Shown: one piece after another, positions 1-64,000 of the stretch
Position numbering within the stretch: the first letter of the stretch is position 1
Layout: the number at the start of each line of letters is the position of its first letter
DNA from: Halomonas salipaludis
GTDB lineage: Bacteria > Pseudomonadota > Gammaproteobacteria > Pseudomonadales > Halomonadaceae
Reading direction: 5' to 3'
NCBI RefSeq assembly: GCF_002286975.1
Contig: NZ_NSKB01000005.1
Span: 372,001 to 436,000 of the forward strand
DNA: 64,000 bases
Notes under the pieces: model-generated
Databases searched by the model: none
The model's input: only the letters and a program-made list of their open reading frames with translations
Told to the model about the DNA's origin: nothing
Made by a program: the position numbers and the translations under genes

Positions 1-1
1 C

Positions 2-715
2 GACAAGGTCACCTTCGACGACCGCCCGGTGACCCTGCGCGGCGCCGAGGAGACACCGCGACGGGTGATCATGTACAACAAGCCCGAGGGCGAGCTGTGC
101 ACGCGCAAGGACCCGGAAGGGCGGCGCACCGTATTCGAGCGCCTGCCGCGTCTCAAGGGCGAGCGCTGGATCGCCATCGGTCGTTTGGATATCAATACCA
201 GCGGCCTGTTGCTGTTCACCACCGACGGTGAGCTGGCCAACAAGCTGATGCACCCCTCCACCGAAGTGGAGCGCGAATATGCGGTACGGGTGATGGGCGA
301 GGTGCGCCGCGAGCAGGTGGTGGCAATGGTCGAGGGCGTGATGCTCGACGACGGCCCGGCGCGCTTCAGCGACGTCCAGGAGTTCGGTGGCGAGGGCATC
401 AACACCTGGTTCCACGTGGTGATCCTGGAGGGCCGCAACCGCGAGGTGCGCCGGCTATGGGAATCCCAGGGGCTCACCGTCAGCCGCCTCAAGCGGGTGC
501 GCTACGGCAATATCTTCCTCGACAAGCGTGCCAAAGCGGGCGAGTGGACCGAGCTGACCCAGGACGAGGTCGACGATCTCGCGACCCTGGCGGGGCTTGC
601 CAGCCGCAAGGTGCCGGAGTTGACGCCGGACGAGAAGAACCGCTGGAGCCGCGACAAGAACAAGCGGCGCCCGGTGCAGGCAATGCGCAAGCCGAAGGGT
701 ACGCGTAAGTCCTGA
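2..715 (+). CDS. rluB: 23S rRNA pseudouridine synthase RluB, 5' truncated by window edge
   Basis: The frame is already open at base 2, so the start and most of the N-terminal S4 RNA-binding domain lie outside the window. The protein belongs to the RsuA/RluB/RluE/RluF family, which isomerises one uridine in rRNA (U2605 of 23S rRNA for RluB). The family motif [12 protein letters not shown] is present; its Asp (codon at 188-190) is the catalytic residue. A second family block, NREVRRLW, lies around 437-460. The C-terminus is a Lys/Arg-rich tail, as is usual in RluB. Distinguishing RluB from RluE/RluF rests on this tail and on overall resemblance. It is followed by the tRNA-Lys promoter, so it ends its own transcription unit. 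Confidence 0.88.
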
Positions 716-753
716 GACGGGAACGAAACGCTCGGGAGTTGGCACGAAAAGGC

Positions 754-782
754 TTGTCATCACCGGGCGCCATGGGTAATAT
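754..782 (+). promoter_or_regulatory. Sigma70-type promoter for the tRNA-Lys pair
   Basis: A TTGTCA -35 element (754-759) and a TAATAT -10 element (777-782) are separated by 17 bp. The predicted start would be near 789, giving a leader of about 50 nt before the first tRNA-Lys. No other gene start follows within range. Confidence 0.6.
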
Positions 783-838
783 GTGCGCCCTGTCGGGAGG
801 GGAAACATGACGTAGCCCCTGTCGCCAGATGGCGCGGC

Positions 839-914
839 GGGTCGTTAGCTCAGTTGGTAGAGCAGTTGGCTTTTAACCAATTGGTCGTAGGTTCGAATCC
901 TACACGACCCACCA
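839..914 (+). tRNA. tRNA-Lys (anticodon TTT), copy 1
   Basis: 76 nt cloverleaf. The acceptor stem GGGTCGT pairs with ACGACCC, the anticodon stem TTGG/CCAA carries the loop CTTTTAA with anticodon TTT, and the T arm contains GGTTCGAATCC. CCA is encoded at 912-914. Confidence 0.97.
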
Positions 915-952
915 TATCCGCCGCTGCGTAAGCGCCTGTTGCTTACGGTTGC

Positions 953-1028
953 GGGTCGTTAGCTCAGTTGGTAGAGCAGTTGGCTTTTAACCAATTGGTC
1001 GTAGGTTCGAATCCTACACGACCCACCA
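953..1028 (+). tRNA. tRNA-Lys (anticodon TTT), copy 2
   Basis: Identical in sequence to the tRNA-Lys at 839-914, with CCA encoded. The 38-bp spacer between the copies contains a 7-bp hairpin (CGTAAGC at 927-933 with GCTTACG at 941-947), which may matter for processing of a joint transcript. Confidence 0.97.
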
Positions 1029-1040
1029 GAATGTGTTCGA

Positions 1041-1074
1041 AACGCCCCGGCGCTCCAAGCGTCGGGGCGTTTTC
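1041..1074 (+). terminator. Rho-independent terminator of the tRNA-Lys operon
   Basis: Strong GC stem AACGCCCCGGCGC / GCGTCGGGGCGTT with one G-T wobble and a 5-nt loop, running into TTTTCGTTT. Confidence 0.85.
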
Positions 1075-1263
1075 GTTTGTGGACACTTTTGTGCACCTTG
1101 GGGGAGCAATTCGGCGGCGTTGTGGTCTAGAATAGGGCAAGACAGACGCGGCGGGAGACGCCGAGGAATACTGTCTTCTGGCGTGTGCCGCCGGGCAGAG
1201 AGTCCGTCACGGTACACCTGGTACATGCAGGGGGAGCCCCTGCCAGTCACAGTGGTAGACACG

Positions 1264-2292
1264 ATGACGATCATGACTTCCCGCGCCGAGGTGCAAGAGC
1301 ACCTGGCCCGCGCCTACTGCCCGACGCGGATTCCCGCCGAGGATGAAGCGCGCGTCGATGAAATCAAGCGACTGCTGAAGGCGCATAACGCCGTGCTGGT
1401 CGCTCACTATTACACCGATGATGCCATCCAGCAGCTCGCCGAAGAGACCGGCGGCTGCGTGGCTGACTCCTTGGAGATGGCCCGCTTCGGCGCCCGCCAC
1501 GAGGCCGAGACCCTGGTGGTGGCCGGGGTGCGCTTCATGGGCGAGACGGCCAAGATCCTGTCGCCGGAAAAACGCGTATTGATGCCGACCCTGGAGGCGA
1601 CCTGCTCGCTGGATATCGGCTGCCCGGCCGATGAGTTCGCGGCCTTCTGCGACCAGCATCCGGAGCGCACCGTGGTGGTCTATGCCAATACTTCGGCGGC
1701 GGTCAAGGCACGCGCCGACTGGGTGGTGACCTCGTCCATCGCGGTGGACGTGATCGAGCACCTCCAGGCTCGCGGCGAAAAGATCCTGTGGGCACCGGAC
1801 AAACACCTGGGCAGCTATATCCAGAAGCAGACCGGCGCCGACATGCTGCTGTGGGACGGCGCCTGCATCGTCCACGAGGAGTTCAAGGCCAAGGGCATCC
1901 AGGACCTCAAGGCGCTGTATCCTGACGCCGCGGTGCTGGTGCACCCCGAGTCCCCTGAGCCGGTGGTGGGCCTGGCCGACGTGGCTGGCTCCACCTCGCA
2001 GCTGATCAAGGCGGCCAAGGAGCTGCCCCAGGACAAGCTGATCGTCGCCACCGACCGCGGCATCTTCTTCAAGATGCAGCAGGCAGTGCCCGGCAAGACG
2101 CTGTTCGAAGCGCCCACCGCCGGCAACGGCGCGACCTGCAAGAGCTGTGCACACTGCCCGTGGATGGCGATGAACGCACTGGACAACCTGGCCGGCGCGC
2201 TGCGCCACGGCAGCGGCGAGATATTCGTCGACGACGCGCTGCGCTTAGCGGCCCTCAAGCCGCTGGAGCGGATGCTCAACTTCCAGCGCTAG
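1264..2292 (+). CDS. nadA: Quinolinate synthase NadA
   Basis: Condenses iminoaspartate with dihydroxyacetone phosphate to quinolinate in de novo NAD synthesis, using an oxygen-sensitive 4Fe-4S cluster. The three cluster cysteines of the family are visible at about residues 114 (ATCSLDIGC), 201 (GACIVHEE) and 298 ([10 protein letters not shown]). The blocks [20 protein letters not shown] and [11 protein letters not shown] are typical of the long proteobacterial type. Length is 342 residues against about 347 in E. coli. The open frame extends upstream to 1033, but that stretch includes the tRNA terminator and is not NadA-like. ATG codons at 1225 and 1273 are alternative starts. nadC, the next enzyme of the pathway, lies 18 kb away on the other strand. 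Confidence 0.96.
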
Positions 2293-2337
2293 GCTTCGCC
2301 TAGCGCTGGAGCTGGAAGAGCGCCCGCTTCGCGGGCT
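2282..2337 (+). terminator. Tandem hairpins at the nadA 3' end, first one overlapping the stop codon
   Basis: A perfect 13-bp inverted repeat, TCCAGCGCTAGGC-ttc-GCCTAGCGCTGGA (2282-2310), includes the nadA stop codon. It is followed by a smaller hairpin GCCCGC-ttc-GCGGGC (2322-2336). There is no clear T tract, so termination is inferred from stem strength and position before the convergent bepA. Confidence 0.5.
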
Positions 2338-2407
2338 TGAGCTTGAAGCTGGAAGAAAACCCCCTGATTCGAGGGTGGGTGGAGGCAGGCTGTTTTTCAG
2401 CTTTCTG

Positions 2408-3859
2408 TCAGAACTTCTCCAGCGCCTCGCGGTACTCCATGAATGCCTCGCGGCGTTGCTCGATACGGCTCTCCAGGCTGGCGTCGCCGGCCTGGCGGGC
2501 GCTGTCGCGGGCGACCAGCAACTGGCGGATGGCGCTGTCTATGCGCCCGGTGAGCTGCAGGTGCTCGGCGCGCGCGAGGTGGCCCCAGCCGTCGCGTCCG
2601 CTGCGCCCGGCCGCCTCGGCCAGCAGCGCAAACACCTGCGGATCCTCCTGGCGGCGCTCGCTGAGATCGCGCAGCACCCGATAGGCTTCGTCCGGGTCAC
2701 GTTGCAGCAGCGCTTCGCCGAGCACGCGGCTGGCCGGCGCGTAGTCGGGCATCAGCCGCAGCACCCGGCGGCTGCGCTCGATGGCGGCAGCGTAGTCGCC
2801 GGCGTCGTAGGCTACCTCGGCGGCGGTGACCGGCAGCATCGGCAGATCCGGCAGTTCATTGGCGAGGGCATCGAGGGTCTCGAGGGCTGCGCCATGATGG
2901 CCGCGCTCGGCGGCGATCAACGCCTCCAGATAGCGCCTGACCTGTGGCTCGGGATCGCTCTGGGCGAGGCGGGCTCCGGCCTGACCGAGGTTGTCGCGGT
3001 TGACCGAGACCAGCGCCCGGGCACGCACCAGGTCGTAGCGTGGGCCAGCCTCGCGACGCTCACGGGCGCTAAGCTGGCTGGCGCGAGCCTCGGTATCGGT
3101 AATCCGCGACTCGGTGACCGGGTGGGTGAGCAGAAACTCCGGCGGGTTGCCGCCCTGCAGCGAGGCCATGCGCTGCATCGAGCGGAACATGCGCACCATC
3201 GCCTGCGGGTCGTAGCCGGCCCGCGCCATGGCTTGCAGGCCGATGCGGTCGGCCTCCTGCTCGAAGCGCCGCGAATAGGCCAGTTGGTCCTGGATGAAGG
3301 CGGCCTGGGAGCCCATCGCCACGCCGATGCCGGCGTCGCCACCGCCACCGGCGGCGATCAGCATGCCGGCCAGCATCGCCGCCATGGCTGGCACCTGGGT
3401 CTGCTCGGCGCGGGACACCTGACGCGCATAGTGGCGCTGGGAGAGGTGGCCGAGTTCGTGGGCGACCACCGAAGCGAAGGCATCTTCCTCTTCGGCGAAG
3501 GCGAACAGCCCGGAGTTGACACCGATAACCCCGCCGGGCACGGCGAAGGCGTTGAGCAGGCGACTGTCGACCAGGGTCACCGTGGTACGGTTGTCGGCGA
3601 GGTCGCTGTGCGGCAGCAGGCGCGAGATCACCGACTCGACGTAATCCTGGGTGATGGGGTCCTGCCAGGCCGGCGCGCGGGCCCGAAACTGGCGCAGCCA
3701 GGCGCGCCCCAGGCGGTACTCTTCGGCACCAGCGGCGCCGGCCCCGCCGCTGCCGAGTTGTGGCAGGCCGTAGTCATCGACGGCGGTGGCGGGGCTCGGC
3801 AGCAGGCTGGCCAGTACCAGGCCAGCGACGGCAAGACAGGGCTTCAAGGCGTGCAACAT
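2408..3859 (-). CDS. bepA: Periplasmic M48-family metalloprotease/chaperone BepA
   Basis: BepA (YfgC) maintains outer-membrane assembly by helping LptD mature and degrading stalled substrates. An N-terminal signal peptide ends at about PSPATA-VDD. The zinc site is HELGH (about H134/E135/H138) with the third ligand in the EQEAD block about 65 residues later. The C-terminal half is alpha-helical and TPR-like, with repeated YDAGDYAAAIERSRR-type units. The frame opens at 3874, but the ATG at 3859 has a GAGG Shine-Dalgarno at ideal spacing and gives a standard signal peptide, so it is chosen. It is divergent from tusA-perM; bepA and perM (yfgO) are also neighbours in E. coli, which supports the call. 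Confidence 0.9.
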   Translation of the reverse strand: MLHALKPCLAVAGLVLASLLPSPATAVDDYGLPQLGSGGAGAAGAEEYRLGRAWLRQFRARAPAWQDPITQDYVESVISRLLPHSDLADNRTTVTLVDSRLLNAFAVPGGVIGVNSGLFAFAEEEDAFASVVAHELGHLSQRHYARQVSRAEQTQVPAMAAMLAGMLIAAGGGGDAGIGVAMGSQAAFIQDQLAYSRRFEQEADRIGLQAMARAGYDPQAMVRMFRSMQRMASLQGGNPPEFLLTHPVTESRITDTEARASQLSARERREAGPRYDLVRARALVSVNRDNLGQAGARLAQSDPEPQVRRYLEALIAAERGHHGAALETLDALANELPDLPMLPVTAAEVAYDAGDYAAAIERSRRVLRLMPDYAPASRVLGEALLQRDPDEAYRVLRDLSERRQEDPQVFALLAEAAGRSGRDGWGHLARAEHLQLTGRIDSAIRQLLVARDSARQAGDASLESRIEQRREAFMEYREALEKF

Positions 3860-3967
3860 GACCATCCTCGACATAGGGGGCGAGCGCAGTGCTGCTCATC
3901 CGACATTGATTCGCCAGGCAAAGTGCCTTTAAATCTCAGTGACTTCAGTCATTTTTCGGGAGATCGC

Positions 3968-4219
3968 ATGGCCCTGCAACCAGATAATCAGCTCGACGCC
4001 CGTGGCCTGCCATGTCCCCTGCCGCTGCTCAAGGCCAAGCAGGCGCTGTCGCGCCTGGCACCGGGCCAGCTGCTCGAGGTCCAGGCCACCGATGCTGGCT
4101 CCTGGCAGGACTTCGAGACCTTCGCCAGTCATAGCGACCATGAGCTGGTGGCCCGCGAGACCCGCGACGAGGTCTACGTCTACTGGATTCGCAAAGGATC
4201 GGGAGCCGCGTCGGCATGA
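3968..4219 (+). CDS. tusA: TusA/SirA-family sulfurtransferase
   Basis: An 83-residue protein with the family signature LDARGLPCPLPLLKAKQAL; the Cys in the CPxP motif is the persulfide-carrying residue. TusA-like proteins relay sulfur for 2-thiouridine synthesis in tRNA and for molybdenum cofactor or Fe-S chemistry. The ATG at 3968 follows GGGAG at good spacing; the frame stays open far upstream, but antisense to bepA. The stop overlaps the perM start by ATGA, so the two are translationally coupled. Some genomes carry several tusA paralogues, so the exact acceptor pathway is uncertain. Confidence 0.85.
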   Translation: MALQPDNQLDARGLPCPLPLLKAKQALSRLAPGQLLEVQATDAGSWQDFETFASHSDHELVARETRDEVYVYWIRKGSGAASA

Positions 4220-5316
4220 CCATGCGTGCGCTGTTCAAGAGCTGGGTCGAGCGCTACTTCTCCGACGAGGAGGCGGTGGTCCTGCTGATCGTGCTGGTGC
4301 TCGGCTTTGCCGTGGTGATCTGGCTGGGCCGCATGCTGGCACCGTTCTTGACCGCGCTGGTGATCGCCTTTCTGCTGCAGGGGGCGGTCAATGCCCTGAC
4401 TCGCCGCCGTGTGCCCCATCTGCTGGCGGTGTCGGTGGTGTTCCTGGGCTTCATTGGCCTGCTGCTGGCGATCGCCTTTATCCTGCTGCCGCTGATCTGG
4501 AACCAGCTGGTGGGGCTGGTGCAGGAGACGCCGCGTATGTTTGCCGCCGGCCAGCAACTGCTCGACAACCTCCAGGAGCGCTACCCGCAGCTGGTCACCC
4601 CCGATCAGATCCAGAACTGGATCGGTGTGGCCGGGCGCGAGATGACTCAGGTCGGCCAGCGTGCGCTGACCCTCTCCCTGGCCTCGCTGGGCAATGTGCT
4701 GTCGCTGATCATCTACCTGGTGCTGGTGCCGATCCTGGTGTTCTTCATGCTCAAGGACAAGGATCGCCTGGTCGGCTTCACGCTGTCGCTACTGCCGCAG
4801 AAGCGTTCGCTGATGACGCGCATCTGGAACGAGATGGACGACCAGATCGCCAACTACGTGCGTGGCAAGTTCATCGAGATCATCATCGTCGGCAGCGTGG
4901 CCTTCATGACCTTCGCCTACTTCGGGCTGCCCTATTCGGCGCTGCTGGCGGTACTGGTGGGGCTCTCGGTGCTGGTGCCCTACATCGGCGCGGCGGTGGC
5001 TACGCTGCCGGTAGCGGCGGTGGCCGGCTTCCATTTCGGGATGAGCGACCAGTTCGTCTACGTGCTGATCGCCTACGGCATCATCCAGGCGCTGGACGGC
5101 AATGTGCTGGTGCCGATCCTGTTTTCCGAGGCGGTCAATCTGCACCCGGTGTCGATCATCGTCGCAGTGCTGTTCTTCGGCGGAGTGTGGGGCTTCTGGG
5201 GAATCTTCTTCGCGATTCCGCTGGCGACGCTGCTCAAGGCGCTGGTGGTGGCTTGGCCGCGGGGGCTCGATAGCCGCGAGCACCACGTGGCGGTAGAGTC
5301 GCTCTCCGAGGAGTAG
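4216..5316 (+). CDS. perM: AI-2E family transporter / PerM-like permease
   Basis: A 366-residue inner-membrane protein of the AI-2E transporter family (PF01594). The hydrophobic pattern shows two N-terminal membrane segments (about residues 22-60), a further pair (about 70-100), a soluble central section and a C-terminal membrane bundle with the conserved PYIGAAVATLPVA and ALDGNVLVPILFSE blocks. The transported substrate is not established for the PerM branch; members have been linked to autoinducer export or Na+/H+ exchange. It overlaps the upstream tusA-like gene by 4 nt and is followed by a GC-rich hairpin. Confidence 0.85.
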   Translation: MTMRALFKSWVERYFSDEEAVVLLIVLVLGFAVVIWLGRMLAPFLTALVIAFLLQGAVNALTRRRVPHLLAVSVVFLGFIGLLLAIAFILLPLIWNQLVGLVQETPRMFAAGQQLLDNLQERYPQLVTPDQIQNWIGVAGREMTQVGQRALTLSLASLGNVLSLIIYLVLVPILVFFMLKDKDRLVGFTLSLLPQKRSLMTRIWNEMDDQIANYVRGKFIEIIIVGSVAFMTFAYFGLPYSALLAVLVGLSVLVPYIGAAVATLPVAAVAGFHFGMSDQFVYVLIAYGIIQALDGNVLVPILFSEAVNLHPVSIIVAVLFFGGVWGFWGIFFAIPLATLLKALVVAWPRGLDSREHHVAVESLSEE

Positions 5317-5351
5317 GCCCCGCCGCGGCGGGGCCGGCCGGCTCAGCCGGC
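5317..5351. terminator. Hairpins between convergent perM and bcp
   Basis: GGCCCCGC-cgcg-GCGGGGCC (5317-5336) is a perfect stem directly after the perM stop. A second small stem, GCCGGC-tca-GCCGGC (5337-5351), overlaps the bcp stop codon. No T tract is visible on either strand. Confidence 0.45.
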
Positions 5352-5816
5352 GTGCAGCGCCTGGGCCGCCGCGAGCACCTCCTCGACGTGGCCCTTGACC
5401 TTGACCCCGCGCCACTCCCGGGCGAGTTTGCCGTCGGTATCGATCAGGAAGGTGCTGCGCTCGACGCCGAGATGCTCCTTGCCATACATCTTCTTGAGTT
5501 TGATGACGTCGAACAGCTGGCACACCGCCTCGTCCTTGTCGGAGATCAGCGCGAAGTTGAAGCCCTGCTTGGCCTTGAAGTTCTCCTGGGCGCGCAGGCC
5601 GTCGCGCGAGACGCCGATGATCACGGTGTTGGCGGCGTCGAAGGCCGCCTTGTGGTCGCGGAAGTCGCCGCCCTCGGTGGTGCAGCCCGGAGTGCTGGCC
5701 TTGGGGTAGAAGTAGATTACCACCTGCTGGCCCTGCAGCTCGGACAGGGTGATGGTGGTGTCGCCGGTGGCGGCGGCGGTGAAGTCGGGCACGGGCTGGC
5801 CGGGGCTGACGCTCAT
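5343..5816 (-). CDS. bcp: Thioredoxin-dependent peroxiredoxin Bcp/PrxQ
   Basis: A 157-residue thiol peroxidase reducing hydrogen peroxide and organic hydroperoxides. The peroxidatic cysteine is Cys45 in the block YFYPKASTPGCTTEGGDFRD. In E. coli-type Bcp the resolving cysteine sits five residues later (Cys50); here that position is Gly50, so this looks like a one-Cys form or one using another thiol (a Cys lies in the AVCQLF block). The rest of the fold, including VERSTFLID and the C-terminal helix, is standard. It is divergent from dapA, with 215 bp between the starts. Confidence 0.93.
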   Translation of the reverse strand: MSVSPGQPVPDFTAAATGDTTITLSELQGQQVVIYFYPKASTPGCTTEGGDFRDHKAAFDAANTVIIGVSRDGLRAQENFKAKQGFNFALISDKDEAVCQLFDVIKLKKMYGKEHLGVERSTFLIDTDGKLAREWRGVKVKGHVEEVLAAAQALHAG

Positions 5817-6031
5817 GGGAGGCTCCTCTAGGCTGAGTGAAACGATGCGCTACGATTACACGCAACCCGCCGCGCGCTGTAAAGCGCCGCGTCGGCAATC
5901 GTCACTGACTCGCATCGGGTTCTGTACAGACTTTCGCCGCCTGAGTACCATCTAGCCCCTGGATGCCTGTCCCCGAGGATTTCCGATCGGGAGAAGCGCT
6001 GGCAGGCCACGGTTTTCGAGAGGAACAGAGC

Positions 6032-6916
6032 ATGATCACAGGCAGTATGGTTGCCCTGGCGACGCCAATGAAGGTGAGCGGCGAGATCGATTGGCCGGCG
6101 CTGCGCCGCCTGGTCAACTTCCACCTGGAGAACGGCACCGACGCCATCGTCGCCGCCGGCACTACCGGCGAGCCGACCACCATGTCCTTCGCCGAGCACT
6201 TCGACGTGATCCGCACGGTGGTGGAAGAGGTGGCGGGGCGGATTCCGGTGATTGCCGGGACCGGTGCCAATGCCACGTCGGAGGCGGTGGAGCTGGCGCG
6301 CTACGCCAAGGAAGTCGGCGCCGACTACTGCCTGTCGGTATGCCCCTACTATAACAAGCCGACCCAGGAAGGCTTGTACCAGCACTTCAAGGCGGTGGCC
6401 GAAGGCGCCAACCTACCGGTGATTCTCTATAACGTGCCGGGGCGCACCTGCTCGGATCTCTACAATGAGACCGTGCTGCGCCTGGCCGAGATCGACAATA
6501 TCATCGGCCTCAAGGATGCCACCGGTAACCTGGAGCGCGCCGAGGACCTGATCGGCCGCCTCGAGGGCAGCGACTTCAAGCTCTACTCCGGCGACGACGC
6601 CACCGCCTGCGACTTCATGCTGATGGGCGGCCATGGCGATATCTCGGTGACCGCCAACGTCGCCCCCAAGGCGATGCACGAGCTGTGCGTCGCGGCGGTG
6701 GCCGGTGATACCGAGACCGCGCACTCGATCAACACCCGGCTGATGCCACTGCACACCAATCTGGGCATCGAGTCCAACCCGATCCCGGTCAAGTGGGCGC
6801 TGAACCGCATGGGCTATGCCGAGGCCGGCATTCGCCTGCCGATGACCTGGCTGTCCGAGAAATATCACTCCACGGTCAGCGAAGCGCTGCAGCTGGCCGG
6901 CGTCATCGACGACTGA
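6032..6916 (+). CDS. dapA: 4-hydroxy-tetrahydrodipicolinate synthase
   Basis: Condenses pyruvate with aspartate semialdehyde, the first committed step of lysine and diaminopimelate synthesis. The Schiff-base lysine is K161 in GLKDATGN. The catalytic tyrosines are Y107 ([11 protein letters not shown]) and Y133 (LYNVPGRT), with R138 for substrate binding; all match the family numbering. Length is 294 residues against 292 in E. coli. The ATG at 6032 follows GAGGAACAG; the frame extends upstream to 5963 without similarity. bamC follows after 47 bp, the same dapA-bamC order as in E. coli. Confidence 0.96.
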
Positions 6917-6963
6917 ACGGCGTACCGCTGACAGCTCCCGTGGACTCTCAACAAGGTGGATGC

Positions 6964-7929
6964 ATGAACCCTGCGCTGAAATGGATGCCGCTCGTCGTAT
7001 CGATCGCTCTGGTGACCGCCGGCTGCGCCCGCGATGGCTATTTTCACGACCGCAATATCGACTACGCCGAGGCGCAGCAGGGCCGGCCGCTGGTGCTGCC
7101 CGAGACCCGCGACCAGAGCCGCTATCGCGATATCATGCCGGTGCCCGAGGCGCGCGGCGAGTTCGTCGCCAGCGACGGCCGCTTCCGCGCGCCGCGCCCC
7201 GATGCGGTGGCCCGGGGCGGCCAGCGCGACTTCGTCGAGCGCCGTGAATCGGGTGGCGACCGCTGGCTGCTGGTCAACGCCGATGCCGGAGATGTGTGGC
7301 CGCGGATCGAGGATTTCAGCCGCCGCCAGGGCCTCAGCGTGACCGACAGCAGCCCCCAGCGCGGCGTGTTGGCCACCAGTGAGGCGACCTTTACCCTGCA
7401 GCCGGGGGTACGCAGCGGCGCCACCGAGGTGCGCTGCGAGCAGGGCGGTGCCGTGCACACCCAGTGTCTCGACGCCCTCAACGACTTCCTGACCGCCGAG
7501 AGCCGCACCGCCAGTGCCTCGGCGCTGGCGACCCAGCGTGCACAGCAGCAGCAGGAGACCGTGCGCCTGGAACGCAGCGACGATAGCTGGCAGCTGCTGC
7601 TGGCCGCCGAGATGGAGCGCGCCTGGGCCGAGATGGAGTATCAGCTGTCGCGCAACTTCACCCAGGAGAACCGCGAGCTGCTGCTCGAGAGCGATGAGGC
7701 CAACCGCGACTTCCTGCTCGAGTACATGACCGCCAGCGAGCGCAACCGCGGGGTGTTCTCCATCGTGTTCAGTCCCGATGTGCGCCAGACCGCCCAGTGG
7801 CTGCGCCTGAGCCTGGAGCAAGCGCCTGGCGGCGAGACCCGCGTGCAGGTGATCAACGAGAGCGACAAGGACCTCACCGCCGACGATACCCGCGAGTTGC
7901 TCGACCGCGTCGCCGCCCTGCTGCGTTGA
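6964..7929 (+). CDS. bamC: Outer membrane assembly lipoprotein BamC
   Basis: A non-essential lipoprotein of the BAM complex that inserts beta-barrel proteins into the outer membrane. The N-terminus is a lipoprotein signal with lipobox VTAGC (lipidated Cys about residue 20). An unstructured stretch follows (the part that contacts BamD in E. coli), then two helix-grip domains (about residues 95-175 and 205-320). Length 321 against 344 in E. coli. The start at 6964 has an AAGGTGG ribosome site; the longer open frame to 6793 overlaps dapA and is rejected. The dapA-bamC-(MBL)-purC order is common in gammaproteobacteria. Confidence 0.88.
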   Translation: MNPALKWMPLVVSIALVTAGCARDGYFHDRNIDYAEAQQGRPLVLPETRDQSRYRDIMPVPEARGEFVASDGRFRAPRPDAVARGGQRDFVERRESGGDRWLLVNADAGDVWPRIEDFSRRQGLSVTDSSPQRGVLATSEATFTLQPGVRSGATEVRCEQGGAVHTQCLDALNDFLTAESRTASASALATQRAQQQQETVRLERSDDSWQLLLAAEMERAWAEMEYQLSRNFTQENRELLLESDEANRDFLLEYMTASERNRGVFSIVFSPDVRQTAQWLRLSLEQAPGGETRVQVINESDKDLTADDTRELLDRVAALLR

Positions 7930-7960
7930 TGGCCGGGCTAGACGAGAGGAGGCCAACGCC

Positions 7961-8734
7961 GTGACGTCAGCACTGCGCTTTGCCTCGCTGGGCAGTGGCA
8001 GCAAGGGGAACGCCACCCTGGTGTGTGACGGTGAGACCCGGGTGCTGGTCGACTGCGGTTTCGGCATGCGCGAAGCCGAGAAGCGCCTGGCGCGCTTCGA
8101 CCTGCACCCCGCGCAGCTCGATGCGATCCTGGTCAGTCACGAGCATGGCGACCATGTGCGTGGGGTCGGCGCGCTGGCGCGCCGTTATCGGCTGCCGGTC
8201 TATCTGACGCCGGGTACCATGCGCAGTGGCCGGCTCGGCACGCTACCCCACCACCACTGGGTCACGCCACAGCAGCGCTTCGTCATCAACGGCCTGGAGA
8301 TCGATCCGGTCACGGTGCCCCACGATGCCTGCGAGCCGGTGCAGTTCCGCTTCCATGCCCATGGCCGCAGCCTCGGCGTGCTGACCGACCTGGGCCATCC
8401 CAGCGCCCACGTCGCCGAGGCCTTCCACGGTTGCGACGCGCTGGTCCTGGAGTGCAACCACGACGTGCAGATGCTCGCCGAGGGGCCCTATCCGGCGAGC
8501 CTAAAGCGTCGCGTCGGCGGCGACTGGGGGCACCTGGCCAACGTCCAGGCCGCGGCGCTGCTGCCGCGCCTGGGGCTCGACCGGCTGCAGCGCATCGTCT
8601 GCTCGCACCTGTCGGAACACAACAACTGCCCCGAGCGCGTGCTGGATACCCTGACGCCGCTGCTCGACGGCGACGATTCGCGGCTCTCGGTGGCCGCCCA
8701 GGATCACGGCCTGGCCTGGCAGCGCATCGCCTGA
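7961..8734 (+). CDS. MBL-fold metallo-hydrolase, YycJ/WalJ-like
   Basis: A 257-residue metallo-beta-lactamase-fold protein. The metal motif [10 protein letters not shown] (HxHxDH), the VPHDACEP block, the later Asp in VLTDLGH and a C-terminal SHLSEHN histidine supply the usual di-zinc ligands. The N-terminus [15 protein letters not shown] is characteristic of the WalJ/YycJ group, for which nuclease-like roles have been suggested; the substrate is unknown here. It begins with GTG at 7961 behind a perfect AGGAGG. It lies 31 bp after bamC and 43 bp before purC, so it is probably co-transcribed with dapA-bamC-purC. Confidence 0.85.
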
Positions 8735-8777
8735 TCGGCCGCTCGACTCAACAGTGATTTTTTGCGGAGACCGCCCC

Positions 8778-9491
8778 ATGGAAAAGCGTCAACAGCTCTA
8801 CGCCGGCAAGGCCAAGTCGGTCTACCATACCGACGATCCCGAGCGCATGATCCTGCACTTCCGCGACGACACCAGCGCCTTCGATGGCGAGCGCATGGAG
8901 TCGCTGGCGCGCAAGGGCATGGTCAACAACAAGTTCAACGCCTTTATCATGCAGACCCTCGAGGCGGCGGGCATTCCCACTCACTTCGACGGCCTGTTCT
9001 CGGACACCGAGTGCGTGGTCAAGAAGCTCGAGATGATCCCGGTGGAGTGCGTGGTGCGCAATATCGCTGCCGGCAGCCTGGTGCGGCGCCTGGGGGTCGA
9101 GGAGGGCATCGCGCTGAACCCGCCGACTTTCGAGCTGTTCCTCAAGAACGATGCCCAGCACGACCCGATGATCAACGAGTCGCTGGCCGAGAGCTTCGGC
9201 TGGGCGACGCCCGAGCAGCTCGCCGAGATGAAGGCGCTGACCTTCAAGGTCAACGATGTGCTCAAGGCGCTGTTCGCCGACGGCGGCCTGCTGCTGGTCG
9301 ACTACAAGCTGGAGTTCGGGCTGTTCCACGGCCAGATCGTGCTCGGCGACGAGTTTTCCCCGGACGGCTGCCGGCTGTGGGACGCCGAGACCCGCGAGAA
9401 GCTCGACAAGGACCGCTTCCGCCAGGGCCTGGGCGGCGTGATCGAGGCCTACGAGGAAGTGGGCCGGCGCATCGGTGTCGACTTCGGCTGA
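8778..9491 (+). CDS. purC: Phosphoribosylaminoimidazole-succinocarboxamide synthase PurC
   Basis: The ATP-dependent SAICAR synthase of purine biosynthesis. It begins [16 protein letters not shown], as in E. coli PurC. Family blocks are [26 protein letters not shown] and LVDYKLEFG. Length 237 residues matches E. coli exactly. The ATG at 8778 is preceded by GCGGAGA; an upstream in-frame start at 8754 would add eight unrelated residues. It is the last gene before a strong hairpin and the start of the accessory cluster. Confidence 0.96.
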
Positions 9492-9527
9492 GTCACTGCT
9501 GACGAAGGACTCAAGTGTCACGACTGG

Positions 9528-9550
9528 AAGGCGGCCCAAGGGCCGCCTTC
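9528..9550 (+). terminator. Hairpin after purC
   Basis: Perfect 9-bp stem AAGGCGGCC-caag-GGCCGCCTT, 37 bp after the purC stop, followed by CCTGCG with no T tract. It marks the boundary between the housekeeping operon and the molybdenum hydroxylase cluster. The 190 bp from here to the next start show no other clear element. Confidence 0.6.
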
Positions 9551-9740
9551 CTGCGTTCGAAAGCCGTGTGTCTGCTCTGGCGACTGCTCCTTATTTTTTG
9601 GTCGCAATTCAGACTCTCGGGTAAATCTGCCGATGCCAGGGTCAAATTCCATCCCGCCGGGCAAGGTCGATCGGCGAGCGACTCCATAGACTCCTCTCCA
9701 GATGGCAACCGATTCCGACACGGCCATTGTGGAGAGGTGG

Positions 9741-12731
9741 ATGAACGCTTTCGAGCCAACCATGCGGGAGGGGCAGTCGGGCCAAATTGGCCGCCGGCAG
9801 ACGCGCATTGAAGACGATGCCCTGCTGCGGGGACGTGGTCGCTATGCCGATGACCTGGCGGTGGCGCCGGGCACTCTGCATGCCGCCGTGCTGCGTTCAC
9901 CCCATGCCCATGCCCAGCTGGTCGACTTGGACGCCACGCCGGCGCTGGCCATGCCTGGCGTGCACGCCGTCCTGACCGGCGAGGATATCAAGCGCTGGGC
10001 GCGGCCCTTTCCGGTTGGCGTGCGCCAGCCCATGGAGCACTGGTGCCTGGCCGTCGACAAGGTGCGTTATGTTGGCGAGCCGGTGGCGGTGGTGATGGCT
10101 GAGAGTCGTTACCTTGCCGAAGATGCCCTTGACGCCATCCGAGTCGACTATCAGATGCTGCCCGTCGCGGTGGATACCGAAACGGCTATCACCGAAGACG
10201 CCCCGCTGCTTCACGAGGCGGTGGGCAGTAATGTGGTCAGCGAGCGCCACTTCCGCTACGGCGACCCGGAACAGGCCTTCGTCGAGGCCGAGAGACGCAT
10301 CTCGCTCAAGGTGCGCGTGCCGCGTAGCTCCTGCACACCAATGGAGTGCTACGTGGTCATCGCCGACTACGACGCTGCCAGTGACGGCTACGACGTACTC
10401 TCCAACTTCCAGGGGCCCTATGCGCTGCACTCGGTGATGGCTCGCGCCCTTAAGGTCCCCGGCAACCGCCTGCGCCTTCGTACCCCACCGGAATCCGGTG
10501 GCAGCTTCGGCATCAAGCAGGGGGTCTTTCCCTATGTGGTGATGATGGGGTTGGCCGCCCGCAAGGCCGGCGCCCCGGTGAAGTGGGTAGAGGATCGCCT
10601 CGAGCACCTGCAGGGGGCCTCCTCGGCTACCAATCGCGTGACCGAGATCGAGGCCGCTGTTACTGATGATGGCCGGGTCACCGCCCTGCGCTGGGACCAG
10701 GTCGACGACTGCGGCGCTTACCTGCGTGCACCGGAGCCGGCCACCTTCTACCGCATGCACGGTAACCTGACCGGTGCCTACGCCATCGAGCATCTTTCGG
10801 TGCGGAACCGTGTCGCGCTCACCAACAAAACCCCCACGGGACTCAACCGTGGCTTCGGCGGCCCCCAGGTGTACTTCGCCCTCGAACGGCTGATGCAGCG
10901 CATCGCCGTGGAACTCGACCTCGACCCTCTCGAGGTGATACGCCGCAACCTGGTGCCGTCCGGGAGTTTCCCTTACCGCGCTGCGGCCGGGGCATTGCTC
11001 GACTCCGGTGATTATCCCGCCGCTGTGGAACAAGGCATTCGCGAAGGCGGCCTGGACGAGTTGTTGGCACGCCGCGAGGCGGCCCGCCGCGAGGGGCGGC
11101 TCTACGGCATCGGCTATACCGTGGCGGTGGAACCCTCGATCTCCAACATGGGCTATATCACCACCGCCATGACGCCCGAGGAGCGGCGCAAGGCCGGTCC
11201 CAAGAACGGGGCGGTGAGCACCGCCACGATCAGCGTCGGTCCGCTGGGCGACGTCAGCGCCCATGTCTCGTCGACGCCGCAAGGGCAGGGGCATCGCACG
11301 GTGGTCGCCCAGGTGATCGCCGAGGTGCTCGGGGTGTCGCTTGAGTCGATCAGCGTCAATGTCGAGCTCGATACCGGTAAGGACGCCTGGTCGATCGCCT
11401 CGGGCAACTACTCCAGCCGCTTCTCAGGGGCCGTGGCCGGGGCGGTCTACCAGGCGGCGGTGAAGGTGCGCGATCGCCTGGCCGGTATCGCCGCCGCTCA
11501 GTGGCAGGTGGAGGCCAGTCGCATCCGCTTCGCCGAGGGGCAGGTGATAGTGAACGACAGCGAGCTATCGATGCCCTTTGGCCGCCTGGCCGGCGCCACC
11601 CACTGGGCGCCGGGCACACTGCCCGAGGGCGAGCCGGGCGGGCTGCGCGAGACGGCCTTCTGGTCGCCGCCCCAGCTCGAGGCGCCGGACGATGACGATC
11701 GTATCAACAGCTCGCTCTGCTACGGCTTCATCTTCGACTACTGCGGGGTGGAGGTCGACCGCATCACCGGCCAGGTGAGACTCGACCGCTATGTCACCCT
11801 GCATGACGCTGGCCGCCTGCTCAATCCGGACCTTGTTGATGGCCAGGTGCGGGGAGCCTTCGCCCAGGGGCTCGGTGCGGCACTGATGGAGGAGTTTACC
11901 TACGGCGACGATGGCAGCTTCCAGTCCGGCACCTTCGCCGACTACCTGGTACCGACCAGTGTCGAGGTGCCTGAACCACTGATCCTGCACAGGGAGACGC
12001 CGTCGCCATTCACCCCGCTGGGTGCCAAGGGGGTCGGCGAGGGCAACAACATGAGCACCCCGGTGTGCATCGCCAATGCCGTGGCCGACGCGCTGGGCAT
12101 TGCGGACATAGAGTTGCCGCTGACACCGTCGAAGGTGCGTACGCTGATCGGCATCGAGGAGCCACCGCGGCCCCAGGGCGTGGGCGAGGATCAGGCGGCT
12201 CACGCAGCCGGTGGCGGCTCGCGGCTCACTGCCAGCGACTCGGTGACGCTACCGGGCAGCTCTCAAGCAATCTTCGACACTCTGCTTGATCCCGAGACCC
12301 TGCAAGCGATCATCCCTGGCTGCCATGCCCTGGAACTCACCGGAGAGAACGCCTACCGCGCCGACGTCACCGTCGGCGTGGGGATGATCCGAGCGCGCTT
12401 CGATGCACGGGTGGCGCTCTCCGATCTCGACCCACCGCACGCTCTGCGCCTCTCCGGGGCCGGCACCAGTGCCATGGGCTCAGCGGAGGGCAGTGCGCGG
12501 ATTCGGCTGACTGAGGTCGAGGGCGGCCAGACGCGACTCGACTACGACTACGACGCCGCCGTGGGCGGCAAGGTCGCCTCGGTGGGCGGGCGCATGCTGC
12601 AAAGCGCCTCGCGGATGATCATCGGCCAGATATTCGCGCGCCTGGCCCAGCGCATGGGTGGCGCCGCACCACGACTGTCGCTGTGGCAGCGCCTCAAGGG
12701 CCTGTTCGCCGGACGGGGAGGTTGCTCATGA
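9741..12731 (+). CDS. Xanthine dehydrogenase-family molybdopterin subunit with C-terminal CoxG-like domain
   Basis: A 996-residue large subunit of a molybdenum hydroxylase. Residues about 20-130 form the a/b hammerhead domain (GRGRYADDLAVAPGTLHAAV). The molybdopterin-binding domains follow (GGSFGIKQ, LNRGFGGPQ) and the catalytic-base glutamate is about E767 in GAKGVGEGNN. After about residue 825 comes an SRPBCC/CoxG-type domain (VTLPGSSQAIFDTLLDPE, IPGCHALEL) normally encoded by a separate coxG gene. The loop reads LNRGFGGPQ rather than the AYRCSFR loop of true CO dehydrogenase, so CO oxidation is unlikely. The start at 9741 has GGAG at 6-nt spacing; ATG codons at 9702 and 9762 are alternatives. 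The substrate is unknown. The gene overlaps the FAD subunit by ATGA. Confidence 0.88.
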   Translation: MNAFEPTMREGQSGQIGRRQTRIEDDALLRGRGRYADDLAVAPGTLHAAVLRSPHAHAQLVDLDATPALAMPGVHAVLTGEDIKRWARPFPVGVRQPMEHWCLAVDKVRYVGEPVAVVMAESRYLAEDALDAIRVDYQMLPVAVDTETAITEDAPLLHEAVGSNVVSERHFRYGDPEQAFVEAERRISLKVRVPRSSCTPMECYVVIADYDAASDGYDVLSNFQGPYALHSVMARALKVPGNRLRLRTPPESGGSFGIKQGVFPYVVMMGLAARKAGAPVKWVEDRLEHLQGASSATNRVTEIEAAVTDDGRVTALRWDQVDDCGAYLRAPEPATFYRMHGNLTGAYAIEHLSVRNRVALTNKTPTGLNRGFGGPQVYFALERLMQRIAVELDLDPLEVIRRNLVPSGSFPYRAAAGALLDSGDYPAAVEQGIREGGLDELLARREAARREGRLYGIGYTVAVEPSISNMGYITTAMTPEERRKAGPKNGAVSTATISVGPLGDVSAHVSSTPQGQGHRTVVAQVIAEVLGVSLESISVNVELDTGKDAWSIASGNYSSRFSGAVAGAVYQAAVKVRDRLAGIAAAQWQVEASRIRFAEGQVIVNDSELSMPFGRLAGATHWAPGTLPEGEPGGLRETAFWSPPQLEAPDDDDRINSSLCYGFIFDYCGVEVDRITGQVRLDRYVTLHDAGRLLNPDLVDGQVRGAFAQGLGAALMEEFTYGDDGSFQSGTFADYLVPTSVEVPEPLILHRETPSPFTPLGAKGVGEGNNMSTPVCIANAVADALGIADIELPLTPSKVRTLIGIEEPPRPQGVGEDQAAHAAGGGSRLTASDSVTLPGSSQAIFDTLLDPETLQAIIPGCHALELTGENAYRADVTVGVGMIRARFDARVALSDLDPPHALRLSGAGTSAMGSAEGSARIRLTEVEGGQTRLDYDYDAAVGGKVASVGGRMLQSASRMIIGQIFARLAQRMGGAAPRLSLWQRLKGLFAGRGGCS

Positions 12732-13573
12732 AACCTGCTGCTTTCGATTATCTGCGCCCGTCGAGCCGTCGCGAGGCCTGCGAGCTGCTGCATGAGGCTG
12801 GAGACGATGCTCGACTGATCGCCGGGGGGCAATCGCTGATGGCGGTGCTCAACATGCGCCTGGCCCAGCCCAAGCGGCTGATCGATATCGCGGGCATCGA
12901 GGACCTGCACTATATCGAGCGTCGCGACGATCACCTGGCGGTGGGCGCCGGGGTGACCCAGGCCGAGCTGCTCGAGTACCCCGGTCTCGCCGAGGCGGTC
13001 CCGTTGCTGGCCCAGGCGATGCCCTGGATCGGCCATTGGCAGACCCGTAACCGCGGCACGGTATGCGGTTCGATCGCGCATGCCGATCCCAGCGCCGAGC
13101 TGCCGCTGTGTCTGGCCACCCTGGGAGGGCAGGTGGTACTCGAGAACCGCCGCGGCAAGTCGCGCCGGGTCATGGCGGAGGACTTCTTCCAGGGGGTACT
13201 GACTACCGACCGCCGTCAGGACGAGCTGATCACCGAAGTGCGCTTTCCCCTGGCGAGGCCGGGCGCGGAGTACCGCTTCCGCGAAGTGGCCATGCGCCAC
13301 GGCGACTTCGCCATTGTCGCGCTGGCGGCGGTGATCGACAGCAACCGCGTCACCCTCGGCGTGGGTGGCGTCGCCGACCGCCCAGTGAGTCGCGAGCTCG
13401 CCCGCCACGCTGACCCGAGCGAGGCCCTCAACGCCCTCGCCTGGTCGTTGGGCGCCGAGGACGATGCCCATGCCACGGCGGCCTATCGCCGCCAGTTGAT
13501 CCGCGAGCTCGGCCGGGAGTTGATCGCCGGCGGGCCAAGTGATGAGGAGAACGCCCATGCACGCCAGGGCTGA
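12728..13573 (+). CDS. FAD-binding subunit of the molybdenum hydroxylase (CoxM/XdhB-type)
   Basis: A 281-residue medium subunit that passes electrons from the Fe-S subunit to its acceptor. It carries both FAD motifs of the family: AGGQSLMAVLNMRLAQP near residue 35 and GTVCGSIAHADPSAELP near residue 115. A CO-dehydrogenase-type C-terminal domain follows (DFAIVALAAV, GVGGVADRP). It has no extra four-cysteine loop, unlike the FAD subunit of 4-hydroxybenzoyl-CoA reductase. The start overlaps the stop of the large subunit, and the end overlaps the small subunit by 17 bp, so the three are translated as one unit. Confidence 0.88.
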   Translation: MKPAAFDYLRPSSRREACELLHEAGDDARLIAGGQSLMAVLNMRLAQPKRLIDIAGIEDLHYIERRDDHLAVGAGVTQAELLEYPGLAEAVPLLAQAMPWIGHWQTRNRGTVCGSIAHADPSAELPLCLATLGGQVVLENRRGKSRRVMAEDFFQGVLTTDRRQDELITEVRFPLARPGAEYRFREVAMRHGDFAIVALAAVIDSNRVTLGVGGVADRPVSRELARHADPSEALNALAWSLGAEDDAHATAAYRRQLIRELGRELIAGGPSDEENAHARQG

Positions 13574-14084
13574 CCAGCGCATTCGCGTGACCCTGACCCT
13601 CAATGGTCGCGAGCGCAGCGGCTACGCCGAGCCCCGCACCCAACTGTGTGACTTCCTGCGCCACGAGCTGGGGGCCACCGGCACGCACGTGGGCTGTGAG
13701 CATGGCGTGTGCGGTGCCTGCACGGTGCGCGTCGACGGTCGTGCCAGCCGCAGCTGCCTGATGCTCGCGGTACAGGCCGAGGGTCGGCGGCTCGACACCG
13801 TCGAGTCGCTGGCAGGAGAGGAGGGCCTTTCCGATCTGCAACAGGCTTTCCGGCGTCATCACGCCCTGCAGTGCGGCTTCTGCACCGCAGGCATTCTGAT
13901 GTCCTGCGAGGAGTTCCTGGACCGTGTGGCCGACCCCAGCGAGGCCCAGGTGCGCGACATGTTGTCGGGTCATCTGTGCCGTTGCACCGGCTATACCGGC
14001 ATGGTCCAGGCGGTACTCGACGTGGCCCGGACGCGCCGCGAGGCAACCGTGCCTGATAGTCAACAGGAGAACAACGATGTTTGA
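13557..14084 (+). CDS. 2Fe-2S subunit of the molybdenum hydroxylase (CoxS/XdhA-type)
   Basis: A 175-residue small subunit with two [2Fe-2S] clusters. The plant-ferredoxin-type cluster uses CEHGVCGACTV and a later Cys in SRSCLML; the second uses the helical-bundle motifs CGFCTAGILMSC and HLCRCTGYTG. It delivers electrons from the molybdenum centre to FAD. The start at 13557 follows GAGGAGA; a further upstream ATG at 13539 lacks a comparable site. The order large-medium-small differs from the medium-small-large order of carboxydotroph cox operons. The C-terminus overlaps the start of the CoA ligase by 8 nt. Confidence 0.92.
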   Translation: MHARADQRIRVTLTLNGRERSGYAEPRTQLCDFLRHELGATGTHVGCEHGVCGACTVRVDGRASRSCLMLAVQAEGRRLDTVESLAGEEGLSDLQQAFRRHHALQCGFCTAGILMSCEEFLDRVADPSEAQVRDMLSGHLCRCTGYTGMVQAVLDVARTRREATVPDSQQENNDV

Positions 14085-15606
14085 TCTTGGTCGCAGTTTT
14101 CTTGCCTCGGTAGAGCGTCGCCCCCGGGCGATTGCCATTTCCGATGGCGAGCTACGCAAGACCTATGCCGAATGGTTCGCCGATATCCAGAGCGTGGCCA
14201 GGAGCCTCGAAGCGATGGGCCTGGCCAAGGGGGACCGTCTGCTGGTGGTGATGCAGAACCGCTGGCAGATGGCGACCCTGCACTGGGCCTGCCAATTCGC
14301 CGGGATCGTGGTCACCCCCCTCAACTGGCGATCCACGGCCCGGGATCTGAGTTACTGCATCGAGGATGCCGAGGTCAAGGCGCTCGCCTATGACGCTTCG
14401 GTGGCCGAAGCGGTGAACGGCTGTCCCGAGGCACAGCGGCTACCACGCATCACTGCCGGAGGGGGCGAGGACATCGGTGCCCAGGACTTCGACGCCCTGC
14501 TCGGTGTGGACGGTGAGCTGGTATTGCGTGCCGATGCCGAGGATGTCTCGTTGATGCTCTACACCTCGGGGACCAGCGGCAAGCCCAAGGGTGTGCCACG
14601 CCTGCATCGCGCCGAGCGTTCCGCAGCGCTGGCCCATGTGGCACAGAACCTCTATCGCCACGACGAGTGCACCCTCGGCGTGATGCCGCTCTATCACACC
14701 ATGGGCGTGCGCTCGCTGCTGTCGATGGCACTGATCGACGGCCACTTCGTCTGCGTGCCGAAGTTCGATCCCGCGGCGACGCTGGATGCCATTGAGCGTG
14801 AGGGCGTCACCAACCTCTATCTGGTGCCGACCCTCTACCACATGCTCATCGAGCACCCCGAGTTCTCACCGCCGCGGGTGGTCAGCGTCGACAAGCTGGG
14901 CTTCGCCGGCGCGCCGATGAGTGCGGGGCTGATGGCACGGGTCCAGGAGGCCTTCCAGCCCAGCCTGTTCGTCAACCACTACGGCAGCTCCGAGATCTAT
15001 ACCTTCACCATCGACCAACGAGCCAGTGACAAGCCGGGCTCATCGGGTCGGCCTGCGCTCAACCAACGCATCCGGGTGGTCAGGGTGGGCGCCGAGTCGC
15101 CGGACGAGATCCTGGGCGTGGGGGAAGAGGGCGAGATCATCGCCGACATGGCCGGCGACGAGGCCTTCCAGGGCTACTGGCACCGCCCCGATGCCGACCG
15201 CAAGGCGCTCAAGGCGGGCTGGTACTTCACCAGTGATACCGGCTACTTCGACGCCGACGGCGACCTGTTCGTCACCGGCCGGGTCGACGACCTGATCATC
15301 ACCGGTGGCGAGAACGTCAGCCCGGTGGAGATCGAGAATGTGCTCTCGGTGCATCCCCAGGTGGAAGAGGTCGTGGTGGTGGGGCTGGCCGACGAGCAGT
15401 GGGGCGAGGTAGTCACCGCCTTCGTCAAGGCCCGACAGGCCACCGACGAGGGCGAACTCGACCGGCACTGCATCGACTCCGGGCTGGCCCGCTTCAAGCG
15501 CCCGCGGCGCTACGTCTTCGTCGACGAGATTCCCAAGTCCCCGGTGGGCAAGATCCTGCGCCGCGTGCTGCGCGAGCAGGACAGCCCCAGCGCACAACCC
15601 CATTGA
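14077..15606 (+). CDS. AMP-forming acyl-CoA synthetase (class I adenylate-forming ligase)
   Basis: A 509-residue ligase that activates a carboxylic acid to its CoA thioester through an acyl-AMP. The P-loop-like motif is YTSGTSGKPKGVPR (about residues 165-178). Other core motifs are HYGSSEIYTF, YFDADGDLFVTGRVDD and the catalytic lysine about K492 in SPVGKILRR. The substrate acid cannot be read from the sequence; the BenE-type permease downstream suggests an aromatic or related acid. It overlaps coxS by 8 nt and is followed after 26 bp by a crotonase, so the acid is probably activated within this pathway. Confidence 0.9.
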   Translation: MFDLGRSFLASVERRPRAIAISDGELRKTYAEWFADIQSVARSLEAMGLAKGDRLLVVMQNRWQMATLHWACQFAGIVVTPLNWRSTARDLSYCIEDAEVKALAYDASVAEAVNGCPEAQRLPRITAGGGEDIGAQDFDALLGVDGELVLRADAEDVSLMLYTSGTSGKPKGVPRLHRAERSAALAHVAQNLYRHDECTLGVMPLYHTMGVRSLLSMALIDGHFVCVPKFDPAATLDAIEREGVTNLYLVPTLYHMLIEHPEFSPPRVVSVDKLGFAGAPMSAGLMARVQEAFQPSLFVNHYGSSEIYTFTIDQRASDKPGSSGRPALNQRIRVVRVGAESPDEILGVGEEGEIIADMAGDEAFQGYWHRPDADRKALKAGWYFTSDTGYFDADGDLFVTGRVDDLIITGGENVSPVEIENVLSVHPQVEEVVVVGLADEQWGEVVTAFVKARQATDEGELDRHCIDSGLARFKRPRRYVFVDEIPKSPVGKILRRVLREQDSPSAQPH

Positions 15607-15632
15607 CCAGCAGACCGACAAGGAACCAAGAC

Positions 15633-16430
15633 ATGACTACCACCGACGTGAATACCATTCTGGCCAGCGACTTCGACGGCTTCAGGGTCCAGGTCGATGC
15701 CGAGCGTGCCGACATCATCCTCGACCGTCCGCCACTCAACGTGATCTCGATGCCCCAACGCGACGAGCTGCGTCGCGTGTTTGAGGCGCTGGACGCCCAT
15801 GACGGCGTGCGCGTCATCGTGCTGCGCGCCGAGGGCGAACATTTCTCCAGTGGTGGCGACATCAAGGGGTTCCTCGAGGCCTCACCCGAACATGTCTCGA
15901 AACTCGCCGACAACGTGGCTGCCCCGGCGCGCTGCTCGAAGCCGGTGATCGCTGCCAACCGTGGCTACACCTTCGGCGTCGGCTTCGAGCTGTCATTGGC
16001 CTGCGATTTCCGCATCGCCTCCGAGACGACCCTCTATGCCCTGCCGGAGCAGAAACTGGGGCAGATCCCGGGCTCCGGAGGCTCTGCCCGCCTGCAGAAG
16101 ATCATCGGCATCGCCCGGACCAAGCACATGGTGATGCGTGCCAAGCGCATCGGCGGTGCCCAGGCGCTGGCGTGGGGTATCGCCACCGAGTGCGTGCCCG
16201 ACGATCAACTGGAAAGCGCCACCCAGGCCTTGGTGGACGAACTGCGTGGCTTTTCACCGCTCGCCCAGCGCACCGCCAAGCGCCTGATCAACGACAACGA
16301 GGATGCCCCGCTGTCGGTGGCCATCGAGATGGAAGGCCACTGCTACAGCCGGCTGCGTACCTCCAGCGACTTTCGCGAGGGTGTCGAGGCCTTCCATGGC
16401 AAACGCCGAGCCGTCTTCACCGGTGAATGA
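15633..16430 (+). CDS. Enoyl-CoA hydratase/isomerase (crotonase) family protein
   Basis: A 265-residue crotonase. The oxyanion-hole segment is FSSGGDIKGF. Both acidic residues of true hydratases appear to be kept: the Glu in FGVGFELSLACDF and the Glu in ALPEQKLGQIPGSGG. A hydratase rather than a pure isomerase or dehalogenase is therefore plausible. It starts at 15633 behind AAGGAACC. It lies between the CoA ligase and the permease on the same strand, so its substrate is probably an unsaturated or ring CoA ester made by the upstream enzymes (inference). Confidence 0.88.
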   Translation: MTTTDVNTILASDFDGFRVQVDAERADIILDRPPLNVISMPQRDELRRVFEALDAHDGVRVIVLRAEGEHFSSGGDIKGFLEASPEHVSKLADNVAAPARCSKPVIAANRGYTFGVGFELSLACDFRIASETTLYALPEQKLGQIPGSGGSARLQKIIGIARTKHMVMRAKRIGGAQALAWGIATECVPDDQLESATQALVDELRGFSPLAQRTAKRLINDNEDAPLSVAIEMEGHCYSRLRTSSDFREGVEAFHGKRRAVFTGE

Positions 16431-16472
16431 CCCGTACCCCAATGACATAACAACAACCCCCGGAGAGATACC

Positions 16473-17750
16473 ATGCAAGCACACGACAATAATGGGGTCA
16501 GCCCCACGCCAGCTGCAGTCGTGGACGCCAAGCGTCCGCTGCTCAAGGACCTGACCCGGGTCTTCACGGCCAAGTCGATCAGTGCAGGCACCGTCGCCGC
16601 ACTGTTCGGTTGCTCGGGGCCGGCGCTGATCGTGATCAGCGCCGCCGAGGCCGGCAACCTGAGCAATGGCCAGACCGTGGCCTGGCTGTTTGCCATCTAT
16701 TTCCTGGGCGGTCTGATCAGTCTGATCATGGCCTCGCGCTATCGTATGCCGATCACCGGGGCCTACTCGATCCCGGGGGCGGCAATCATGATCGCCGCCC
16801 TGTCGACCATTCCCTTCAACGAGGCGGTCGGCGCCTTCATCATGAGCGGCGCTATCGTTCTCCTGCTGGGTGTCAGCGGAGTAGTGGGGCGTATCATGCG
16901 TTGGCTACCGATGCCGATCGTCATGGCGATGATCGCCGGCGCCTTGATCCGCTTCGGCATCGGTGCGGTGAACGCGGTGGGGGCCGCACCCTGGATCGCC
17001 GGCACGGCAGTGGTGGCCTTCTTCCTCAGTTCACGCTTCATCAAGGCGGTGCCCCCAGTGCTGGTGGCCGCGGTAGTGGGGCTCATCGTGGCTTTCACCA
17101 TGGGGGCTGTTCAGCCCGCCGATGTGGACATCGCCTTCGTCGCACCGCAGTTCACCGCACCGAGCTTCACCCTGGGGGCCTTCCTGGCCATCTCCGTGCC
17201 GCTGGCGGCACTGGTGATCGGGGCCGAGAATGCCCAGGCCACCGGGGTGCTGCTGGCCGAAGAGTACCGCCCACCGGTCAATGCCATGACCATCGTCAGC
17301 GGCATCGGTGGCATGCTCGCCGGCCTCCTCGGCGGCCACAATGCCAACATCGCCGGGCCGATGACCGCCATCTGCTCCTCCGAGCAGGCAGGCGACGACA
17401 AGAGCACCCGCTATGGTGCCACCCTGGTGAATGGCGTGCTGTTCTGTGCCTTCGGGCTCTTTGCCGGTGCGGCGGTGCCCTTCATCCTGGCGTTGCCCAG
17501 CGCCCTGATCGGTAGCGTGGCCGGCCTGGCGATGATCGGCGTGCTGCTGGCAGCCTTCCAGCACGCCTTCTCCCGCCATCGTGGCCACCAGATCGGTGCC
17601 TTCGTGGCGCTGGTGGTGGCGATGAGCAACATCAGCCTGCTGGGGATCAGCGCTCCCTTCTGGGCACTGGTCTGCGGTATCGCGGTCTCCTTGCTGCTGG
17701 GTGAGAAGACGCTGGATCCCGACACCGAGACGACCCAGGTGGCCGATTGA
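16473..17750 (+). CDS. BenE-family (benzoate/H+ symporter-like) permease
   Basis: A 425-residue inner-membrane protein with about 11-12 hydrophobic segments. The family hallmark is the block GGHNANIAGPMTAICSSEQAG (about residues 285-305), with PITGAYSIPGAAI near residue 95. Characterised BenE proteins import benzoate with protons, but this paralogue is not next to benzoate dioxygenase genes, so the substrate is inferred only as an aromatic or similar carboxylate. A GGAGAG ribosome site precedes the ATG. Its position in the operon makes it the likely uptake step for the acid handled by the CoA ligase and molybdenum hydroxylase. Confidence 0.87.
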   Translation: MQAHDNNGVSPTPAAVVDAKRPLLKDLTRVFTAKSISAGTVAALFGCSGPALIVISAAEAGNLSNGQTVAWLFAIYFLGGLISLIMASRYRMPITGAYSIPGAAIMIAALSTIPFNEAVGAFIMSGAIVLLLGVSGVVGRIMRWLPMPIVMAMIAGALIRFGIGAVNAVGAAPWIAGTAVVAFFLSSRFIKAVPPVLVAAVVGLIVAFTMGAVQPADVDIAFVAPQFTAPSFTLGAFLAISVPLAALVIGAENAQATGVLLAEEYRPPVNAMTIVSGIGGMLAGLLGGHNANIAGPMTAICSSEQAGDDKSTRYGATLVNGVLFCAFGLFAGAAVPFILALPSALIGSVAGLAMIGVLLAAFQHAFSRHRGHQIGAFVALVVAMSNISLLGISAPFWALVCGIAVSLLLGEKTLDPDTETTQVAD

Positions 17751-17789
17751 ACGCGGCTGCACCATCGGTGGCCATGAGAGGGCGGAGCG

Positions 17790-18764
17790 ATGCGTGACCT
17801 CGATCATCAGGTAATCACCCGGGCGCTGGCCTGGGTCCGCGAGGGCCATCCCATCTGGCTGTGCACCGTGCTGTCGACCTATGGCTCGTCGCCCCGGGTG
17901 CCGGGCGCCATGCTGGTGGCGCGTCGCGACGGTCGGTATGTCGGCTCGCTGTCCGGTGGCTGTGTCGAGGAGGACTTCCTCGAGGAACTCATCGCCGGCG
18001 CCTTCGACCGGATGGTGACCCTGCGTCGCTACGGTGAAAGTCGCGAGGAGAGCCGACGCCTCGCCTTGCCTTGTGGCGGCGTGCTCGAGGTATTGATCGA
18101 GCACCGTGCCCCCGACACCGCCTGGCTGGCGCACCTCGAGGCGCTGTACCGGGCCCTGCAGGGGCAGCACCGACTGGTGCGGCGTGTCGATGTCGAGGCC
18201 GGCGCCTTTCAGGCCTTTAACGATGACGCTGCCGAGGGGCCATGCGTGGTGCGCCGGCCAGCGTCCGTCGACATCCGCATCGGGCCCGTGCTGCGCCTGC
18301 TGCTGGCCGGCCTCTCGCCGGTGGCCGACGTCTGTGCTCGCTTCTCCCAGGCGTTGGGCCACGAGGTGATTGTCTGCGACCCTCGCCCGGAGATGCGCGA
18401 AGGGTTCAGTGTCGACGGGGTGACGGTGGTGCCGCTGTTGCCGTCGGCCTTCATCGCCGCCGGGGGCTGTCATGCGGCAACCGCGGTGGTGGCCCTGACC
18501 CATGATCCGCGCATCGATGATCTGGCCATGATCGAGGCAGTGCGTACCGAGGCCTTCTATATCGGCGTGATGGGGTCGCGCCGGACCTCGGATGCCCGCG
18601 CCACACGGCTGCTGCGTTCCGGGGGGCTGTCCCAGGCCGATATCGATCGCATCCACATGCCGATCGGCCTCGATCTCGGCAGCAAGACCCCGGCCGAGAT
18701 AGCCCTGGCAGTCATGGCTGATATCGTGCGGGCTTACCATTGGCGTTCGCGTAATGCGCGCTGA
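17790..18764 (+). CDS. XdhC/CoxI-family molybdenum cofactor maturation factor
   Basis: A 324-residue protein of the XdhC family, which binds the molybdenum cofactor, protects it during sulfuration and hands it to the apo-hydroxylase. The N-terminal XdhC/CoxI domain shows STYGSSPRVPGAMLV and SLSGGCVEEDF. The C-terminal Rossmann-like XdhC_C domain shows VVALTHDPRIDD, YIGVMGSRRT and IGLDLGSKTPAEIALAV. Its presence argues for a sulfurated, XDH-type cofactor in the upstream enzyme. It is 39 bp after the permease on the same strand. Confidence 0.92.
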   Translation: MRDLDHQVITRALAWVREGHPIWLCTVLSTYGSSPRVPGAMLVARRDGRYVGSLSGGCVEEDFLEELIAGAFDRMVTLRRYGESREESRRLALPCGGVLEVLIEHRAPDTAWLAHLEALYRALQGQHRLVRRVDVEAGAFQAFNDDAAEGPCVVRRPASVDIRIGPVLRLLLAGLSPVADVCARFSQALGHEVIVCDPRPEMREGFSVDGVTVVPLLPSAFIAAGGCHAATAVVALTHDPRIDDLAMIEAVRTEAFYIGVMGSRRTSDARATRLLRSGGLSQADIDRIHMPIGLDLGSKTPAEIALAVMADIVRAYHWRSRNAR

Positions 18765-18840
18765 GACCGAGACGACCCTACATGGCGAGCGGCCATTCCC
18801 CTTTAGTTTGAGTCTCGGTGATGTGTTGACGAAGAGTGGT

Positions 18841-18860
18841 ATGCTGATAGAGATCAGCAT
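18841..18860. promoter_or_regulatory. Palindromic operator-like site before the AraC regulator gene
   Basis: Perfect inverted repeat ATGCTGAT-agag-ATCAGCAT, ending 29 bp before the regulator start. A TTGACG hexamer (18826-18831) lies just upstream with only a weak -10 (TAGAGA, 18848-18853), which would overlap the palindrome. A regulator binding site overlapping its own promoter is a reasonable reading but is inferred. Confidence 0.5.
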
Positions 18861-18889
18861 GTTGTCACGATGCCAATGATGAGAACGTC

Positions 18890-19753
18890 ATGTCGAGCGC
18901 ACACCGCATCTTGCATGGCGGGTTTGGTCGCATCGCCCTGTTGGACATGGACGAGTCACTGGTGCCCCATGCCCATTCCGAATGCCATGTACTGCTCAAG
19001 GTTTCCGGAGAGGATACCTACTTCTCGGTGCGCGATCGCCGGTTGCCGCTGACCGACAGGACGGCGGTGCTGATTAATGCCTGGGAGCCGCATTTCTACG
19101 ACCATCAGAGCGGTGCCGCCGATACCCTGATCCTGGCGCTCTACATCGAGCCGAGCTGGCTGGCGGCTCTGCAGCGTGGCTTGTCGCTGAGCGGTCGACC
19201 CGACTTCTTCTCCAGCCCCTGCATCGAACTCACATCCCGCATGCGGCATCATGCCGACCTGTTGATCGATGCCATGCTCTCCTTCGGATTGGTGCCTCAG
19301 GATAGGCTGGAAGAGCTGCTGTTTGATTTGTTGATCGGTATCACCGAGAAACATTCCGACTGGCGCCACTTGGCCAAGTTGCGAGTGGGTGTCGCCAGTG
19401 ACTTCTATGATGCCCGCATTCGCCAGGCGAGCCAGTTTATTCTCGACCATCCACAGGGTGAACTGGACATGGAAGGCATCGCGCGGCAGTGCGGCCTGTC
19501 CCGGGCGCACTTCTTTACCCTGTTCAAGAAGAACACCGGCATGACGCCGCAGATGTTTGCCAATATCGGCAAGATGCAGATGGCGTTTCGCTGTTTGTCC
19601 GACAATCGCTCCGGTACTCTGGGTAATCTGTCGGAGTCCCTGGGGTTCTCTGAACAGGGCCACTTCACGCGCTTCTTCCGCCGCCATATCGGTGCCGCGC
19701 CCAGCCAGTACCAGAAGGTGACCGACAGCTATACGGATAGGCTTATTTCGTAA
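18890..19753 (+). CDS. AraC-family transcriptional regulator of the accessory cluster
   Basis: A 287-residue regulator. The N-terminal about 120 residues resemble a cupin-type sensing domain (HAHSECHVLLKVSGEDTYF, LINAWEPHFYDH). The C-terminal about 100 residues hold the two helix-turn-helix units of AraC proteins: MEGIARQCGLSRAHFFTLFK and LGFSEQGHFTRFFRRH-IGAAPSQYQ. It is the last gene of the cluster on the same strand, 125 bp after xdhC, with its own palindrome and possible promoter, so it may be expressed separately and control the upstream operon. The effector is unknown. Confidence 0.9.
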   Translation: MSSAHRILHGGFGRIALLDMDESLVPHAHSECHVLLKVSGEDTYFSVRDRRLPLTDRTAVLINAWEPHFYDHQSGAADTLILALYIEPSWLAALQRGLSLSGRPDFFSSPCIELTSRMRHHADLLIDAMLSFGLVPQDRLEELLFDLLIGITEKHSDWRHLAKLRVGVASDFYDARIRQASQFILDHPQGELDMEGIARQCGLSRAHFFTLFKKNTGMTPQMFANIGKMQMAFRCLSDNRSGTLGNLSESLGFSEQGHFTRFFRRHIGAAPSQYQKVTDSYTDRLIS

Positions 19754-19781
19754 CTGTAACCGGTCACTCCAGTCTGGCCCG

Positions 19782-20501
19782 TTAGCCGAGAGTTACCAGC
19801 TCGATCACGTGCATCCATGTTGGCTCGCCGGCCTGCTCCACCCGAAAGCGCACGTCCACATCTCGTAGCCGTACGCCGTAGATACGCTCGGCGTCGCCCT
19901 TGTCGCGGTGGTAGGCGGGACGAGGGTCCTGGGCCAGCACCTGCTCGATCAGGGCGCGTAGCGAGACGCTGTCGCTGCGCTGCTCGATGGCGTCCACCGC
20001 GTCCTGGCAGAAGCGCACCGCATAGCGTGGTGGGGCGTCCGGGGCGATGCCGGCCTGGGCGTTGGGCAGCGCCTCGGCCCACGGCAGGTAGGGCTTGATA
20101 TCCAGCACCGGGGTACCGTCGACCAGGTCACAGCCGTGCAGCTCGAGGGCCACGCCGTGGCGGGTGTCGATGGCACCGAGGGTGGCCAGCGACAGCCCCA
20201 GGCGATTGGGGCGGTGGGTGCTGCGGGTGGCGAAGACGCCGAGCTTGGCATTGCCGCCCAGCCGCGGCGGGCGCACCAGCGGCGTCCAGCGCTCGGGGCT
20301 GTGGTGGAAGATGAAGGTCAGCCACACATGGCTGCAGGTATCGAGGCCGCGCACCGCCAGCGGGTCGGCGTAGTCGCCGTGCAGGACCAGCCGGGCGCGG
20401 GCGGCGGGGGCCAGCCCCGGCTGGCGGGGCACGCCGAACTTGTCGCGGAAGTCACTTTCGATATGGCCGATGGCCTCGAGGACGAAACTCGCCGGTTCCA
20501 C
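19782..20501 (-). CDS. trmO: tRNA (N6-threonylcarbamoyladenosine37-N6)-methyltransferase TrmO
   Basis: A 239-residue TrmO (TsaA/YaeB, UPF0066) protein that N6-methylates t6A37 in threonine tRNAs using S-adenosylmethionine. Conserved blocks are IGHIESDFRDKFGVPRQPG at the N-terminus, the central FATRSTHRPNRLGLS and the DLVDGTPVLDIKPYLPW segment. Length matches E. coli TrmO (235). Its start is 1 bp after the nadC stop, so it is the second gene of a nadC-trmO operon. It converges on the AraC regulator. Confidence 0.93.
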   Translation of the reverse strand: MEPASFVLEAIGHIESDFRDKFGVPRQPGLAPAARARLVLHGDYADPLAVRGLDTCSHVWLTFIFHHSPERWTPLVRPPRLGGNAKLGVFATRSTHRPNRLGLSLATLGAIDTRHGVALELHGCDLVDGTPVLDIKPYLPWAEALPNAQAGIAPDAPPRYAVRFCQDAVDAIEQRSDSVSLRALIEQVLAQDPRPAYHRDKGDAERIYGVRLRDVDVRFRVEQAGEPTWMHVIELVTLG

Positions 20502-20502
20502 C

Positions 20503-21411
<909 letters not shown>

Positions 21412-21444
21412 TCAGTATAGGCAATTCAGCCATAGGAATCAGCC

Positions 21445-22023
21445 GTGACGCGAGCTGCCGACATTCGCGAGGGCTGGCTCGACGCCGCCCGACGCCTGCC
21501 TTCGCCCAATCGCAATGCACGCCCCACAGGGGAAATCTCGGCGCTGGTGCTGCATTCGATCAGCCTGCCGCCGGGAGAGTTCGGCGGTGGCGATATCGAG
21601 CGGCTGTTCACCAATCGCCTCGATCCCGCGGCACACCCCTATTTTGCCGGTATTGCCGCCCTGCGGGTCTCGGCGCACCTGCTGATTCGCCGCGACGGCG
21701 AGTGTGTGCAGTTCGTGCCCTTCGACGAGCGTGCCTGGCACGCCGGCCGTTCACGCTGGTTCGATCCCCGGCAGCGCTGCGAGCGAGTCGAGCTCAACGA
21801 CTTCAGCATCGGCATCGAGCTCGAGGGCGATGAGGTGTCGGCCTACCGCGAGGCCCAGTATCGCGTGCTGGCGCGGATCGTCACGGCACTCTGCGAGCAC
21901 TATCCGGCGCTGACGCCGGGCCGCATCACTGGCCATGCGCAGATCGCCCCGCTGCGCAAGAGCGACCCGGGGCCGGCCTTCGATTGGGCCTTCATGCGCC
22001 GCTGCCTGCTGGATTGCATGTAG
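21445..22023 (+). CDS. ampD: 1,6-anhydro-N-acetylmuramyl-L-alanine amidase AmpD
   Basis: A cytoplasmic zinc amidase of peptidoglycan recycling that removes the peptide from anhydro-muropeptides and thereby keeps AmpR-controlled beta-lactamase quiet. Zinc ligands are the His in LVLHSISLP, the His in ITGHAQIAPLRKSDPGPAF and the Asp in the same block. FSIGIELEGDE is also typical. Length 192 residues; no signal peptide, as expected for the cytosolic form. The start is GTG at 21445. Divergent from nadC. Confidence 0.94.
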   Translation: MTRAADIREGWLDAARRLPSPNRNARPTGEISALVLHSISLPPGEFGGGDIERLFTNRLDPAAHPYFAGIAALRVSAHLLIRRDGECVQFVPFDERAWHAGRSRWFDPRQRCERVELNDFSIGIELEGDEVSAYREAQYRVLARIVTALCEHYPALTPGRITGHAQIAPLRKSDPGPAFDWAFMRRCLLDCM

Positions 22024-22190
22024 TAACACTACACGTTGGCACTTTTCGTCTAGGCTTGGGGTAGGGGGCGCAAGGCCTTGTGCTGCGGCGCAATATTTTA
22101 TGTGGAAGCAATTTCCATGACGGTTACAATTGGCAGGAGCCAGGCTTTGCGGTATCTTCATCGGCCTACGACGGGCTTTCTACGCGCCCC

Positions 22191-22244
22191 GCTGTAACCA
22201 AATTACAGCACGATTTTCCGGAGATATGACCCATAGAAGGTCAT
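22191..22244. promoter_or_regulatory. Two inverted repeats in the aceE upstream region
   Basis: The 306-bp gap between ampD and aceE (22024-22329) has two short perfect palindromes: GCTGTAA-ccaaa-TTACAGC (22191-22209) and ATGACC-catagaa-GGTCAT (22226-22244). They could be repressor sites or RNA hairpins. They do not match the E. coli PdhR operator, and no pdhR gene is adjacent. The rest of the gap shows only a locally AT-rich stretch at about 22090-22135 that could carry a promoter. Confidence 0.4.
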
Positions 22245-22329
22245 GCCCGCACTGAAGAGCGCCACATGCCCCTCCACATCACTGCGGTGAGGGCAGACCG
22301 ACACAATATCTTCATTCGGAGAGACGTCT

Positions 22330-25002
22330 ATGAGTCTGGAGGCAAGAGAAGATCTCGATCCGGTCGAAACCACGGAATGGATGGAATCCCTGGAATCGGT
22401 CCTGGATCGCGAGGGCGAAGATCGCGCCCAATACCTGTTGAGCCGTCTGGCCGACCGCCTGCGTCGTGACGGCATGCAGGTGCCCTTCTCGGTGACGACC
22501 CCTCATCGCAACAGCATCCCGGTGCATCGAGAAGCGCGCATGCCCGGCGACCTGTTCATGGAGCGCAAGATCCGCTCGCTGATTCGCTATAACGCCATCG
22601 CCCAGGTGATCCGCAACAACAGCGCCAACCCGGGGCTGGGTGGCCACATCGCCAGCTTCATGTCGGCGGCGACGCTGTATGACGTGGGCTTCAACCACTT
22701 CTTCCGCGCACCCAACGGCGACTTCGAGGGCGATCTGGTCTACATCCAGGGCCACGTGGCGCCGGGCATCTACGCGCGTGCCTTCCTCGAGGGGCGCCTC
22801 ACCCAGGACCAGATGGACAAGTTCCGGCAGGAAGTCGACGGTGACGGCCTGTCGTCCTACCCGCACCCGTGGCTGATGCCGGACTTCTGGCAGTTCCCCA
22901 CCGTGTCGATGGGGCTGGGGCCGATCCAAGCGATCTATCAGGCCCACGTCATGAAGTATCTGCACTCCCGCGAAATGAAGGACATGCACGATCGCAAGAT
23001 CTGGTGCTTCATGGGCGACGGCGAGTGCGACGAACCGGAATCGCTGGGTGCCATTCACCTGGCCAGCCGTGAGCGGCTCGACAACCTGATCTTCGTCATC
23101 AACTGCAACCTGCAGCGTCTCGACGGCCCGGTGCGCGGTAACTCGCGGATCATGGACGAGCTCGAGGGCGTCTTCCGCGGTGCCGGCTGGAACGTGCAGA
23201 AGGTGGTCTGGGGCCGCTTCTGGGATCCGCTGTTCGAGCAGGACAAGAAGGGCGTGCTGCAGAAGCGCATGGACGAGGCGGTCGACGGCGACTACCAGAA
23301 CTACAAGGCCAACGGCGGCGCCTATACCCGCGAGCACTTCTTCGGCAAGTACCCGGAGACCGCCGAGCTGGTCAAGGACATGTCCGACGAGGACATCTGG
23401 AAACTCAACCGCGGCGGCCACGACCCCTACAAGGTCTATGCCGCCTATCACGCGGCAGTCAATAACTCCAACGGCCGTCCCACCGTGATCCTGGCGCACA
23501 CCGTCAAGGGCTATGGCATGGGCGGTGGCGACGGCGAGGCCGCCAACGAGGCGCACCAGCTCAAGAGCATGGAATACGAGGCGCTCAAGCGCTTCCGTGA
23601 CCGCTTCGGCATTCCGCTCTCCGACGAGCAGCTCAAGGAGATGCCGTACTACAAGCCCGACGACGACTCGCCGGAAATGAAGTACATGCACCTGCAGCGC
23701 GAGCGCCTGGGTGGCTACCTGCCGCAGCGCCGCAACGACTTCGAGGCGCTCGAGATCCCGGCGCTGGAGGACAAGACCTTCGCCTCCCAGCTGGGCGGCT
23801 CCAAAGGTCGCGAAGTCTCCACCACCATGGCTTTCGTGCGCGTGCTCAACGGCCTGGTCAAGGACAAGAAGATCGGCAAGCAGGTAGTGCCGATCATCCC
23901 CGACGAGGCGCGTACCTTCGGCATGGAGGGCATGTTCCGCCAGCTGGGTATCTACACCTCCGAAGGCCAGAAGTACGAGCCGGTGGACAAAGGCCAGATC
24001 ATGTTCTATCGCGAGGATCAGAAGGGCCAGATTCTCGAGGAGGGCATCACCGAGGCTGGCGCTATGTCGGCGTGGATCGCCGCCGCCACCTCGTACAGCA
24101 ACAACAACCTGACGCTGCTGCCGTTCTACGTCTACTACTCGATGTTCGGCTTCCAACGCATCGGTGACCTGGCCTGGGCGGCCGGCGACCTGCAGGCGCG
24201 CGGCTTCCTGGTCGGCGGCACCGCCGGCCGCACCACCCTCAACGGCGAGGGGCTGCAGCACCAGGACGGCCATGGCCATATCCTGGCCTCGACCATCCCC
24301 AACTGCCGCAGCTACGACCCGACCTATGCCCACGAAGTGGCGGTGATCGTCCATGACGGCCTGAAGCGCATGTTCGTCGACAAGGAGAACTGCTTCTACT
24401 ACCTGGCGGTGATGAACGAGAACTACGAGCATCCCGAGCTCGAGACGGTGCCCAGCGAAGACATCATCAAGGGCATGTACCTGCTGCGCGAGACCCAGGG
24501 CAAGAAGGGCCACGTCCAACTGCTGGGCTCAGGCACCATCCTGCGCGAGGTCGAAGCCGCCGCCGAGATGCTCAAGGAGGAGTGGGACATCGGTGCGGAT
24601 ATCTGGAGCGTGACCAGCTTCAACGAGCTGCGTCGTGAAGCCCTCGAGGTGGATCGCCAGGCCTTCCTCAACCCCGAGGACGAGCCGGGCAAGCCCCACG
24701 TCACCACCTGCCTGGAAGGGCGCAAGGGCCCGGCCATCGCCTCCACCGATTACATGAAGCTGTTCGCCGACCAGGTCCGCGCCTGGGTGCCGACCGACTA
24801 CCATGTACTGGGTACCGATGGCTTCGGGCGTTCCGACACCCGTGAGAAGCTGCGTCACTTCTTCGAGGTCGATCGCAAGTTCGTTACCGTGGCTGCGCTC
24901 AAGGCGTTGGCCGACCGCGGCGAGCTGGACCGCAAGGTGGTCAGCGAGGCGATCAAGAAGTACGGCATCGATCCCAAGAAGCCTAACCCGCTGATGGTGT
25001 GA
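22330..25002 (+). CDS. aceE: Pyruvate dehydrogenase E1 component, homodimeric type
   Basis: The thiamine diphosphate-dependent decarboxylase of the pyruvate dehydrogenase complex, 890 residues against 887 in E. coli. The ThDP motif is GDGECDEPESLGAIHLASR ending at LIFVINCNLQ (about residues 230-262). Other conserved blocks are NPGLGGHIASFMSAATLYDVG, GYGMGGGDGEAANEAHQ, EGITEAGAMSAWIAAATSYS and GLQHQDGHGH. The start at 22330 follows CGGAGAG. aceF begins 83 bp downstream. The lipoamide dehydrogenase gene that often completes this operon is absent, since adk follows aceF. Confidence 0.97.
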   Translation: MSLEAREDLDPVETTEWMESLESVLDREGEDRAQYLLSRLADRLRRDGMQVPFSVTTPHRNSIPVHREARMPGDLFMERKIRSLIRYNAIAQVIRNNSANPGLGGHIASFMSAATLYDVGFNHFFRAPNGDFEGDLVYIQGHVAPGIYARAFLEGRLTQDQMDKFRQEVDGDGLSSYPHPWLMPDFWQFPTVSMGLGPIQAIYQAHVMKYLHSREMKDMHDRKIWCFMGDGECDEPESLGAIHLASRERLDNLIFVINCNLQRLDGPVRGNSRIMDELEGVFRGAGWNVQKVVWGRFWDPLFEQDKKGVLQKRMDEAVDGDYQNYKANGGAYTREHFFGKYPETAELVKDMSDEDIWKLNRGGHDPYKVYAAYHAAVNNSNGRPTVILAHTVKGYGMGGGDGEAANEAHQLKSMEYEALKRFRDRFGIPLSDEQLKEMPYYKPDDDSPEMKYMHLQRERLGGYLPQRRNDFEALEIPALEDKTFASQLGGSKGREVSTTMAFVRVLNGLVKDKKIGKQVVPIIPDEARTFGMEGMFRQLGIYTSEGQKYEPVDKGQIMFYREDQKGQILEEGITEAGAMSAWIAAATSYSNNNLTLLPFYVYYSMFGFQRIGDLAWAAGDLQARGFLVGGTAGRTTLNGEGLQHQDGHGHILASTIPNCRSYDPTYAHEVAVIVHDGLKRMFVDKENCFYYLAVMNENYEHPELETVPSEDIIKGMYLLRETQGKKGHVQLLGSGTILREVEAAAEMLKEEWDIGADIWSVTSFNELRREALEVDRQAFLNPEDEPGKPHVTTCLEGRKGPAIASTDYMKLFADQVRAWVPTDYHVLGTDGFGRSDTREKLRHFFEVDRKFVTVAALKALADRGELDRKVVSEAIKKYGIDPKKPNPLMV

Positions 25003-25084
25003 GCCGTTGACCCGCTGATCTGGAACCGGCGGCGTGCCGCGATAGGCCCGTCGGTTCCGAGCACGATTTGGAAGGAGCGCGACC

Positions 25085-27091
25085 TTGAGTAGCGAAATCA
25101 TCAAAGTCCCCGACATCGGCGGTAGCACCGATGTCGAAATCATCGAGATCGCGGTGTCCGCAGGCGACGTCATCGAGGCCGAAGACACCCTGATCACCCT
25201 GGAGTCCGACAAGGCCAGCATGGACGTGCCATCGCCCAAGGGCGGCAAGGTACTGAAAGTGCTGGTCAAGGAGGGCGATACGGTCTCCGAAGGCGACGAC
25301 ATCGTCGAGCTGGAAGCCGAGGGCAGCGGCGACAGTGATGCCGGCAGCGCCGATCAGGGCGCGAGCAAGGCGTCCAGCGGCGAGCAGGCGGCGGCCGAAC
25401 CGGCGCCCGCCGAGGACAAGCCGGCAGCCAAGTCCGGCGCTGGCGGCAAGCAGACCGTCGAGATCAAGGTGCCCGACCTGGGCGGCTCCAGCGATGTCGA
25501 GATCATCGAGGTGGCCGTTTCGGAAGGCGACGAGGTTGCCGAAGAGGACACCCTGATCACCCTGGAGTCCGACAAGGCCTCCATGGATGTGCCCAGCCCG
25601 CATACCGGCAAGCTGGTCTCGCTCAGCGTCAAGGAGGGCGATACGGTCTCCGAAGGCGACGTGATCGGCAGCATGGAAGTTAGCGGCGAGGGCGGCGATG
25701 AGGCCGAGGAGCCGGCTGCCGCCGAGCCCCAGCAACAGGCCGCTGAGCCCGAACCGCAGCAGGCAGAGGCCGCATCCGGCGAGCCGGAGCGCAAGGAGAT
25801 CCGCGTGCCGGATCTGTCCGGCTCCTCTGATGTGCCGATCATCGAGATCGCTGCCAGTGCCGGTGACGAGGTCGACGAGGAAGACCCGCTGATCACGCTG
25901 GAGTCCGACAAGGCCTCGATGGACGTGCCGAGCCCCTACAAGGGCAAGCTGCTGGAGCTTACCGTCAAGGAGGGCGATACGGTCTCCGAGGGCGATCTGA
26001 TCGGCTATATCGAGGTGGCGGGCAGCAAGCCGGCAGCCAAGGCCGAGCCGAGCGCGGCGAAGGCTGAATCACCCAAGGCCGAGGCGCCCAAGGCCAGCAA
26101 ACCGGCGCCGGCAGCGGCCGGCACGCCGAGCCCCGAGGCCCAGATGGCGGCCCACAAGCCGCGCGACGGCAAGCTGGTCCACGCCGGCCCGGCGGTACGC
26201 ATGCTGGCCCGCGAACTGGGCGTCGACCTGGGGCTGGTCAAGCCCAGCGGCCCCAAGGAGCGGGTGCTCAAGGAGGATGTCCAGGCCTACGTCAAGCAGG
26301 TCATGGCCGGCAAGGCCGAGACGCCGGCAGCGGCGGCTCCCGCCGCGGCTGGCAGCGGCATTCCGCCGATCCCCGACCAGGACTTCAGCCAGTTCGGCGA
26401 GATCGAAGAGAAGCCGATGGGCCGCCTGATGAAGATGGGCGCCACCAATCTGCACCGCAGCTGGGTCAACCTGCCCCACGTCACCCAGTTCGATGAAGCC
26501 GACATCAGCGAGCTGGAGGCCTTCCGCAAGTCGATGAAGGCCGAGGCCGAGGCCCAGGGCGCCAAGCTCACGCCGCTGCCGTTCCTGATCAAGGCGTGCG
26601 CCTTCGCCCTGCGTCAGTACCCGCAGTTCAACGTCAGCCTCAAGGCCGACGGCGAGACCCTGGTGTGGAAGAAGTACGTCCACATCGGCCTGGCGGTGGA
26701 CACCCCGGATGGTTTGATGGTGCCGGTGATCCGCAACGCCGACCAGAAGTCGCTGATCGAGCTGGCCAAGGAGAGCGTCGAGCTGGCCAAGAAGGCGCAG
26801 ACCAAGAAGCTCAAGCGTGAGGAGATGACCGGTGGCTGCTTCACCATCTCCAGCCTGGGGTCGATTGGTGGCACCGCCTTCACGCCCATCGTCAACGCCC
26901 CGGAGGTCGCCATCCTGGGGGTCTCCAAGGCGCAGATGAAGCCGGTATGGGATGGCGCGGCCTTCCAGCCGCGGCTGATGATGCCGCTGTGCCTGTCCTA
27001 CGACCACCGTGCGGTCAACGGTGCCGATGCGGCACGCTTCACGGCGCTGCTGGGACAGCTGCTGAGCGATATCCGCCGCCTGCTGATGTAA
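25085..27091 (+). CDS. aceF: Dihydrolipoamide acetyltransferase (pyruvate dehydrogenase E2), three lipoyl domains
   Basis: Core subunit of the pyruvate dehydrogenase complex, 668 residues. Three lipoyl domains each carry the ITLESDKASMDVPSP motif, with lipoylated lysines at about K43, K164 and K276, joined by Ala/Pro/Glu-rich linkers. An E1/E3-binding domain follows (VHAGPAVRMLARELGVDL, about 360-400), then the catalytic domain ending in SYDHRAVNGADAARF with the active His about H641. The start is TTG at 25085, supported by an AAGGAG site 9 nt upstream; no ATG lies before the first lipoyl domain. Repetition between the lipoyl domains extends to near-identical DNA stretches. Confidence 0.96.
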   Translation: MSSEIIKVPDIGGSTDVEIIEIAVSAGDVIEAEDTLITLESDKASMDVPSPKGGKVLKVLVKEGDTVSEGDDIVELEAEGSGDSDAGSADQGASKASSGEQAAAEPAPAEDKPAAKSGAGGKQTVEIKVPDLGGSSDVEIIEVAVSEGDEVAEEDTLITLESDKASMDVPSPHTGKLVSLSVKEGDTVSEGDVIGSMEVSGEGGDEAEEPAAAEPQQQAAEPEPQQAEAASGEPERKEIRVPDLSGSSDVPIIEIAASAGDEVDEEDPLITLESDKASMDVPSPYKGKLLELTVKEGDTVSEGDLIGYIEVAGSKPAAKAEPSAAKAESPKAEAPKASKPAPAAAGTPSPEAQMAAHKPRDGKLVHAGPAVRMLARELGVDLGLVKPSGPKERVLKEDVQAYVKQVMAGKAETPAAAAPAAAGSGIPPIPDQDFSQFGEIEEKPMGRLMKMGATNLHRSWVNLPHVTQFDEADISELEAFRKSMKAEAEAQGAKLTPLPFLIKACAFALRQYPQFNVSLKADGETLVWKKYVHIGLAVDTPDGLMVPVIRNADQKSLIELAKESVELAKKAQTKKLKREEMTGGCFTISSLGSIGGTAFTPIVNAPEVAILGVSKAQMKPVWDGAAFQPRLMMPLCLSYDHRAVNGADAARFTALLGQLLSDIRRLLM

Positions 27092-27110
27092 GGCAGCGCG
27101 CGGTAGTCGA

Positions 27111-27136
27111 GACGGCGCCTGCGGGCGCCGTCTTGC
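27111..27136 (+). terminator. Terminator of aceEF
   Basis: Perfect 9-bp stem GACGGCGCC-tgcg-GGCGCCGTC followed by TTGCGT, 19 bp after the aceF stop. The remaining 224 bp to adk are AT-rich (around 27180-27235) and probably hold the adk promoter, but no convincing -35/-10 pair was settled on. Confidence 0.65.
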
Positions 27137-27327
27137 GTATGGGCCACCGCCAAGGCGAGCGTCGGGCGCCAGACCAAAGTGCAACTTGTTGTTCAACCTT
27201 ATGTATTGAAAGCTTTTTTATAAAAAGTGGCAGGAGTCTTCGGCGAATGGCCGGCTTGTCTAGGCGTCTCGCGCGGGGTATTGTCGCGCTAACTGTGCTT
27301 ACCTCTGGTCATGGCCCACATTTATAA

Positions 27328-28017
<690 letters not shown>

Positions 28018-28040
28018 CCCAGCCAGTTGTCGGTAGCTGC

Positions 28041-28065
28041 AACGGCCCGCATTTTGCGGGCCGTT
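28041..28065 (+). terminator. Terminator hairpin after adk
   Basis: Perfect 10-bp stem AACGGCCCGC-atttt-GCGGGCCGTT. The downstream run is only GTT/GGCG, and a TATAAT hexamer (28070-28075) starts 5 bp after the stem, so terminator and next promoter are packed together. Confidence 0.7.
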
Positions 28066-28069
28066 GGCG

Positions 28070-28075
28070 TATAAT
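28070..28075 (+). promoter_or_regulatory. Consensus -10 element likely serving tsaB-rsmJ
   Basis: A perfect TATAAT lies 36 bp before the tsaB start. The -35 region would fall inside the adk terminator hairpin and has no good hexamer, so the promoter call rests on the -10 alone. Confidence 0.4.
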
Positions 28076-28111
28076 CCCGGCGTTCGATTTGCCCACCGAG
28101 AGCGATGCCCC

Positions 28112-28816
28112 ATGCCCACCCTGCTGGCGTTAGACGCCTCTTCGACCGCCTGTTCCGTGGCCCTCTGGCACCAGCCCGCCGGGCGTGATGCCGACGTCGT
28201 GGCGCGCTTCGTCGAGGCGCCCCGTGAACACACCCGACGGCTGATGCCGATGGTCGACGAGGTACTGGCCGAGGCGGGCGTGGCGCTGGCCGACCTCGAC
28301 GCCCTGGCCTACGGCCACGGCCCCGGCTCCTTCACCGGCCTGCGGATCGCCGCGGGCACTGCTCAGGGCCTGGCCTACGGGCTCGGCAAGCCGTTGCTGG
28401 GCGTCTCGACCCTGGCTGCCCTGGCGCTGGCCGGCCATCGTCGCCTGCACCTGCGCTACGTGCTGCCGGCGCTCGATGCGCGCATGGGCGAGATCTACGT
28501 GGGCGCCTACCGCTGCCAGGACGGCGAGCTCACCTCGCTGGCCGCTGAGGCGGTCATGCCCCCCGAGCGGCTGACGTTGCCGCCCGGCCATGAGGAGGCC
28601 GATTGGGTCGGCGTCGGCTCGGGGTGGACGCTGTGGCCGTCGATGAACGCCAACTTGCAGGCCGGCATCAGCCAGCACCTCGATGACTGGCAGCCCGCTG
28701 CCGAGGAGCTGGTGCGGCTGGCCGCCCAGCGCTACGCCGCCGGTGAGCGTACCGCCCCTGCGCAGGCCCAGCCGGTCTACCTGCGCGACCAGGTAGCGTG
28801 GCAGAAGAGCCGTTGA
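28112..28816 (+). CDS. tsaB: tRNA threonylcarbamoyladenosine biosynthesis protein TsaB
   Basis: The 234-residue TsaB (YeaZ) partner of TsaD in t6A37 formation on ANN-decoding tRNAs. It has the ASKHA-type fold start [16 protein letters not shown], the family block [21 protein letters not shown] (about residues 68-88) and [16 protein letters not shown]. The chosen ATG at 28112 begins directly at the conserved N-terminus; the frame stays open upstream to 28064 through the promoter. rsmJ follows after 5 bp. TrmO, which methylates the same t6A37, is encoded 8 kb upstream. Confidence 0.92.
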
Positions 28817-28821
28817 AGGCG

Positions 28822-29589
28822 ATGGCCGACAGCGCTGAGGTGATCGTCTGCGGCGAGGGCCTCGAGCACCTTGCCGCCCGCTATGGCCTGGCTTGGCAGG
28901 CCGAGCAGTGCGCCGGGCTGAGGCTGGTGCGCGAGGCCAGGGCTCTGGTACTGGCCGGCGATGAAGGCCGCTACGGCAAATCGCTCAAGGTCGATTTCGT
29001 GGGCGGCAAGGCTGGCCATCGGCGCCGCTTCGGCGGTGGGCGGGGGCAGCTGGTGGCCAAGGCCTGTGGGCTTGGCAAGGCCGCGGCACCGTCGATCGTC
29101 GATGCCACTGCGGGCCTGGGCCGCGACGCTTTCGTGCTCGCCAGCCTCGGCGCGCGGGTGCTGATGATCGAGCGCGTCGCGGCAATTGCTGCCCTGCTCG
29201 AGGATGGCCTGAACCGCGCCGCCAGCGAGCCCGAGCTCGCCGAGATCAGCGCCCGCCTGGCGCTGGCCCACGGCGATGCCGCCCGCGAACTGGCGGCGCT
29301 GGTCGCCGCAGCGCATTTCTCCCCCCAGGTGATCCACCTCGACCCGATGTTTCCGCATCGCGACAAGTCGGCGCTGGTCAAGAAGGAGATGCGGGTATTC
29401 CGCGAGCTGGCCGGCGACGATACCGACGCACCGCGGCTGCTCGAGGCGGCGCTGGATATCGCCACCCACCGCGTGGCGGTCAAGCGACCGCGCAAGGCGC
29501 CACCCATTGCCGGCCCCGCGCCTGGCCACGCCATCGAAGGCAAGACCAGCCGCTACGACCTCTACGTTCACCGCTCGCTGTCGGCTTGA
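28822..29589 (+). CDS. rsmJ: 16S rRNA (guanine1516-N2)-methyltransferase RsmJ
   Basis: An S-adenosylmethionine-dependent methyltransferase modifying G1516 of 16S rRNA. Strong family blocks are [38 protein letters not shown] (SAM site, about residues 93-110), [20 protein letters not shown] and [11 protein letters not shown]. About 255 residues against 250 in E. coli. The ATG at 28822 has an AAGG site; a GTG at 28798 would overlap tsaB and add eight residues. Its 3' end overlaps the convergent plsB by 22 bp. Confidence 0.92.
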
Positions 29590-31988
29590 GTCTCGGGTGT
29601 CGCAGTGAGCTGCATCAGACGCTGGCGCAGCGCCGGGTCGAACAGCTCGCGGGCACGCTGGGCGGCATCGACCAAGCGCGCGTCGTAGCATAGCCGTTCA
29701 TCCTGCTGCCATAGCCAGCGCTCCTCGATCAGGCTGTCGACGAGGCCTGCAAACAGCCGTTGATCGAAGAATTCCGGCGCATCGAGTCCCGACAGCAGCG
29801 CCAGGCGCTCGGCGAGCTGGCGGCCGCGCTCGGCGAGGTCGTCGCGGCTCAGCCGAGCGCTGGGGGCAGCCAGTAGCAGGTTGAGCAGCAGGTAACCGCG
29901 CTCCAGGGTCGGCTGGATCAGCTGGCTGAGCAGGCGCAGCTGCTCGAAGGCCTCGAGGTGCGGGGCCGGGCGCTGCCAGCGTTCGCCGTCATGGCTGAGC
30001 AGGCCCTGGGCGGCCAGTTGCGAGACGGCCTGGTCGAGGGTCTCGCTAAGGTCCTCGGGCACGGCCAGGAAGAGTTCGCGGGCGATGATCGGCCAGCCCG
30101 GCGCCAGGCGCTCGATCAGCTCACCCTGGTGCAGGGCGGTATGGTTGCGAAAGGCAAACGCCACCAGCGCCGGAGCGGCGAACAGGTGCAGCACATTATT
30201 GCGGTACCAGCTGAGCCGTTCGGCCTGGTCGGGACTCGCCAATACCAGCTCGCCGAGGGCCTGGTCGCGGCGCTGGACCATGCCCAGCTCTGCAACCCGC
30301 GCGATCCACTGGGCGGGGTCGCCGGCGGGGCGCTGCGTGACCGGGCAGCAGTCCGCCAGCAGCGCCAACTGACGCGACAGCAGCCGCGTCTCGATGGCTC
30401 GGTGAGGCGTGGCCAGCAGCACCAGCGCCACCAGATTGACGGCGTTGAGGGTGGCGGCGGCGTTGATGCGCCGTGCCAGTTCGTCGCCAAGCGCCGGTAC
30501 CGCCTGGCTGAGCCAGTTCGGGCGGGTGCTGTGCTCGTGGCGCCAGCGAGGGGCGTGATGGTCGAGGAAGGCATCGGCGATCAGCGGTTCGCCGACGCTG
30601 ACCGCGACGCGGCCGAAGGGTTCGCGCAGTTGCCTGGCGACTCGCAGCAGGCCCAGCGGCGACTCCTTGCGCTTCTTGCCGCCGTGCAGTTCGTGCTGAT
30701 AGCTGCCGCCCTCGAGGATGCGCTCATAGCCGATATACACCGGGATGAAGGCCAGCGGTCGGCTGGCGTCGCGGCTGTGCGAGCGCAACGTCATGGCCAG
30801 CATGCCGGGCCGCGGTGGCAGCATACGGCCGCTGCGCGAGCGCCCGCCCTCGATGAAATACTCGAGAGGGTGGCCGCGGGCGATCAGGCGATGCAGGTAC
30901 TCGTTGAACACGGCCCCGTAGAGGCGGTTATCCTTGAAGCTGCGGCGCAGGAAGAAGGCGCCGCCGCGGCGCAGCAGCCCGCCGATCAGCGGCATGTCGA
31001 GGTTGCGCCCGGCGGCCACGTGGGGCGGCATCAGGCCGTCGCGGTAGAGCACGTAAGAGAGCAGCAGGTAGTCGACGTGACTGCGGTGGCAGGGCACATA
31101 GACCAGGGTATGGTCGCCGGCCAGCGCCTTGACTCGTGCGAGCCCCTGGACCTCGACGCCGTCGTAGAGACGGTTCCACAGCCGCGTCAGCAGCTGGTCC
31201 ATGAAGCGCAGCACCGGATAGGACATATTGGAGGCGATCTCCAGCCCATAGCGCCGCGCGCGGCGTTCGATGCGTCGCGGCGAACGGCGCTGGGCGCTGG
31301 CCACTTCCTGAATCACCTGGCGCACCGCGGGGCTTGCCACCACGCCGTCGACCAGGGTGCGGCGGTGGGAGAGGTCGGGGCCCAGTACCCGACTGCGCAT
31401 GCGCCGGAAGTGCACCCGCAGCAGGCGTGCCGCCTTGCGGTTGGTGAGCGCATCGTCGCGACCGTCGCGTAGCTCGGCAAGGCGCAGCGGCGCACCGAAG
31501 TGCACCTCGACGTTGCGGCCGTTGACCAGCACCGACCACAGCCGGCGCAGGCGCCCCACCAGTTGCCAGTCGTCGTCGGCGAGCAGCTTGGCCAGGCCGA
31601 AGCGCTTGCCCGGCGCACGGCTCCAGAAGATGCTCACCGGCACCAGCTGGACATCGCTGCCCGTGGCGTGGTCGAGATGCTGCAGTGCGCTGAGGAAGGG
31701 CGCGCGGTGCGTGCGGTGTCGCCAGCCTCGACGCGGCGGGCTGAGGCTCAGGCGTGCAGGGTGCGCCCGCCCGGCCAGGGTCAGGGTGGCATCGGCGTCG
31801 GGCAAGCCGTGCTGGCGGCACAGCTCGCCGAGCAGCGCCGCATCGGAGCTGGCGGGATGCGGCAGTACATAGAGGGTGGGCAGTGCCGGGTCGAGGGCCA
31901 GGCTCGCCGGGTCGGGTTCGATCAGGCGCACCTCGACCCAGCGTGACAGCAGCCAGCGTAGCGGGTGTCGCAGAGCGTTCGCGGCCAT
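29568..31988 (-). CDS. plsB: Glycerol-3-phosphate 1-O-acyltransferase PlsB
   Basis: An inner-membrane enzyme that acylates position 1 of glycerol-3-phosphate, the first step of phospholipid synthesis. Length 806 residues against 807 in E. coli. The acyltransferase motifs are in order: [14 protein letters not shown] (the HxxxxD catalytic pair, about residues 297-310), [24 protein letters not shown] and [10 protein letters not shown]. The C-terminal half is the long PlsB-specific helical region. Its end overlaps rsmJ on the opposite strand by 22 bp. A phospholipase-D-family cardiolipin synthase candidate is divergent from it, so two phospholipid genes share one 116-bp promoter region. Confidence 0.95.
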
Positions 31989-32104
31989 TCCTTTGCCTTG
32001 TCGCGGGATGTCGGCACCAGTATAGCGGCGGCGCGGGCCCCGCTGCAGCTTTCGTTAGGCCGGCAAACGTGCGTCAATGCCGATTGACCACGGGGAGGAT
32101 GTGC

Positions 32105-33226
32105 ATGCGCGGGGTATGGCGAGAGGGCAACCGTTTCATGCTGCTGGCAGAGGCCAAGTGCTTCATTCCGGAAATGTTCAGCGCCATCGAGGCGGCCCGG
32201 GAATCGATACTCATCGAACTCTACCTGATGGAGTCGGGGCGGCTGGCCAGCGGCTTGATCGATGCCCTGGGGCGTGCCGCCGAGCGCGGGGTCTGCGTGA
32301 TGCTGATGCTCGACGGCTACGGCGGCATGGGCCTGGCTGACGACGAGCGCCGTGAGCTGCGCGAGCGCGGCGTGGCGCTACGCTTCTTCAACCCGCTGGG
32401 CTTTCACTCGCTGGCGCGCAACCTCAGCCGCGACCATCGCAAGCTGGTGGTGGTCGACGGCGAGGTGGCCTTTACCGGCGGCTTCGGCGCGGTAGATGCG
32501 TTCCTCGACGCCTGGTACGAGGTGGCGGTGCGTATCGAGGGGCCGGTGGTGGCCGACTGGATGCGGCTGTTCTCGCGGGTCTGGGACTCGCCGTTGACCC
32601 GCGGTGACGGCGCGGCGCGGCTGGTGCGCCAGCTGGCGGTCGCCCCCCACGACAGCGACGACTACCAGGGCATGCGCGGCCGCGTGGTGTGGGGGCAGGG
32701 CTATCGCTACCAGGCCATCCGCCACTCGCTGCAGCAGCAGGTCTCGTCGGCGCGCCAGCGCATCTGGATCTGCACCCCCTATTTCGTGCCGACGCTGTCG
32801 CTGCGCCGACGGCTGGCGCGGGCCGCGCGGCGCGGCGTCGACGTGCGCCTGCTGCTACCCGGCGACGCCCACGACCATCCCGGCGTACGCTACGCCGGGC
32901 AGCGCTTCTACGGCCGCCTGCTGCGCGCCGGGGTGCGCATCTTCGAATTCCAGCCGACCTTCATCCACGCCAAGTTCTCGCTGGCCGACGACTGGTGCAC
33001 CCTGGGCTCGTGCAACTTCGACCACTGGAGCCTGCACTGGAACCTGGAGGCCAACCAGGAGGTCGACGATCGCCGCTTCGCCCAGGACGTGGCGGCGCTG
33101 TTCGAACGCAACTTCACCACCAGCCACGAGATCGACCCCGTGCAGTGGGCCCAGCGGCCGCGCCTGCAGCGCCTCAAGGAGTGGCTGTTCGGCAGTCTCG
33201 ACGGGATGCTGACGCGGCTCCGCTAA
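32105..33226 (+). CDS. Cardiolipin synthase-like protein of the phospholipase D family (ClsB-like)
   Basis: A 373-residue protein with two HKD motifs: HRKLVVVDGEVAFTGGFG (about residues 110-127) and HAKFSLADDWCTLGSCNFD (about residues 289-307). There are no N-terminal membrane segments, which fits the ClsB (YbhO) type better than ClsA. The expected reaction is transfer of a phosphatidyl group to make cardiolipin. The start at 32105 lies 6 nt after GGGGAGG; the ATG at 32099 is immediately against that site and less likely. It is divergent from plsB. Confidence 0.87.
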   Translation: MRGVWREGNRFMLLAEAKCFIPEMFSAIEAARESILIELYLMESGRLASGLIDALGRAAERGVCVMLMLDGYGGMGLADDERRELRERGVALRFFNPLGFHSLARNLSRDHRKLVVVDGEVAFTGGFGAVDAFLDAWYEVAVRIEGPVVADWMRLFSRVWDSPLTRGDGAARLVRQLAVAPHDSDDYQGMRGRVVWGQGYRYQAIRHSLQQQVSSARQRIWICTPYFVPTLSLRRRLARAARRGVDVRLLLPGDAHDHPGVRYAGQRFYGRLLRAGVRIFEFQPTFIHAKFSLADDWCTLGSCNFDHWSLHWNLEANQEVDDRRFAQDVAALFERNFTTSHEIDPVQWAQRPRLQRLKEWLFGSLDGMLTRLR

Positions 33227-33284
33227 CGATCGACGCCAAAACTTCTTATTGAAGCTCACAGCTAACGTATTCTCTATTAGCAAA

Positions 33285-33399
33285 GAGGGACGCCAGCGGC
33301 AGGTCGAAGAGGAGGTGTCGATGCCATGGATGGCATCGGTAGCGCCCAGGGAAGGTTTACAGCGCCTCCTCGCAGGCCTGCCGGTGAGTCAGTCCCGAG
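33285..33399 (-). repeat. Structured intergenic repeat, copy A
   Basis: Read on the minus strand this 115-bp unit has GGCAGG near its start, then GAGGAGG, the conserved core GGCGCTGTAAACC and TCCCTGGGCGCTACC, the apical stem CGATGCCAT-cc-ATGGCATCG (33319-33338), then CCTCCTC and CCTGCC. The arms pair in nested order, making one long imperfect hairpin. It sits between the convergent ends of the cardiolipin synthase-like gene and the UPF0149 gene. Homologous copies lie at 37806-37985, 51069-51146 and 51161-51275. Confidence 0.85.
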
Positions 33400-33424
33400 T
33401 TGCGATCTATCTGGGATACAGCTT

Positions 33425-34060
33425 TTAACGCTTTCCACGTCCGCCGCGAGCCTTCTTGCGCGGGCTGGGCTTGGGCTTTTCCGGCGGCACCCGGTAGTTG
33501 AGGTAGAGATCGAGCACCAGCTCGGGCAGCTGCTGGACCAGCCCCTCGAGGCGCGTCGGGTCGACCATCTCGGCCATGTCGGGCTCGTCATCGAACAGCC
33601 CGGAAAGCGCCATGAACGGCAGCAGCAGCGCCGCGGCACCCTCTTCGTCGCCGTCGAACCAGGCCGGTTCGTCGAGGAACACCGCCTCCATGAAGCCGGC
33701 GCACCAGTCGCCGATCGGCGTCTCCTCGGGGGGCAGGCCGGCCAGGGTCAGCTCGAAGGGCAGCTCCGGCAGCAGGCCCTGCTCAAGGGCTGAGACGGCG
33801 TTGGCCTTGAGCGTCTCGAGCAGGCCGATGATCTCGTCGCGCTCGGCATCATCGCTGAATGCCGGCTCGCCGTGGAACAGCTCACCGATCCATACCGCCG
33901 GATCGAGCTCGCGCGGCGCCACCGCCAGTGCCACCAGGTAGCCGTGGCTGCTGATCAGGTCGAGGGCGTCCTCGCCGACCCGCTCCGAGGCGAGGAAGTC
34001 ATCGAGACGGTCGAGGGCGTCATCGTCGAGGAGCGGCTGGGGGGGCGGCGTATCGGACAT
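33425..34060 (-). CDS. UPF0149 (YecA/YgfB) family protein
   Basis: A 211-residue acidic, helical protein of the UPF0149 family. Recognisable segments are LDDFLASERVGEDALDLIS-SHGYLVALAVAP, IGDWCAGFMEAVF and FMALSGLFDDEP. There is no C-terminal SEC-C zinc motif; the tail is instead strongly basic (PRKKARGGRGKR). The molecular function of this family is not established. The start at 34060 is chosen because upstream codons to 34171 overlap the divergent sprT start and are not conserved-looking. Confidence 0.8.
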   Translation of the reverse strand: MSDTPPPQPLLDDDALDRLDDFLASERVGEDALDLISSHGYLVALAVAPRELDPAVWIGELFHGEPAFSDDAERDEIIGLLETLKANAVSALEQGLLPELPFELTLAGLPPEETPIGDWCAGFMEAVFLDEPAWFDGDEEGAAALLLPFMALSGLFDDEPDMAEMVDPTRLEGLVQQLPELVLDLYLNYRVPPEKPKPSPRKKARGGRGKR

Positions 34061-34110
34061 GGGACTCTCTGGCTGGACGGCGGCGAATTGGCCGGTCATT
34101 CTAGCACCCC

Positions 34111-34671
34111 ATGACCTTTTCAGCGCTCCCCGTTCCCGCTCGCGACTATCTTGAGGGCCTCGATGCCACACAGCTCGAGGCCTGCCTGCAGGCCCAGGTC
34201 GAGGCCGCCTGGCAGCGCTGTCGCGAGGTGCACCCCGAGCTGCCGCGGCCGCGGGTGTGGTGCGACCTGCGCGGCAAGAGCGCCGGCCAGGCCCACTTCG
34301 GCCGCGGTGGGCTGCGCTTCAACGCGCGCCTCTACGCCGAGAACCGCCACGCCTTCCTGGCCGAGGTGGTGCCCCACGAGATGGCCCACTGGCTGGTCCA
34401 GCACCTCGCCGATGGATCGCGGGCAAGGCCCCATGGCCGCGAGTGGCAGACGGTGATGCGCCGGCTGTTTGCCCGCGAGCCCCACGTCACCCACCGCTTC
34501 GACGTCAGCCGTGCCAGCCCCGCGCCGCACTGCTATCGCTGCGCCTGTCGCGCCCACTTCTTTACTCCGCGTCGCCATGCATTGGCGCGTCGCGGCAGCC
34601 GCTATCGTTGTCGACATTGTGCTCAGACCTTGGTCTATGCGCCGCGGGAAGTTGACGAAAAATCGTCATAA
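34111..34671 (+). CDS. SprT-like zinc metallopeptidase family protein
   Basis: A 186-residue SprT/SprT-like domain protein. The zinc-binding helix is VVPHEMAHWLV (HExxH at about residues 90-94), with a further ligand expected in RPHGREWQTVM. A C-terminal zinc ribbon follows, with CYRCAC and CRHC pairs (about residues 147-172). Eukaryotic SPRTN relatives degrade DNA-protein crosslinks; the bacterial role is not firmly known. It is divergent from the UPF0149 gene with about 50 bp between starts, and precedes acs by 158 bp. Confidence 0.87.
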   Translation: MTFSALPVPARDYLEGLDATQLEACLQAQVEAAWQRCREVHPELPRPRVWCDLRGKSAGQAHFGRGGLRFNARLYAENRHAFLAEVVPHEMAHWLVQHLADGSRARPHGREWQTVMRRLFAREPHVTHRFDVSRASPAPHCYRCACRAHFFTPRRHALARRGSRYRCRHCAQTLVYAPREVDEKSS

Positions 34672-34829
34672 GTTACTGTTGTTAAATGGATATTTGTTAA
34701 TACCAATGTCTAAAAGGCGGACGCCCTGCAGGGGTATATGCTGGGTGTGTTTTTAGGGTCGACGCGCTGCAGCATTTTTCGCCGTCGGCAATCGTCATTC
34801 CATAACCACTCATGGACAGGGGTTAATCG

Positions 34830-36779
34830 ATGACCGAACAGCAGCATGTCTATCCGGTGAGCGAGTCGTTCGCTGCCAATGCCTGGGCCGACAACGAAAA
34901 ATACCTGGCGATGTACCAGCAGTCGGTCGATGCACCCGATGCGTTCTGGGCCGAGCAGGCCAAGCGGCTCGACTGGATCAAGGCGCCGACCAAGATCAAG
35001 AACACCTCCTACGCTTCCGACAACGTCGACATCCGCTGGTACGAGGATGGCACCCTCAACGCCTCGGCCAACTGCCTCGACCGCCATCTGGCGACGCGCG
35101 GCGACCAGCCGTCGATCATCTGGGAGGGCGACGACCCCAACCTGTCCAAGACCATCACCTATCGCGAGCTCCACGCGCGGACCTGCCAGCTGGCCAATGC
35201 GCTCAAGTCGCTGGGCGTCAAGAAGGGCGATGTGGTCACCCTGTACATGCCGATGATCCCCGAAGCGGCCATGGCGATGCTGGCCTGTGCGCGGATCGGC
35301 GCGATCCACTCGGTGGTGTTCGGCGGCTTCTCGCCGGACGCCCTGGCCCAGCGCGTCATCGACTCGCAGTCCAAGCTGGTGATCACCTCCGATGAGTCGG
35401 TACGTGGCGGCAAGCAGGTGCCGCTCAAGGACAACGTCGACGCCGCCCTGACCCGCGATGGCACCGACGTCGCCGAATCGGTGCTGGTGGTCAAGCGTAC
35501 CGGGGGCGATATCGACTGGCACGAGGGGCGCGACGTGTGGTTCGACGAGCTGGTCGACCAGCAGTCCAGCGACTGCCCCGCCGAGGAGATGAACGCCGAG
35601 GATCCGCTGTTCATCCTCTACACCTCCGGTTCCACCGGCGCGCCCAAGGGGCTCAAGCACACCACCGGCGGCTACCTGACCTTCGCCAGCCTGACCCACC
35701 AGTACGTCTTCGACTACCAGGAGGGCGAGGTCTACTGGTGCAGCGCCGACGTCGGCTGGGTCACCGGCCACAGCTATATCGTCTACGGGCCGCTGGCCAA
35801 CGGCGCCACCACCCTGATGTTCGAGGGGGTACCCAGCTACCCCACCAACGGCCGCTTGGGCGAGGTGATCGACAAGCACAACGTCAGCATCCTGTATACG
35901 TCGCCCACCGCGATCCGCGCGCTGATGGCCCACGGCGACAAGGTCATGGACTCCAGCAAGCGTACCAGCCTGCGGCTGCTGGGCTCGGTGGGCGAGCCGA
36001 TCAACCCCGAGGCCTGGGAGTGGTTCCACCGCGTGATCGGCAACGGCAAGTGCCCGATCGTCGATACCTGGTGGCAGACTGAGACCGGCGGCATCATGAT
36101 CACCCCGCTGCCGGGCGCCACCGACCTCAAGCCGGGCTCGGCGACGCGGCCGTTCTTCGGCGTGCAGCCGGCGCTGGTCGACAACGAGGGCAATATCCTC
36201 GAAGGTGCCACCGAAGGTAACCTGGTGATCCTCGATGCCTGGCCGGGCCAGGCGCGGACCATCTGGAACAACCACGAGCGCTTCGTCCAGACCTACTTCT
36301 CGACCTACGAGGGCATGTACTTTACCGGCGACGGTTGCCGCCGCGACGAGGATGGCTACTACTGGATCACCGGGCGTGTCGACGACGTGCTCAACGTCTC
36401 CGGGCACCGCATGGGTACCGCCGAGATCGAGTCCTCGCTGGTCGCTCACTCGGCGGTGGCCGAGGCCGCGGTGGTGGGCTTCCCCCACGATATCAAGGGC
36501 CAGGGCATCTATATCTACGTGACCCTGACCGACGGCAGCGAACCCAGCGATGCGCTCAAGAAGGAGCTCACCCAGTGGGTGCGCAAGGACATCGGGCCGA
36601 TCGCTTCACCTGATATCATCCAGTGGGCGCCGGGCTTGCCCAAGACGCGTTCGGGCAAGATCATGCGCCGTATCCTGCGCAAGATCGCTGCCAACGAGTG
36701 TGACGGCCTGGGCGATACCAGCACCCTGGCCGATCCCACCGTGGTCGACGACCTGATCGAGAACCGCGCCAACCGCTGA
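34830..36779 (+). CDS. acs: Acetyl-CoA synthetase (AMP-forming)
   Basis: Activates acetate to acetyl-CoA through acetyl-AMP; 649 residues against 652 in E. coli. Signature motifs are [19 protein letters not shown] (about residues 262-280), [28 protein letters not shown] and the catalytic, normally acetylatable lysine about K610 in [11 protein letters not shown]. The adjacent CrbR response regulator, and crbS and a symporter beyond it, indicate control by the CrbS/CrbR acetate switch known in Vibrio and Pseudomonas. The 158-bp upstream gap is AT-rich around 34660-34715, where the promoter and CrbR site are expected; no specific site was identified. Confidence 0.96.
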
Positions 36780-36830
36780 GTGTCGACATGAACGGCGAGC
36801 GCTATGCGAATAGCGCTGTCGTCTACAGCG

Positions 36831-36858
36831 AATGCCGGCCTTAGCAAGCCGGCATTTT
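36831..36858 (+). terminator. Rho-independent terminator after acs
   Basis: 9-bp stem AATGCCGGC / GCCGGCATT with an 8-nt loop, running into TTTCA, 51 bp downstream of the acs stop. A further hairpin, CGCCCCT/AGGGGCG (36961-36983), lies in the crbR leader. Confidence 0.75.
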
Positions 36859-37038
36859 CATGTCTAGTGGCGATGCCTGATGAAACCGCGCAGGGTTGAA
36901 TGTGCGGGCTTGGGATTCTTCATCGCCATGGGGTAACATGCCGTGTAACAATGGCGAACCCGCCCCTAGGCGCCGAAGGGGCGGCTGCGCGTTGGCAATG
37001 GCCGCGCGTTCGCGATAAGAGGAACCGGAGGAGTCTCA

Positions 37039-37701
37039 ATGGCCTTTGCCCAGAAATTCATCGTCGCCGATGACCATCCGCTGTTCCGTGCGGCCCTGAC
37101 CCAAGCGCTGCGACAGCTGGCTCCCCAGGCCGAGATCGTCGAATCCGATACCATGGAGGCGACTACTGAGGTGGTCACGCGGCATCCGGATGCCGATCTG
37201 ATTCTGCTCGACCTGCACATGCCCGGGGCGCACGGCTTCTCCGGGTTGATCCAGCTGCGCGGCCAGATGCCCGATATCCCTGTGGCAGTGGTCTCGGGCA
37301 GCGACGAGCCCTATGTGGTGCGGCGCGCCATCGACTACGGCGCCTCGGGCTTCATTCCCAAGTCGTCGTCGCTATCGCTGATCGCCGAGGCGGTGGGCGA
37401 GATCCTCGACGGCGAGGTGTGGCTGCCGCCGGAACTGGCCGAGGCGCTGGGCGAGTCCAACGAGGAGGAGACCAAGTTCGCCGAAGCCATCGCCTCGTTG
37501 ACGCCGCAGCAGTTCCGCGTGCTCAACATGCTCACTGAAGGGCTGCTCAACAAGCAGATCGCCTACGAGCTCAACGTCTCGGAAGCCACCATCAAGGCCC
37601 ACGTGACGGCGATCCTGCGCAAGCTGGGCGTGCACTCACGGACCCAGGCGGTGATCGCCGCGCAAAAGCTCGAGGTCGAACCGCCCAAGGTCGAGTCCTA
37701 G
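37039..37701 (+). CDS. crbR: LuxR-type response regulator, CrbR/ErdR-like
   Basis: A 220-residue two-component regulator. The receiver domain (about residues 5-125) has the acidic pair DDHP, the phosphoacceptor D58 in LILLDLHMPG and the Lys in GFIPKSSS. The C-terminal LuxR/FixJ helix-turn-helix is at about residues 150-210 (LTPQQFRVLNMLTEGLLNKQ, ELNVSEATIKAHVTAILRKL). It lies just downstream of acs and faces the sensor kinase with the symporter domain. That context matches CrbS/CrbR, which activates acs and acetate uptake in Vibrio and Pseudomonas. The symbol rests on context plus domain structure. Confidence 0.85.
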   Translation: MAFAQKFIVADDHPLFRAALTQALRQLAPQAEIVESDTMEATTEVVTRHPDADLILLDLHMPGAHGFSGLIQLRGQMPDIPVAVVSGSDEPYVVRRAIDYGASGFIPKSSSLSLIAEAVGEILDGEVWLPPELAEALGESNEEETKFAEAIASLTPQQFRVLNMLTEGLLNKQIAYELNVSEATIKAHVTAILRKLGVHSRTQAVIAAQKLEVEPPKVES

Positions 37702-37739
37702 CGTCCAACTGCTCGGGTGCGCAAGCCGAGATAGCTGAC

Positions 37740-37775
37740 AAAACCCCATCGGATGTCGTGTCCGGTGGGGTTTTT
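37740..37775 (+). terminator. Rho-independent terminator after crbR
   Basis: 13-bp stem AAACCCCATCGGA / TCCGGTGGGGTTT with one wobble pair and a 7-nt loop, followed by TTTTT. Confidence 0.9.
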
Positions 37776-37805
37776 CGTGGTCAGTCTGTTTTCGCGGCTT
37801 TCTCG

Positions 37806-37985
37806 GCGACAGGCCTGCGCGGGGGCGCTGTAAACCATCCCTGGGCGCTACCTGCGCCCTGCTGTGCTCACGCATCCTGCTTCGCTTGCAGGACCGGAGC
37901 TGGCCATCCTTGGCCAGCTCGTTCGGAGCAGTACTCCGAACCCATGGCGCAGAACCCCCGCTTCGCTCTGTCCCCGAGGCCGCTG
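37806..37985 (+). repeat. Structured intergenic repeat, copy B with inserted stem-loops
   Basis: Shares the core GGCGCTGTAAACC and TCCCTGGGCGCTACC with copies A and C. The apical stem is CTGCGCC (37852-37858) with GGCGCAG (37946-37952), but the short loop is replaced by an 87-bp insert holding three hairpins: CCTGC/GCAGG (37876-37892), GAGCTGGCCA/TGGCCAGCTC (37897-37920) and GTTCGGAG/CTCCGAAC (37921-37941). Outer arms GCGGGGG/CCCCCGC and GACAG/CTGTC also pair. It fills most of the 307-bp gap between the convergent crbR and crbS genes. Confidence 0.82.
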
Positions 37986-38008
37986 TGTCGTGGACACTTA
38001 CCTTCTTA

Positions 38009-41953
<3,945 letters not shown>

Positions 41954-42026
41954 GCATCCTCCCCTTGGTCTGCGAGCATTCTAGAGCAATGGCACGGCGG
42001 GTCGCAGTGGTGGCCGCCGTTGGCGC

Positions 42027-42542
42027 TCAGCCGGCGTCGCACACCGCCCGATAGAGCGGATCGTCGTCGGCCAGGTTGCGCAGCGCTGCGAGCTGCGGTC
42101 GGCGCGGCTCGCCGGCCAGCGGTACCAGCTCTTGAGTGGTGCAGTTCATCAGGTAGGCCTGGTGGCTGACCAGGTCCATGTGGTGGCGCTCGAAACGGTA
42201 GCGGATGAACTCCACCAGGCGCTCACCGTCGCTATCGGTGACCGACATGTTGGCCTGGTCGACCACCTCGAAGGCGTTGGCGATGGGGAAGGCGTAGGTC
42301 CAGGGCCGCCAGAACGCGCCGCCGTGTTCCACCGCCACCACCTCGGTAGAGTCGGGGAGCTGCTGCTGCTTGTGGCTCAACCAGGTGTATTCGTGATGAA
42401 TCTGATAGCCCAGCACGCCGAGGCCGGCACAGGCCGGGATGATCCAGCGCGGCAAGCGCTTGCCGCTGAGAAAGCGCAGCAGCAGCCCGAGGCCGGCAGC
42501 GCCGAGGCCGGCAAAGGCGGCTGCAATCAAGTGCCATATCAT
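42027..42542 (-). CDS. Small membrane-anchored protein of unknown function
   Basis: A 171-residue protein I do not recognise. Two hydrophobic segments at the N-terminus (MIWHLIAAAFAGLGAAGLG, then PACAGLGVLGY) suggest membrane anchoring. The remaining about 125 residues look soluble (EVVAVEHGGAFWRPWTYAF, FIRYRFERHHMDLVSHQAY). The start at 42542 has an AAAGG site; further upstream codons run through a hairpin and are unlikely to be translated. It lies between the large symporter subunit and crbS on the same strand, so a link to acetate sensing or transport is possible but only by position. Confidence 0.7.
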   Translation of the reverse strand: MIWHLIAAAFAGLGAAGLGLLLRFLSGKRLPRWIIPACAGLGVLGYQIHHEYTWLSHKQQQLPDSTEVVAVEHGGAFWRPWTYAFPIANAFEVVDQANMSVTDSDGERLVEFIRYRFERHHMDLVSHQAYLMNCTTQELVPLAGEPRRPQLAALRNLADDDPLYRAVCDAG

Positions 42543-42562
42543 AAGGTACCTTTCTGAAAGCA

Positions 42563-42627
42563 GTCGGGCTTCCCTGGGGGAAGCCCGACGTGTTGCGGTG
42601 AACGAGCCCCGGCGCCTGGCGCCGGGG
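42563..42627 (-). terminator. Tandem strong hairpins between the symporter gene and the small membrane protein gene
   Basis: On the minus strand the transcript leaving the symporter meets GCCCCCGGCGCC/GGCGCCGGGG (42607-42627), then a perfect 12-bp stem GTCGGGCTTCCC/GGGAAGCCCGAC with a 3-nt loop (42563-42589). No long U tract follows. They may terminate most transcripts or act as attenuators or RNA-stabilising stems between actP-like and crbS expression. Confidence 0.6.
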
Positions 42628-42638
42628 GCCATTATGGC

Positions 42639-44435
42639 TTAGTGGTCGATGGCACCACCAGCACCTTTGGGATAGCGCACGCTTTCCACCAGGTCCTGGA
42701 TCTCCTGGGGAGGCTCCTCGGTGGCGTTGGATACCGCGAAGGCCACGGCGAAGTTGATCATCGCGCCGACGGCACCGAACGACAGCGGCGAGATGCCCAG
42801 AATCCAGTTGTCCGGGGTATTCGGCAGCATGTTGGTGCCGGGGATGAACAGCCAGCCCAGGTAGGTGAAGATGTACAGCAGGGTGGCGACCAGGCCGGCA
42901 AGCATGCCGGACACGGCGCCCTTGCTGTTCACTCGCTTGGAGAAGATCCCCATCATCAGTGCCGGGAACAGTGACGCACCGGCGATCCCGAAGGCCAGGG
43001 CGACCGTCTGCGCGGCGAAGCCCGGCGGGTTGAGACCCAGGTAGGTCGCCAGCAGGATGGCACCGGCCATGGAGATCCGCGCCGCCAGCATCTCGCCCTT
43101 CTCGGTGATATTGGGGTTGATGGTGTTCTTGATCAGGTCGTGACTGATCGCCGAGGAGATGGCCAGCAGCAGGCCGGCTGCAGTGGACAGGGCAGCGGCG
43201 ATACCGCCGGCGGCGATCAGGCCGATGACCCAGCCCGGCAGGTTGGCGATCTCCGGATTGGCGAGTACCAGGATGTCATTGTTGACCTCCAGTTCGTTGC
43301 CTTCCCAGCCACGCTCGGCGGCGGTGTCGGCAAAGTCCGGGTTGGCGTCGTTGTAGACCTGGATGCGGCCATCGCTGTTGAGATCGTTGAACTCGATGAG
43401 ACCGGTCTCTTCCCAGGTCCTGATCCACTCTGGGCGCTCCTCGTAGACCAGTGCGTTGTCCATCGCCTCTTCGTAGTTCTCGACCTGGCCGGCAGCGTCC
43501 GGATAGACGGTGGTCAGCAGGTTGAGACGCGCCATCGAGGCCACCGCCGGTGCGGTCAGGTAGAGCAGGGCAATGAACACCAGCGCCCAGCCGGCTGACC
43601 AGCGTGCATCGGCGACCTTGGGTACGGTGAAGAAGCGGATGATAACGTGGGGCAGGCCCGCGGTGCCGACCATCAGCGACAGGGTGAACAGCACCATGTT
43701 GAGCTTGTTGTCGACGTCGGCGGTGTAGTCGCGGAAGCCGAGCTCATTGAGCACCGAGTTGAGCTTTTCGAGCAGCGGCAGGCCCGATTCGGTGTGGGTG
43801 CTGAACATGCCGAACATCGGGATCGGGTTGCCGGTCAGCTGCAGCGCAATGAATACCGCGGGAATGGTGTAGGCGATGATCAGCACGATGTACTGAGCCA
43901 CCTGGGTGTAGGTGATGCCCTTCATGCCGCCGAAGACCGCATACAGGAACACGATGAAGGCGGCGATCCAGATGCCCCAGGTGTTGCTGACTTCGAGGAA
44001 GCGCGAGAAGGCCACGCCGGCGCCGGTCATCTGGCCGATGACGTAGGTCACCGAGGCAACGACCAGGCACACCACCGCGACGATGCGTGCCGGCGTGCTA
44101 TAGAAACGATCACCGATGAAGTCGGGCACCGTGAACTTGCCGAACTTGCGCAGGTAGGGGGCCAGCAGCATGGCCAGAATCACGTAGCCGCCGGTCCAGC
44201 CCATCAGGAAGCTGGAGTTGGCGTATCCCCCGGAGGCCAGCAGGCCGGCCATGGAGATGAACGAGGCCGCCGACATCCAGTCGGCGGCGGTAGCCATGCC
44301 GTTGGTGATGGGATGCACGCCGCCGCCGGCGACGTAGAAATCCTTGGTCGAGCCGGCACGGGCCCAGATCGCGATGCCGACGTAGAGGGCAAACGAGGCC
44401 CCCACGAACAGCAGGTTGATGGCAAACTGACTCAT
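42639..44435 (-). CDS. Sodium:solute symporter large subunit, probable acetate/monocarboxylate transporter
   Basis: A 598-residue SSSF-family permease with about 13 membrane segments. Typical blocks are FYVAGGGVHPITNGMATAAD, WMSAASFISMAGL, GVAFSRFLEVS, GTAGLPHVIIRFFTVP and GIAAALSTAAGLLLAISSA. It carries a large hydrophilic insertion (about residues 310-390, acidic, NSDGRIQVYNDANPDF). Pairing with a DUF4212 small subunit 6 bp upstream places it in the two-component VC_2705-type group, distinct from ActP with YjcH (DUF485). Neighbouring acs, crbR and crbS point to acetate or related monocarboxylate uptake; the substrate is inferred. Confidence 0.87.
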   Translation of the reverse strand: MSQFAINLLFVGASFALYVGIAIWARAGSTKDFYVAGGGVHPITNGMATAADWMSAASFISMAGLLASGGYANSSFLMGWTGGYVILAMLLAPYLRKFGKFTVPDFIGDRFYSTPARIVAVVCLVVASVTYVIGQMTGAGVAFSRFLEVSNTWGIWIAAFIVFLYAVFGGMKGITYTQVAQYIVLIIAYTIPAVFIALQLTGNPIPMFGMFSTHTESGLPLLEKLNSVLNELGFRDYTADVDNKLNMVLFTLSLMVGTAGLPHVIIRFFTVPKVADARWSAGWALVFIALLYLTAPAVASMARLNLLTTVYPDAAGQVENYEEAMDNALVYEERPEWIRTWEETGLIEFNDLNSDGRIQVYNDANPDFADTAAERGWEGNELEVNNDILVLANPEIANLPGWVIGLIAAGGIAAALSTAAGLLLAISSAISHDLIKNTINPNITEKGEMLAARISMAGAILLATYLGLNPPGFAAQTVALAFGIAGASLFPALMMGIFSKRVNSKGAVSGMLAGLVATLLYIFTYLGWLFIPGTNMLPNTPDNWILGISPLSFGAVGAMINFAVAFAVSNATEEPPQEIQDLVESVRYPKGAGGAIDH

Positions 44436-44441
44436 GTCCGG

Positions 44442-44702
44442 TTACTCCCCCAGGCCAAACTGTGCATCGAGCTTATTCATGCGCCAGGCATAGAAGAAGA
44501 TGATGCCGATGAAGGTCAGGATGGAGCCCTGCTGAGCGAACCAGAAGCCCAGGTCGGTCCCGCCGATAGGAATGCCGGACAGCAGCGGTCGCAGTAGAAT
44601 GGCGAAGCCGTATGACACCAGTGCCCAGACGATCAGGCAGCCGGTTATCAAGCGCACGTTGGCCTTCCAGTATGCAGCGGCATTGGATTTATCATCTGCC
44701 AT
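44442..44702 (-). CDS. DUF4212 small membrane subunit of the sodium:solute symporter
   Basis: An 86-residue protein with two membrane segments (LITGCLIVWALVSYGFAILL and SILTFIGIIFFYAWRM) and the family start AAAYWKANVRL. DUF4212 proteins are encoded directly before symporters of the VC_2705 group and are regarded as a small partner subunit. The ATG at 44702 has a GAGAG site; the frame is open further upstream to 44777 but without conserved features. The large subunit begins 6 bp after its stop. Confidence 0.88.
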   Translation of the reverse strand: MADDKSNAAAYWKANVRLITGCLIVWALVSYGFAILLRPLLSGIPIGGTDLGFWFAQQGSILTFIGIIFFYAWRMNKLDAQFGLGE

Positions 44703-45199
44703 TGTGATGCTCTCCACGTGTGTTGGAAGTGTTGGTGTGGTGATGAGAGTTGGTGTGACCCAGCAAGGCAATCGCACCTATCGAACGTTGGCCGTGTCGT
44801 TATCCAAAAGCATATGACTAACGTCGACCCTGTCATCTACGTGAGATTGCCCTGCATGATTCATGACTGATAGTGGTCAATAGATGCCTAAAAATAAATC
44901 CCAGACTTTGGTATCACGCCTTTTGTTGAAGTTTATTCGTAGATCCTTTCTTCAGTTAAATCATTGTCTTACATGGTGTGTCGAAAATAACTTGGGCGAC
45001 CTGGTGAGGCACTATAGGACGATGGTATAGCGTCGCTAGGCAGAACTTTATACCAAAGGCGACGCCTCATTGAACGATAGTCTAGCTGTCGGCTGGGTGG
45101 CTGGCTTTGTTATTCTGTAGATATGAAGAAAGATAAGTAAGGCAGGGTTAACCGAAAGTATACGAGCGGAAAGTCTTACGCGTTATCGAGGTTGCTACC
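44703..45199. other. 497-bp divergent intergenic region with nested inverted repeats
   Basis: This gap separates the symporter operon (minus) from the cNMP/CBS/nucleotidyltransferase gene (plus) and is noticeably AT-rich between about 44840 and 45000. At 45006-45068 it holds interleaved inverted repeats: GAGGC/GCCTC, GGTATA (45024-45029)/TATACC (45049-45054) and GCGTCGC (45030-45036)/GCGACGC (45059-45065). The last two cannot form at once without a pseudoknot. No open frame longer than about 60 codons looks coding. Promoters for both flanking units and any CrbR site are expected here. Confidence 0.5.
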
Positions 45200-47011
45200 A
45201 TGGTCGATGTCGATCTTTCCCAGCCGCCGTTCACGCTGCTCGATGACGCAGGACGTGAGCGGGTACGTGGCGGCGTCGACCTGGCCTATTTCGACACCCA
45301 GGAAGTCATCCTCGATGCCGGCCAGCCCGGGGAATTCGTGTTCATGATCCACAAGGGCGAGGTGGCCGAGCTCGACCCGACCATGCCGGCAGCGGCGGCG
45401 CGAATCGGTCACTACACCGCCGGTGACCTGTTCGGTGCCATCAGCATCCTCAATGGCAAGAGTCGCTACCGCTTCCAGGCCGAGCAGGAGAGCCTCTGCT
45501 ATTTGCTGCCCAAGGCGCTGTTTCAGCGGCTGTGCGATGACTACCCGGCGTTTGCCGAGTTTTTCCGCCAGAGCCTGACCCACAAGGCGCGTTTGCTCAC
45601 CGAGCGGCGCGCCGAGGGTGGGGTGACCATGGCCGGTTTCATGCTGGCGCGCATCGGCGAGTGCATGCGCGAGCCGTTGGTGGTCGATCAGGCGACCAGC
45701 ATCTTCGATGCGGTGAGCACCCTCAATGCCAGTCACGCCGACAGCCTGCTGGTGTGCGACGGCGAGCGCTTCGGCATGGTCACCAAGACCGACCTGCTCA
45801 ATGCCGTGGTCATCGAGGGCCTGGACCAGCAGCGCCCGGCCATCGAGGTGGCGCATTTCGAACTGGTCACCGCCGGCGCCGAGCAGTATCTGTTCGAGGC
45901 GCTGGTGCGCATGACCCGTCACGAGGTGGCACGAGTGGTGGTGGTCGAGGAGGGCAAGCCGGTGGGCGTGGTCGAGCTCACCGACGTGCTGAGCTTCTTC
46001 TCCAGCCGCAGCTACGTGGTCAGCCTGCAGGTCGAGCAGGCCGATAGCCTCGACGAGCTGGCCCGTGCCAGCGCGCGTACGCCGGAGCTGGTGCGTGCGT
46101 TGATGGCCCAGGGGGTCAAGCTGCGCTTCGCCATGGGCCTGCTGGCGGCTCTCAATGGCCGCATCATGGCCAAGGCGTGGGGCTTCGCCATCGACGAGGT
46201 GCATCGCGACGCCAGCTGTCTGATCGTGATGGGCAGCGAGGGGCGCGGCGAGCAGATTCTCAAGACCGACCAGGACAATGCGTTGATCCTGGCCGACGGC
46301 CACGCCTGGCCGGAGTGCGAGGCGCAGATGCGCGAGGTCACCGAGACCCTGATTCGCCTCGGCTACCCGCCGTGCCCGGGCAATATCATGGTCTCCAACC
46401 CCGACTGGGTGGGTAGTGTCAGCGAGTGGCGCGAGCGCATTGCGCGCTGGGCCGCACGCCGCGACGGCGATAGCCTGATGAAGCTCGCCATCATGCTCGA
46501 CGCCCACGCCGTGGCGGGCCAGACCGCACTGCTCGAGCAGGTGCGCGACGAGTTGTTCGAGCGCTGCCGTCGCGACGAGATACTGCTCTCCTATTTCGCG
46601 CGCACCGCGCTGCGCTTCTCCACGCCGTTGACGCTGTTCGGCTCGCTGAAGAAGCCCCAGCACGGCATCGATATCAAGAAGGGCGGCATCTTTCCCATCG
46701 TGCACGGTGTTCGCACCCTGGCGCTGGAGCGCGGCATTCGCGCCACCTCGACCCTCGACCGGCTCGACGCCCTGGCCGAGGACGGCCGCCTCGAGGCCAA
46801 TTTCGCCGAGGATCTGGGCGAGGCGCTGGCGCTGTTCACCGAGCTGCGCCTGCGTCAGCAGCTCGAGCGTGACGGCGACGGCGAGGATGCCAACCGGGTG
46901 GTGGTGCAGCAGCTCTCGTCGCTGGAGCGCGACCTGTTGCGCGAGGCGCTGCACATGGTCAAGGACTTCAAACAGCGGCTGTCACAGCGCTTTCATCTGG
47001 AATACAGCTGA
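45200..47011 (+). CDS. cNMP-binding/CBS/DUF294 nucleotidyltransferase-like protein
   Basis: A 603-residue multidomain protein. Residues about 20-130 are a cyclic-nucleotide-binding fold (VILDAGQPGEFVFMIHKGEV, GDLFGAISILNG). Two CBS motifs follow (about 155-270, FGMVTKTDLLNAVV, PVGVVELTDVL). Then comes a GlnD-like nucleotidyltransferase domain (about 300-440) with GSEGRGEQILKTDQDNA, whose Asp pair would bind metal, and a C-terminal DUF294 substrate-binding domain. Such proteins are often found beside DUF4212/SSSF symporters and a DnaQ-like exonuclease, as here. A regulatory role in acetate metabolism is possible, but target and ligand are unknown. Confidence 0.88.
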   Translation: MVDVDLSQPPFTLLDDAGRERVRGGVDLAYFDTQEVILDAGQPGEFVFMIHKGEVAELDPTMPAAAARIGHYTAGDLFGAISILNGKSRYRFQAEQESLCYLLPKALFQRLCDDYPAFAEFFRQSLTHKARLLTERRAEGGVTMAGFMLARIGECMREPLVVDQATSIFDAVSTLNASHADSLLVCDGERFGMVTKTDLLNAVVIEGLDQQRPAIEVAHFELVTAGAEQYLFEALVRMTRHEVARVVVVEEGKPVGVVELTDVLSFFSSRSYVVSLQVEQADSLDELARASARTPELVRALMAQGVKLRFAMGLLAALNGRIMAKAWGFAIDEVHRDASCLIVMGSEGRGEQILKTDQDNALILADGHAWPECEAQMREVTETLIRLGYPPCPGNIMVSNPDWVGSVSEWRERIARWAARRDGDSLMKLAIMLDAHAVAGQTALLEQVRDELFERCRRDEILLSYFARTALRFSTPLTLFGSLKKPQHGIDIKKGGIFPIVHGVRTLALERGIRATSTLDRLDALAEDGRLEANFAEDLGEALALFTELRLRQQLERDGDGEDANRVVVQQLSSLERDLLREALHMVKDFKQRLSQRFHLEYS

Positions 47012-47061
47012 GGCTCCGCTTCGGCCTGGACAACGACGATAACCGAGCCATGGAGGTTCAC

Positions 47062-47679
47062 ATGCTGCGCGCTCTGCGCCGAGCCAGCGACCGACGTCGT
47101 CATGCCGAAGGCGAGTATGGCTGGCTGTTTCACCCTTATACCGGCAACGAGATGGTGGCCATCGACTGCGAGACCACCGGCCTCGATACCCGCTGTGCCG
47201 AGCTGGTATCGATCGCCGCGGTCAAGGTGCGCGACGGCCGGGTGCTGACCAGCGAGTCTCTCGACCTGCGCCTGCAGCGTCCGGCCAGCCTCAACGGCGA
47301 CTCGATCCGTATCCACGGCCTGCGCGGCATCGATCTGGCCGGTGGCGACTGTGTCGAGGAGGCGCTGGACAAGCTGCTCGACTTCATCGGCAACCGGCCA
47401 CTGATGGGCTGGTGCCTGGACTTCGACATAACGATACTCAACCGCCACCTGCGCCCGCGCTTCGGCTTCGACCTGCCCAATTCGCTGATCGAAGTCTCGC
47501 AGCGCTACGTGCGCGACCTGCGGCGCGCGCATCCCGAGATCGAGCCGAACCTGCGCTTCGAGGCGGTGGCCAAGGCCCTCGACGTGCCGGTGATCGGCCG
47601 CCATACCGCGCTGGGCGACGCAGTCACCGCGGCACTCATGTACCTGCGCCTGGAGAAGGGCGCGATGCGCGGCGACTGA
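47062..47679 (+). CDS. DnaQ-like 3'-5' exonuclease
   Basis: A 205-residue DEDDh exonuclease. Exo I is VAIDCETTGLDT (about residues 34-45), Exo II is MGWCLDFDITILN and Exo III is IGRHTALGDAVTAA, giving the D-E-D-H-D set. It lacks polymerase III epsilon's C-terminal extension, so it is probably not the replicative proofreading subunit. The ATG at 47062 is 5 nt after GGAGG; the ATG at 47050 would sit before that site. It follows the nucleotidyltransferase-like gene by 50 bp on the same strand and is probably its operon partner. The stop codon lies in a 20-bp tandem repeat. Confidence 0.87.
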   Translation: MLRALRRASDRRRHAEGEYGWLFHPYTGNEMVAIDCETTGLDTRCAELVSIAAVKVRDGRVLTSESLDLRLQRPASLNGDSIRIHGLRGIDLAGGDCVEEALDKLLDFIGNRPLMGWCLDFDITILNRHLRPRFGFDLPNSLIEVSQRYVRDLRRAHPEIEPNLRFEAVAKALDVPVIGRHTALGDAVTAALMYLRLEKGAMRGD

Positions 47680-47715
47680 CGTCGTTGCGCGGCGACTGAC
47701 GTCGTTGCGCGGCGA
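47667..47715 (+). repeat. 20-bp tandem repeat spanning the exonuclease stop codon
   Basis: The unit GCGCGGCGACTGACGTCGTT occurs twice in direct contact (47667-47686 and 47687-47706), followed by a partial third GCGCGGCGA (47707-47715). The first unit contains the TGA stop. Confidence 0.9.
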
Positions 47716-47756
47716 TGGTAAGATGGCCGGCCATTTCCGGCCCCGATGCTGCGATC

Positions 47757-48635
47757 ATGTCCGAGATACTTCCTCCCCAGGCGGCGGGCGTCAGTGACGC
47801 CCGCGACAAGCGTGAGTTCAACAAGCTGCAGAAGCGCCTGCGTCGGCAGGTGGGCAACGCGATCATCGACTACGGCATGATCCGCGACGGCGACAAGGTC
47901 ATGGTCTGCCTGTCCGGGGGCAAGGACTCCTACACCATGCTCGAGATCCTGCGCAGCCTGCAGCGCAGCGCGCCGGTGGACTTCTCGCTGGTGGCCGTCA
48001 ACCTCGACCAGAAGCAGCCCGGCTTTCCCGAACACGTATTGCCCGAGTATCTCGACGCTGCTGGCGTCGACTACCATATCCTCGAGCGCGACACCTACTC
48101 GGTGGTCAAGGAGAAGACCCCCGAGGGCAAGACCACCTGCGCGCTCTGCTCGCGGCTGCGGCGCGGCTCGCTGTACGGTTTCGCCGAGGAGATCGGTGCC
48201 ACCAAGGTGGCGCTGGGCCACCATCGCGAGGATATTCTCGAGACGCTGTTTCTCAACATGTTCTTCGGCGGCAGCCTCAAAGCGATGCCGCCAAAGTTGC
48301 TCGCCGACGATGGCAAGAACATCGTGATCCGGCCGCTGGCCTACTGCCGCGAGGCGGACATCGCCGAGTTCGCCCGGCGCATGGCGTTCCCGATCATTCC
48401 CTGCAATCTGTGCGGTTCGCAGCCCAACCTGCAGCGCCAGGTGGTCAAGGAGATGCTCGCCGAGTGGGAGGCCAAGTACCCCGGGCGGCTCGAGACCATG
48501 TTCAAGGCGGTCACCAACGTGGCCCCCTCGCAGCTCGCCGACCGCGAGCTGTTCGACTTCGTCGGGCTCGAGGACAAGCAGGCGCGGATGCAGGCCAATC
48601 GTATCGAAGCCTTCGATCTGGCCCGCCAGGCCTAG
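47757..48635 (+). CDS. ttcA: tRNA 2-thiocytidine biosynthesis protein TtcA
   Basis: An ATP-dependent, Fe-S-containing enzyme thiolating cytidine 32 in tRNA. The PP-loop is [13 protein letters not shown] (about residues 44-56). The two CxxC cluster motifs are [10 protein letters not shown] and [32 protein letters not shown] is also characteristic. Length 292 residues. The ATG at 47757 has no strong Shine-Dalgarno; a GTG at 47715 is in frame but lies inside the tandem repeat. It converges on fnr, with a shared terminator between them. As an Fe-S tRNA modifier beside fnr it is a common neighbour in this group. Confidence 0.94.
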
Positions 48636-48660
48636 TCGCCGACGCTGCGATGCAGATGCA

Positions 48661-48694
48661 CAGCGCCCCCGCCGATCGCTCGGTGGGGGCGCTG
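48661..48694. terminator. Bidirectional terminator between ttcA and fnr
   Basis: 15-bp stem CAGCGCCCCCGCCGA / TCGGTGGGGGCGCTG with one wobble and a TCGC tetraloop, followed by TAGTTT on the plus strand. It sits between convergent gene ends. Confidence 0.8.
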
Positions 48695-48714
48695 TAGTTT
48701 CGCAGTCGGGATGG

Positions 48715-49458
48715 CTAGTGGCAGCCGTCGCCCTCGGCGAGAGACTCGAGTGCTGCCAGGTCGAGGATATTGACCTCGCGGCCGGCCACCGCCACCAGCT
48801 GCTGCTGCTGGAAGCGGCCGAGGATGCGGCTGACGGTTTCCACTGCCAGGCCCAGGTAGTTGCCGATATCGGCGCGCGACATCGACAGCCGGAAACTGTA
48901 GGCGGAGTAGCCGCGGCGGCGGAAGCGATTCGACAGCCCGAGCAGGAAGCTGGCCAGGCGCTCGTCGGCGGTCTTGCGTGACAGCAGGCGCATCATGCGG
49001 CGGTCGTCGCGCATCTCCTTGCTCATGCTGCGAAACAGCTGTGTGCGCAGCTCCGGTAACTGTTCGGAGAGATGGTCCAGGCGGTCGAAGGGGATCTCGC
49101 ATACCGTGGTGGTCTCGAGGGCAGTGACCGTTCCGGGGTAGCGTTCGTCGTCGATGGCGTCGAGGCCGACCAGCTCGCTGGGCAGATAGAAGTTGGTCAG
49201 TTGGTCCTCGCCGTTGCCCTCGCTGGCCAGCTGCTTGAGGCTGCCCGAGCGCACCGCAAACACGCTGGTAAACGCCTCGCCCTGGCGGAACAGCGCCTCG
49301 CCCTTCTTGAGCGGCGCGCGACGGCGAATGATGGCGTCGAACTGGTCGACGTCGGAGAACTCCAGGGCCAGTGGTAGGCACAGTGAACTCAGGCTGCAGG
49401 TCTGGCAGCGCGTCTCGTGCAGTCGTGCGCTTCTAGGGGCGGTGACGGGGGCTGGCAT
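48715..49458 (-). CDS. FNR/Anr-type oxygen-sensing transcriptional regulator
   Basis: A 247-residue CRP/FNR-family regulator. The N-terminal cysteines CQTCSLSSLC (plus the Cys in TTVCEIPFDRL) supply the four ligands of the oxygen-labile 4Fe-4S cluster. The cNMP-like sensor domain is in the middle and the HTH is at the C-terminus (MSRADIGNYLGLAVETVSRIL; the ExxSR residues recognise TTGAT half-sites). An AGGAGGAGG site precedes the ATG at 49458; the frame remains open far upstream without meaning. It lies downstream of hemN in the cco-hemN-fnr series, as anr does in Pseudomonas. Likely targets here are ccoN and hemN. Confidence 0.93.
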   Translation of the reverse strand: MPAPVTAPRSARLHETRCQTCSLSSLCLPLALEFSDVDQFDAIIRRRAPLKKGEALFRQGEAFTSVFAVRSGSLKQLASEGNGEDQLTNFYLPSELVGLDAIDDERYPGTVTALETTTVCEIPFDRLDHLSEQLPELRTQLFRSMSKEMRDDRRMMRLLSRKTADERLASFLLGLSNRFRRRGYSAYSFRLSMSRADIGNYLGLAVETVSRILGRFQQQQLVAVAGREVNILDLAALESLAEGDGCH

Positions 49459-49535
49459 GACCTCCTCCTGGGTGGTGGCGTTGCCCTCAGTATGGTAGAT
49501 CGTGGCGCTACGGCAAAGGATGCTTTCCGGCATGA

Positions 49536-50951
49536 TCAGAGGATCCTCGAGTAGCGCGGCCCCTGGCCGGGCGTGAGATGGGCGTCGAAGGCCATCGCCA
49601 GGTGGCGAATCAGCAACTTGCCGATCGGGGTGGCGGTCAAGGTCAGGCCGCGGCGGATCATCAGGCCGTCGCGTTCGGCCCCCTCCAGCTGGCGTAGGCT
49701 GTCGGCAAAGTAGTGCTCGGCGTCGATGCCGAAGCGGCTGCCGAGCTCGGCCAAGTCGAGGTGCATGTCGCACATCAGGCGCTCGATGGCGTAGCGGCGA
49801 TATAGGTCGTCCTGGCTCAGGCGCACGCCGCGCTGGGTCGCCAGGCGTCCGGCGTCGAGCGCTGCCTCGTAGCCGGCCAGGTCGCTGGGATTCTGGGCAT
49901 AGAGATCGTCGACCCGCGAGATCGCCGAGACCCCGAGGCCCACCAGGTCACTGTCGGCGTGGCTCGAGTAGCCCTGGAAGTTGCGCTGCAGGGTGCCCTG
50001 GCGCTGGGCCACGGCGAGGCTGTCATCGGGACGCGCGAAGTGGTCCATGCCGATATGCACATAGCCGGCGGCCTCGAGCATGTCAATGGTAGTGCGCAGG
50101 ATGGCCAGCTTCTCCTCGGCACTGGGCAGGTCGGCCTCGCTGATACGTCGCTGCGGCGCGAAGCGCTGCGGCATGTGCGCGTAGTTGAACACCGAGAGCC
50201 GTGCCGGGGCCATGTCGATGACCTGCTCGAGCGTCGCGGCGAAGCTGTCGCGGGTCTGGTGGGGCAGGCCGTAGATCAGGTCCATGTTCAGCGAGCGAAA
50301 GCCCAGCCGGCGTGCCTCGTCGACCAGGGTTTCGGTAAGCACGCGGGGCTGCACGCGGTTGATGGCCTTCTGGACCCGCAGGTCGAGGTCCTGGACGCCG
50401 AGGCTGATGCGGTTGAAGCCCAGCGCCTGCAGGTGACGCAGGGTCAGCATATTGGCTTCGCGGGGGTCGATCTCGATGGCGTAGTCGCGCTGCGGGTCGC
50501 TGCTGAGGCCGAAGCGGCTGTGCAGCCGGTCGACCAGGTCGCCCATCTGGTCGAGGGTCAGGAAGGTTGGGGTGCCGCCGCCCCAGTGCAGCTGGCTGAC
50601 CGGCCGTGAGGTGTCCAGATGCCGCGCGGCGAGCACCATCTCGCGGTCGAGCCTGGCCAGGTAGGGCTCGGCCAGGCGGGTGTTCTTGGTGGCGATCTTG
50701 TTGCAGGCGCAGTAGAAGCAGATCTTGCGGCAGAACGGTACGTGCACGTAGAGCGACAGCGGCCGGCCGCCGGCATTGCTGCGCGACAGCGCTTCACTAA
50801 ACGCCTCGGCGCCGACGCCGTCGTGAAACGACAGCGCGGTAGGGTATGAGGTGTAGCGCGGCCCGCTGACGTCGTAGCGGCGAATCAGCGCCTCGTCCCA
50901 GGCGGAGGACGCCGCCGCCTGGGGCGGCGCGATGGGCGTGGCGTAAGACAT
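49536..50951 (-). CDS. hemN: Oxygen-independent coproporphyrinogen III dehydrogenase HemN
   Basis: A radical-SAM enzyme making protoporphyrinogen IX without oxygen for haem synthesis. The cluster motif is VHVPFCRKICFYCACNKI (CxxxCxxC plus the adjacent Cys, about residues 65-80). Other HemN-specific blocks are SGPRYTSYPTA, QLHWGGGTPTFL, FNRISLGVQD, MDLIYGLPHQT and RNFQGYSSH. Length 471 residues from the ATG at 50951, which has an AGGAGTG site; the longer frame to 50984 is rejected. A partial FNR-type box lies about 60-75 bp upstream, fitting low-oxygen control. Confidence 0.96.
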   Translation of the reverse strand: MSYATPIAPPQAAASSAWDEALIRRYDVSGPRYTSYPTALSFHDGVGAEAFSEALSRSNAGGRPLSLYVHVPFCRKICFYCACNKIATKNTRLAEPYLARLDREMVLAARHLDTSRPVSQLHWGGGTPTFLTLDQMGDLVDRLHSRFGLSSDPQRDYAIEIDPREANMLTLRHLQALGFNRISLGVQDLDLRVQKAINRVQPRVLTETLVDEARRLGFRSLNMDLIYGLPHQTRDSFAATLEQVIDMAPARLSVFNYAHMPQRFAPQRRISEADLPSAEEKLAILRTTIDMLEAAGYVHIGMDHFARPDDSLAVAQRQGTLQRNFQGYSSHADSDLVGLGVSAISRVDDLYAQNPSDLAGYEAALDAGRLATQRGVRLSQDDLYRRYAIERLMCDMHLDLAELGSRFGIDAEHYFADSLRQLEGAERDGLMIRRGLTLTATPIGKLLIRHLAMAFDAHLTPGQGPRYSRIL

Positions 50952-51010
50952 GGTGGGCACTCCTGACGAGGATCTTGCGCCCATGCTAGCGCCGGCGCGG
51001 CGCGGCGATC

Positions 51011-51024
51011 TTGCCTTGGGTCAA
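51011..51024 (-). promoter_or_regulatory. Possible FNR/Anr box upstream of hemN
   Basis: TTGCC-ttgg-GTCAA resembles the TTGAT-N4-ATCAA consensus with 7 of 10 matching bases, and its centre is 67 bp before the hemN start. The match is incomplete, so this is a candidate only. Confidence 0.4.
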
Positions 51025-51068
51025 GTCACCGTGCATTCGTGCCCAGGCCATCGCAGGTAGCGGCGCCG

Positions 51069-51146
51069 CTCGGGGCTGAACCGTCTCAAGACCTACGAAG
51101 AGGCGTCGTCAAACCGTCCTTGGACGCTGCCTACGCGATCCACGGA
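51069..51146 (+). repeat. Structured intergenic repeat, degraded copy D
   Basis: A diverged left half of the repeat seen in full 15 bp downstream: CTCGGGGCTGAACCGTC, then ACCTACGAAGAGGCG, CAAACCGTCCTTGGACGCT and GCGATCCACGG correspond position by position to copy C. The right-hand arms are missing, so the long hairpin cannot form. Confidence 0.65.
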
Positions 51147-51160
51147 GTGCAGCAGCACCG

Positions 51161-51275
51161 CTCGGGACTGATCCGTCGGCAGGCCTACGAGGGGGCGCTG
51201 TAAACCCGTCCCTGGGCGCTACCTTGCGCCATCCATGGCGCAAACCCCCTCTTCGGCCTGCCCCCGGCGTCCCTC
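51161..51275 (+). repeat. Structured intergenic repeat, copy C
   Basis: The clearest full unit. Outer arms GGCAGGCC (51178-51185)/GGCCTGCC (51255-51262), middle arms GAGGGGG (51189-51195)/CCCCCTC (51245-51251) and apical stem TTGCGCCAT-cc-ATGGCGCAA (51224-51243) are all perfect. The conserved core GGCGCTGTAAACC and TCCCTGGGCGCTACC lies between. With copy D it fills most of the 327-bp gap between hemN and the TauE-like gene and ends 3 bp before the latter's stop. Confidence 0.85.
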
Positions 51276-51278
51276 GCT

Positions 51279-51980
51279 TCAGTGTCCCGCGCTGCCCGGC
51301 AGCAGCCGCCATAGCTGCCAGAGCGCAAAGGCGATGATGCTTAGCGCGGCCACCGCGCGGGTGGCGGGGTGGCGGATCAGCCGCGCCAGGCTGTGGGCGG
51401 CCATGCCAGTGGCCAGCACCGCGGGCAGAGTGCCGAGCCCGAAGGCAGCCATCAGCGCCGCACCCTGCAGCGGGCTTGCCAGGGTTAGGCTCCAGGCCAG
51501 CATCGAGTAGACCAGCCCGCACGGCAGCCAGCCCCACACCGCGCCCAGCGCCACCGCCTGGGGGATCTTGACCACCGGCATCAAGCGTCGGCCGAAGGGC
51601 TCGATATGGCGCCACAGGCGCCGGCCCAGCCGCTCGACCACGAGTAGGCCCTTCCACCAGTTGGCGATGTACAGCGCCATCAGGATCAGCATGATCGCCG
51701 CCAGTACCTGGAACACCAGGCGTACCTCGCCGGCCAGGCCGCCGACCAGGGTACCGAGCCCGGCGACCAATGCCCCGGCGACCATGTAGCTGGCGATGCG
51801 GCCCAGGTTGTAGCCCAGCAGCAGGCCGCCGAGGCGTGCCGGGTGGCGCATGCTGGGCGGCACGGCGAAGGTCAGCGCGCTCATGATGCCGCCGCACATG
51901 CCGATGCAGTGGGCGCCGCCAAGCAGGCCGAACACGAAGGCGGCGGCCAGCGGTGGGAGGTCGAGGCCGGTGGGATCCAT
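51279..51980 (-). CDS. TauE/SafE-like membrane protein of the cco cluster
   Basis: A 233-residue inner-membrane protein with about six hydrophobic segments, of the type annotated as sulfite exporter TauE/SafE family or DsbD-like (PF13386). The N-terminal motif GLLGGAHCIGMCGGIMSAL contains His and two Cys that could bind or pass copper or thiols. Position 3' of ccoS in the ccoGHIS series suggests a role in metal supply or redox maturation of cbb3 oxidase; sulfite export is not supported by context. It starts within the ccoS stop (TGATG). Confidence 0.82.
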   Translation of the reverse strand: MDPTGLDLPPLAAAFVFGLLGGAHCIGMCGGIMSALTFAVPPSMRHPARLGGLLLGYNLGRIASYMVAGALVAGLGTLVGGLAGEVRLVFQVLAAIMLILMALYIANWWKGLLVVERLGRRLWRHIEPFGRRLMPVVKIPQAVALGAVWGWLPCGLVYSMLAWSLTLASPLQGAALMAAFGLGTLPAVLATGMAAHSLARLIRHPATRAVAALSIIAFALWQLWRLLPGSAGH

Positions 51981-52210
51981 CAGTGCGGCGGGTCGTCCTG
52001 CTGTCGCGAGTCGTCTCGGGCGGCGGCCTGGTCGCGGCGGCGCTGGCGCTCCTCAGGGGTGAGGTCGTTCTCGTCCTCGTCGAACAGGATACGGTGGGCG
52101 GGGCCCTCGAGGTCCTCGAACTGATCGTTGCGCACCGCCCAGAAGAACGCCCAGACGGCCAGGGCCAGCAGGATCAGCGTCAGCGGAATCAGCAGATAGA
52201 GAATCGTCAT
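51980..52210 (-). CDS. ccoS: Cytochrome cbb3 oxidase maturation protein CcoS
   Basis: A 76-residue protein with a single N-terminal membrane segment (ILYLLIPLTLILLALAVWAF) followed by the family motif FFWAVRNDQFEDLEGPAHRI and an acidic, Arg/Gln-rich tail. CcoS is needed for cofactor insertion into CcoN of cbb3 oxidase. The ATG at 52210 overlaps the ccoI stop by 4 nt and the stop touches the TauE-like start, so translation is coupled on both sides. Confidence 0.93.
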   Translation of the reverse strand: MTILYLLIPLTLILLALAVWAFFWAVRNDQFEDLEGPAHRILFDEDENDLTPEERQRRRDQAAARDDSRQQDDPPH

Positions 52211-54669
52211 GCGGGCTCCGGTAAGGGGGTGGACGATGCGGGACTGCGCGGCTGCATACGGGTCAGGCGCAGGGCGTTGCCGACCACTACCAGTGAGCTT
52301 GCCGACATGCCCAGCGCAGCGACCCAGGGCGGCACGATGCCGAGGGCGGCAATCGGCAGTGCGGTGGCGTTGTAGCACACCGACCAGATCAGGTTCTGGC
52401 GGATGATGCGCCGCGTGGCGCGGGTCAGTTCGACCGCTTCGACGATACGCTCAAGGCGTGGGCTGAGCAAGACGGCATCGGCGCTGGTGCGGGCCAGGTC
52501 GGTGGCGCTGTTCATGGCGATCGAGACGTCGGCACCGGCCAGCACCGGCACGTCGTTGATGCCGTCACCGACCATCACCACCTGCTCGCCGTCGGCCTGG
52601 TAGGCCTCGATCCGCGCTAGCTTGTCCTCGGGGCTGGCGCCTGCCTGCCAGTCGTCGATGCCGAGTTGGGTGGCAAGCGCCGCCACCGATGCCGGAGTGT
52701 CCCCCGACAGCAGGCTGACCGCCAGGCCCTGGGCCTTGAGCCCCTCCACGGTGGCCGCCGCGTCTTCGCGCAGGTGGTCGCGCAGGCCGAACCAGGCCAG
52801 CGGCTCGCCGTTGGCGGCGAGCAGCAGCCACTGGCCGTCGCTGGGTGGCTCGAGGTCGTGCTCGGGGGCGGCGAAGGCCGGCTTGCCGAGGCGATAGGTC
52901 AGGCCGTCGATGTCGCCCTCGAGGCCCAGTCCGGGGCGGCTGACCACCTCGCTGGCGCGCAGCGTGGCCAGCCGGTGGGGGCGAAACGCCCGGGCGATGG
53001 GGTGTTCGGAGTGGGCCTCCAGGGCGGCAGCCAGCTGGCGCAGCCGTGCGGCGTCGAGCTGCTCGCCCAGCGGCCGGGTGTCGACCAGCTGCATCTCGCC
53101 GCGGGTCAGGGTGCCGGTCTTGTCGAAGATCACCCGGGTCGCCTGGGACAGCCCCTCGATGGCGTGGGCGCGGGTCACTAGCACGCCGCGCCGGCGCAGC
53201 TGGCCGTGGCCGGCGGTGAGCGCGGTGGGGGTGGCCAGTGCCAGCGCGCAGGGGCAGGTTACTACCAGCACCGAGAGGGTCACCCACAGCACCCGCGAGG
53301 GGTCGATGAACCACCACACCGCGGCCACGCCAACCACCACCAGCAGCAACCGCAGCACGAACAGGTGAGCCATGCGTGCGGCGGCCTCGGCGATCTTGGG
53401 GCGGCTGGTGAAGGCGCGGTCGGTGAGGTCGACGATGCTCGCCACCCGCGCCTCGCGGCCGGCGTGGGTGACGCGCACGCTGAGCGGGCTCTCGACGTTC
53501 TGGCTGCCGCCGGTGACGGTGTCGCCGACGCCGCGGGTGACCGGCAGGTACTCGCCGCTGAGCATCGACTCGTCGAGGCTCGACTCGCCGGCCTCGATCA
53601 CGCCGTCGGCGGGCACGCTGTGGCCGGGCTTGACCAGCACCAGGTCGCCAGGGCTGAGCTGGCTGGCGGGCAGGATGCGCTCTTCGCCGTCCGCGGTGAG
53701 GCGGATAGCCGACAGCGGCAGGGCGCCGGACATGGCGTTGCCGCTATGGCCGCTGCGGCGCCGCGCGCGGGCCTCGACGTAGCGGCCGAACAGCAGGAAG
53801 CAGGTGAACATTGCCACCGAGTCGAAGTAGACCTCGCCAACGTCGAAGACCACCGCATAGCCGCTGGCCAGGTAGGCGCCGCCGATGGCAATCGATACCG
53901 GCACGTCCATGCCCAGGGTGCGCGTGCGCAGGTCGCGCAGCGCATTGCGGAAGAACGGCTGGGCCGAGAACAGCACCACCGGCGTGGTCAGGGCGAAGGA
54001 GAGCCAATGGAACAGGGCGTAGAAGTCGGCGCTGATCTGGCCCGGCTCGGCGACGTAGATCGGCACCGAGAACATCATCACCTGCATCATGCCCACCGCG
54101 GCGACGATCAACCGCCGCACGTTCATGCGCTCCTCGTGCTGGAGTCGCGCCTGGGCGGCGTCCGGCTCGTAGGGCTGGGCGCTGTAGCCGATGGCAGCCA
54201 TCTCGGCGAGAATCCGCGACAGCGACACCCGCGCCGGATCCCAGCTGACCCGCACGCGATGGTGGCTGAGGTTGACGGCGCTGGCGGTGATGCCGTCGAG
54301 GGCGTTGAGGCGATGCTCGATCAGCCAGGCGCAGGCGGCGCAGGTGATGCCGTCCACCGCCAGGGTGGCCGCCACGCCGTCGCCGTCGGGATGCACGAAC
54401 TGCTGCTGCAGGCCGGGATCGTCGAACACCGCCCAGGTCTCGGCCTTGACCGCCTGGCGGTCATCGGGGCGCTCGGGCAGCTCGGTGCGAAAGCGGTAGT
54501 AGCTGGCCAGGCCGCCGTCGACGATGGCATGCGCTACTGCCTCGCAGCCGGGGCAGCACAGCGCATGGCGCTGCTGGTCCAGCTCGATGGACCAGGGCGC
54601 ACCAGGGGACACCTCGCTGCCGCAGTGGTAGCAGCTGCTCGGCGCCGCCACGGCGAGAGACTCGCTCAT
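52207..54669 (-). CDS. ccoI: Copper-translocating P-type ATPase CcoI
   Basis: An 820-residue P1B-type ATPase exporting copper for assembly of cbb3 oxidase. The N-terminus has CYHCGSEV and CCPGCEAV, then a heavy-metal domain with GITCAACAWLIEHRL. Eight membrane segments are expected. Key motifs are the metal-transport VTCPCALALATP, the phosphorylation site FDKTGTLTRG and the hinge VGDGINDVPVLAGADVS. The extended N-terminal cysteine region is typical of CcoI/FixI rather than CopA. It is 7 bp downstream of ccoH and overlaps ccoS. Confidence 0.95.
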   Translation of the reverse strand: MSESLAVAAPSSCYHCGSEVSPGAPWSIELDQQRHALCCPGCEAVAHAIVDGGLASYYRFRTELPERPDDRQAVKAETWAVFDDPGLQQQFVHPDGDGVAATLAVDGITCAACAWLIEHRLNALDGITASAVNLSHHRVRVSWDPARVSLSRILAEMAAIGYSAQPYEPDAAQARLQHEERMNVRRLIVAAVGMMQVMMFSVPIYVAEPGQISADFYALFHWLSFALTTPVVLFSAQPFFRNALRDLRTRTLGMDVPVSIAIGGAYLASGYAVVFDVGEVYFDSVAMFTCFLLFGRYVEARARRRSGHSGNAMSGALPLSAIRLTADGEERILPASQLSPGDLVLVKPGHSVPADGVIEAGESSLDESMLSGEYLPVTRGVGDTVTGGSQNVESPLSVRVTHAGREARVASIVDLTDRAFTSRPKIAEAAARMAHLFVLRLLLVVVGVAAVWWFIDPSRVLWVTLSVLVVTCPCALALATPTALTAGHGQLRRRGVLVTRAHAIEGLSQATRVIFDKTGTLTRGEMQLVDTRPLGEQLDAARLRQLAAALEAHSEHPIARAFRPHRLATLRASEVVSRPGLGLEGDIDGLTYRLGKPAFAAPEHDLEPPSDGQWLLLAANGEPLAWFGLRDHLREDAAATVEGLKAQGLAVSLLSGDTPASVAALATQLGIDDWQAGASPEDKLARIEAYQADGEQVVMVGDGINDVPVLAGADVSIAMNSATDLARTSADAVLLSPRLERIVEAVELTRATRRIIRQNLIWSVCYNATALPIAALGIVPPWVAALGMSASSLVVVGNALRLTRMQPRSPASSTPLPEPA

Positions 54670-54676
54670 GCTGGCC

Positions 54677-55186
54677 TCAACCGGGCCCGCCCGGCGCCAG
54701 TACGATAGCCTCGTCGGCGGGGAAGGTCGCCTCGCCGCTCAGCCGCCACTCCGGGGTCTCTTGGTCCGGTTGCAGCTGCAGGTACCAGCGGTAGGCGAGC
54801 CGCTCCTCGGCCTGGCCAACGTAGCGGCCGTCGCGTACGTGCTCGAGGGTGAAGGCCTGGTCGCGGTCGTCGCGGGTCGGGAACAGCAGCTTGAGAATCA
54901 GCCGCTCGGGGCGGTCGTCGCCGGCCAGGTCGAGGGTGATATCGCCGGTCTGGTCGTCGATGCGCAGATCGCCGGCGAGATTGAGCTCGGCGGCGCGCTG
55001 CTGCTTGGCCAATATCATATTGATCGCTCGGCCGTGTTCGTAGTAGTCCTCCTGGACCATGCCGTCGGCGGAGCGCACGGCGATAACCAGCATGGTGGTG
55101 CTGACAGTGACAGACGTCATCAGCAGGCCCAACAGGAACCAAGGCCAGAACTGCTTGTACCAGGGGGTGACGGGGGTAGTGCTCAA
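54677..55186 (-). CDS. ccoH: FixH-family protein CcoH
   Basis: A 169-residue protein with one N-terminal membrane anchor (FWPWFLLGLLMTSVTVSTTML) and a periplasmic beta-rich domain; the block EDYYEHGRAINMILAK is typical of FixH. CcoH stabilises the cbb3 oxidase during assembly. The start appears to be TTG at 55186 with AGGAG in front of it; the next Met falls inside the membrane segment, so a non-ATG start is preferred. It is 2 bp from the ccoG stop. Confidence 0.9.
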   Translation of the reverse strand: MSTTPVTPWYKQFWPWFLLGLLMTSVTVSTTMLVIAVRSADGMVQEDYYEHGRAINMILAKQQRAAELNLAGDLRIDDQTGDITLDLAGDDRPERLILKLLFPTRDDRDQAFTLEHVRDGRYVGQAEERLAYRWYLQLQPDQETPEWRLSGEATFPADEAIVLAPGGPG

Positions 55187-55188
55187 GA

Positions 55189-56622
55189 CTATCTCCTGAT
55201 CTGTCCGATAAAGCGCGACTCGCGCGTCTGGCTGATGCTGGCATCGGTCTGCGATACCAGGCGAACTTCGATGGTCTTGCTCGGCATGTCGATCTGCTCG
55301 GGGTCGAGGGTCAGTTCGATGGCCGCCAGCCGCGAGCTGTTGGCGCCGACGCGCAGGGTGTCGTTGCCGACCAGGGTCAACCCCTCGGGGCCGTCGACGT
55401 GAATGCGATAGGTATGCTCGCGGTCGTCGAGGTTGCGCACATTGAGGGTATAGACGTTGCTGATGCGACCGTCACGGGTCTGCTGGTAGAGGCTGTTGCG
55501 GTCGCGCTCGAGGTCGAATTCCAGCGGCACGCGCTCGCCCAGCGCCCAAGCGAACAAGCCCACCATGACCAGCAGCGCGGCCAGGTAGCCGGCCAGGCGT
55601 GGGCGCAGGATATGCGTCTTGCCCCCCTCGAGGGCCCGTTCGGTAGTGTAGCGCACCAGCCCGCGCGGGTAGCCCATGCGATCCATTACGCTGTCGCAGG
55701 CGTCGATGCAGGCGGCGCAGCTGATGCACTCGTACTGCAGGCCGTCGCGGATGTCGATGCCGGTGGGGCAGACCTGCACGCACAGCTCGCAGTCGATGCA
55801 GTCGCCGAGACCCTGGGCCCTGGGGTCGGCATTGCGCTTGCGCGAACCGCGTGGCTCGCCGCGGGCGGTGTCGTAGGAGACGATCAGGGTGTCGCGGTCG
55901 AACATCACCGACTGGAAGCGCGCGTAGGGGCACATGTAGATGCACACCTGCTCGCGCAGCCAGCCGGCGTTGAGGTAGGTGAAGACCACGAAGAAGCCGA
56001 CCCAGAAATAGGCCCAGCCGTGGGCCTCGAGGGTGGGCAGCGCCACCACCAGTTCGCGGATCGGCGTGAAGTAGCCGACGAAGGTCACCCCGGTGGCCAG
56101 CGCAATCAGCAGCCACACGGCGTGCTTGGCGGTCTTGCGCCAGGCCTTGTCGACGCTGAGTGGCTGGCGATCGAGCTTGATGCGGCGATTGCGGGTGCCC
56201 TCCAGGCGATGCTCGACCCAGATGTAGAGAAAGGTCCAGACGCTCTGCGGGCAGGTGTAGCCGCACCACACCCGCCCGGCAAACACCGTGATCAGGAACA
56301 GGCCGAAGGCGCAGATGATCAGCAGCCAGGAGAGCAGCATGAACTCCTGGGGATAGAAGGTGCCGCCGAGGATATGAAACTCCCGCGCCGGTAGGTCGAA
56401 CCACACCGCCGGCCGGCCGCTCCAGGTCAGCCAGGGCATGCCGAAGAACAGCAACATCAGCGCCCAGTTGGCGCTGCGCCGCAGGCGCTGGAACAGCCCC
56501 TTGATCTCGCGCACGTAGATATGTTGCCGGCTGGCGTACATGTTCTGCTGCACGCTGGCAGGCGGGTATTGGCCGACTGCCGGGTCGGGTGTGACGTCTC
56601 GGCTGGGGATCCGTTCGGACAT
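55189..56622 (-). CDS. ccoG: Cytochrome c oxidase accessory protein CcoG
   Basis: A 477-residue polyferredoxin with about five membrane segments, implicated in copper reduction for cbb3 assembly. Two 4Fe-4S motifs are visible: CIDCELCVQVCPTGIDIRDG and CISCAACIDACD (about residues 255-300). WCGYTCPQSVWTF and the second CxxxCP motif (CIYMCPYARFQSVMF) are also typical. A C-terminal Ig-like domain (about 370-477) ends the protein. The ATG at 56622 is chosen; the frame stays open to 56721 with Arg-rich noise. It begins the ccoGHIS block, 145 bp after ccoP. Confidence 0.94.
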   Translation of the reverse strand: MSERIPSRDVTPDPAVGQYPPASVQQNMYASRQHIYVREIKGLFQRLRRSANWALMLLFFGMPWLTWSGRPAVWFDLPAREFHILGGTFYPQEFMLLSWLLIICAFGLFLITVFAGRVWCGYTCPQSVWTFLYIWVEHRLEGTRNRRIKLDRQPLSVDKAWRKTAKHAVWLLIALATGVTFVGYFTPIRELVVALPTLEAHGWAYFWVGFFVVFTYLNAGWLREQVCIYMCPYARFQSVMFDRDTLIVSYDTARGEPRGSRKRNADPRAQGLGDCIDCELCVQVCPTGIDIRDGLQYECISCAACIDACDSVMDRMGYPRGLVRYTTERALEGGKTHILRPRLAGYLAALLVMVGLFAWALGERVPLEFDLERDRNSLYQQTRDGRISNVYTLNVRNLDDREHTYRIHVDGPEGLTLVGNDTLRVGANSSRLAAIELTLDPEQIDMPSKTIEVRLVSQTDASISQTRESRFIGQIRR

Positions 56623-56767
56623 GGCGATGTCACCGCGCGCACGGGGCGCTGAAACAGGAAGAGAAAGGGAATTGTACCGCCGACACGAGGCCGGCGAGGC
56701 CGGTGCGACCGCGGGCCGCACCAGCCTACGAGGTCAGCTGCCGGCGCAGGGCGGCGCCGGCAACGGA

Positions 56768-57706
56768 TCACTCCTCGTCGTCGTCCAGGCTGAGGCTGTA
56801 GACGTAGGCGGCCACCAGGTGGACGCGCTCTTCACCGATATAGGCGGCCTGGGCCGGCATATGGCCGTTGCGGCCATTGCGCAGCGTCTGGCGTACCGAG
56901 TCGGCCACGCTCTGCCCCGGTGCCTGGTAGAGCCAGATGTCGTTGGTCAGGTTGGGCGCGCCCAGGGCCTGGTTGCCGAGGCCTTCGGCGCCGTGACAAG
57001 CAGCACAGGAGGCGGCGTAGATCGGTTGCCCCTGGCTGGCGCGCTGTTCGTCGTGGTCGAGCTCGGAGAGCGACAGCACGTACTGGGTGACGTTCTCGAT
57101 GTTGTTGGCACCGAGCTGCTGCCAGGACGGCATCAGGCCGTTGCGGCCACGTACCAGGCTGGTGACGATGTTGTCCGGTTCACCGCCGTAGAGCCAGTCG
57201 CCGTCGGTCAGGTTGGGGAAGCCGTAGCCGCCCTGGGCGTTGGCGCCGTGACACACCGCGCAGTTGTTCTGGTAGATGCGCTCGGCGACGCGCATCGCCT
57301 CGGGATCCCGCGCCAGCTCGGGGATCTCGATCTCATCGTACTGGGCGAAGATCGGCATGTAGCGCTGCTCGGCGCGGGCCACCTCGTCTTCCCACTGGCC
57401 GACCTGGCTCCAGCCGAGGATGCCGCGAAAGTTGCCCAGGCCGGGGTAGAGCGCCAGATAGCCCAGCGAGAAGATGATGGTGCCGATGAACAGCATGAAC
57501 CACCAGCGCGGCAGCGGGTTGTCATACTCCTCGATACCGTCGGCGGCGTGACCGGTGGTCTCGACGTTGCCCTCGGCGTCCGGCACCTTGTCGGTACGCC
57601 GATTGGCGAACAGGATCCAGGCGCTGAAGGCGATGGTGCCCAGCGTGATGACGATGATCCAGGCGCTCCAGAAGCCGGAGAGGGAGTCATCCCAGAGATT
57701 GCTCAT
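56768..57706 (-). CDS. ccoP: cbb3-type cytochrome c oxidase subunit III (dihaem) CcoP
   Basis: A 312-residue membrane-anchored dihaem cytochrome c with two N-terminal membrane segments (FWSAWIIVITLGTIAFSAWI and WWFMLFIGTIIFSLGYLAL). The haem motifs are NCAVCHG (about residue 148) and SCAACHG (about residue 235), with Met ligands in NGLMPSW and NGHMPAQ. It passes electrons from periplasmic cytochrome c to CcoN. The start overlaps the ccoQ stop by ATGA. Confidence 0.96.
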   Translation of the reverse strand: MSNLWDDSLSGFWSAWIIVITLGTIAFSAWILFANRRTDKVPDAEGNVETTGHAADGIEEYDNPLPRWWFMLFIGTIIFSLGYLALYPGLGNFRGILGWSQVGQWEDEVARAEQRYMPIFAQYDEIEIPELARDPEAMRVAERIYQNNCAVCHGANAQGGYGFPNLTDGDWLYGGEPDNIVTSLVRGRNGLMPSWQQLGANNIENVTQYVLSLSELDHDEQRASQGQPIYAASCAACHGAEGLGNQALGAPNLTNDIWLYQAPGQSVADSVRQTLRNGRNGHMPAQAAYIGEERVHLVAAYVYSLSLDDDEE

Positions 57707-57930
57707 GTGTTCTTGTCTCCCTTGTCGGTGCGGGATTCGGCGTCGCGAGTGTCAGGCTCGCGGACCGGGGCGCTGGCGTCTTGCGACGGCTCATCGTCAT
57801 CGGCGAACGGCAGGTTGGCGGCCTCATCGAAGTCCGGCTTGCGGCGTTTCGAGTAGGCCCACCAGGTGATGCCGAGAAAGGAAACCAGCACCAGAAAGGT
57901 GATGATGCCGCGAAAGGTTCCGGTATCCAT
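57703..57930 (-). CDS. ccoQ: cbb3-type cytochrome c oxidase subunit CcoQ
   Basis: A 75-residue small subunit with one membrane segment (GIITFLVLVSFLGITWWAYS) followed by the family motif KRRKPDFDEAANLPFADDD and an acidic, disordered tail. CcoQ stabilises the cbb3 complex. The ATG at 57930 is 2 bp after the ccoO stop; a TTG two codons earlier overlaps that stop. Its stop overlaps ccoP. Confidence 0.92.
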   Translation of the reverse strand: MDTGTFRGIITFLVLVSFLGITWWAYSKRRKPDFDEAANLPFADDDEPSQDASAPVREPDTRDAESRTDKGDKNT

Positions 57931-57932
57931 GA

Positions 57933-58541
57933 TCAACGAGTGCCCTCGAGCACGGTGCCAAGTTGCTGAAGATAGGCGATCAGCGCGGTGATCTCCTGTT
58001 GGCCGCGCACCTCGGCGGTGGCGTTTTCGATGTCCTCGTCGGTGTAGGGCACGCCCATGCTGCGCAGCACTTGCATCTTGCGCGGCGTGCTATTGCCGTC
58101 GAGGGTACGTTCGAACAGCCACGGATAGGCCGGCATGATCGACTCGGGCACCACGTCGCGCGGGTTGTACATGTGCGCGCGGTGCCAGTCGTCGCTGTAG
58201 CGGCCACCGACACGGGCCAGGTCCGGGCCGGTGCGTTTGGAGCCCCACAGGAAGTTGTGCTCGTAGATGAATTCGCCGGCCACGCTGTAGTGACCGTAGC
58301 GCTCGGTCTCGGCGCGGAATGGGCGGATCATCTGCGAGTGGCAGCCGACGCAGCCCTCGCGGATGTAGATATCGCGCCCTTCGAGCTCCAGTGCCGACAG
58401 CGGCTCGAGGCCCTCGACCGGCTCGGTGGTGTCCTCCTGGAAGAACAGCGGCACGACCTCGGCCAGGCCACCGAAACTGATCACCACGAGGATCAGCACG
58501 GAGAGCAGGCCGACATTCTTTTCGACAATCTCGTGTTTCAT
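57933..58541 (-). CDS. ccoO: cbb3-type cytochrome c oxidase subunit II (monohaem) CcoO
   Basis: A 202-residue monohaem cytochrome c subunit. One N-terminal membrane anchor ([19 protein letters not shown]) is followed by the haem motif [15 protein letters not shown] (about residue 65); [10 protein letters not shown] carries the likely Met ligand. The [20 protein letters not shown] block is strictly typical of CcoO. It is 22 bp downstream of ccoN. Confidence 0.96.
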
Positions 58542-58563
58542 GCTAACGACTTCCCCGGGTTGC

Positions 58564-59988
58564 TCAGGCGGTCTGCGGCAGCGGCTGCTGGGCAGCGGTG
58601 CTACGCTTGATGGTCATGTAGGTGTTCAGGGCCATCAGCAGCATGCCGGTGATCCAGAACAGGCCGCCGATCCAGCGCACGATGTAGCCGGGCCCGCTGG
58701 CCTCCACCGATTCGATGAAGGTGTACATCAGGGTGCCGTCGGCGTTGACGGCGCGCCACATCAGGCCCTGCAGGATGCCGTTGACCCACATCGCGGCGAT
58801 GTACAGCACGGTACCGATGGTCGACAGCCAGAAATGCACGGCGATCAGCTTGACCGAGTACATCTCGGTCTGGCCGTAGAGCCTTGGCAGCAGGTGGTAG
58901 ATCGAGCCGATGGTGATCATCGCCACCCAGCCGAGCGCCCCGGAGTGGACGTGGCCGATGGTCCAGTCGGTGTAGTGCGACAGCGCGTTGACGGTCTTGA
59001 TGGCCATCATCGGCCCTTCGAAGGTCGACATGCCGTAGAACGACAGCGCCACCACCAGGAAACGCAGGGTCGGATCGGTGCGCAGTTTGTGCCAGGCGCC
59101 GGAGAGGGTCATCATACCGTTGATCATGCCACCCCAGGAGGGCGCCAGCAGGATGATCGACATGATCATGCCCAGTGACTGGGCCCAGTCGGGCAGCGCG
59201 GTGTAGTGCAGGTGGTGGGGGCCGGCCCACATGTAGATGATGATCAGCGCCCAGAAGTGCACGATCGACAGCCGGTAGGAGTAGACCGGGCGCTCGGCCT
59301 GCTTGGGCACGAAGTAGTACATCATGCCGAGGAAGCCGGCGGTGAGGAAGAAGCCGACCGCGTTATGGCCGTACCACCACTGCACCATGGCGTCGATGGC
59401 GCCGGCGTAGATCGAGTACGACTTCATCATGGTCACCGGGATCGCCGCATTGTTGACGATATGCAGCACCGCCACGGTGAGAATGAAGGCGGCGAAGAAC
59501 CAGTTGGCGACGTAGATGTGTGGCGTCTTGCGGATCTTGATCGTGCCCAGGAAGACGACGGCGTAGGTCACCCATACCACGGCCAGCAGGATGTTGATCG
59601 GCCACTCCAGCTCGGCATACTCCTTGGAGGTGGTGAAGCCCATCGGCAGGGTGATCACCGCGGCGACGATCACCGCCTGCCAGCCCCAGAACGTGAAGGC
59701 GGCGAGCTTGTCTGAGATCAGGCGCGTTTGACAGGTGCGCTGAACCACGTAGTAGGAGGTGGCGAACAGCGCCGAGCCACCGAAGGCGAAGATGACGGCG
59801 TTGGTGTGCAGGGGGCGCAGGCGGCCGAAGCTCGTCCACGGCAGTCCGAGGTTCAGTTGCGGCCAGACCAGCTGAGCGGCCAGGATGACACCGATGGCCA
59901 TGCCAACGATGCCCCAGACCACCGTCATGATCGCGAACTGCCGAACTACCTTGTAGTTGTAGGTCGGGTGTTCAAATGCTGTGCTCAT
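58564..59988 (-). CDS. ccoN: cbb3-type cytochrome c oxidase subunit I CcoN
   Basis: The catalytic haem-copper oxidase subunit, 474 residues with about 12 membrane segments. The low-spin haem and haem-CuB histidines lie in the blocks [48 protein letters not shown] and [14 protein letters not shown]. It reduces oxygen with high affinity and pumps protons, supporting growth at low oxygen. The ATG at 59988 begins the conserved [18 protein letters not shown]; the frame continues upstream to 60129 over the promoter. A near-perfect FNR box is about 80 bp upstream. Confidence 0.97.
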
Positions 59989-60061
59989 GTCAGGTTCCCA
60001 TCGAACGCGAGTGGGGGATACGTTCCGGACGCTAGTGTGCCCGGGCGTGGCTGCCCCCATA

Positions 60062-60075
60062 ATGATGCAGATCAA
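60062..60075 (-). promoter_or_regulatory. FNR/Anr box controlling ccoNOQP
   Basis: On the minus strand TTGAT-ctgc-ATCAT matches the TTGAT-N4-ATCAA consensus at 9 of 10 positions. Its centre is about 80 bp before the ccoN start. A possible -10 (TAGCGT, 60034 to 60029 on the minus strand) would put the start site about 45 bp from the box centre, close to a class II activator position. Confidence 0.75.
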
Positions 60076-60160
60076 GATATCGGGCGGCGATTCTAGCGCA
60101 GCAGCCGCCCAAGCTGAACATCCATTCACGCTTAAGCGTAGACCCCATCAGGAGATGAAC

Positions 60161-60883
60161 GTGACCCACAGGCAGGGACGAAACGAGGTTGGCGTAGTAC
60201 CCCAGCAGGTGGCGGAGTGGCTCGTCGAGGGGCGTCAGGGCACCCTCGAGGTGGTCGCTCACGGCCGTCTCGAGGTAATCGGAGAGGCGCGCGTGGGACG
60301 CCTGCTACTGGCCCACGGCGCAGGCGCCGGGCAGGATTCCACGTTCATGCAACGCTTGCGTGAGGCACTCGCCGAGCGCGGTGTGCAGGCGCTCGGCGTG
60401 GAGTTCGATTACATGCGTCGCATGCGCCAGGAGGGCCGCCGCCGGCCGCCGCCGCGGATCGATAAACTGGTCGATGAACTGGCCGCCTGGTGCGACATCG
60501 TGTCACATAATTCGCTGCCCGCCCCGTGGCTGGGTGGCAAGTCGATGGGCGGACGTGCGGCCAGTCTACTCGCCGCGCGTGACGAGGCCCCCGGGCTAGT
60601 GCTGTGTGGCTACCCGTTTCATCCGCCGGGCAAGCCGGACGCCACCCGGCTTGCCCACTGGCCGCTGCTGGCCTGTCCGATCCTGGTGCTGCAGGGCAGT
60701 CGCGATCCGTTCGGCAATCGCGACGAGGTCGAAGGCTATCGGCTGCCGGCGCAGACCCAGGTGCACTTTCTCGAGGATGGCGAGCACGACTGGAAACCGC
60801 GCAAGATGTCGGGTCGCACCCAGGCCTCGCTGATCGACGAGGCGGCCGCGACGATCGCCGTGGCAATGCGGGCAAGTCGATGA
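60161..60883 (+). CDS. Alpha/beta hydrolase of the KANL3/Tex30-like type
   Basis: A 240-residue cytoplasmic hydrolase of unknown substrate. The fold starts RLLLAHGAGAGQDSTFMQRL (oxyanion region HGAGAG). The nucleophile serine is in WLGGKSMGGRAASLLA (about residue 130), the acid is probably in VLQGSRDPFGNRDEV and the His in LEDGEHDWKP. This pattern is typical of the small family that includes the human KANL3/TEX30 domain. The GTG at 60161 has AGGAG at 6-nt spacing and is preferred to the ATG at 60155, which abuts that site. It is divergent from ccoN. Confidence 0.8.
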   Translation: MTHRQGRNEVGVVPQQVAEWLVEGRQGTLEVVAHGRLEVIGEARVGRLLLAHGAGAGQDSTFMQRLREALAERGVQALGVEFDYMRRMRQEGRRRPPPRIDKLVDELAAWCDIVSHNSLPAPWLGGKSMGGRAASLLAARDEAPGLVLCGYPFHPPGKPDATRLAHWPLLACPILVLQGSRDPFGNRDEVEGYRLPAQTQVHFLEDGEHDWKPRKMSGRTQASLIDEAAATIAVAMRASR

Positions 60884-60946
60884 AAGTCAACCAAAAGCGT
60901 GGTTGCTGGAGGGAGGCATGATGAGCCTGGCATAATGCAAAAAGCG

Positions 60947-60974
60947 TTGACATCGAAACCGCGCACTGTAGAAT
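60947..60974 (+). promoter_or_regulatory. Sigma70-type promoter for the tRNA cluster
   Basis: Consensus TTGACA (60947-60952) and TAGAAT (60969-60974) with a 16-bp spacer. The predicted start near 60981 is about 12 bp before the first tRNA. Confidence 0.8.
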
Positions 60975-60992
60975 GCGTCGCCACGTACCGAG

Positions 60993-61068
60993 GGGTGGTT
61001 AGCTCAGTTGGGAGAGCACCAGCCTTACAAGCTGGGGGTCACTGGTTCGAACCCAGTACCACCCACCA
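60993..61068 (+). tRNA. tRNA-Val (anticodon TAC)
   Basis: 76 nt. Acceptor GGGTGGT/ACCACCC, anticodon stem CCAGC/GCTGG with loop CTTACAA giving anticodon TAC, T arm with GGTTCGAACCC, CCA encoded. Confidence 0.97.
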
Positions 61069-61121
61069 TCGCCCAGCGATGGGGCCTGAGACAGCAGGCT
61101 TGGATACGTAGGAAACACAGC

Positions 61122-61198
61122 GGACCGGTAGTTCAGTTGGTTAGAATGCCGGCCTGTCACGCCGGAGGTCGCGGGTTCGAGTCCCGTCCGGTCCGCCA
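61122..61198 (+). tRNA. tRNA-Asp (anticodon GTC), copy 1
   Basis: 77 nt. Acceptor GGACCGG/CCGGTCC, anticodon stem CCGGC/GCCGG with loop CTGTCAC giving anticodon GTC, CCA encoded. Confidence 0.97.
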
Positions 61199-61275
61199 GT
61201 TTTCCAATCGGCAGTTCGCTGCCAGCAGCACCAGGCAAGATGCGCGCTCTGGCCGACAGGCCTTATCGCCACTGC

Positions 61276-61352
61276 GGACCGGTAGTTCAGTTGGTTAGAA
61301 TGCCGGCCTGTCACGCCGGAGGTCGCGGGTTCGAGTCCCGTCCGGTCCGCCA
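61276..61352 (+). tRNA. tRNA-Asp (anticodon GTC), copy 2
   Basis: Identical to the tRNA-Asp at 61122-61198, CCA encoded; 77-bp spacer upstream. Confidence 0.97.
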
Positions 61353-61384
61353 TGTCTGTGCCTGTCTTATTTTGTCGTACGCGT

Positions 61385-61461
61385 GGGTGATTAGCTCAGT
61401 TGGTTAGAGCACCAGCCTCACATGCTGGGGGTCACTGGTTCGAATCCGGTATCACCCACCA
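61385..61461 (+). tRNA. tRNA-Val (anticodon CAC)
   Basis: 77 nt. Acceptor GGGTGAT/ATCACCC, anticodon stem CCAGC/GCTGG with loop CTCACAT giving anticodon CAC, CCA encoded. A second valine isoacceptor, distinct from the TAC species upstream. Confidence 0.96.
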
Positions 61462-61465
61462 TCGC

Positions 61466-61542
61466 GGACCGGTAGTTCAGTTGGTTAGAATGCCGGCCTG
61501 TCACGCCGGAGGTCGCGGGTTCGAGTCCCGTCCGGTCCGCCA
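61466..61542 (+). tRNA. tRNA-Asp (anticodon GTC), copy 3
   Basis: Third identical tRNA-Asp, CCA encoded, only 4 bp after the tRNA-Val(CAC). Confidence 0.97.
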
Positions 61543-61566
61543 TATCGACAACCCCGAATTCTGCAG

Positions 61567-61592
61567 ACCCCGAGCCGAGGCTCGGGGTTTTT
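61567..61592 (+). terminator. Rho-independent terminator of the tRNA cluster
   Basis: 9-bp stem ACCCCGAGC-cgag-GCTCGGGGT followed by TTTT. Confidence 0.9.
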
Positions 61593-61596
61593 GCTG

Positions 61597-62505
61597 TCAG
61601 CCTTCCTCGAACCACTCCACCAGCGTCGGAAAGACCTCCTGCATTGCGCTGGGGTGGGTCAGCATGTCGAGATGGCCGTAGTCGCGACTGAGCCCCTGGT
61701 CGCGACCCAGCACCAGGTGGCGCTGGCGGTGCGGGCCGCACTCCGCGGCGAAGCGTGCCACATCGGCGGGGTGGCCCAGGGCGCGATCCGCGGCACCGGC
61801 GATATGCAGCACCGGCGGCAGGCCGCCGTCGGCCAGCGCCGCGGCGTAGTCGAAGCCGTCGCGACGGTCGACCCATGGCCTGGGGCGCACCCAGTCGGCG
61901 CCCTGGCGATGGCTGCCGGCATACTCGTCGTCGCTACCCCAGCGCAGCGCCCGCGCCGGCAGGTAGCCGCACACTCCTCTCGCCAGCGGCGCCAGCCCCT
62001 TCCAGATCAGGTCGACGTAGAGCAGCCGCTGCGGGGTCCAGCTTTTCACGCTACGCTTGGTACCGAAGTAGGCTTGGCGCGCGACGCGATCGCGCAGCGT
62101 CGCAGAGCGCGCCAGGCTCGAGGCGAGCAGCACCCCACCCCAGGAGTGAGCGACCAGATGCAGGCGCGCGGCGCCGGACAGCGCCAGGCAGGCCTCGATT
62201 GCCGCCGGGATCTCGTCGACGATGACGTCGGTCTGGTCCAGCGCGATGCCGCGTGCCGGCTGCGGCGGTGCCTCGCCGCGGCCGCGCTGGTCGGCGACGA
62301 ACACTTCATAGCCGTGGCGGGCCAGCCACGGTGCCAGGCCCTTGCCCGAGCGACTGTGAAAGATACGCCCCGACTCGATGGCGCCGTGCCAGCACAGCAC
62401 GCAGCCGCGCGGTCTGCCCTGCGGACGAAAGCGGGTGAGGTGCACGGCGCCCTGTGCGAGGGGCACGGCGTGGCGTTCGACGGGGCTGACGGCAAGGTCG
62501 GACAT
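61597..62505 (-). CDS. Alpha/beta hydrolase (serine aminopeptidase/lysophospholipase-like)
   Basis: A 302-residue hydrolase. The oxyanion region is LCWHGAIESGRIF, the conserved core FVADQRGRGEAPPQP, and the nucleophile elbow is LVAHSWGGVLLASS (Ser about residue 122). The acid is probably the Asp in HIAGAADRALG and the His is in DYGHLDML near the C-terminus. There is no signal peptide. The pattern resembles the Hydrolase_4 (lysophospholipase/monoglyceride lipase) group; the substrate is unknown. An AAGGAG site precedes the ATG. It converges on the tRNA terminator. Confidence 0.82.
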   Translation of the reverse strand: MSDLAVSPVERHAVPLAQGAVHLTRFRPQGRPRGCVLCWHGAIESGRIFHSRSGKGLAPWLARHGYEVFVADQRGRGEAPPQPARGIALDQTDVIVDEIPAAIEACLALSGAARLHLVAHSWGGVLLASSLARSATLRDRVARQAYFGTKRSVKSWTPQRLLYVDLIWKGLAPLARGVCGYLPARALRWGSDDEYAGSHRQGADWVRPRPWVDRRDGFDYAAALADGGLPPVLHIAGAADRALGHPADVARFAAECGPHRQRHLVLGRDQGLSRDYGHLDMLTHPSAMQEVFPTLVEWFEEG

Positions 62506-62545
62506 GAGGGCTCCTTGGCGATGATGAAATGCCGCTACGGCCTTG

Positions 62546-62701
62546 GAGGGTGTCTACAAATTACTGCGCTTGGCCATGCTGCGTTGAAATCACCTTCAAA
62601 ATGCTCATTTACACACTCGTAAACTCGCGCGCGAGCCCGGTCCGTTTTTCAGCTGATTTCGCCTTGCCTGGCCTTCGCTCGTGACTTTTGTAAACACCCT
62701 C
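62546..62701. repeat. 156-bp terminal-inverted-repeat element (MITE-like)
   Basis: Bounded by GAGGGTGTCTACAAA (62546-62560) and TTTGTAAACACCCTC (62687-62701), which are inverted copies differing at one base. The interior has an AT-rich stretch with CATTTACACACTCGTAAACTC and a CTCGCGCGCGAG palindrome, and no open frame of note. No target-site duplication is clear. It lies between the divergent starts of the hydrolase and fadH genes. Confidence 0.75.
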
Positions 62702-62795
62702 TTGGTCGGGATTGAGTCTCTGGGCGGTTCGTCTACACTCTACCGCAGAATTGTCATACAGTTGTTTGAATTTTGCCGCAAACGAGGCAGCCGCC

Positions 62796-64000
62796 GTGAC
62801 CGACTATCCACACCTGTTCCGTCCCCTGACCCTGGGCAGCGTGACGCTGCCCAACCGCGTGCTGATGGGCTCCATGCACACCAATCTCGAGGAGGCGCCG
62901 GACGGCTACGCGCGCCTCGCCGCCTTCTATGCTGAGCGCGCCCGCGCCGGGGTTGCGCTGATCGTTACCGGCGGCATCGCGCCCAACCCCGAGGGCGCGG
63001 TGTTCCAGGGCGCTGCCAAGCTGACCTGCAGCGAGGAGGCCGAGCGCCATCGGCCGGTGGTCGAGGCGGTGCACGCCGAGGGCGGGCGCCTGTGTCTGCA
63101 GATCCTCCACGCCGGGCGCTACGCCTACTCCCCCGAGCTGGTGGCACCCTCGGCGCTGCAGGCGCCGATCAACCCCTTCACACCGCGTGCGCTCTCCAGT
63201 GACGAGGTCGAGCAGCAGATCGACGACTATGTGCGCTGCGCCAGCCTGGCCTGCGACGCCGGCTACGACGGCGTCGAGGTGATGGGCTCGGAAGGCTACC
63301 TGATCAACCAGTTCCTGTGCCTGCGCACCAACCAGCGCGAGGACGCCTGGGGCGGAGCATTCGAGAACCGCATGCGCTTGCCGGTGGAGATCGTGCGGCG
63401 CATCCGTGCCGCCCTGGGCGACGATTTCCTGATCATCTTCCGGTTGTCGATGATCGATCTGGTCGAGGAGGGCAGCAGCTGGGACGAGATCGTGACCCTG
63501 GGCCGGGCCATCGAGGACGCCGGCGCCAGCCTGATCAACACTGGCATCGGCTGGCACGAGGCGCGGGTGCCGACCATCGTCACCAGCGTGCCGCGGGCGG
63601 CCTTCAGCGAGGTCACCCGGCGCATGAAGGCCGAGTTGTCGATTCCGCTGATTGCCACCAACCGCATCAATATGCCCGAGGTGGCGGAGCGGGTACTGGC
63701 CGACGGCCACGCCGACATGGTCTCCATGGCGCGCCCCTTCCTCGCCGACCCCGAGTGGGTGGCCAAGGCCGCCGAGGGGCGCAGTGCCGAGATCAATACC
63801 TGCATCGCTTGCAACCAGGCGTGCCTCGACCACACCTTCCAGGGCAAGCTGACCTCGTGCTTGGTCAACCCGCGCGCCTGCCACGAGACCGAGCTCATCA
63901 TCGAGCCCGCCGCCGAGCCGCGCGATATCGCGGTGGTCGGCGGTGGCCCGGCGGGCCTGGCGACCGCAGTGACCGCGGCCAGCCGCGGCCACCGGGTCAC
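62796..64000 (+). CDS. fadH: 2,4-dienoyl-CoA reductase (NADPH) FadH, 3' end outside window
   Basis: An auxiliary beta-oxidation enzyme reducing 2,4-dienoyl-CoA from unsaturated fatty acids; an Fe-S flavoprotein with FMN and FAD. The first 401 codons are present and open to the window end. The N-terminal TIM barrel matches E. coli FadH closely (NRVLMGSMHTNLEE, LVAPSALQAPIN). Active-site residues lie in EVMGSEGYLINQF (Tyr) and GIGWHEAR (His). The 4Fe-4S cysteines are in CIACNQACLDH and TSCLVNPRAC. The FAD/NADPH domain begins at VVGGGPAGLAT near the edge. The start is GTG at 62796 with GAGG upstream. Confidence 0.94.
   Translation, partial: MTDYPHLFRPLTLGSVTLPNRVLMGSMHTNLEEAPDGYARLAAFYAERARAGVALIVTGGIAPNPEGAVFQGAAKLTCSEEAERHRPVVEAVHAEGGRLCLQILHAGRYAYSPELVAPSALQAPINPFTPRALSSDEVEQQIDDYVRCASLACDAGYDGVEVMGSEGYLINQFLCLRTNQREDAWGGAFENRMRLPVEIVRRIRAALGDDFLIIFRLSMIDLVEEGSSWDEIVTLGRAIEDAGASLINTGIGWHEARVPTIVTSVPRAAFSEVTRRMKAELSIPLIATNRINMPEVAERVLADGHADMVSMARPFLADPEWVAKAAEGRSAEINTCIACNQACLDHTFQGKLTSCLVNPRACHETELIIEPAAEPRDIAVVGGGPAGLATAVTAASRGHRV

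Follow-up and report, generated by a model that had tools for sequence, protein, structure and literature searches.

The 64-kb window analysed here, that is the whole stretch of 64,000 nucleotides from Halomonas salipaludis, holds three full copies (A, B and C) of a structured repeat and a degraded one (D), whose features are collected in Table 1. Copy A starts 51 nt past the stop of the predicted gene at 32099-33226 (plus strand), copy B lies downstream of the stop of the predicted gene at 38009-41953 (minus strand), and copy C shares 4 nt with the 3' end of the predicted gene at 51279-51980 (minus strand), so that it is sense to that gene. Three full copies with a common core had been recognised in an earlier, sequence-only reading of this DNA, and they are borne out: GGCGCTGTAAACC occurs with zero mismatches at 33354-33366 (minus), 37824-37836 (plus) and 51194-51206 (plus) and nowhere else in the window, and the three exact window matches of CCTGGGCGCTACC fall on the same three copies. 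With up to two mismatches, GGCGCTGTAAACC is found six times in the window against 1.26 expected. The arms quoted in that reading are likewise present in the sequence, and so is copy D, which gives no match to the covariance model R1 at E 0.01 and is also present in a congener (G002).

As for the extent of the copies, the three places were rightly given, whereas the unit is longer than proposed and includes a further covarying outer helix. Besides, copy B, which had been counted as a full copy, does match R1 but departs from the simple form, an insert of ~84 nt with a hairpin of its own being lodged in its apical hairpin. This long type, with an insert in hairpin 1, is found at 9 of the first 30 loci.

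Table 1. Repeat copies and their structural features in the window
Feature	Position	Strand	Basis
Copy A, compact unit, outer stem and two hairpins	33278..33402	+ (folding strand)	R1, 111 bits
Copy A hairpin 1, CGATGCC-ATGGAT-GGCATCG	33319..33338 (loop 33326-33331)	+	sequence and fold
Copy A hairpin 2, GTAGCGCC-C-AGGGAA-GGTTTAC	33339..33360 (loop 33348-33353)	+	sequence
Copy B, long type	37788..37992	-	R1, 85 bits
Copy B insert in hairpin 1 (~84 nt), loop replaced	37859..37942 (ends set by eye)	-	comparison with compact copies
Hairpin within copy B insert, GAGCTGGCC-AAGGAT-GGCCAGCTC	37897..37920 (loop 37906-37911)	-	sequence and fold
Copy B hairpin 2, loop AGGGAT	37830..37851 (loop 37837-37842)	-	sequence
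Copy C, compact unit	51158..51282	-	R1, 142 bits
Copy C hairpin 1, TTGCGCC-ATGGAT-GGCGCAA	51224..51243 (loop 51231-51236)	-	sequence and fold
Copy C hairpin 2, GTAGCGCCC-AGGGAC-GGGTTTAC	51200..51222 (loop 51208-51213)	-	sequence and fold
Degraded copy D, orientation as copy C	51069..51146	-	sequence, by eye

Distribution and probable mobility

The search of the genome and of relatives with a covariance model, which the earlier reading had suggested, proved productive: R1 gives 107 matches in the whole host genome, and at least 57-77 matches per genome are found in four congeners (G001-G004). Model searches further detect the repeats in other genera of the host's family and far beyond. An exact-pattern scan of the class, recovering 9 of 369 genomes only, was too strict and was replaced by the core model R2, with which the family is found in 73 of the 369 genomes of Gammaproteobacteria. 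Its distribution is patchy. Sites A, B and C are seen in filled and empty states among G001-G004, near-identical copies lie at separate loci, and inverted pairs of the repeat occur in other genera. At these three sites, the intergenic flanks of the congeners are too divergent for target duplications to be read, and an IS lies inside the hairpin-2 loop of site C in G002. The repeat is a dispersed, gained-and-lost (MITE-like) family across Gammaproteobacteria. The phage records gave no match to the Halomonas-type repeat, and the plasmid collection holds one record with it, in 9 places, namely the 1.83-Mb record of Halomonas sp. PA16-9.

Fold, covariation and strand

The architecture consists of a long stem of free sequence leading to a junction cap and then to two small hairpins; the structured unit spans ~125 nt in the model, with pairing that reaches further out in some copies, and 205 nt in the long type. 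Compensatory change in several helices, claimed from the window copies, holds in the repeat alignment and is very strong there, as 33 of 39 base pairs vary on both sides, and the extra outer helix (helix 2, GAGGGAC/GTCCC and variants) covaries as well. It is in the strand that the sequence-only reading went astray, since folding is more stable on the strand opposite to the one it quoted, and this strand tolerates G.U pairs. On the folded strand, G.U pairs number 110 against 71 A.C pairs (31 A.C without one doubtful pair), and for outer stems elsewhere the counts are 156 and 82; the excess is absent in Microbulbifer (G.U:A.C 15:22) and in the class-scan set (4:4). As the stems favour G.U over A.C, what is constrained is an RNA, with the sequence of the strand complementary to that first read. 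Of the earlier proposal of a selected folded form, 'RNA or cruciform DNA', the constraint is upheld, and the choice between the two now leans towards opposite-strand RNA.

Position relative to genes

None of the 106 placed copies of the host genome lies within a predicted gene, and most are close to gene 3' ends, in agreement with what had been stated for the window. The placement between convergent genes is correct for A and B, C not being so placed, and is not general, convergent gaps containing only 12 of the 106 copies genome-wide. In the host genome, sense/sense copies outnumber anti/anti ones (62 versus 19), and the sense/sense class lies at a median of 43 nt past the upstream stop. A sense-strand bias as a family-wide rule was dropped, five other groups being without it (sense/sense 29 versus anti/anti 37; singletons 9 versus 18).

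Relation to YPAL/RU-2 and to Rfam Ysr224

YPAL of Yersinia was reportedly described by De Gregorio et al. in 2006. YPAL, or RU-2, is a Yersinia palindromic sequence (Delihas 2007, PMC2759123, PMC2229807) of ~168 bp, as compared to 125 nt for the Halomonas-type model unit and 205 nt for the long type; it has been characterised as a mobile element that duplicates 3-26 bp of its target and may influence transcript stability (PMC2229807). The two have a homologous core in common, GCGCC-AAGGAT-GGCGC then GAGCC-TAC-ATGGAT-GTA-TTTACGGCGTC with the outer stem around, and two hairpins followed by TTYACRGCG within the outer stem are found in the printed RU-2, in L186 and in alignment A4 alike. Both are also multicopy and intergenic near gene ends, with empty and filled sites between relatives. 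In contrast, the Halomonas-type unit differs in its outer stem and in TTYACAGCG and appears to differ in length, and the accessible parts of the YPAL/RU-2 papers report that repeat for Yersinia and Erwinia only and leave CsrA unmentioned. Judging from the sequence likeness, YPAL/RU-2 is a member of the family, its described branch, and the family is not new at its root. The sequence-only reading, which had missed both this relation and the twin GGA loops described below, had named an already known repeat, or a decayed mobile element without structural constraint, as evidence against itself; the repeat is partly a known one because YPAL is a described relative, but the structural constraint is real.

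At gathering thresholds, Rfam returns tRNAs alone in the 64-kb window and no repeat match. The existing Rfam family that the earlier reading had asked after is there as a weak relative (~22 bits), Ysr224 (RF02770, Yersinia sRNA 224), which corresponds to a YPAL-like copy of Y. proxima read on the opposite strand (94 bits versus a gathering score of 70); but for this score, the weak matches would pass for chance. Halomonas-type copies stay under this score of 70, at 22.1 (L027) and 21.5 bits (L002), and these matches fall on the non-folding strand, the model being that of the other strand. In Yersinia, transcription of the non-folding strand has been reported as Ysr224, which counts against a CsrA-RNA reading.

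In the open-licence PMC literature, outside which most subscription journals lie, no paper brings YPAL and CsrA together. In the same collection, 'miniature inverted' with CsrA gives, among the matches listed, only an update of a database and a study of mRNA decay, and the matches listed for six core 12-13-mers look unrelated by title or start of abstract.

Twin GGA loops and CsrA

While the stems are variable, both loops read C-A-N-G-G-A-N-G, an A-N-G-G-A-N hexaloop nearly always closed by C...G. This octamer is a published CsrA/Rsm motif, CANGGANG is an Rsm motif (PMC6849547), and a hairpin with an AAGGAU loop is bound by RsmA, R44A abolishing the binding (PMC4066749); the A-N-G-G-A expected in hairpin loops of a CsrA/RsmA-binding RNA is present in the repeat. 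Hairpin 1 matches CANGGANG in 100 of the 102 compact rows of alignment A3 (six long rows set aside). Hairpin 1 of some copies deviates from A.GGA, with, e.g., CTGGAT, CCGGAC or ATGAAT. Hairpin 2 has A.GGA in 107 of 108 rows, a conservation that is not independent since hairpin 2 was in the pattern that picked the first copies. In an independent test on 107 copies picked by hairpin 2 alone, an upstream hairpin is present in 98, and GGA is in its loop in 93 of these 98, against 416/2274 (18%) after shuffling. The loop adenines are 22-23 nt apart in 100 of the 101 rows read from A3 and 22-24 nt apart in all 56 rows read from A4.

The host CsrA is canonical in appearance, and 68 of the 73 repeat carriers have a csrA match, an overlap taken by eye from two tables; the five others are four incomplete genomes and G233, which is 98% complete. 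Among complete genomes, csrA is found in 59 of 60 carriers versus 221 of 254 non-carriers, counts that ignore kinship and genome size. We infer that the hairpin pair provides candidate CsrA-binding sites.

Possible explanations

With fair confidence, the repeat can be regarded as a mobile YPAL-like element that lies near the 3' ends of genes and would act as an RNA with two CsrA-binding sites. Read-through from the neighbour gene would place the element in a 3' UTR or an intergenic RNA, both loops, 22-24 nt apart, would be bound by one CsrA dimer, and the CsrA-bound stem might alter transcript decay or titrate CsrA; ~100 elements in the host genome would then amount to ~200 CsrA sites.

A selfish element of the MITE kind, with a trans-acting transposase that would recognise its hairpins in single-stranded DNA, its GGA loops kept for mobility and 3'-end sites merely the least harmful, appears rather unlikely. 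Filled and empty sites A, B and C, near-identical copies at separate loci, the patchy distribution, the inverted pairs in other genera, a sense bias that is not general and the mobility of YPAL with its 3-26 bp duplications (PMC2229807) would all suit it, but it accounts neither for the G.U excess on one strand nor for loops that match a known RNA-binding motif including its free positions, and a search for the Y1_Tnp class found no transposase partner, the sole such gene lying amid other REPs.

Less probable still is a 3' end hairpin whose stem alone stabilises mRNA, blocks exonucleases or terminates, its loops having no protein partner. Loop conservation in two hairpins is left unexplained by such a role, for which the GC-rich long stems, the 43-nt median of the sense/sense class and the possible effect of YPAL on transcript stability (PMC2229807) can be cited. 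TTTT lies within 25 nt of the element end in only 5 of 70 cases when the folded strand is read and in 2 of 70 when its complement is, and an intrinsic terminator is ruled out as the U-tract is missing.

Finally, a GTAG-type REP that a RAYT transposase would have spread is very improbable: GTAG does precede hairpin 2 on the folded strand in most rows of alignment A1, but mostly not in distant family members, the unit of at least ~125 nt contrasts with REPs of 20-40 bp (PMC3733652), and the sole PF01797 (Y1_Tnp) gene of the host genome (G000; 35 bits, L031) lies amid other REPs, with GTAGGAGCGGCTTYAGCCGCGA-like repeats and no copy of the unit at its flanks.

On a wider scale, the two-site CsrA-binding reading leads to a picture that we put forward tentatively, in which Gammaproteobacteria may carry a mobile, spreading network of such RNA elements, YPAL included and up to ~150 per genome, each insertion putting a neighbour transcript under CsrA or enlarging the titrating pool, so that transposition would rewire a global post-transcriptional regulon. 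To our knowledge, a partner molecule has rarely been assigned to bacterial dispersed palindromic repeats. If CsrA reads the family, a definite biochemical role could be named for repeats that at least 73 of the 369 sampled gammaproteobacterial genomes carry, it would follow that a global regulator receives binding sites from mobile elements, and Ysr224, an Rfam 'sRNA', would turn out to be one strand of a repeat.

Comparison with other RNAs and palindromes

CsrB-type sponge RNAs are single genes. The repeat resembles CsrB, RsmY and RsmZ in its hairpin-loop GGA motifs, and differs from these single genes in being dispersed, with two sites per unit, and a putative RNA. In the same line, rsmY and rsmZ are single genes (PMC7937890). 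Two candidates were set aside: CsrR1/CsrR2 of Alcanivorax are described as single sRNAs, and for the TAACTGA repeats of Beggiatoaceae canonical CsrA recognition is deemed unlikely in their own paper. By description only, ERIC/IRU are similar in size class and intergenic habit (PMC2229807).

In P. putida, RsmA, RsmE and RsmI bind ISPpu8-related intergenic RNAs in vivo, one of them a 'long palindromic region' (PMC7937890). These regions are likened to the repeat by description only, as intergenic, ISPpu8-related and palindromic, and differ in that the paper ties them to ISPpu8 and not to a repeat family; recognition by CsrA would give a possible reason for their Rsm binding, left open by the authors (PMC7937890). 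The Pseudomonas-type palindrome has no match in the phage records or the plasmid collection. R178 of P. fluorescens (PMC2718517) and the Ppu/Pae stem-loop families (PMC2267715), compared by description only, are candidates for it. Palindromes of similar build are found in the Halopseudomonas family, in genomes of large size.

Copies in the genome and its relatives

The three full copies (A, B and C) and the decayed fourth described by the sequence-only reading were confirmed at their positions (see table), and a covariance model built from copies and searched in the genome and its relatives recovered a large multicopy family. In the host genome G000 (5.48 Mb, 33 contigs; the window is C29:372001-436000), the core was matched 71 times with at most three mismatches versus 6 times for the reversed control, and R1, the model of the compact unit built from 22 compact G000 copies (alignment A1), scored 150 candidates, of which 107 were matches at E 0.01. 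Four congeners contained at least 57, 73, 74 and 77 matches (92 candidates scored), other genera of the same family 0 to 35, and three genomes from other families of the order 1, 10 and 29; 19 of the 38 genomes, G000 included, were R1-positive. Among the first 30 loci from G000, nine are of the long type, whose hairpin 1 contains an insert that forms a further hairpin with the loop CANGGANG.

Coordinates of repeat copies and other features (window positions unless a locus is named; strand as quoted by the sequence-only reading)
Feature	Position	Strand	Neighbours (Pfam)
Copy A	33285-33399	minus	PLD-like protein / UPF0149 protein
Copy B, long type	37806-37985	plus	LuxR-type response regulator / PAS/histidine kinase protein
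Insert of copy B	37859-37942		
Copy C	51161-51275	plus	DsbD_2 protein / HemN-like radical SAM protein
Degraded copy D	51069-51146		
Cluster of five tRNA genes	60993-61539		
Two further tRNA genes	839-1025		
IS in site C of congener G002	L131:4573-6020		
Sole Y1_Tnp (RAYT-like) gene of G000	L031 (G000:C1:741091-744417)		
Ysr224 (RF02770)	L186:375-481		

Fold, covariation and loops

On the strand opposite to the quoted one, the unit forms a long interrupted stem leading through a junction to two hairpins, with fold energies of -72.3, -121.4 and -83.8 kcal/mol for copies A, B and C, versus -55.5, -113.6 and -64.9 on the quoted strand. When 109 matches, 108 of them distinct, were aligned to the model, 96.1% of cells were paired, 33 of 39 pairs changed on both sides, and double-changed cells numbered 503 versus 126.6 (sd 14.1) after shuffling and at most 67 with partners slid, a test that leans towards the tested structure because the alignment was fitted to it. 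As for non-Watson-Crick cells in the G000-type set, constitutive G.U pairs being omitted, G.U exceeded A.C (110 vs 71, p=0.005), and did so by 110 to 31 once columns 152-175, which contribute 40 of the A.C cells and are probably not a true pair, were dropped. For 127 copies drawn from other genera and two scans, the outer stems gave 156 vs 82 (p=1.9e-6), the G.U:A.C counts by subset being 30:15, 15:22 (Microbulbifer), 23:11, 93:37 and 4:4. Since such a one-strand preference is not expected of a cruciform, selection seems to act mainly on RNA of the folded strand, strand-biased mutation being a possible confounder; the earlier proposal of a selected RNA or cruciform thereby shifts towards RNA, on the other strand.

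In alignment A3, the hairpin 1 loops, tallied without 6 long rows, were mostly CATGGATG (64), CAGGGATG (21), CAGGGAAG (8) and CAGGGACG (4), with CATGGAAG, CAAGGATG and CAAGGAAG in single rows and CGTGGATG and CATGGGATG as exceptions (one each), while the stems vary freely (e.g. TGCGCC, CTACACC, CTTTTTCC, CATTCTTC). Hairpin 2 keeps A.GGA in 107 of 108 rows, each N taking all four bases, a constancy partly built in because this hairpin belonged to the pattern selecting the first copies; R1, built afterwards, was free to recover others. When 107 copies were chosen by hairpin 2 only (L090-L119 and L185-L264; at most 10 from G000 and the family member G014), 98 had an upstream hairpin of at least 4 pairs and 9 had none, and GGA stood in the upstream loop in 93 of these 98, versus 416 of 2274 (18%) after shuffling. 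The two loop adenines are separated by 22-23 nt in A3 (100 of 101 rows read) and by 22-24 nt in the 62-row alignment A4 (56 of 56 rows read).

Relation to YPAL and distribution in Gammaproteobacteria

By its sequence, the Halomonas repeat belongs with the Yersinia repeat RU-2/YPAL, whose printed sequence (PMC2759123) has the same core and the loops AAGGAT and ATGGAT. YPAL is described as an intergenic element of about 168 bp, recently mobile, with target duplications of 3-26 bp, which possibly affects upstream transcript stability (PMC2229807). The Rfam model Ysr224, scored against the opposite strand, gave 94 bits for a Y. proxima copy and 61.7 for a Sodalis copy (gathering threshold 70). Ysr224, one strand of a dispersed repeat, is ranked among the most prevalent bacterial sRNAs in a survey (PMC9029176). 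No joint mention of YPAL and CsrA was found in the open-licence literature.

Over named genomes, the exact core pattern occurred in at least 118 stretches. Among the 80 loci listed, nearly all belong to Gammaproteobacteria (Stenotrophomonas, Xanthomonas, Yersinia, Erwinia, Sodalis, Zobellella, Rheinheimera, Pseudidiomarina, Marinobacter, Microbulbifer, Alcanivorax, Halopseudomonas and others), plus one Desulfobulbaceae and one Gemmatimonadetes MAG. In most of the copies from these loci, the cap is the same but sits on a long palindrome whose sequence is unrelated; a strict ANGGAN or AGGAN hairpin 1 occurs in 69 of 88. In a diverse alignment of 62 rows, double change affected 15 of 19 pairs, barely above shuffles (12.6), double-changed cells numbered 299 vs 106.4 (sd 7.4), and pair types showed no excess (44 vs 43.3). 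Across the class, the core model R2 was positive in at least 73 of 369 genomes and at least 65 of 272 genera, which are lower bounds because 12 candidates were scored per genome under strict filters; 15 genomes preselected for a match gave 13 to 149 (150 candidates scored).

A probable link to CsrA/Rsm, and copies that differ between congeners

The sequence CANGGANG is a known Rsm motif (PMC6849547), and an AAGGAU-loop hairpin is bound by RsmA and virtually not by its R44A mutant (PMC4066749). A csrA match was found in 38 of 38 relatives and 313 of 369 genomes of the class. CsrA of the host has a canonical-looking sequence, in which R44 is presumably present. Among carriers of the repeat, 68 of 73 had csrA (p=0.03), as did 59 of 60 carriers versus 221 of 254 non-carriers among complete genomes (p=0.009), statistics uncorrected for kinship and genome size, the overlap of the two tables being judged by eye. 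The carriers without a match were G045, G106, G137 and G379, all less than 90% complete, and G233 (98%). The most likely mechanism, which we hold to be fairly probable, would be that both loops bind CsrA/RsmA near gene 3' ends. The main rival, that the repeat is a mobility signal, appears rather unlikely.

Within a neighbourhood syntenic in four congeners (blocks 86-96% identical), site A is without a copy in G001, G002 and G004 and has a unit that lost its core in G003, and site B is occupied in G000 only. Site C is intact in G003, absent in G001 and, by eye, a short remnant at most in G004; in G002 the copy is interrupted precisely in the hairpin-2 loop by an IS with GTC on both sides and two consecutive ORFs, IS3-family OrfA/OrfB-like by eye. 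In P. putida, ISPpu8 is likewise reported to insert into long palindromic regions (PMC7937890). A search limited to Y1_Tnp identified no enzyme moving the repeat; the only such G000 gene lies amid many GTAGGAGCGGCTTYAGCCGCGA-like REPs, which are a second, unrelated repeat family. At sites A and B, where G000 has the repeat, G001 and G004 (L128, L134, L135) instead show 7-bp tandem arrays (CTCTTCC, GCCCGAC, GGCGCTC), so both gaps look like hot spots for more than one kind of repeat.

Gene surroundings

G000 genes were predicted with a window-trained codon model (an uncurated annotation), against which 106 of the 107 matches were placed, the last one lacking an entry in the locus list used. Predicted genes contain none of these copies, although a few copies extend over the end of a gene. 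Both neighbours are in sense to the folded strand in 62 cases and both in antisense in 19 (p=1.8e-6); divergent gaps contain 13 copies and convergent gaps 12, and the sense/sense class lies a median of 43 nt downstream of the upstream gene's stop. Elsewhere (101 copies from Stenotrophomonas, Microbulbifer, Marinobacter, Halopseudomonas and Zobellella; 99 classable, 2 inside predicted genes), this bias was absent both overall (29 sense/sense vs 37 anti/anti, p=0.39) and among singletons (9 vs 18, p=0.12). Many of these copies form inverted pairs with starts about 160-370 nt from each other; such pairs are frequent in L326-L365 (Stenotrophomonas maltophilia D457, Microbulbifer harenosus). An intrinsic terminator was rejected, TTTT following within 25 nt in 5 of the 70 best-scoring copies on the folded strand and 2 of 70 on the other.

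A lead from Pseudomonas

In P. putida, intergenic RNAs bound by RsmA, RsmE and RsmI either flank ISPpu8 or are putative sites of its insertion, and one bound region was termed a 'long palindromic region', the authors leaving the matter open (PMC7937890). In the family of Halopseudomonas yangmingensis (G405), R2 matched 37 of 148 genomes, several 6-7 Mb genomes giving weak matches only (E 1e-5 to 5e-3). Of 18 loci inspected, 14 are long palindromes whose cap hairpins have ATGGAT and AGGGAT loops; of the other four, three, from two smaller genomes, are ordinary members, and L409 fits neither type. A search pattern that itself demanded A.GGA loops found 17 units in 15 given loci (ATGGAT 17; AGGGAT 16, AGGGAC 1). 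Identity of these palindromes with the Rsm-bound P. putida regions is put forward as a lead. The loci L406-L423 other than L409 and L414 (6-7 Mb genomes) represent a palindrome type of their own that shares the two-hairpin cap; after it usually comes a smaller hairpin in which one arm is GTTTTTCGC-like.
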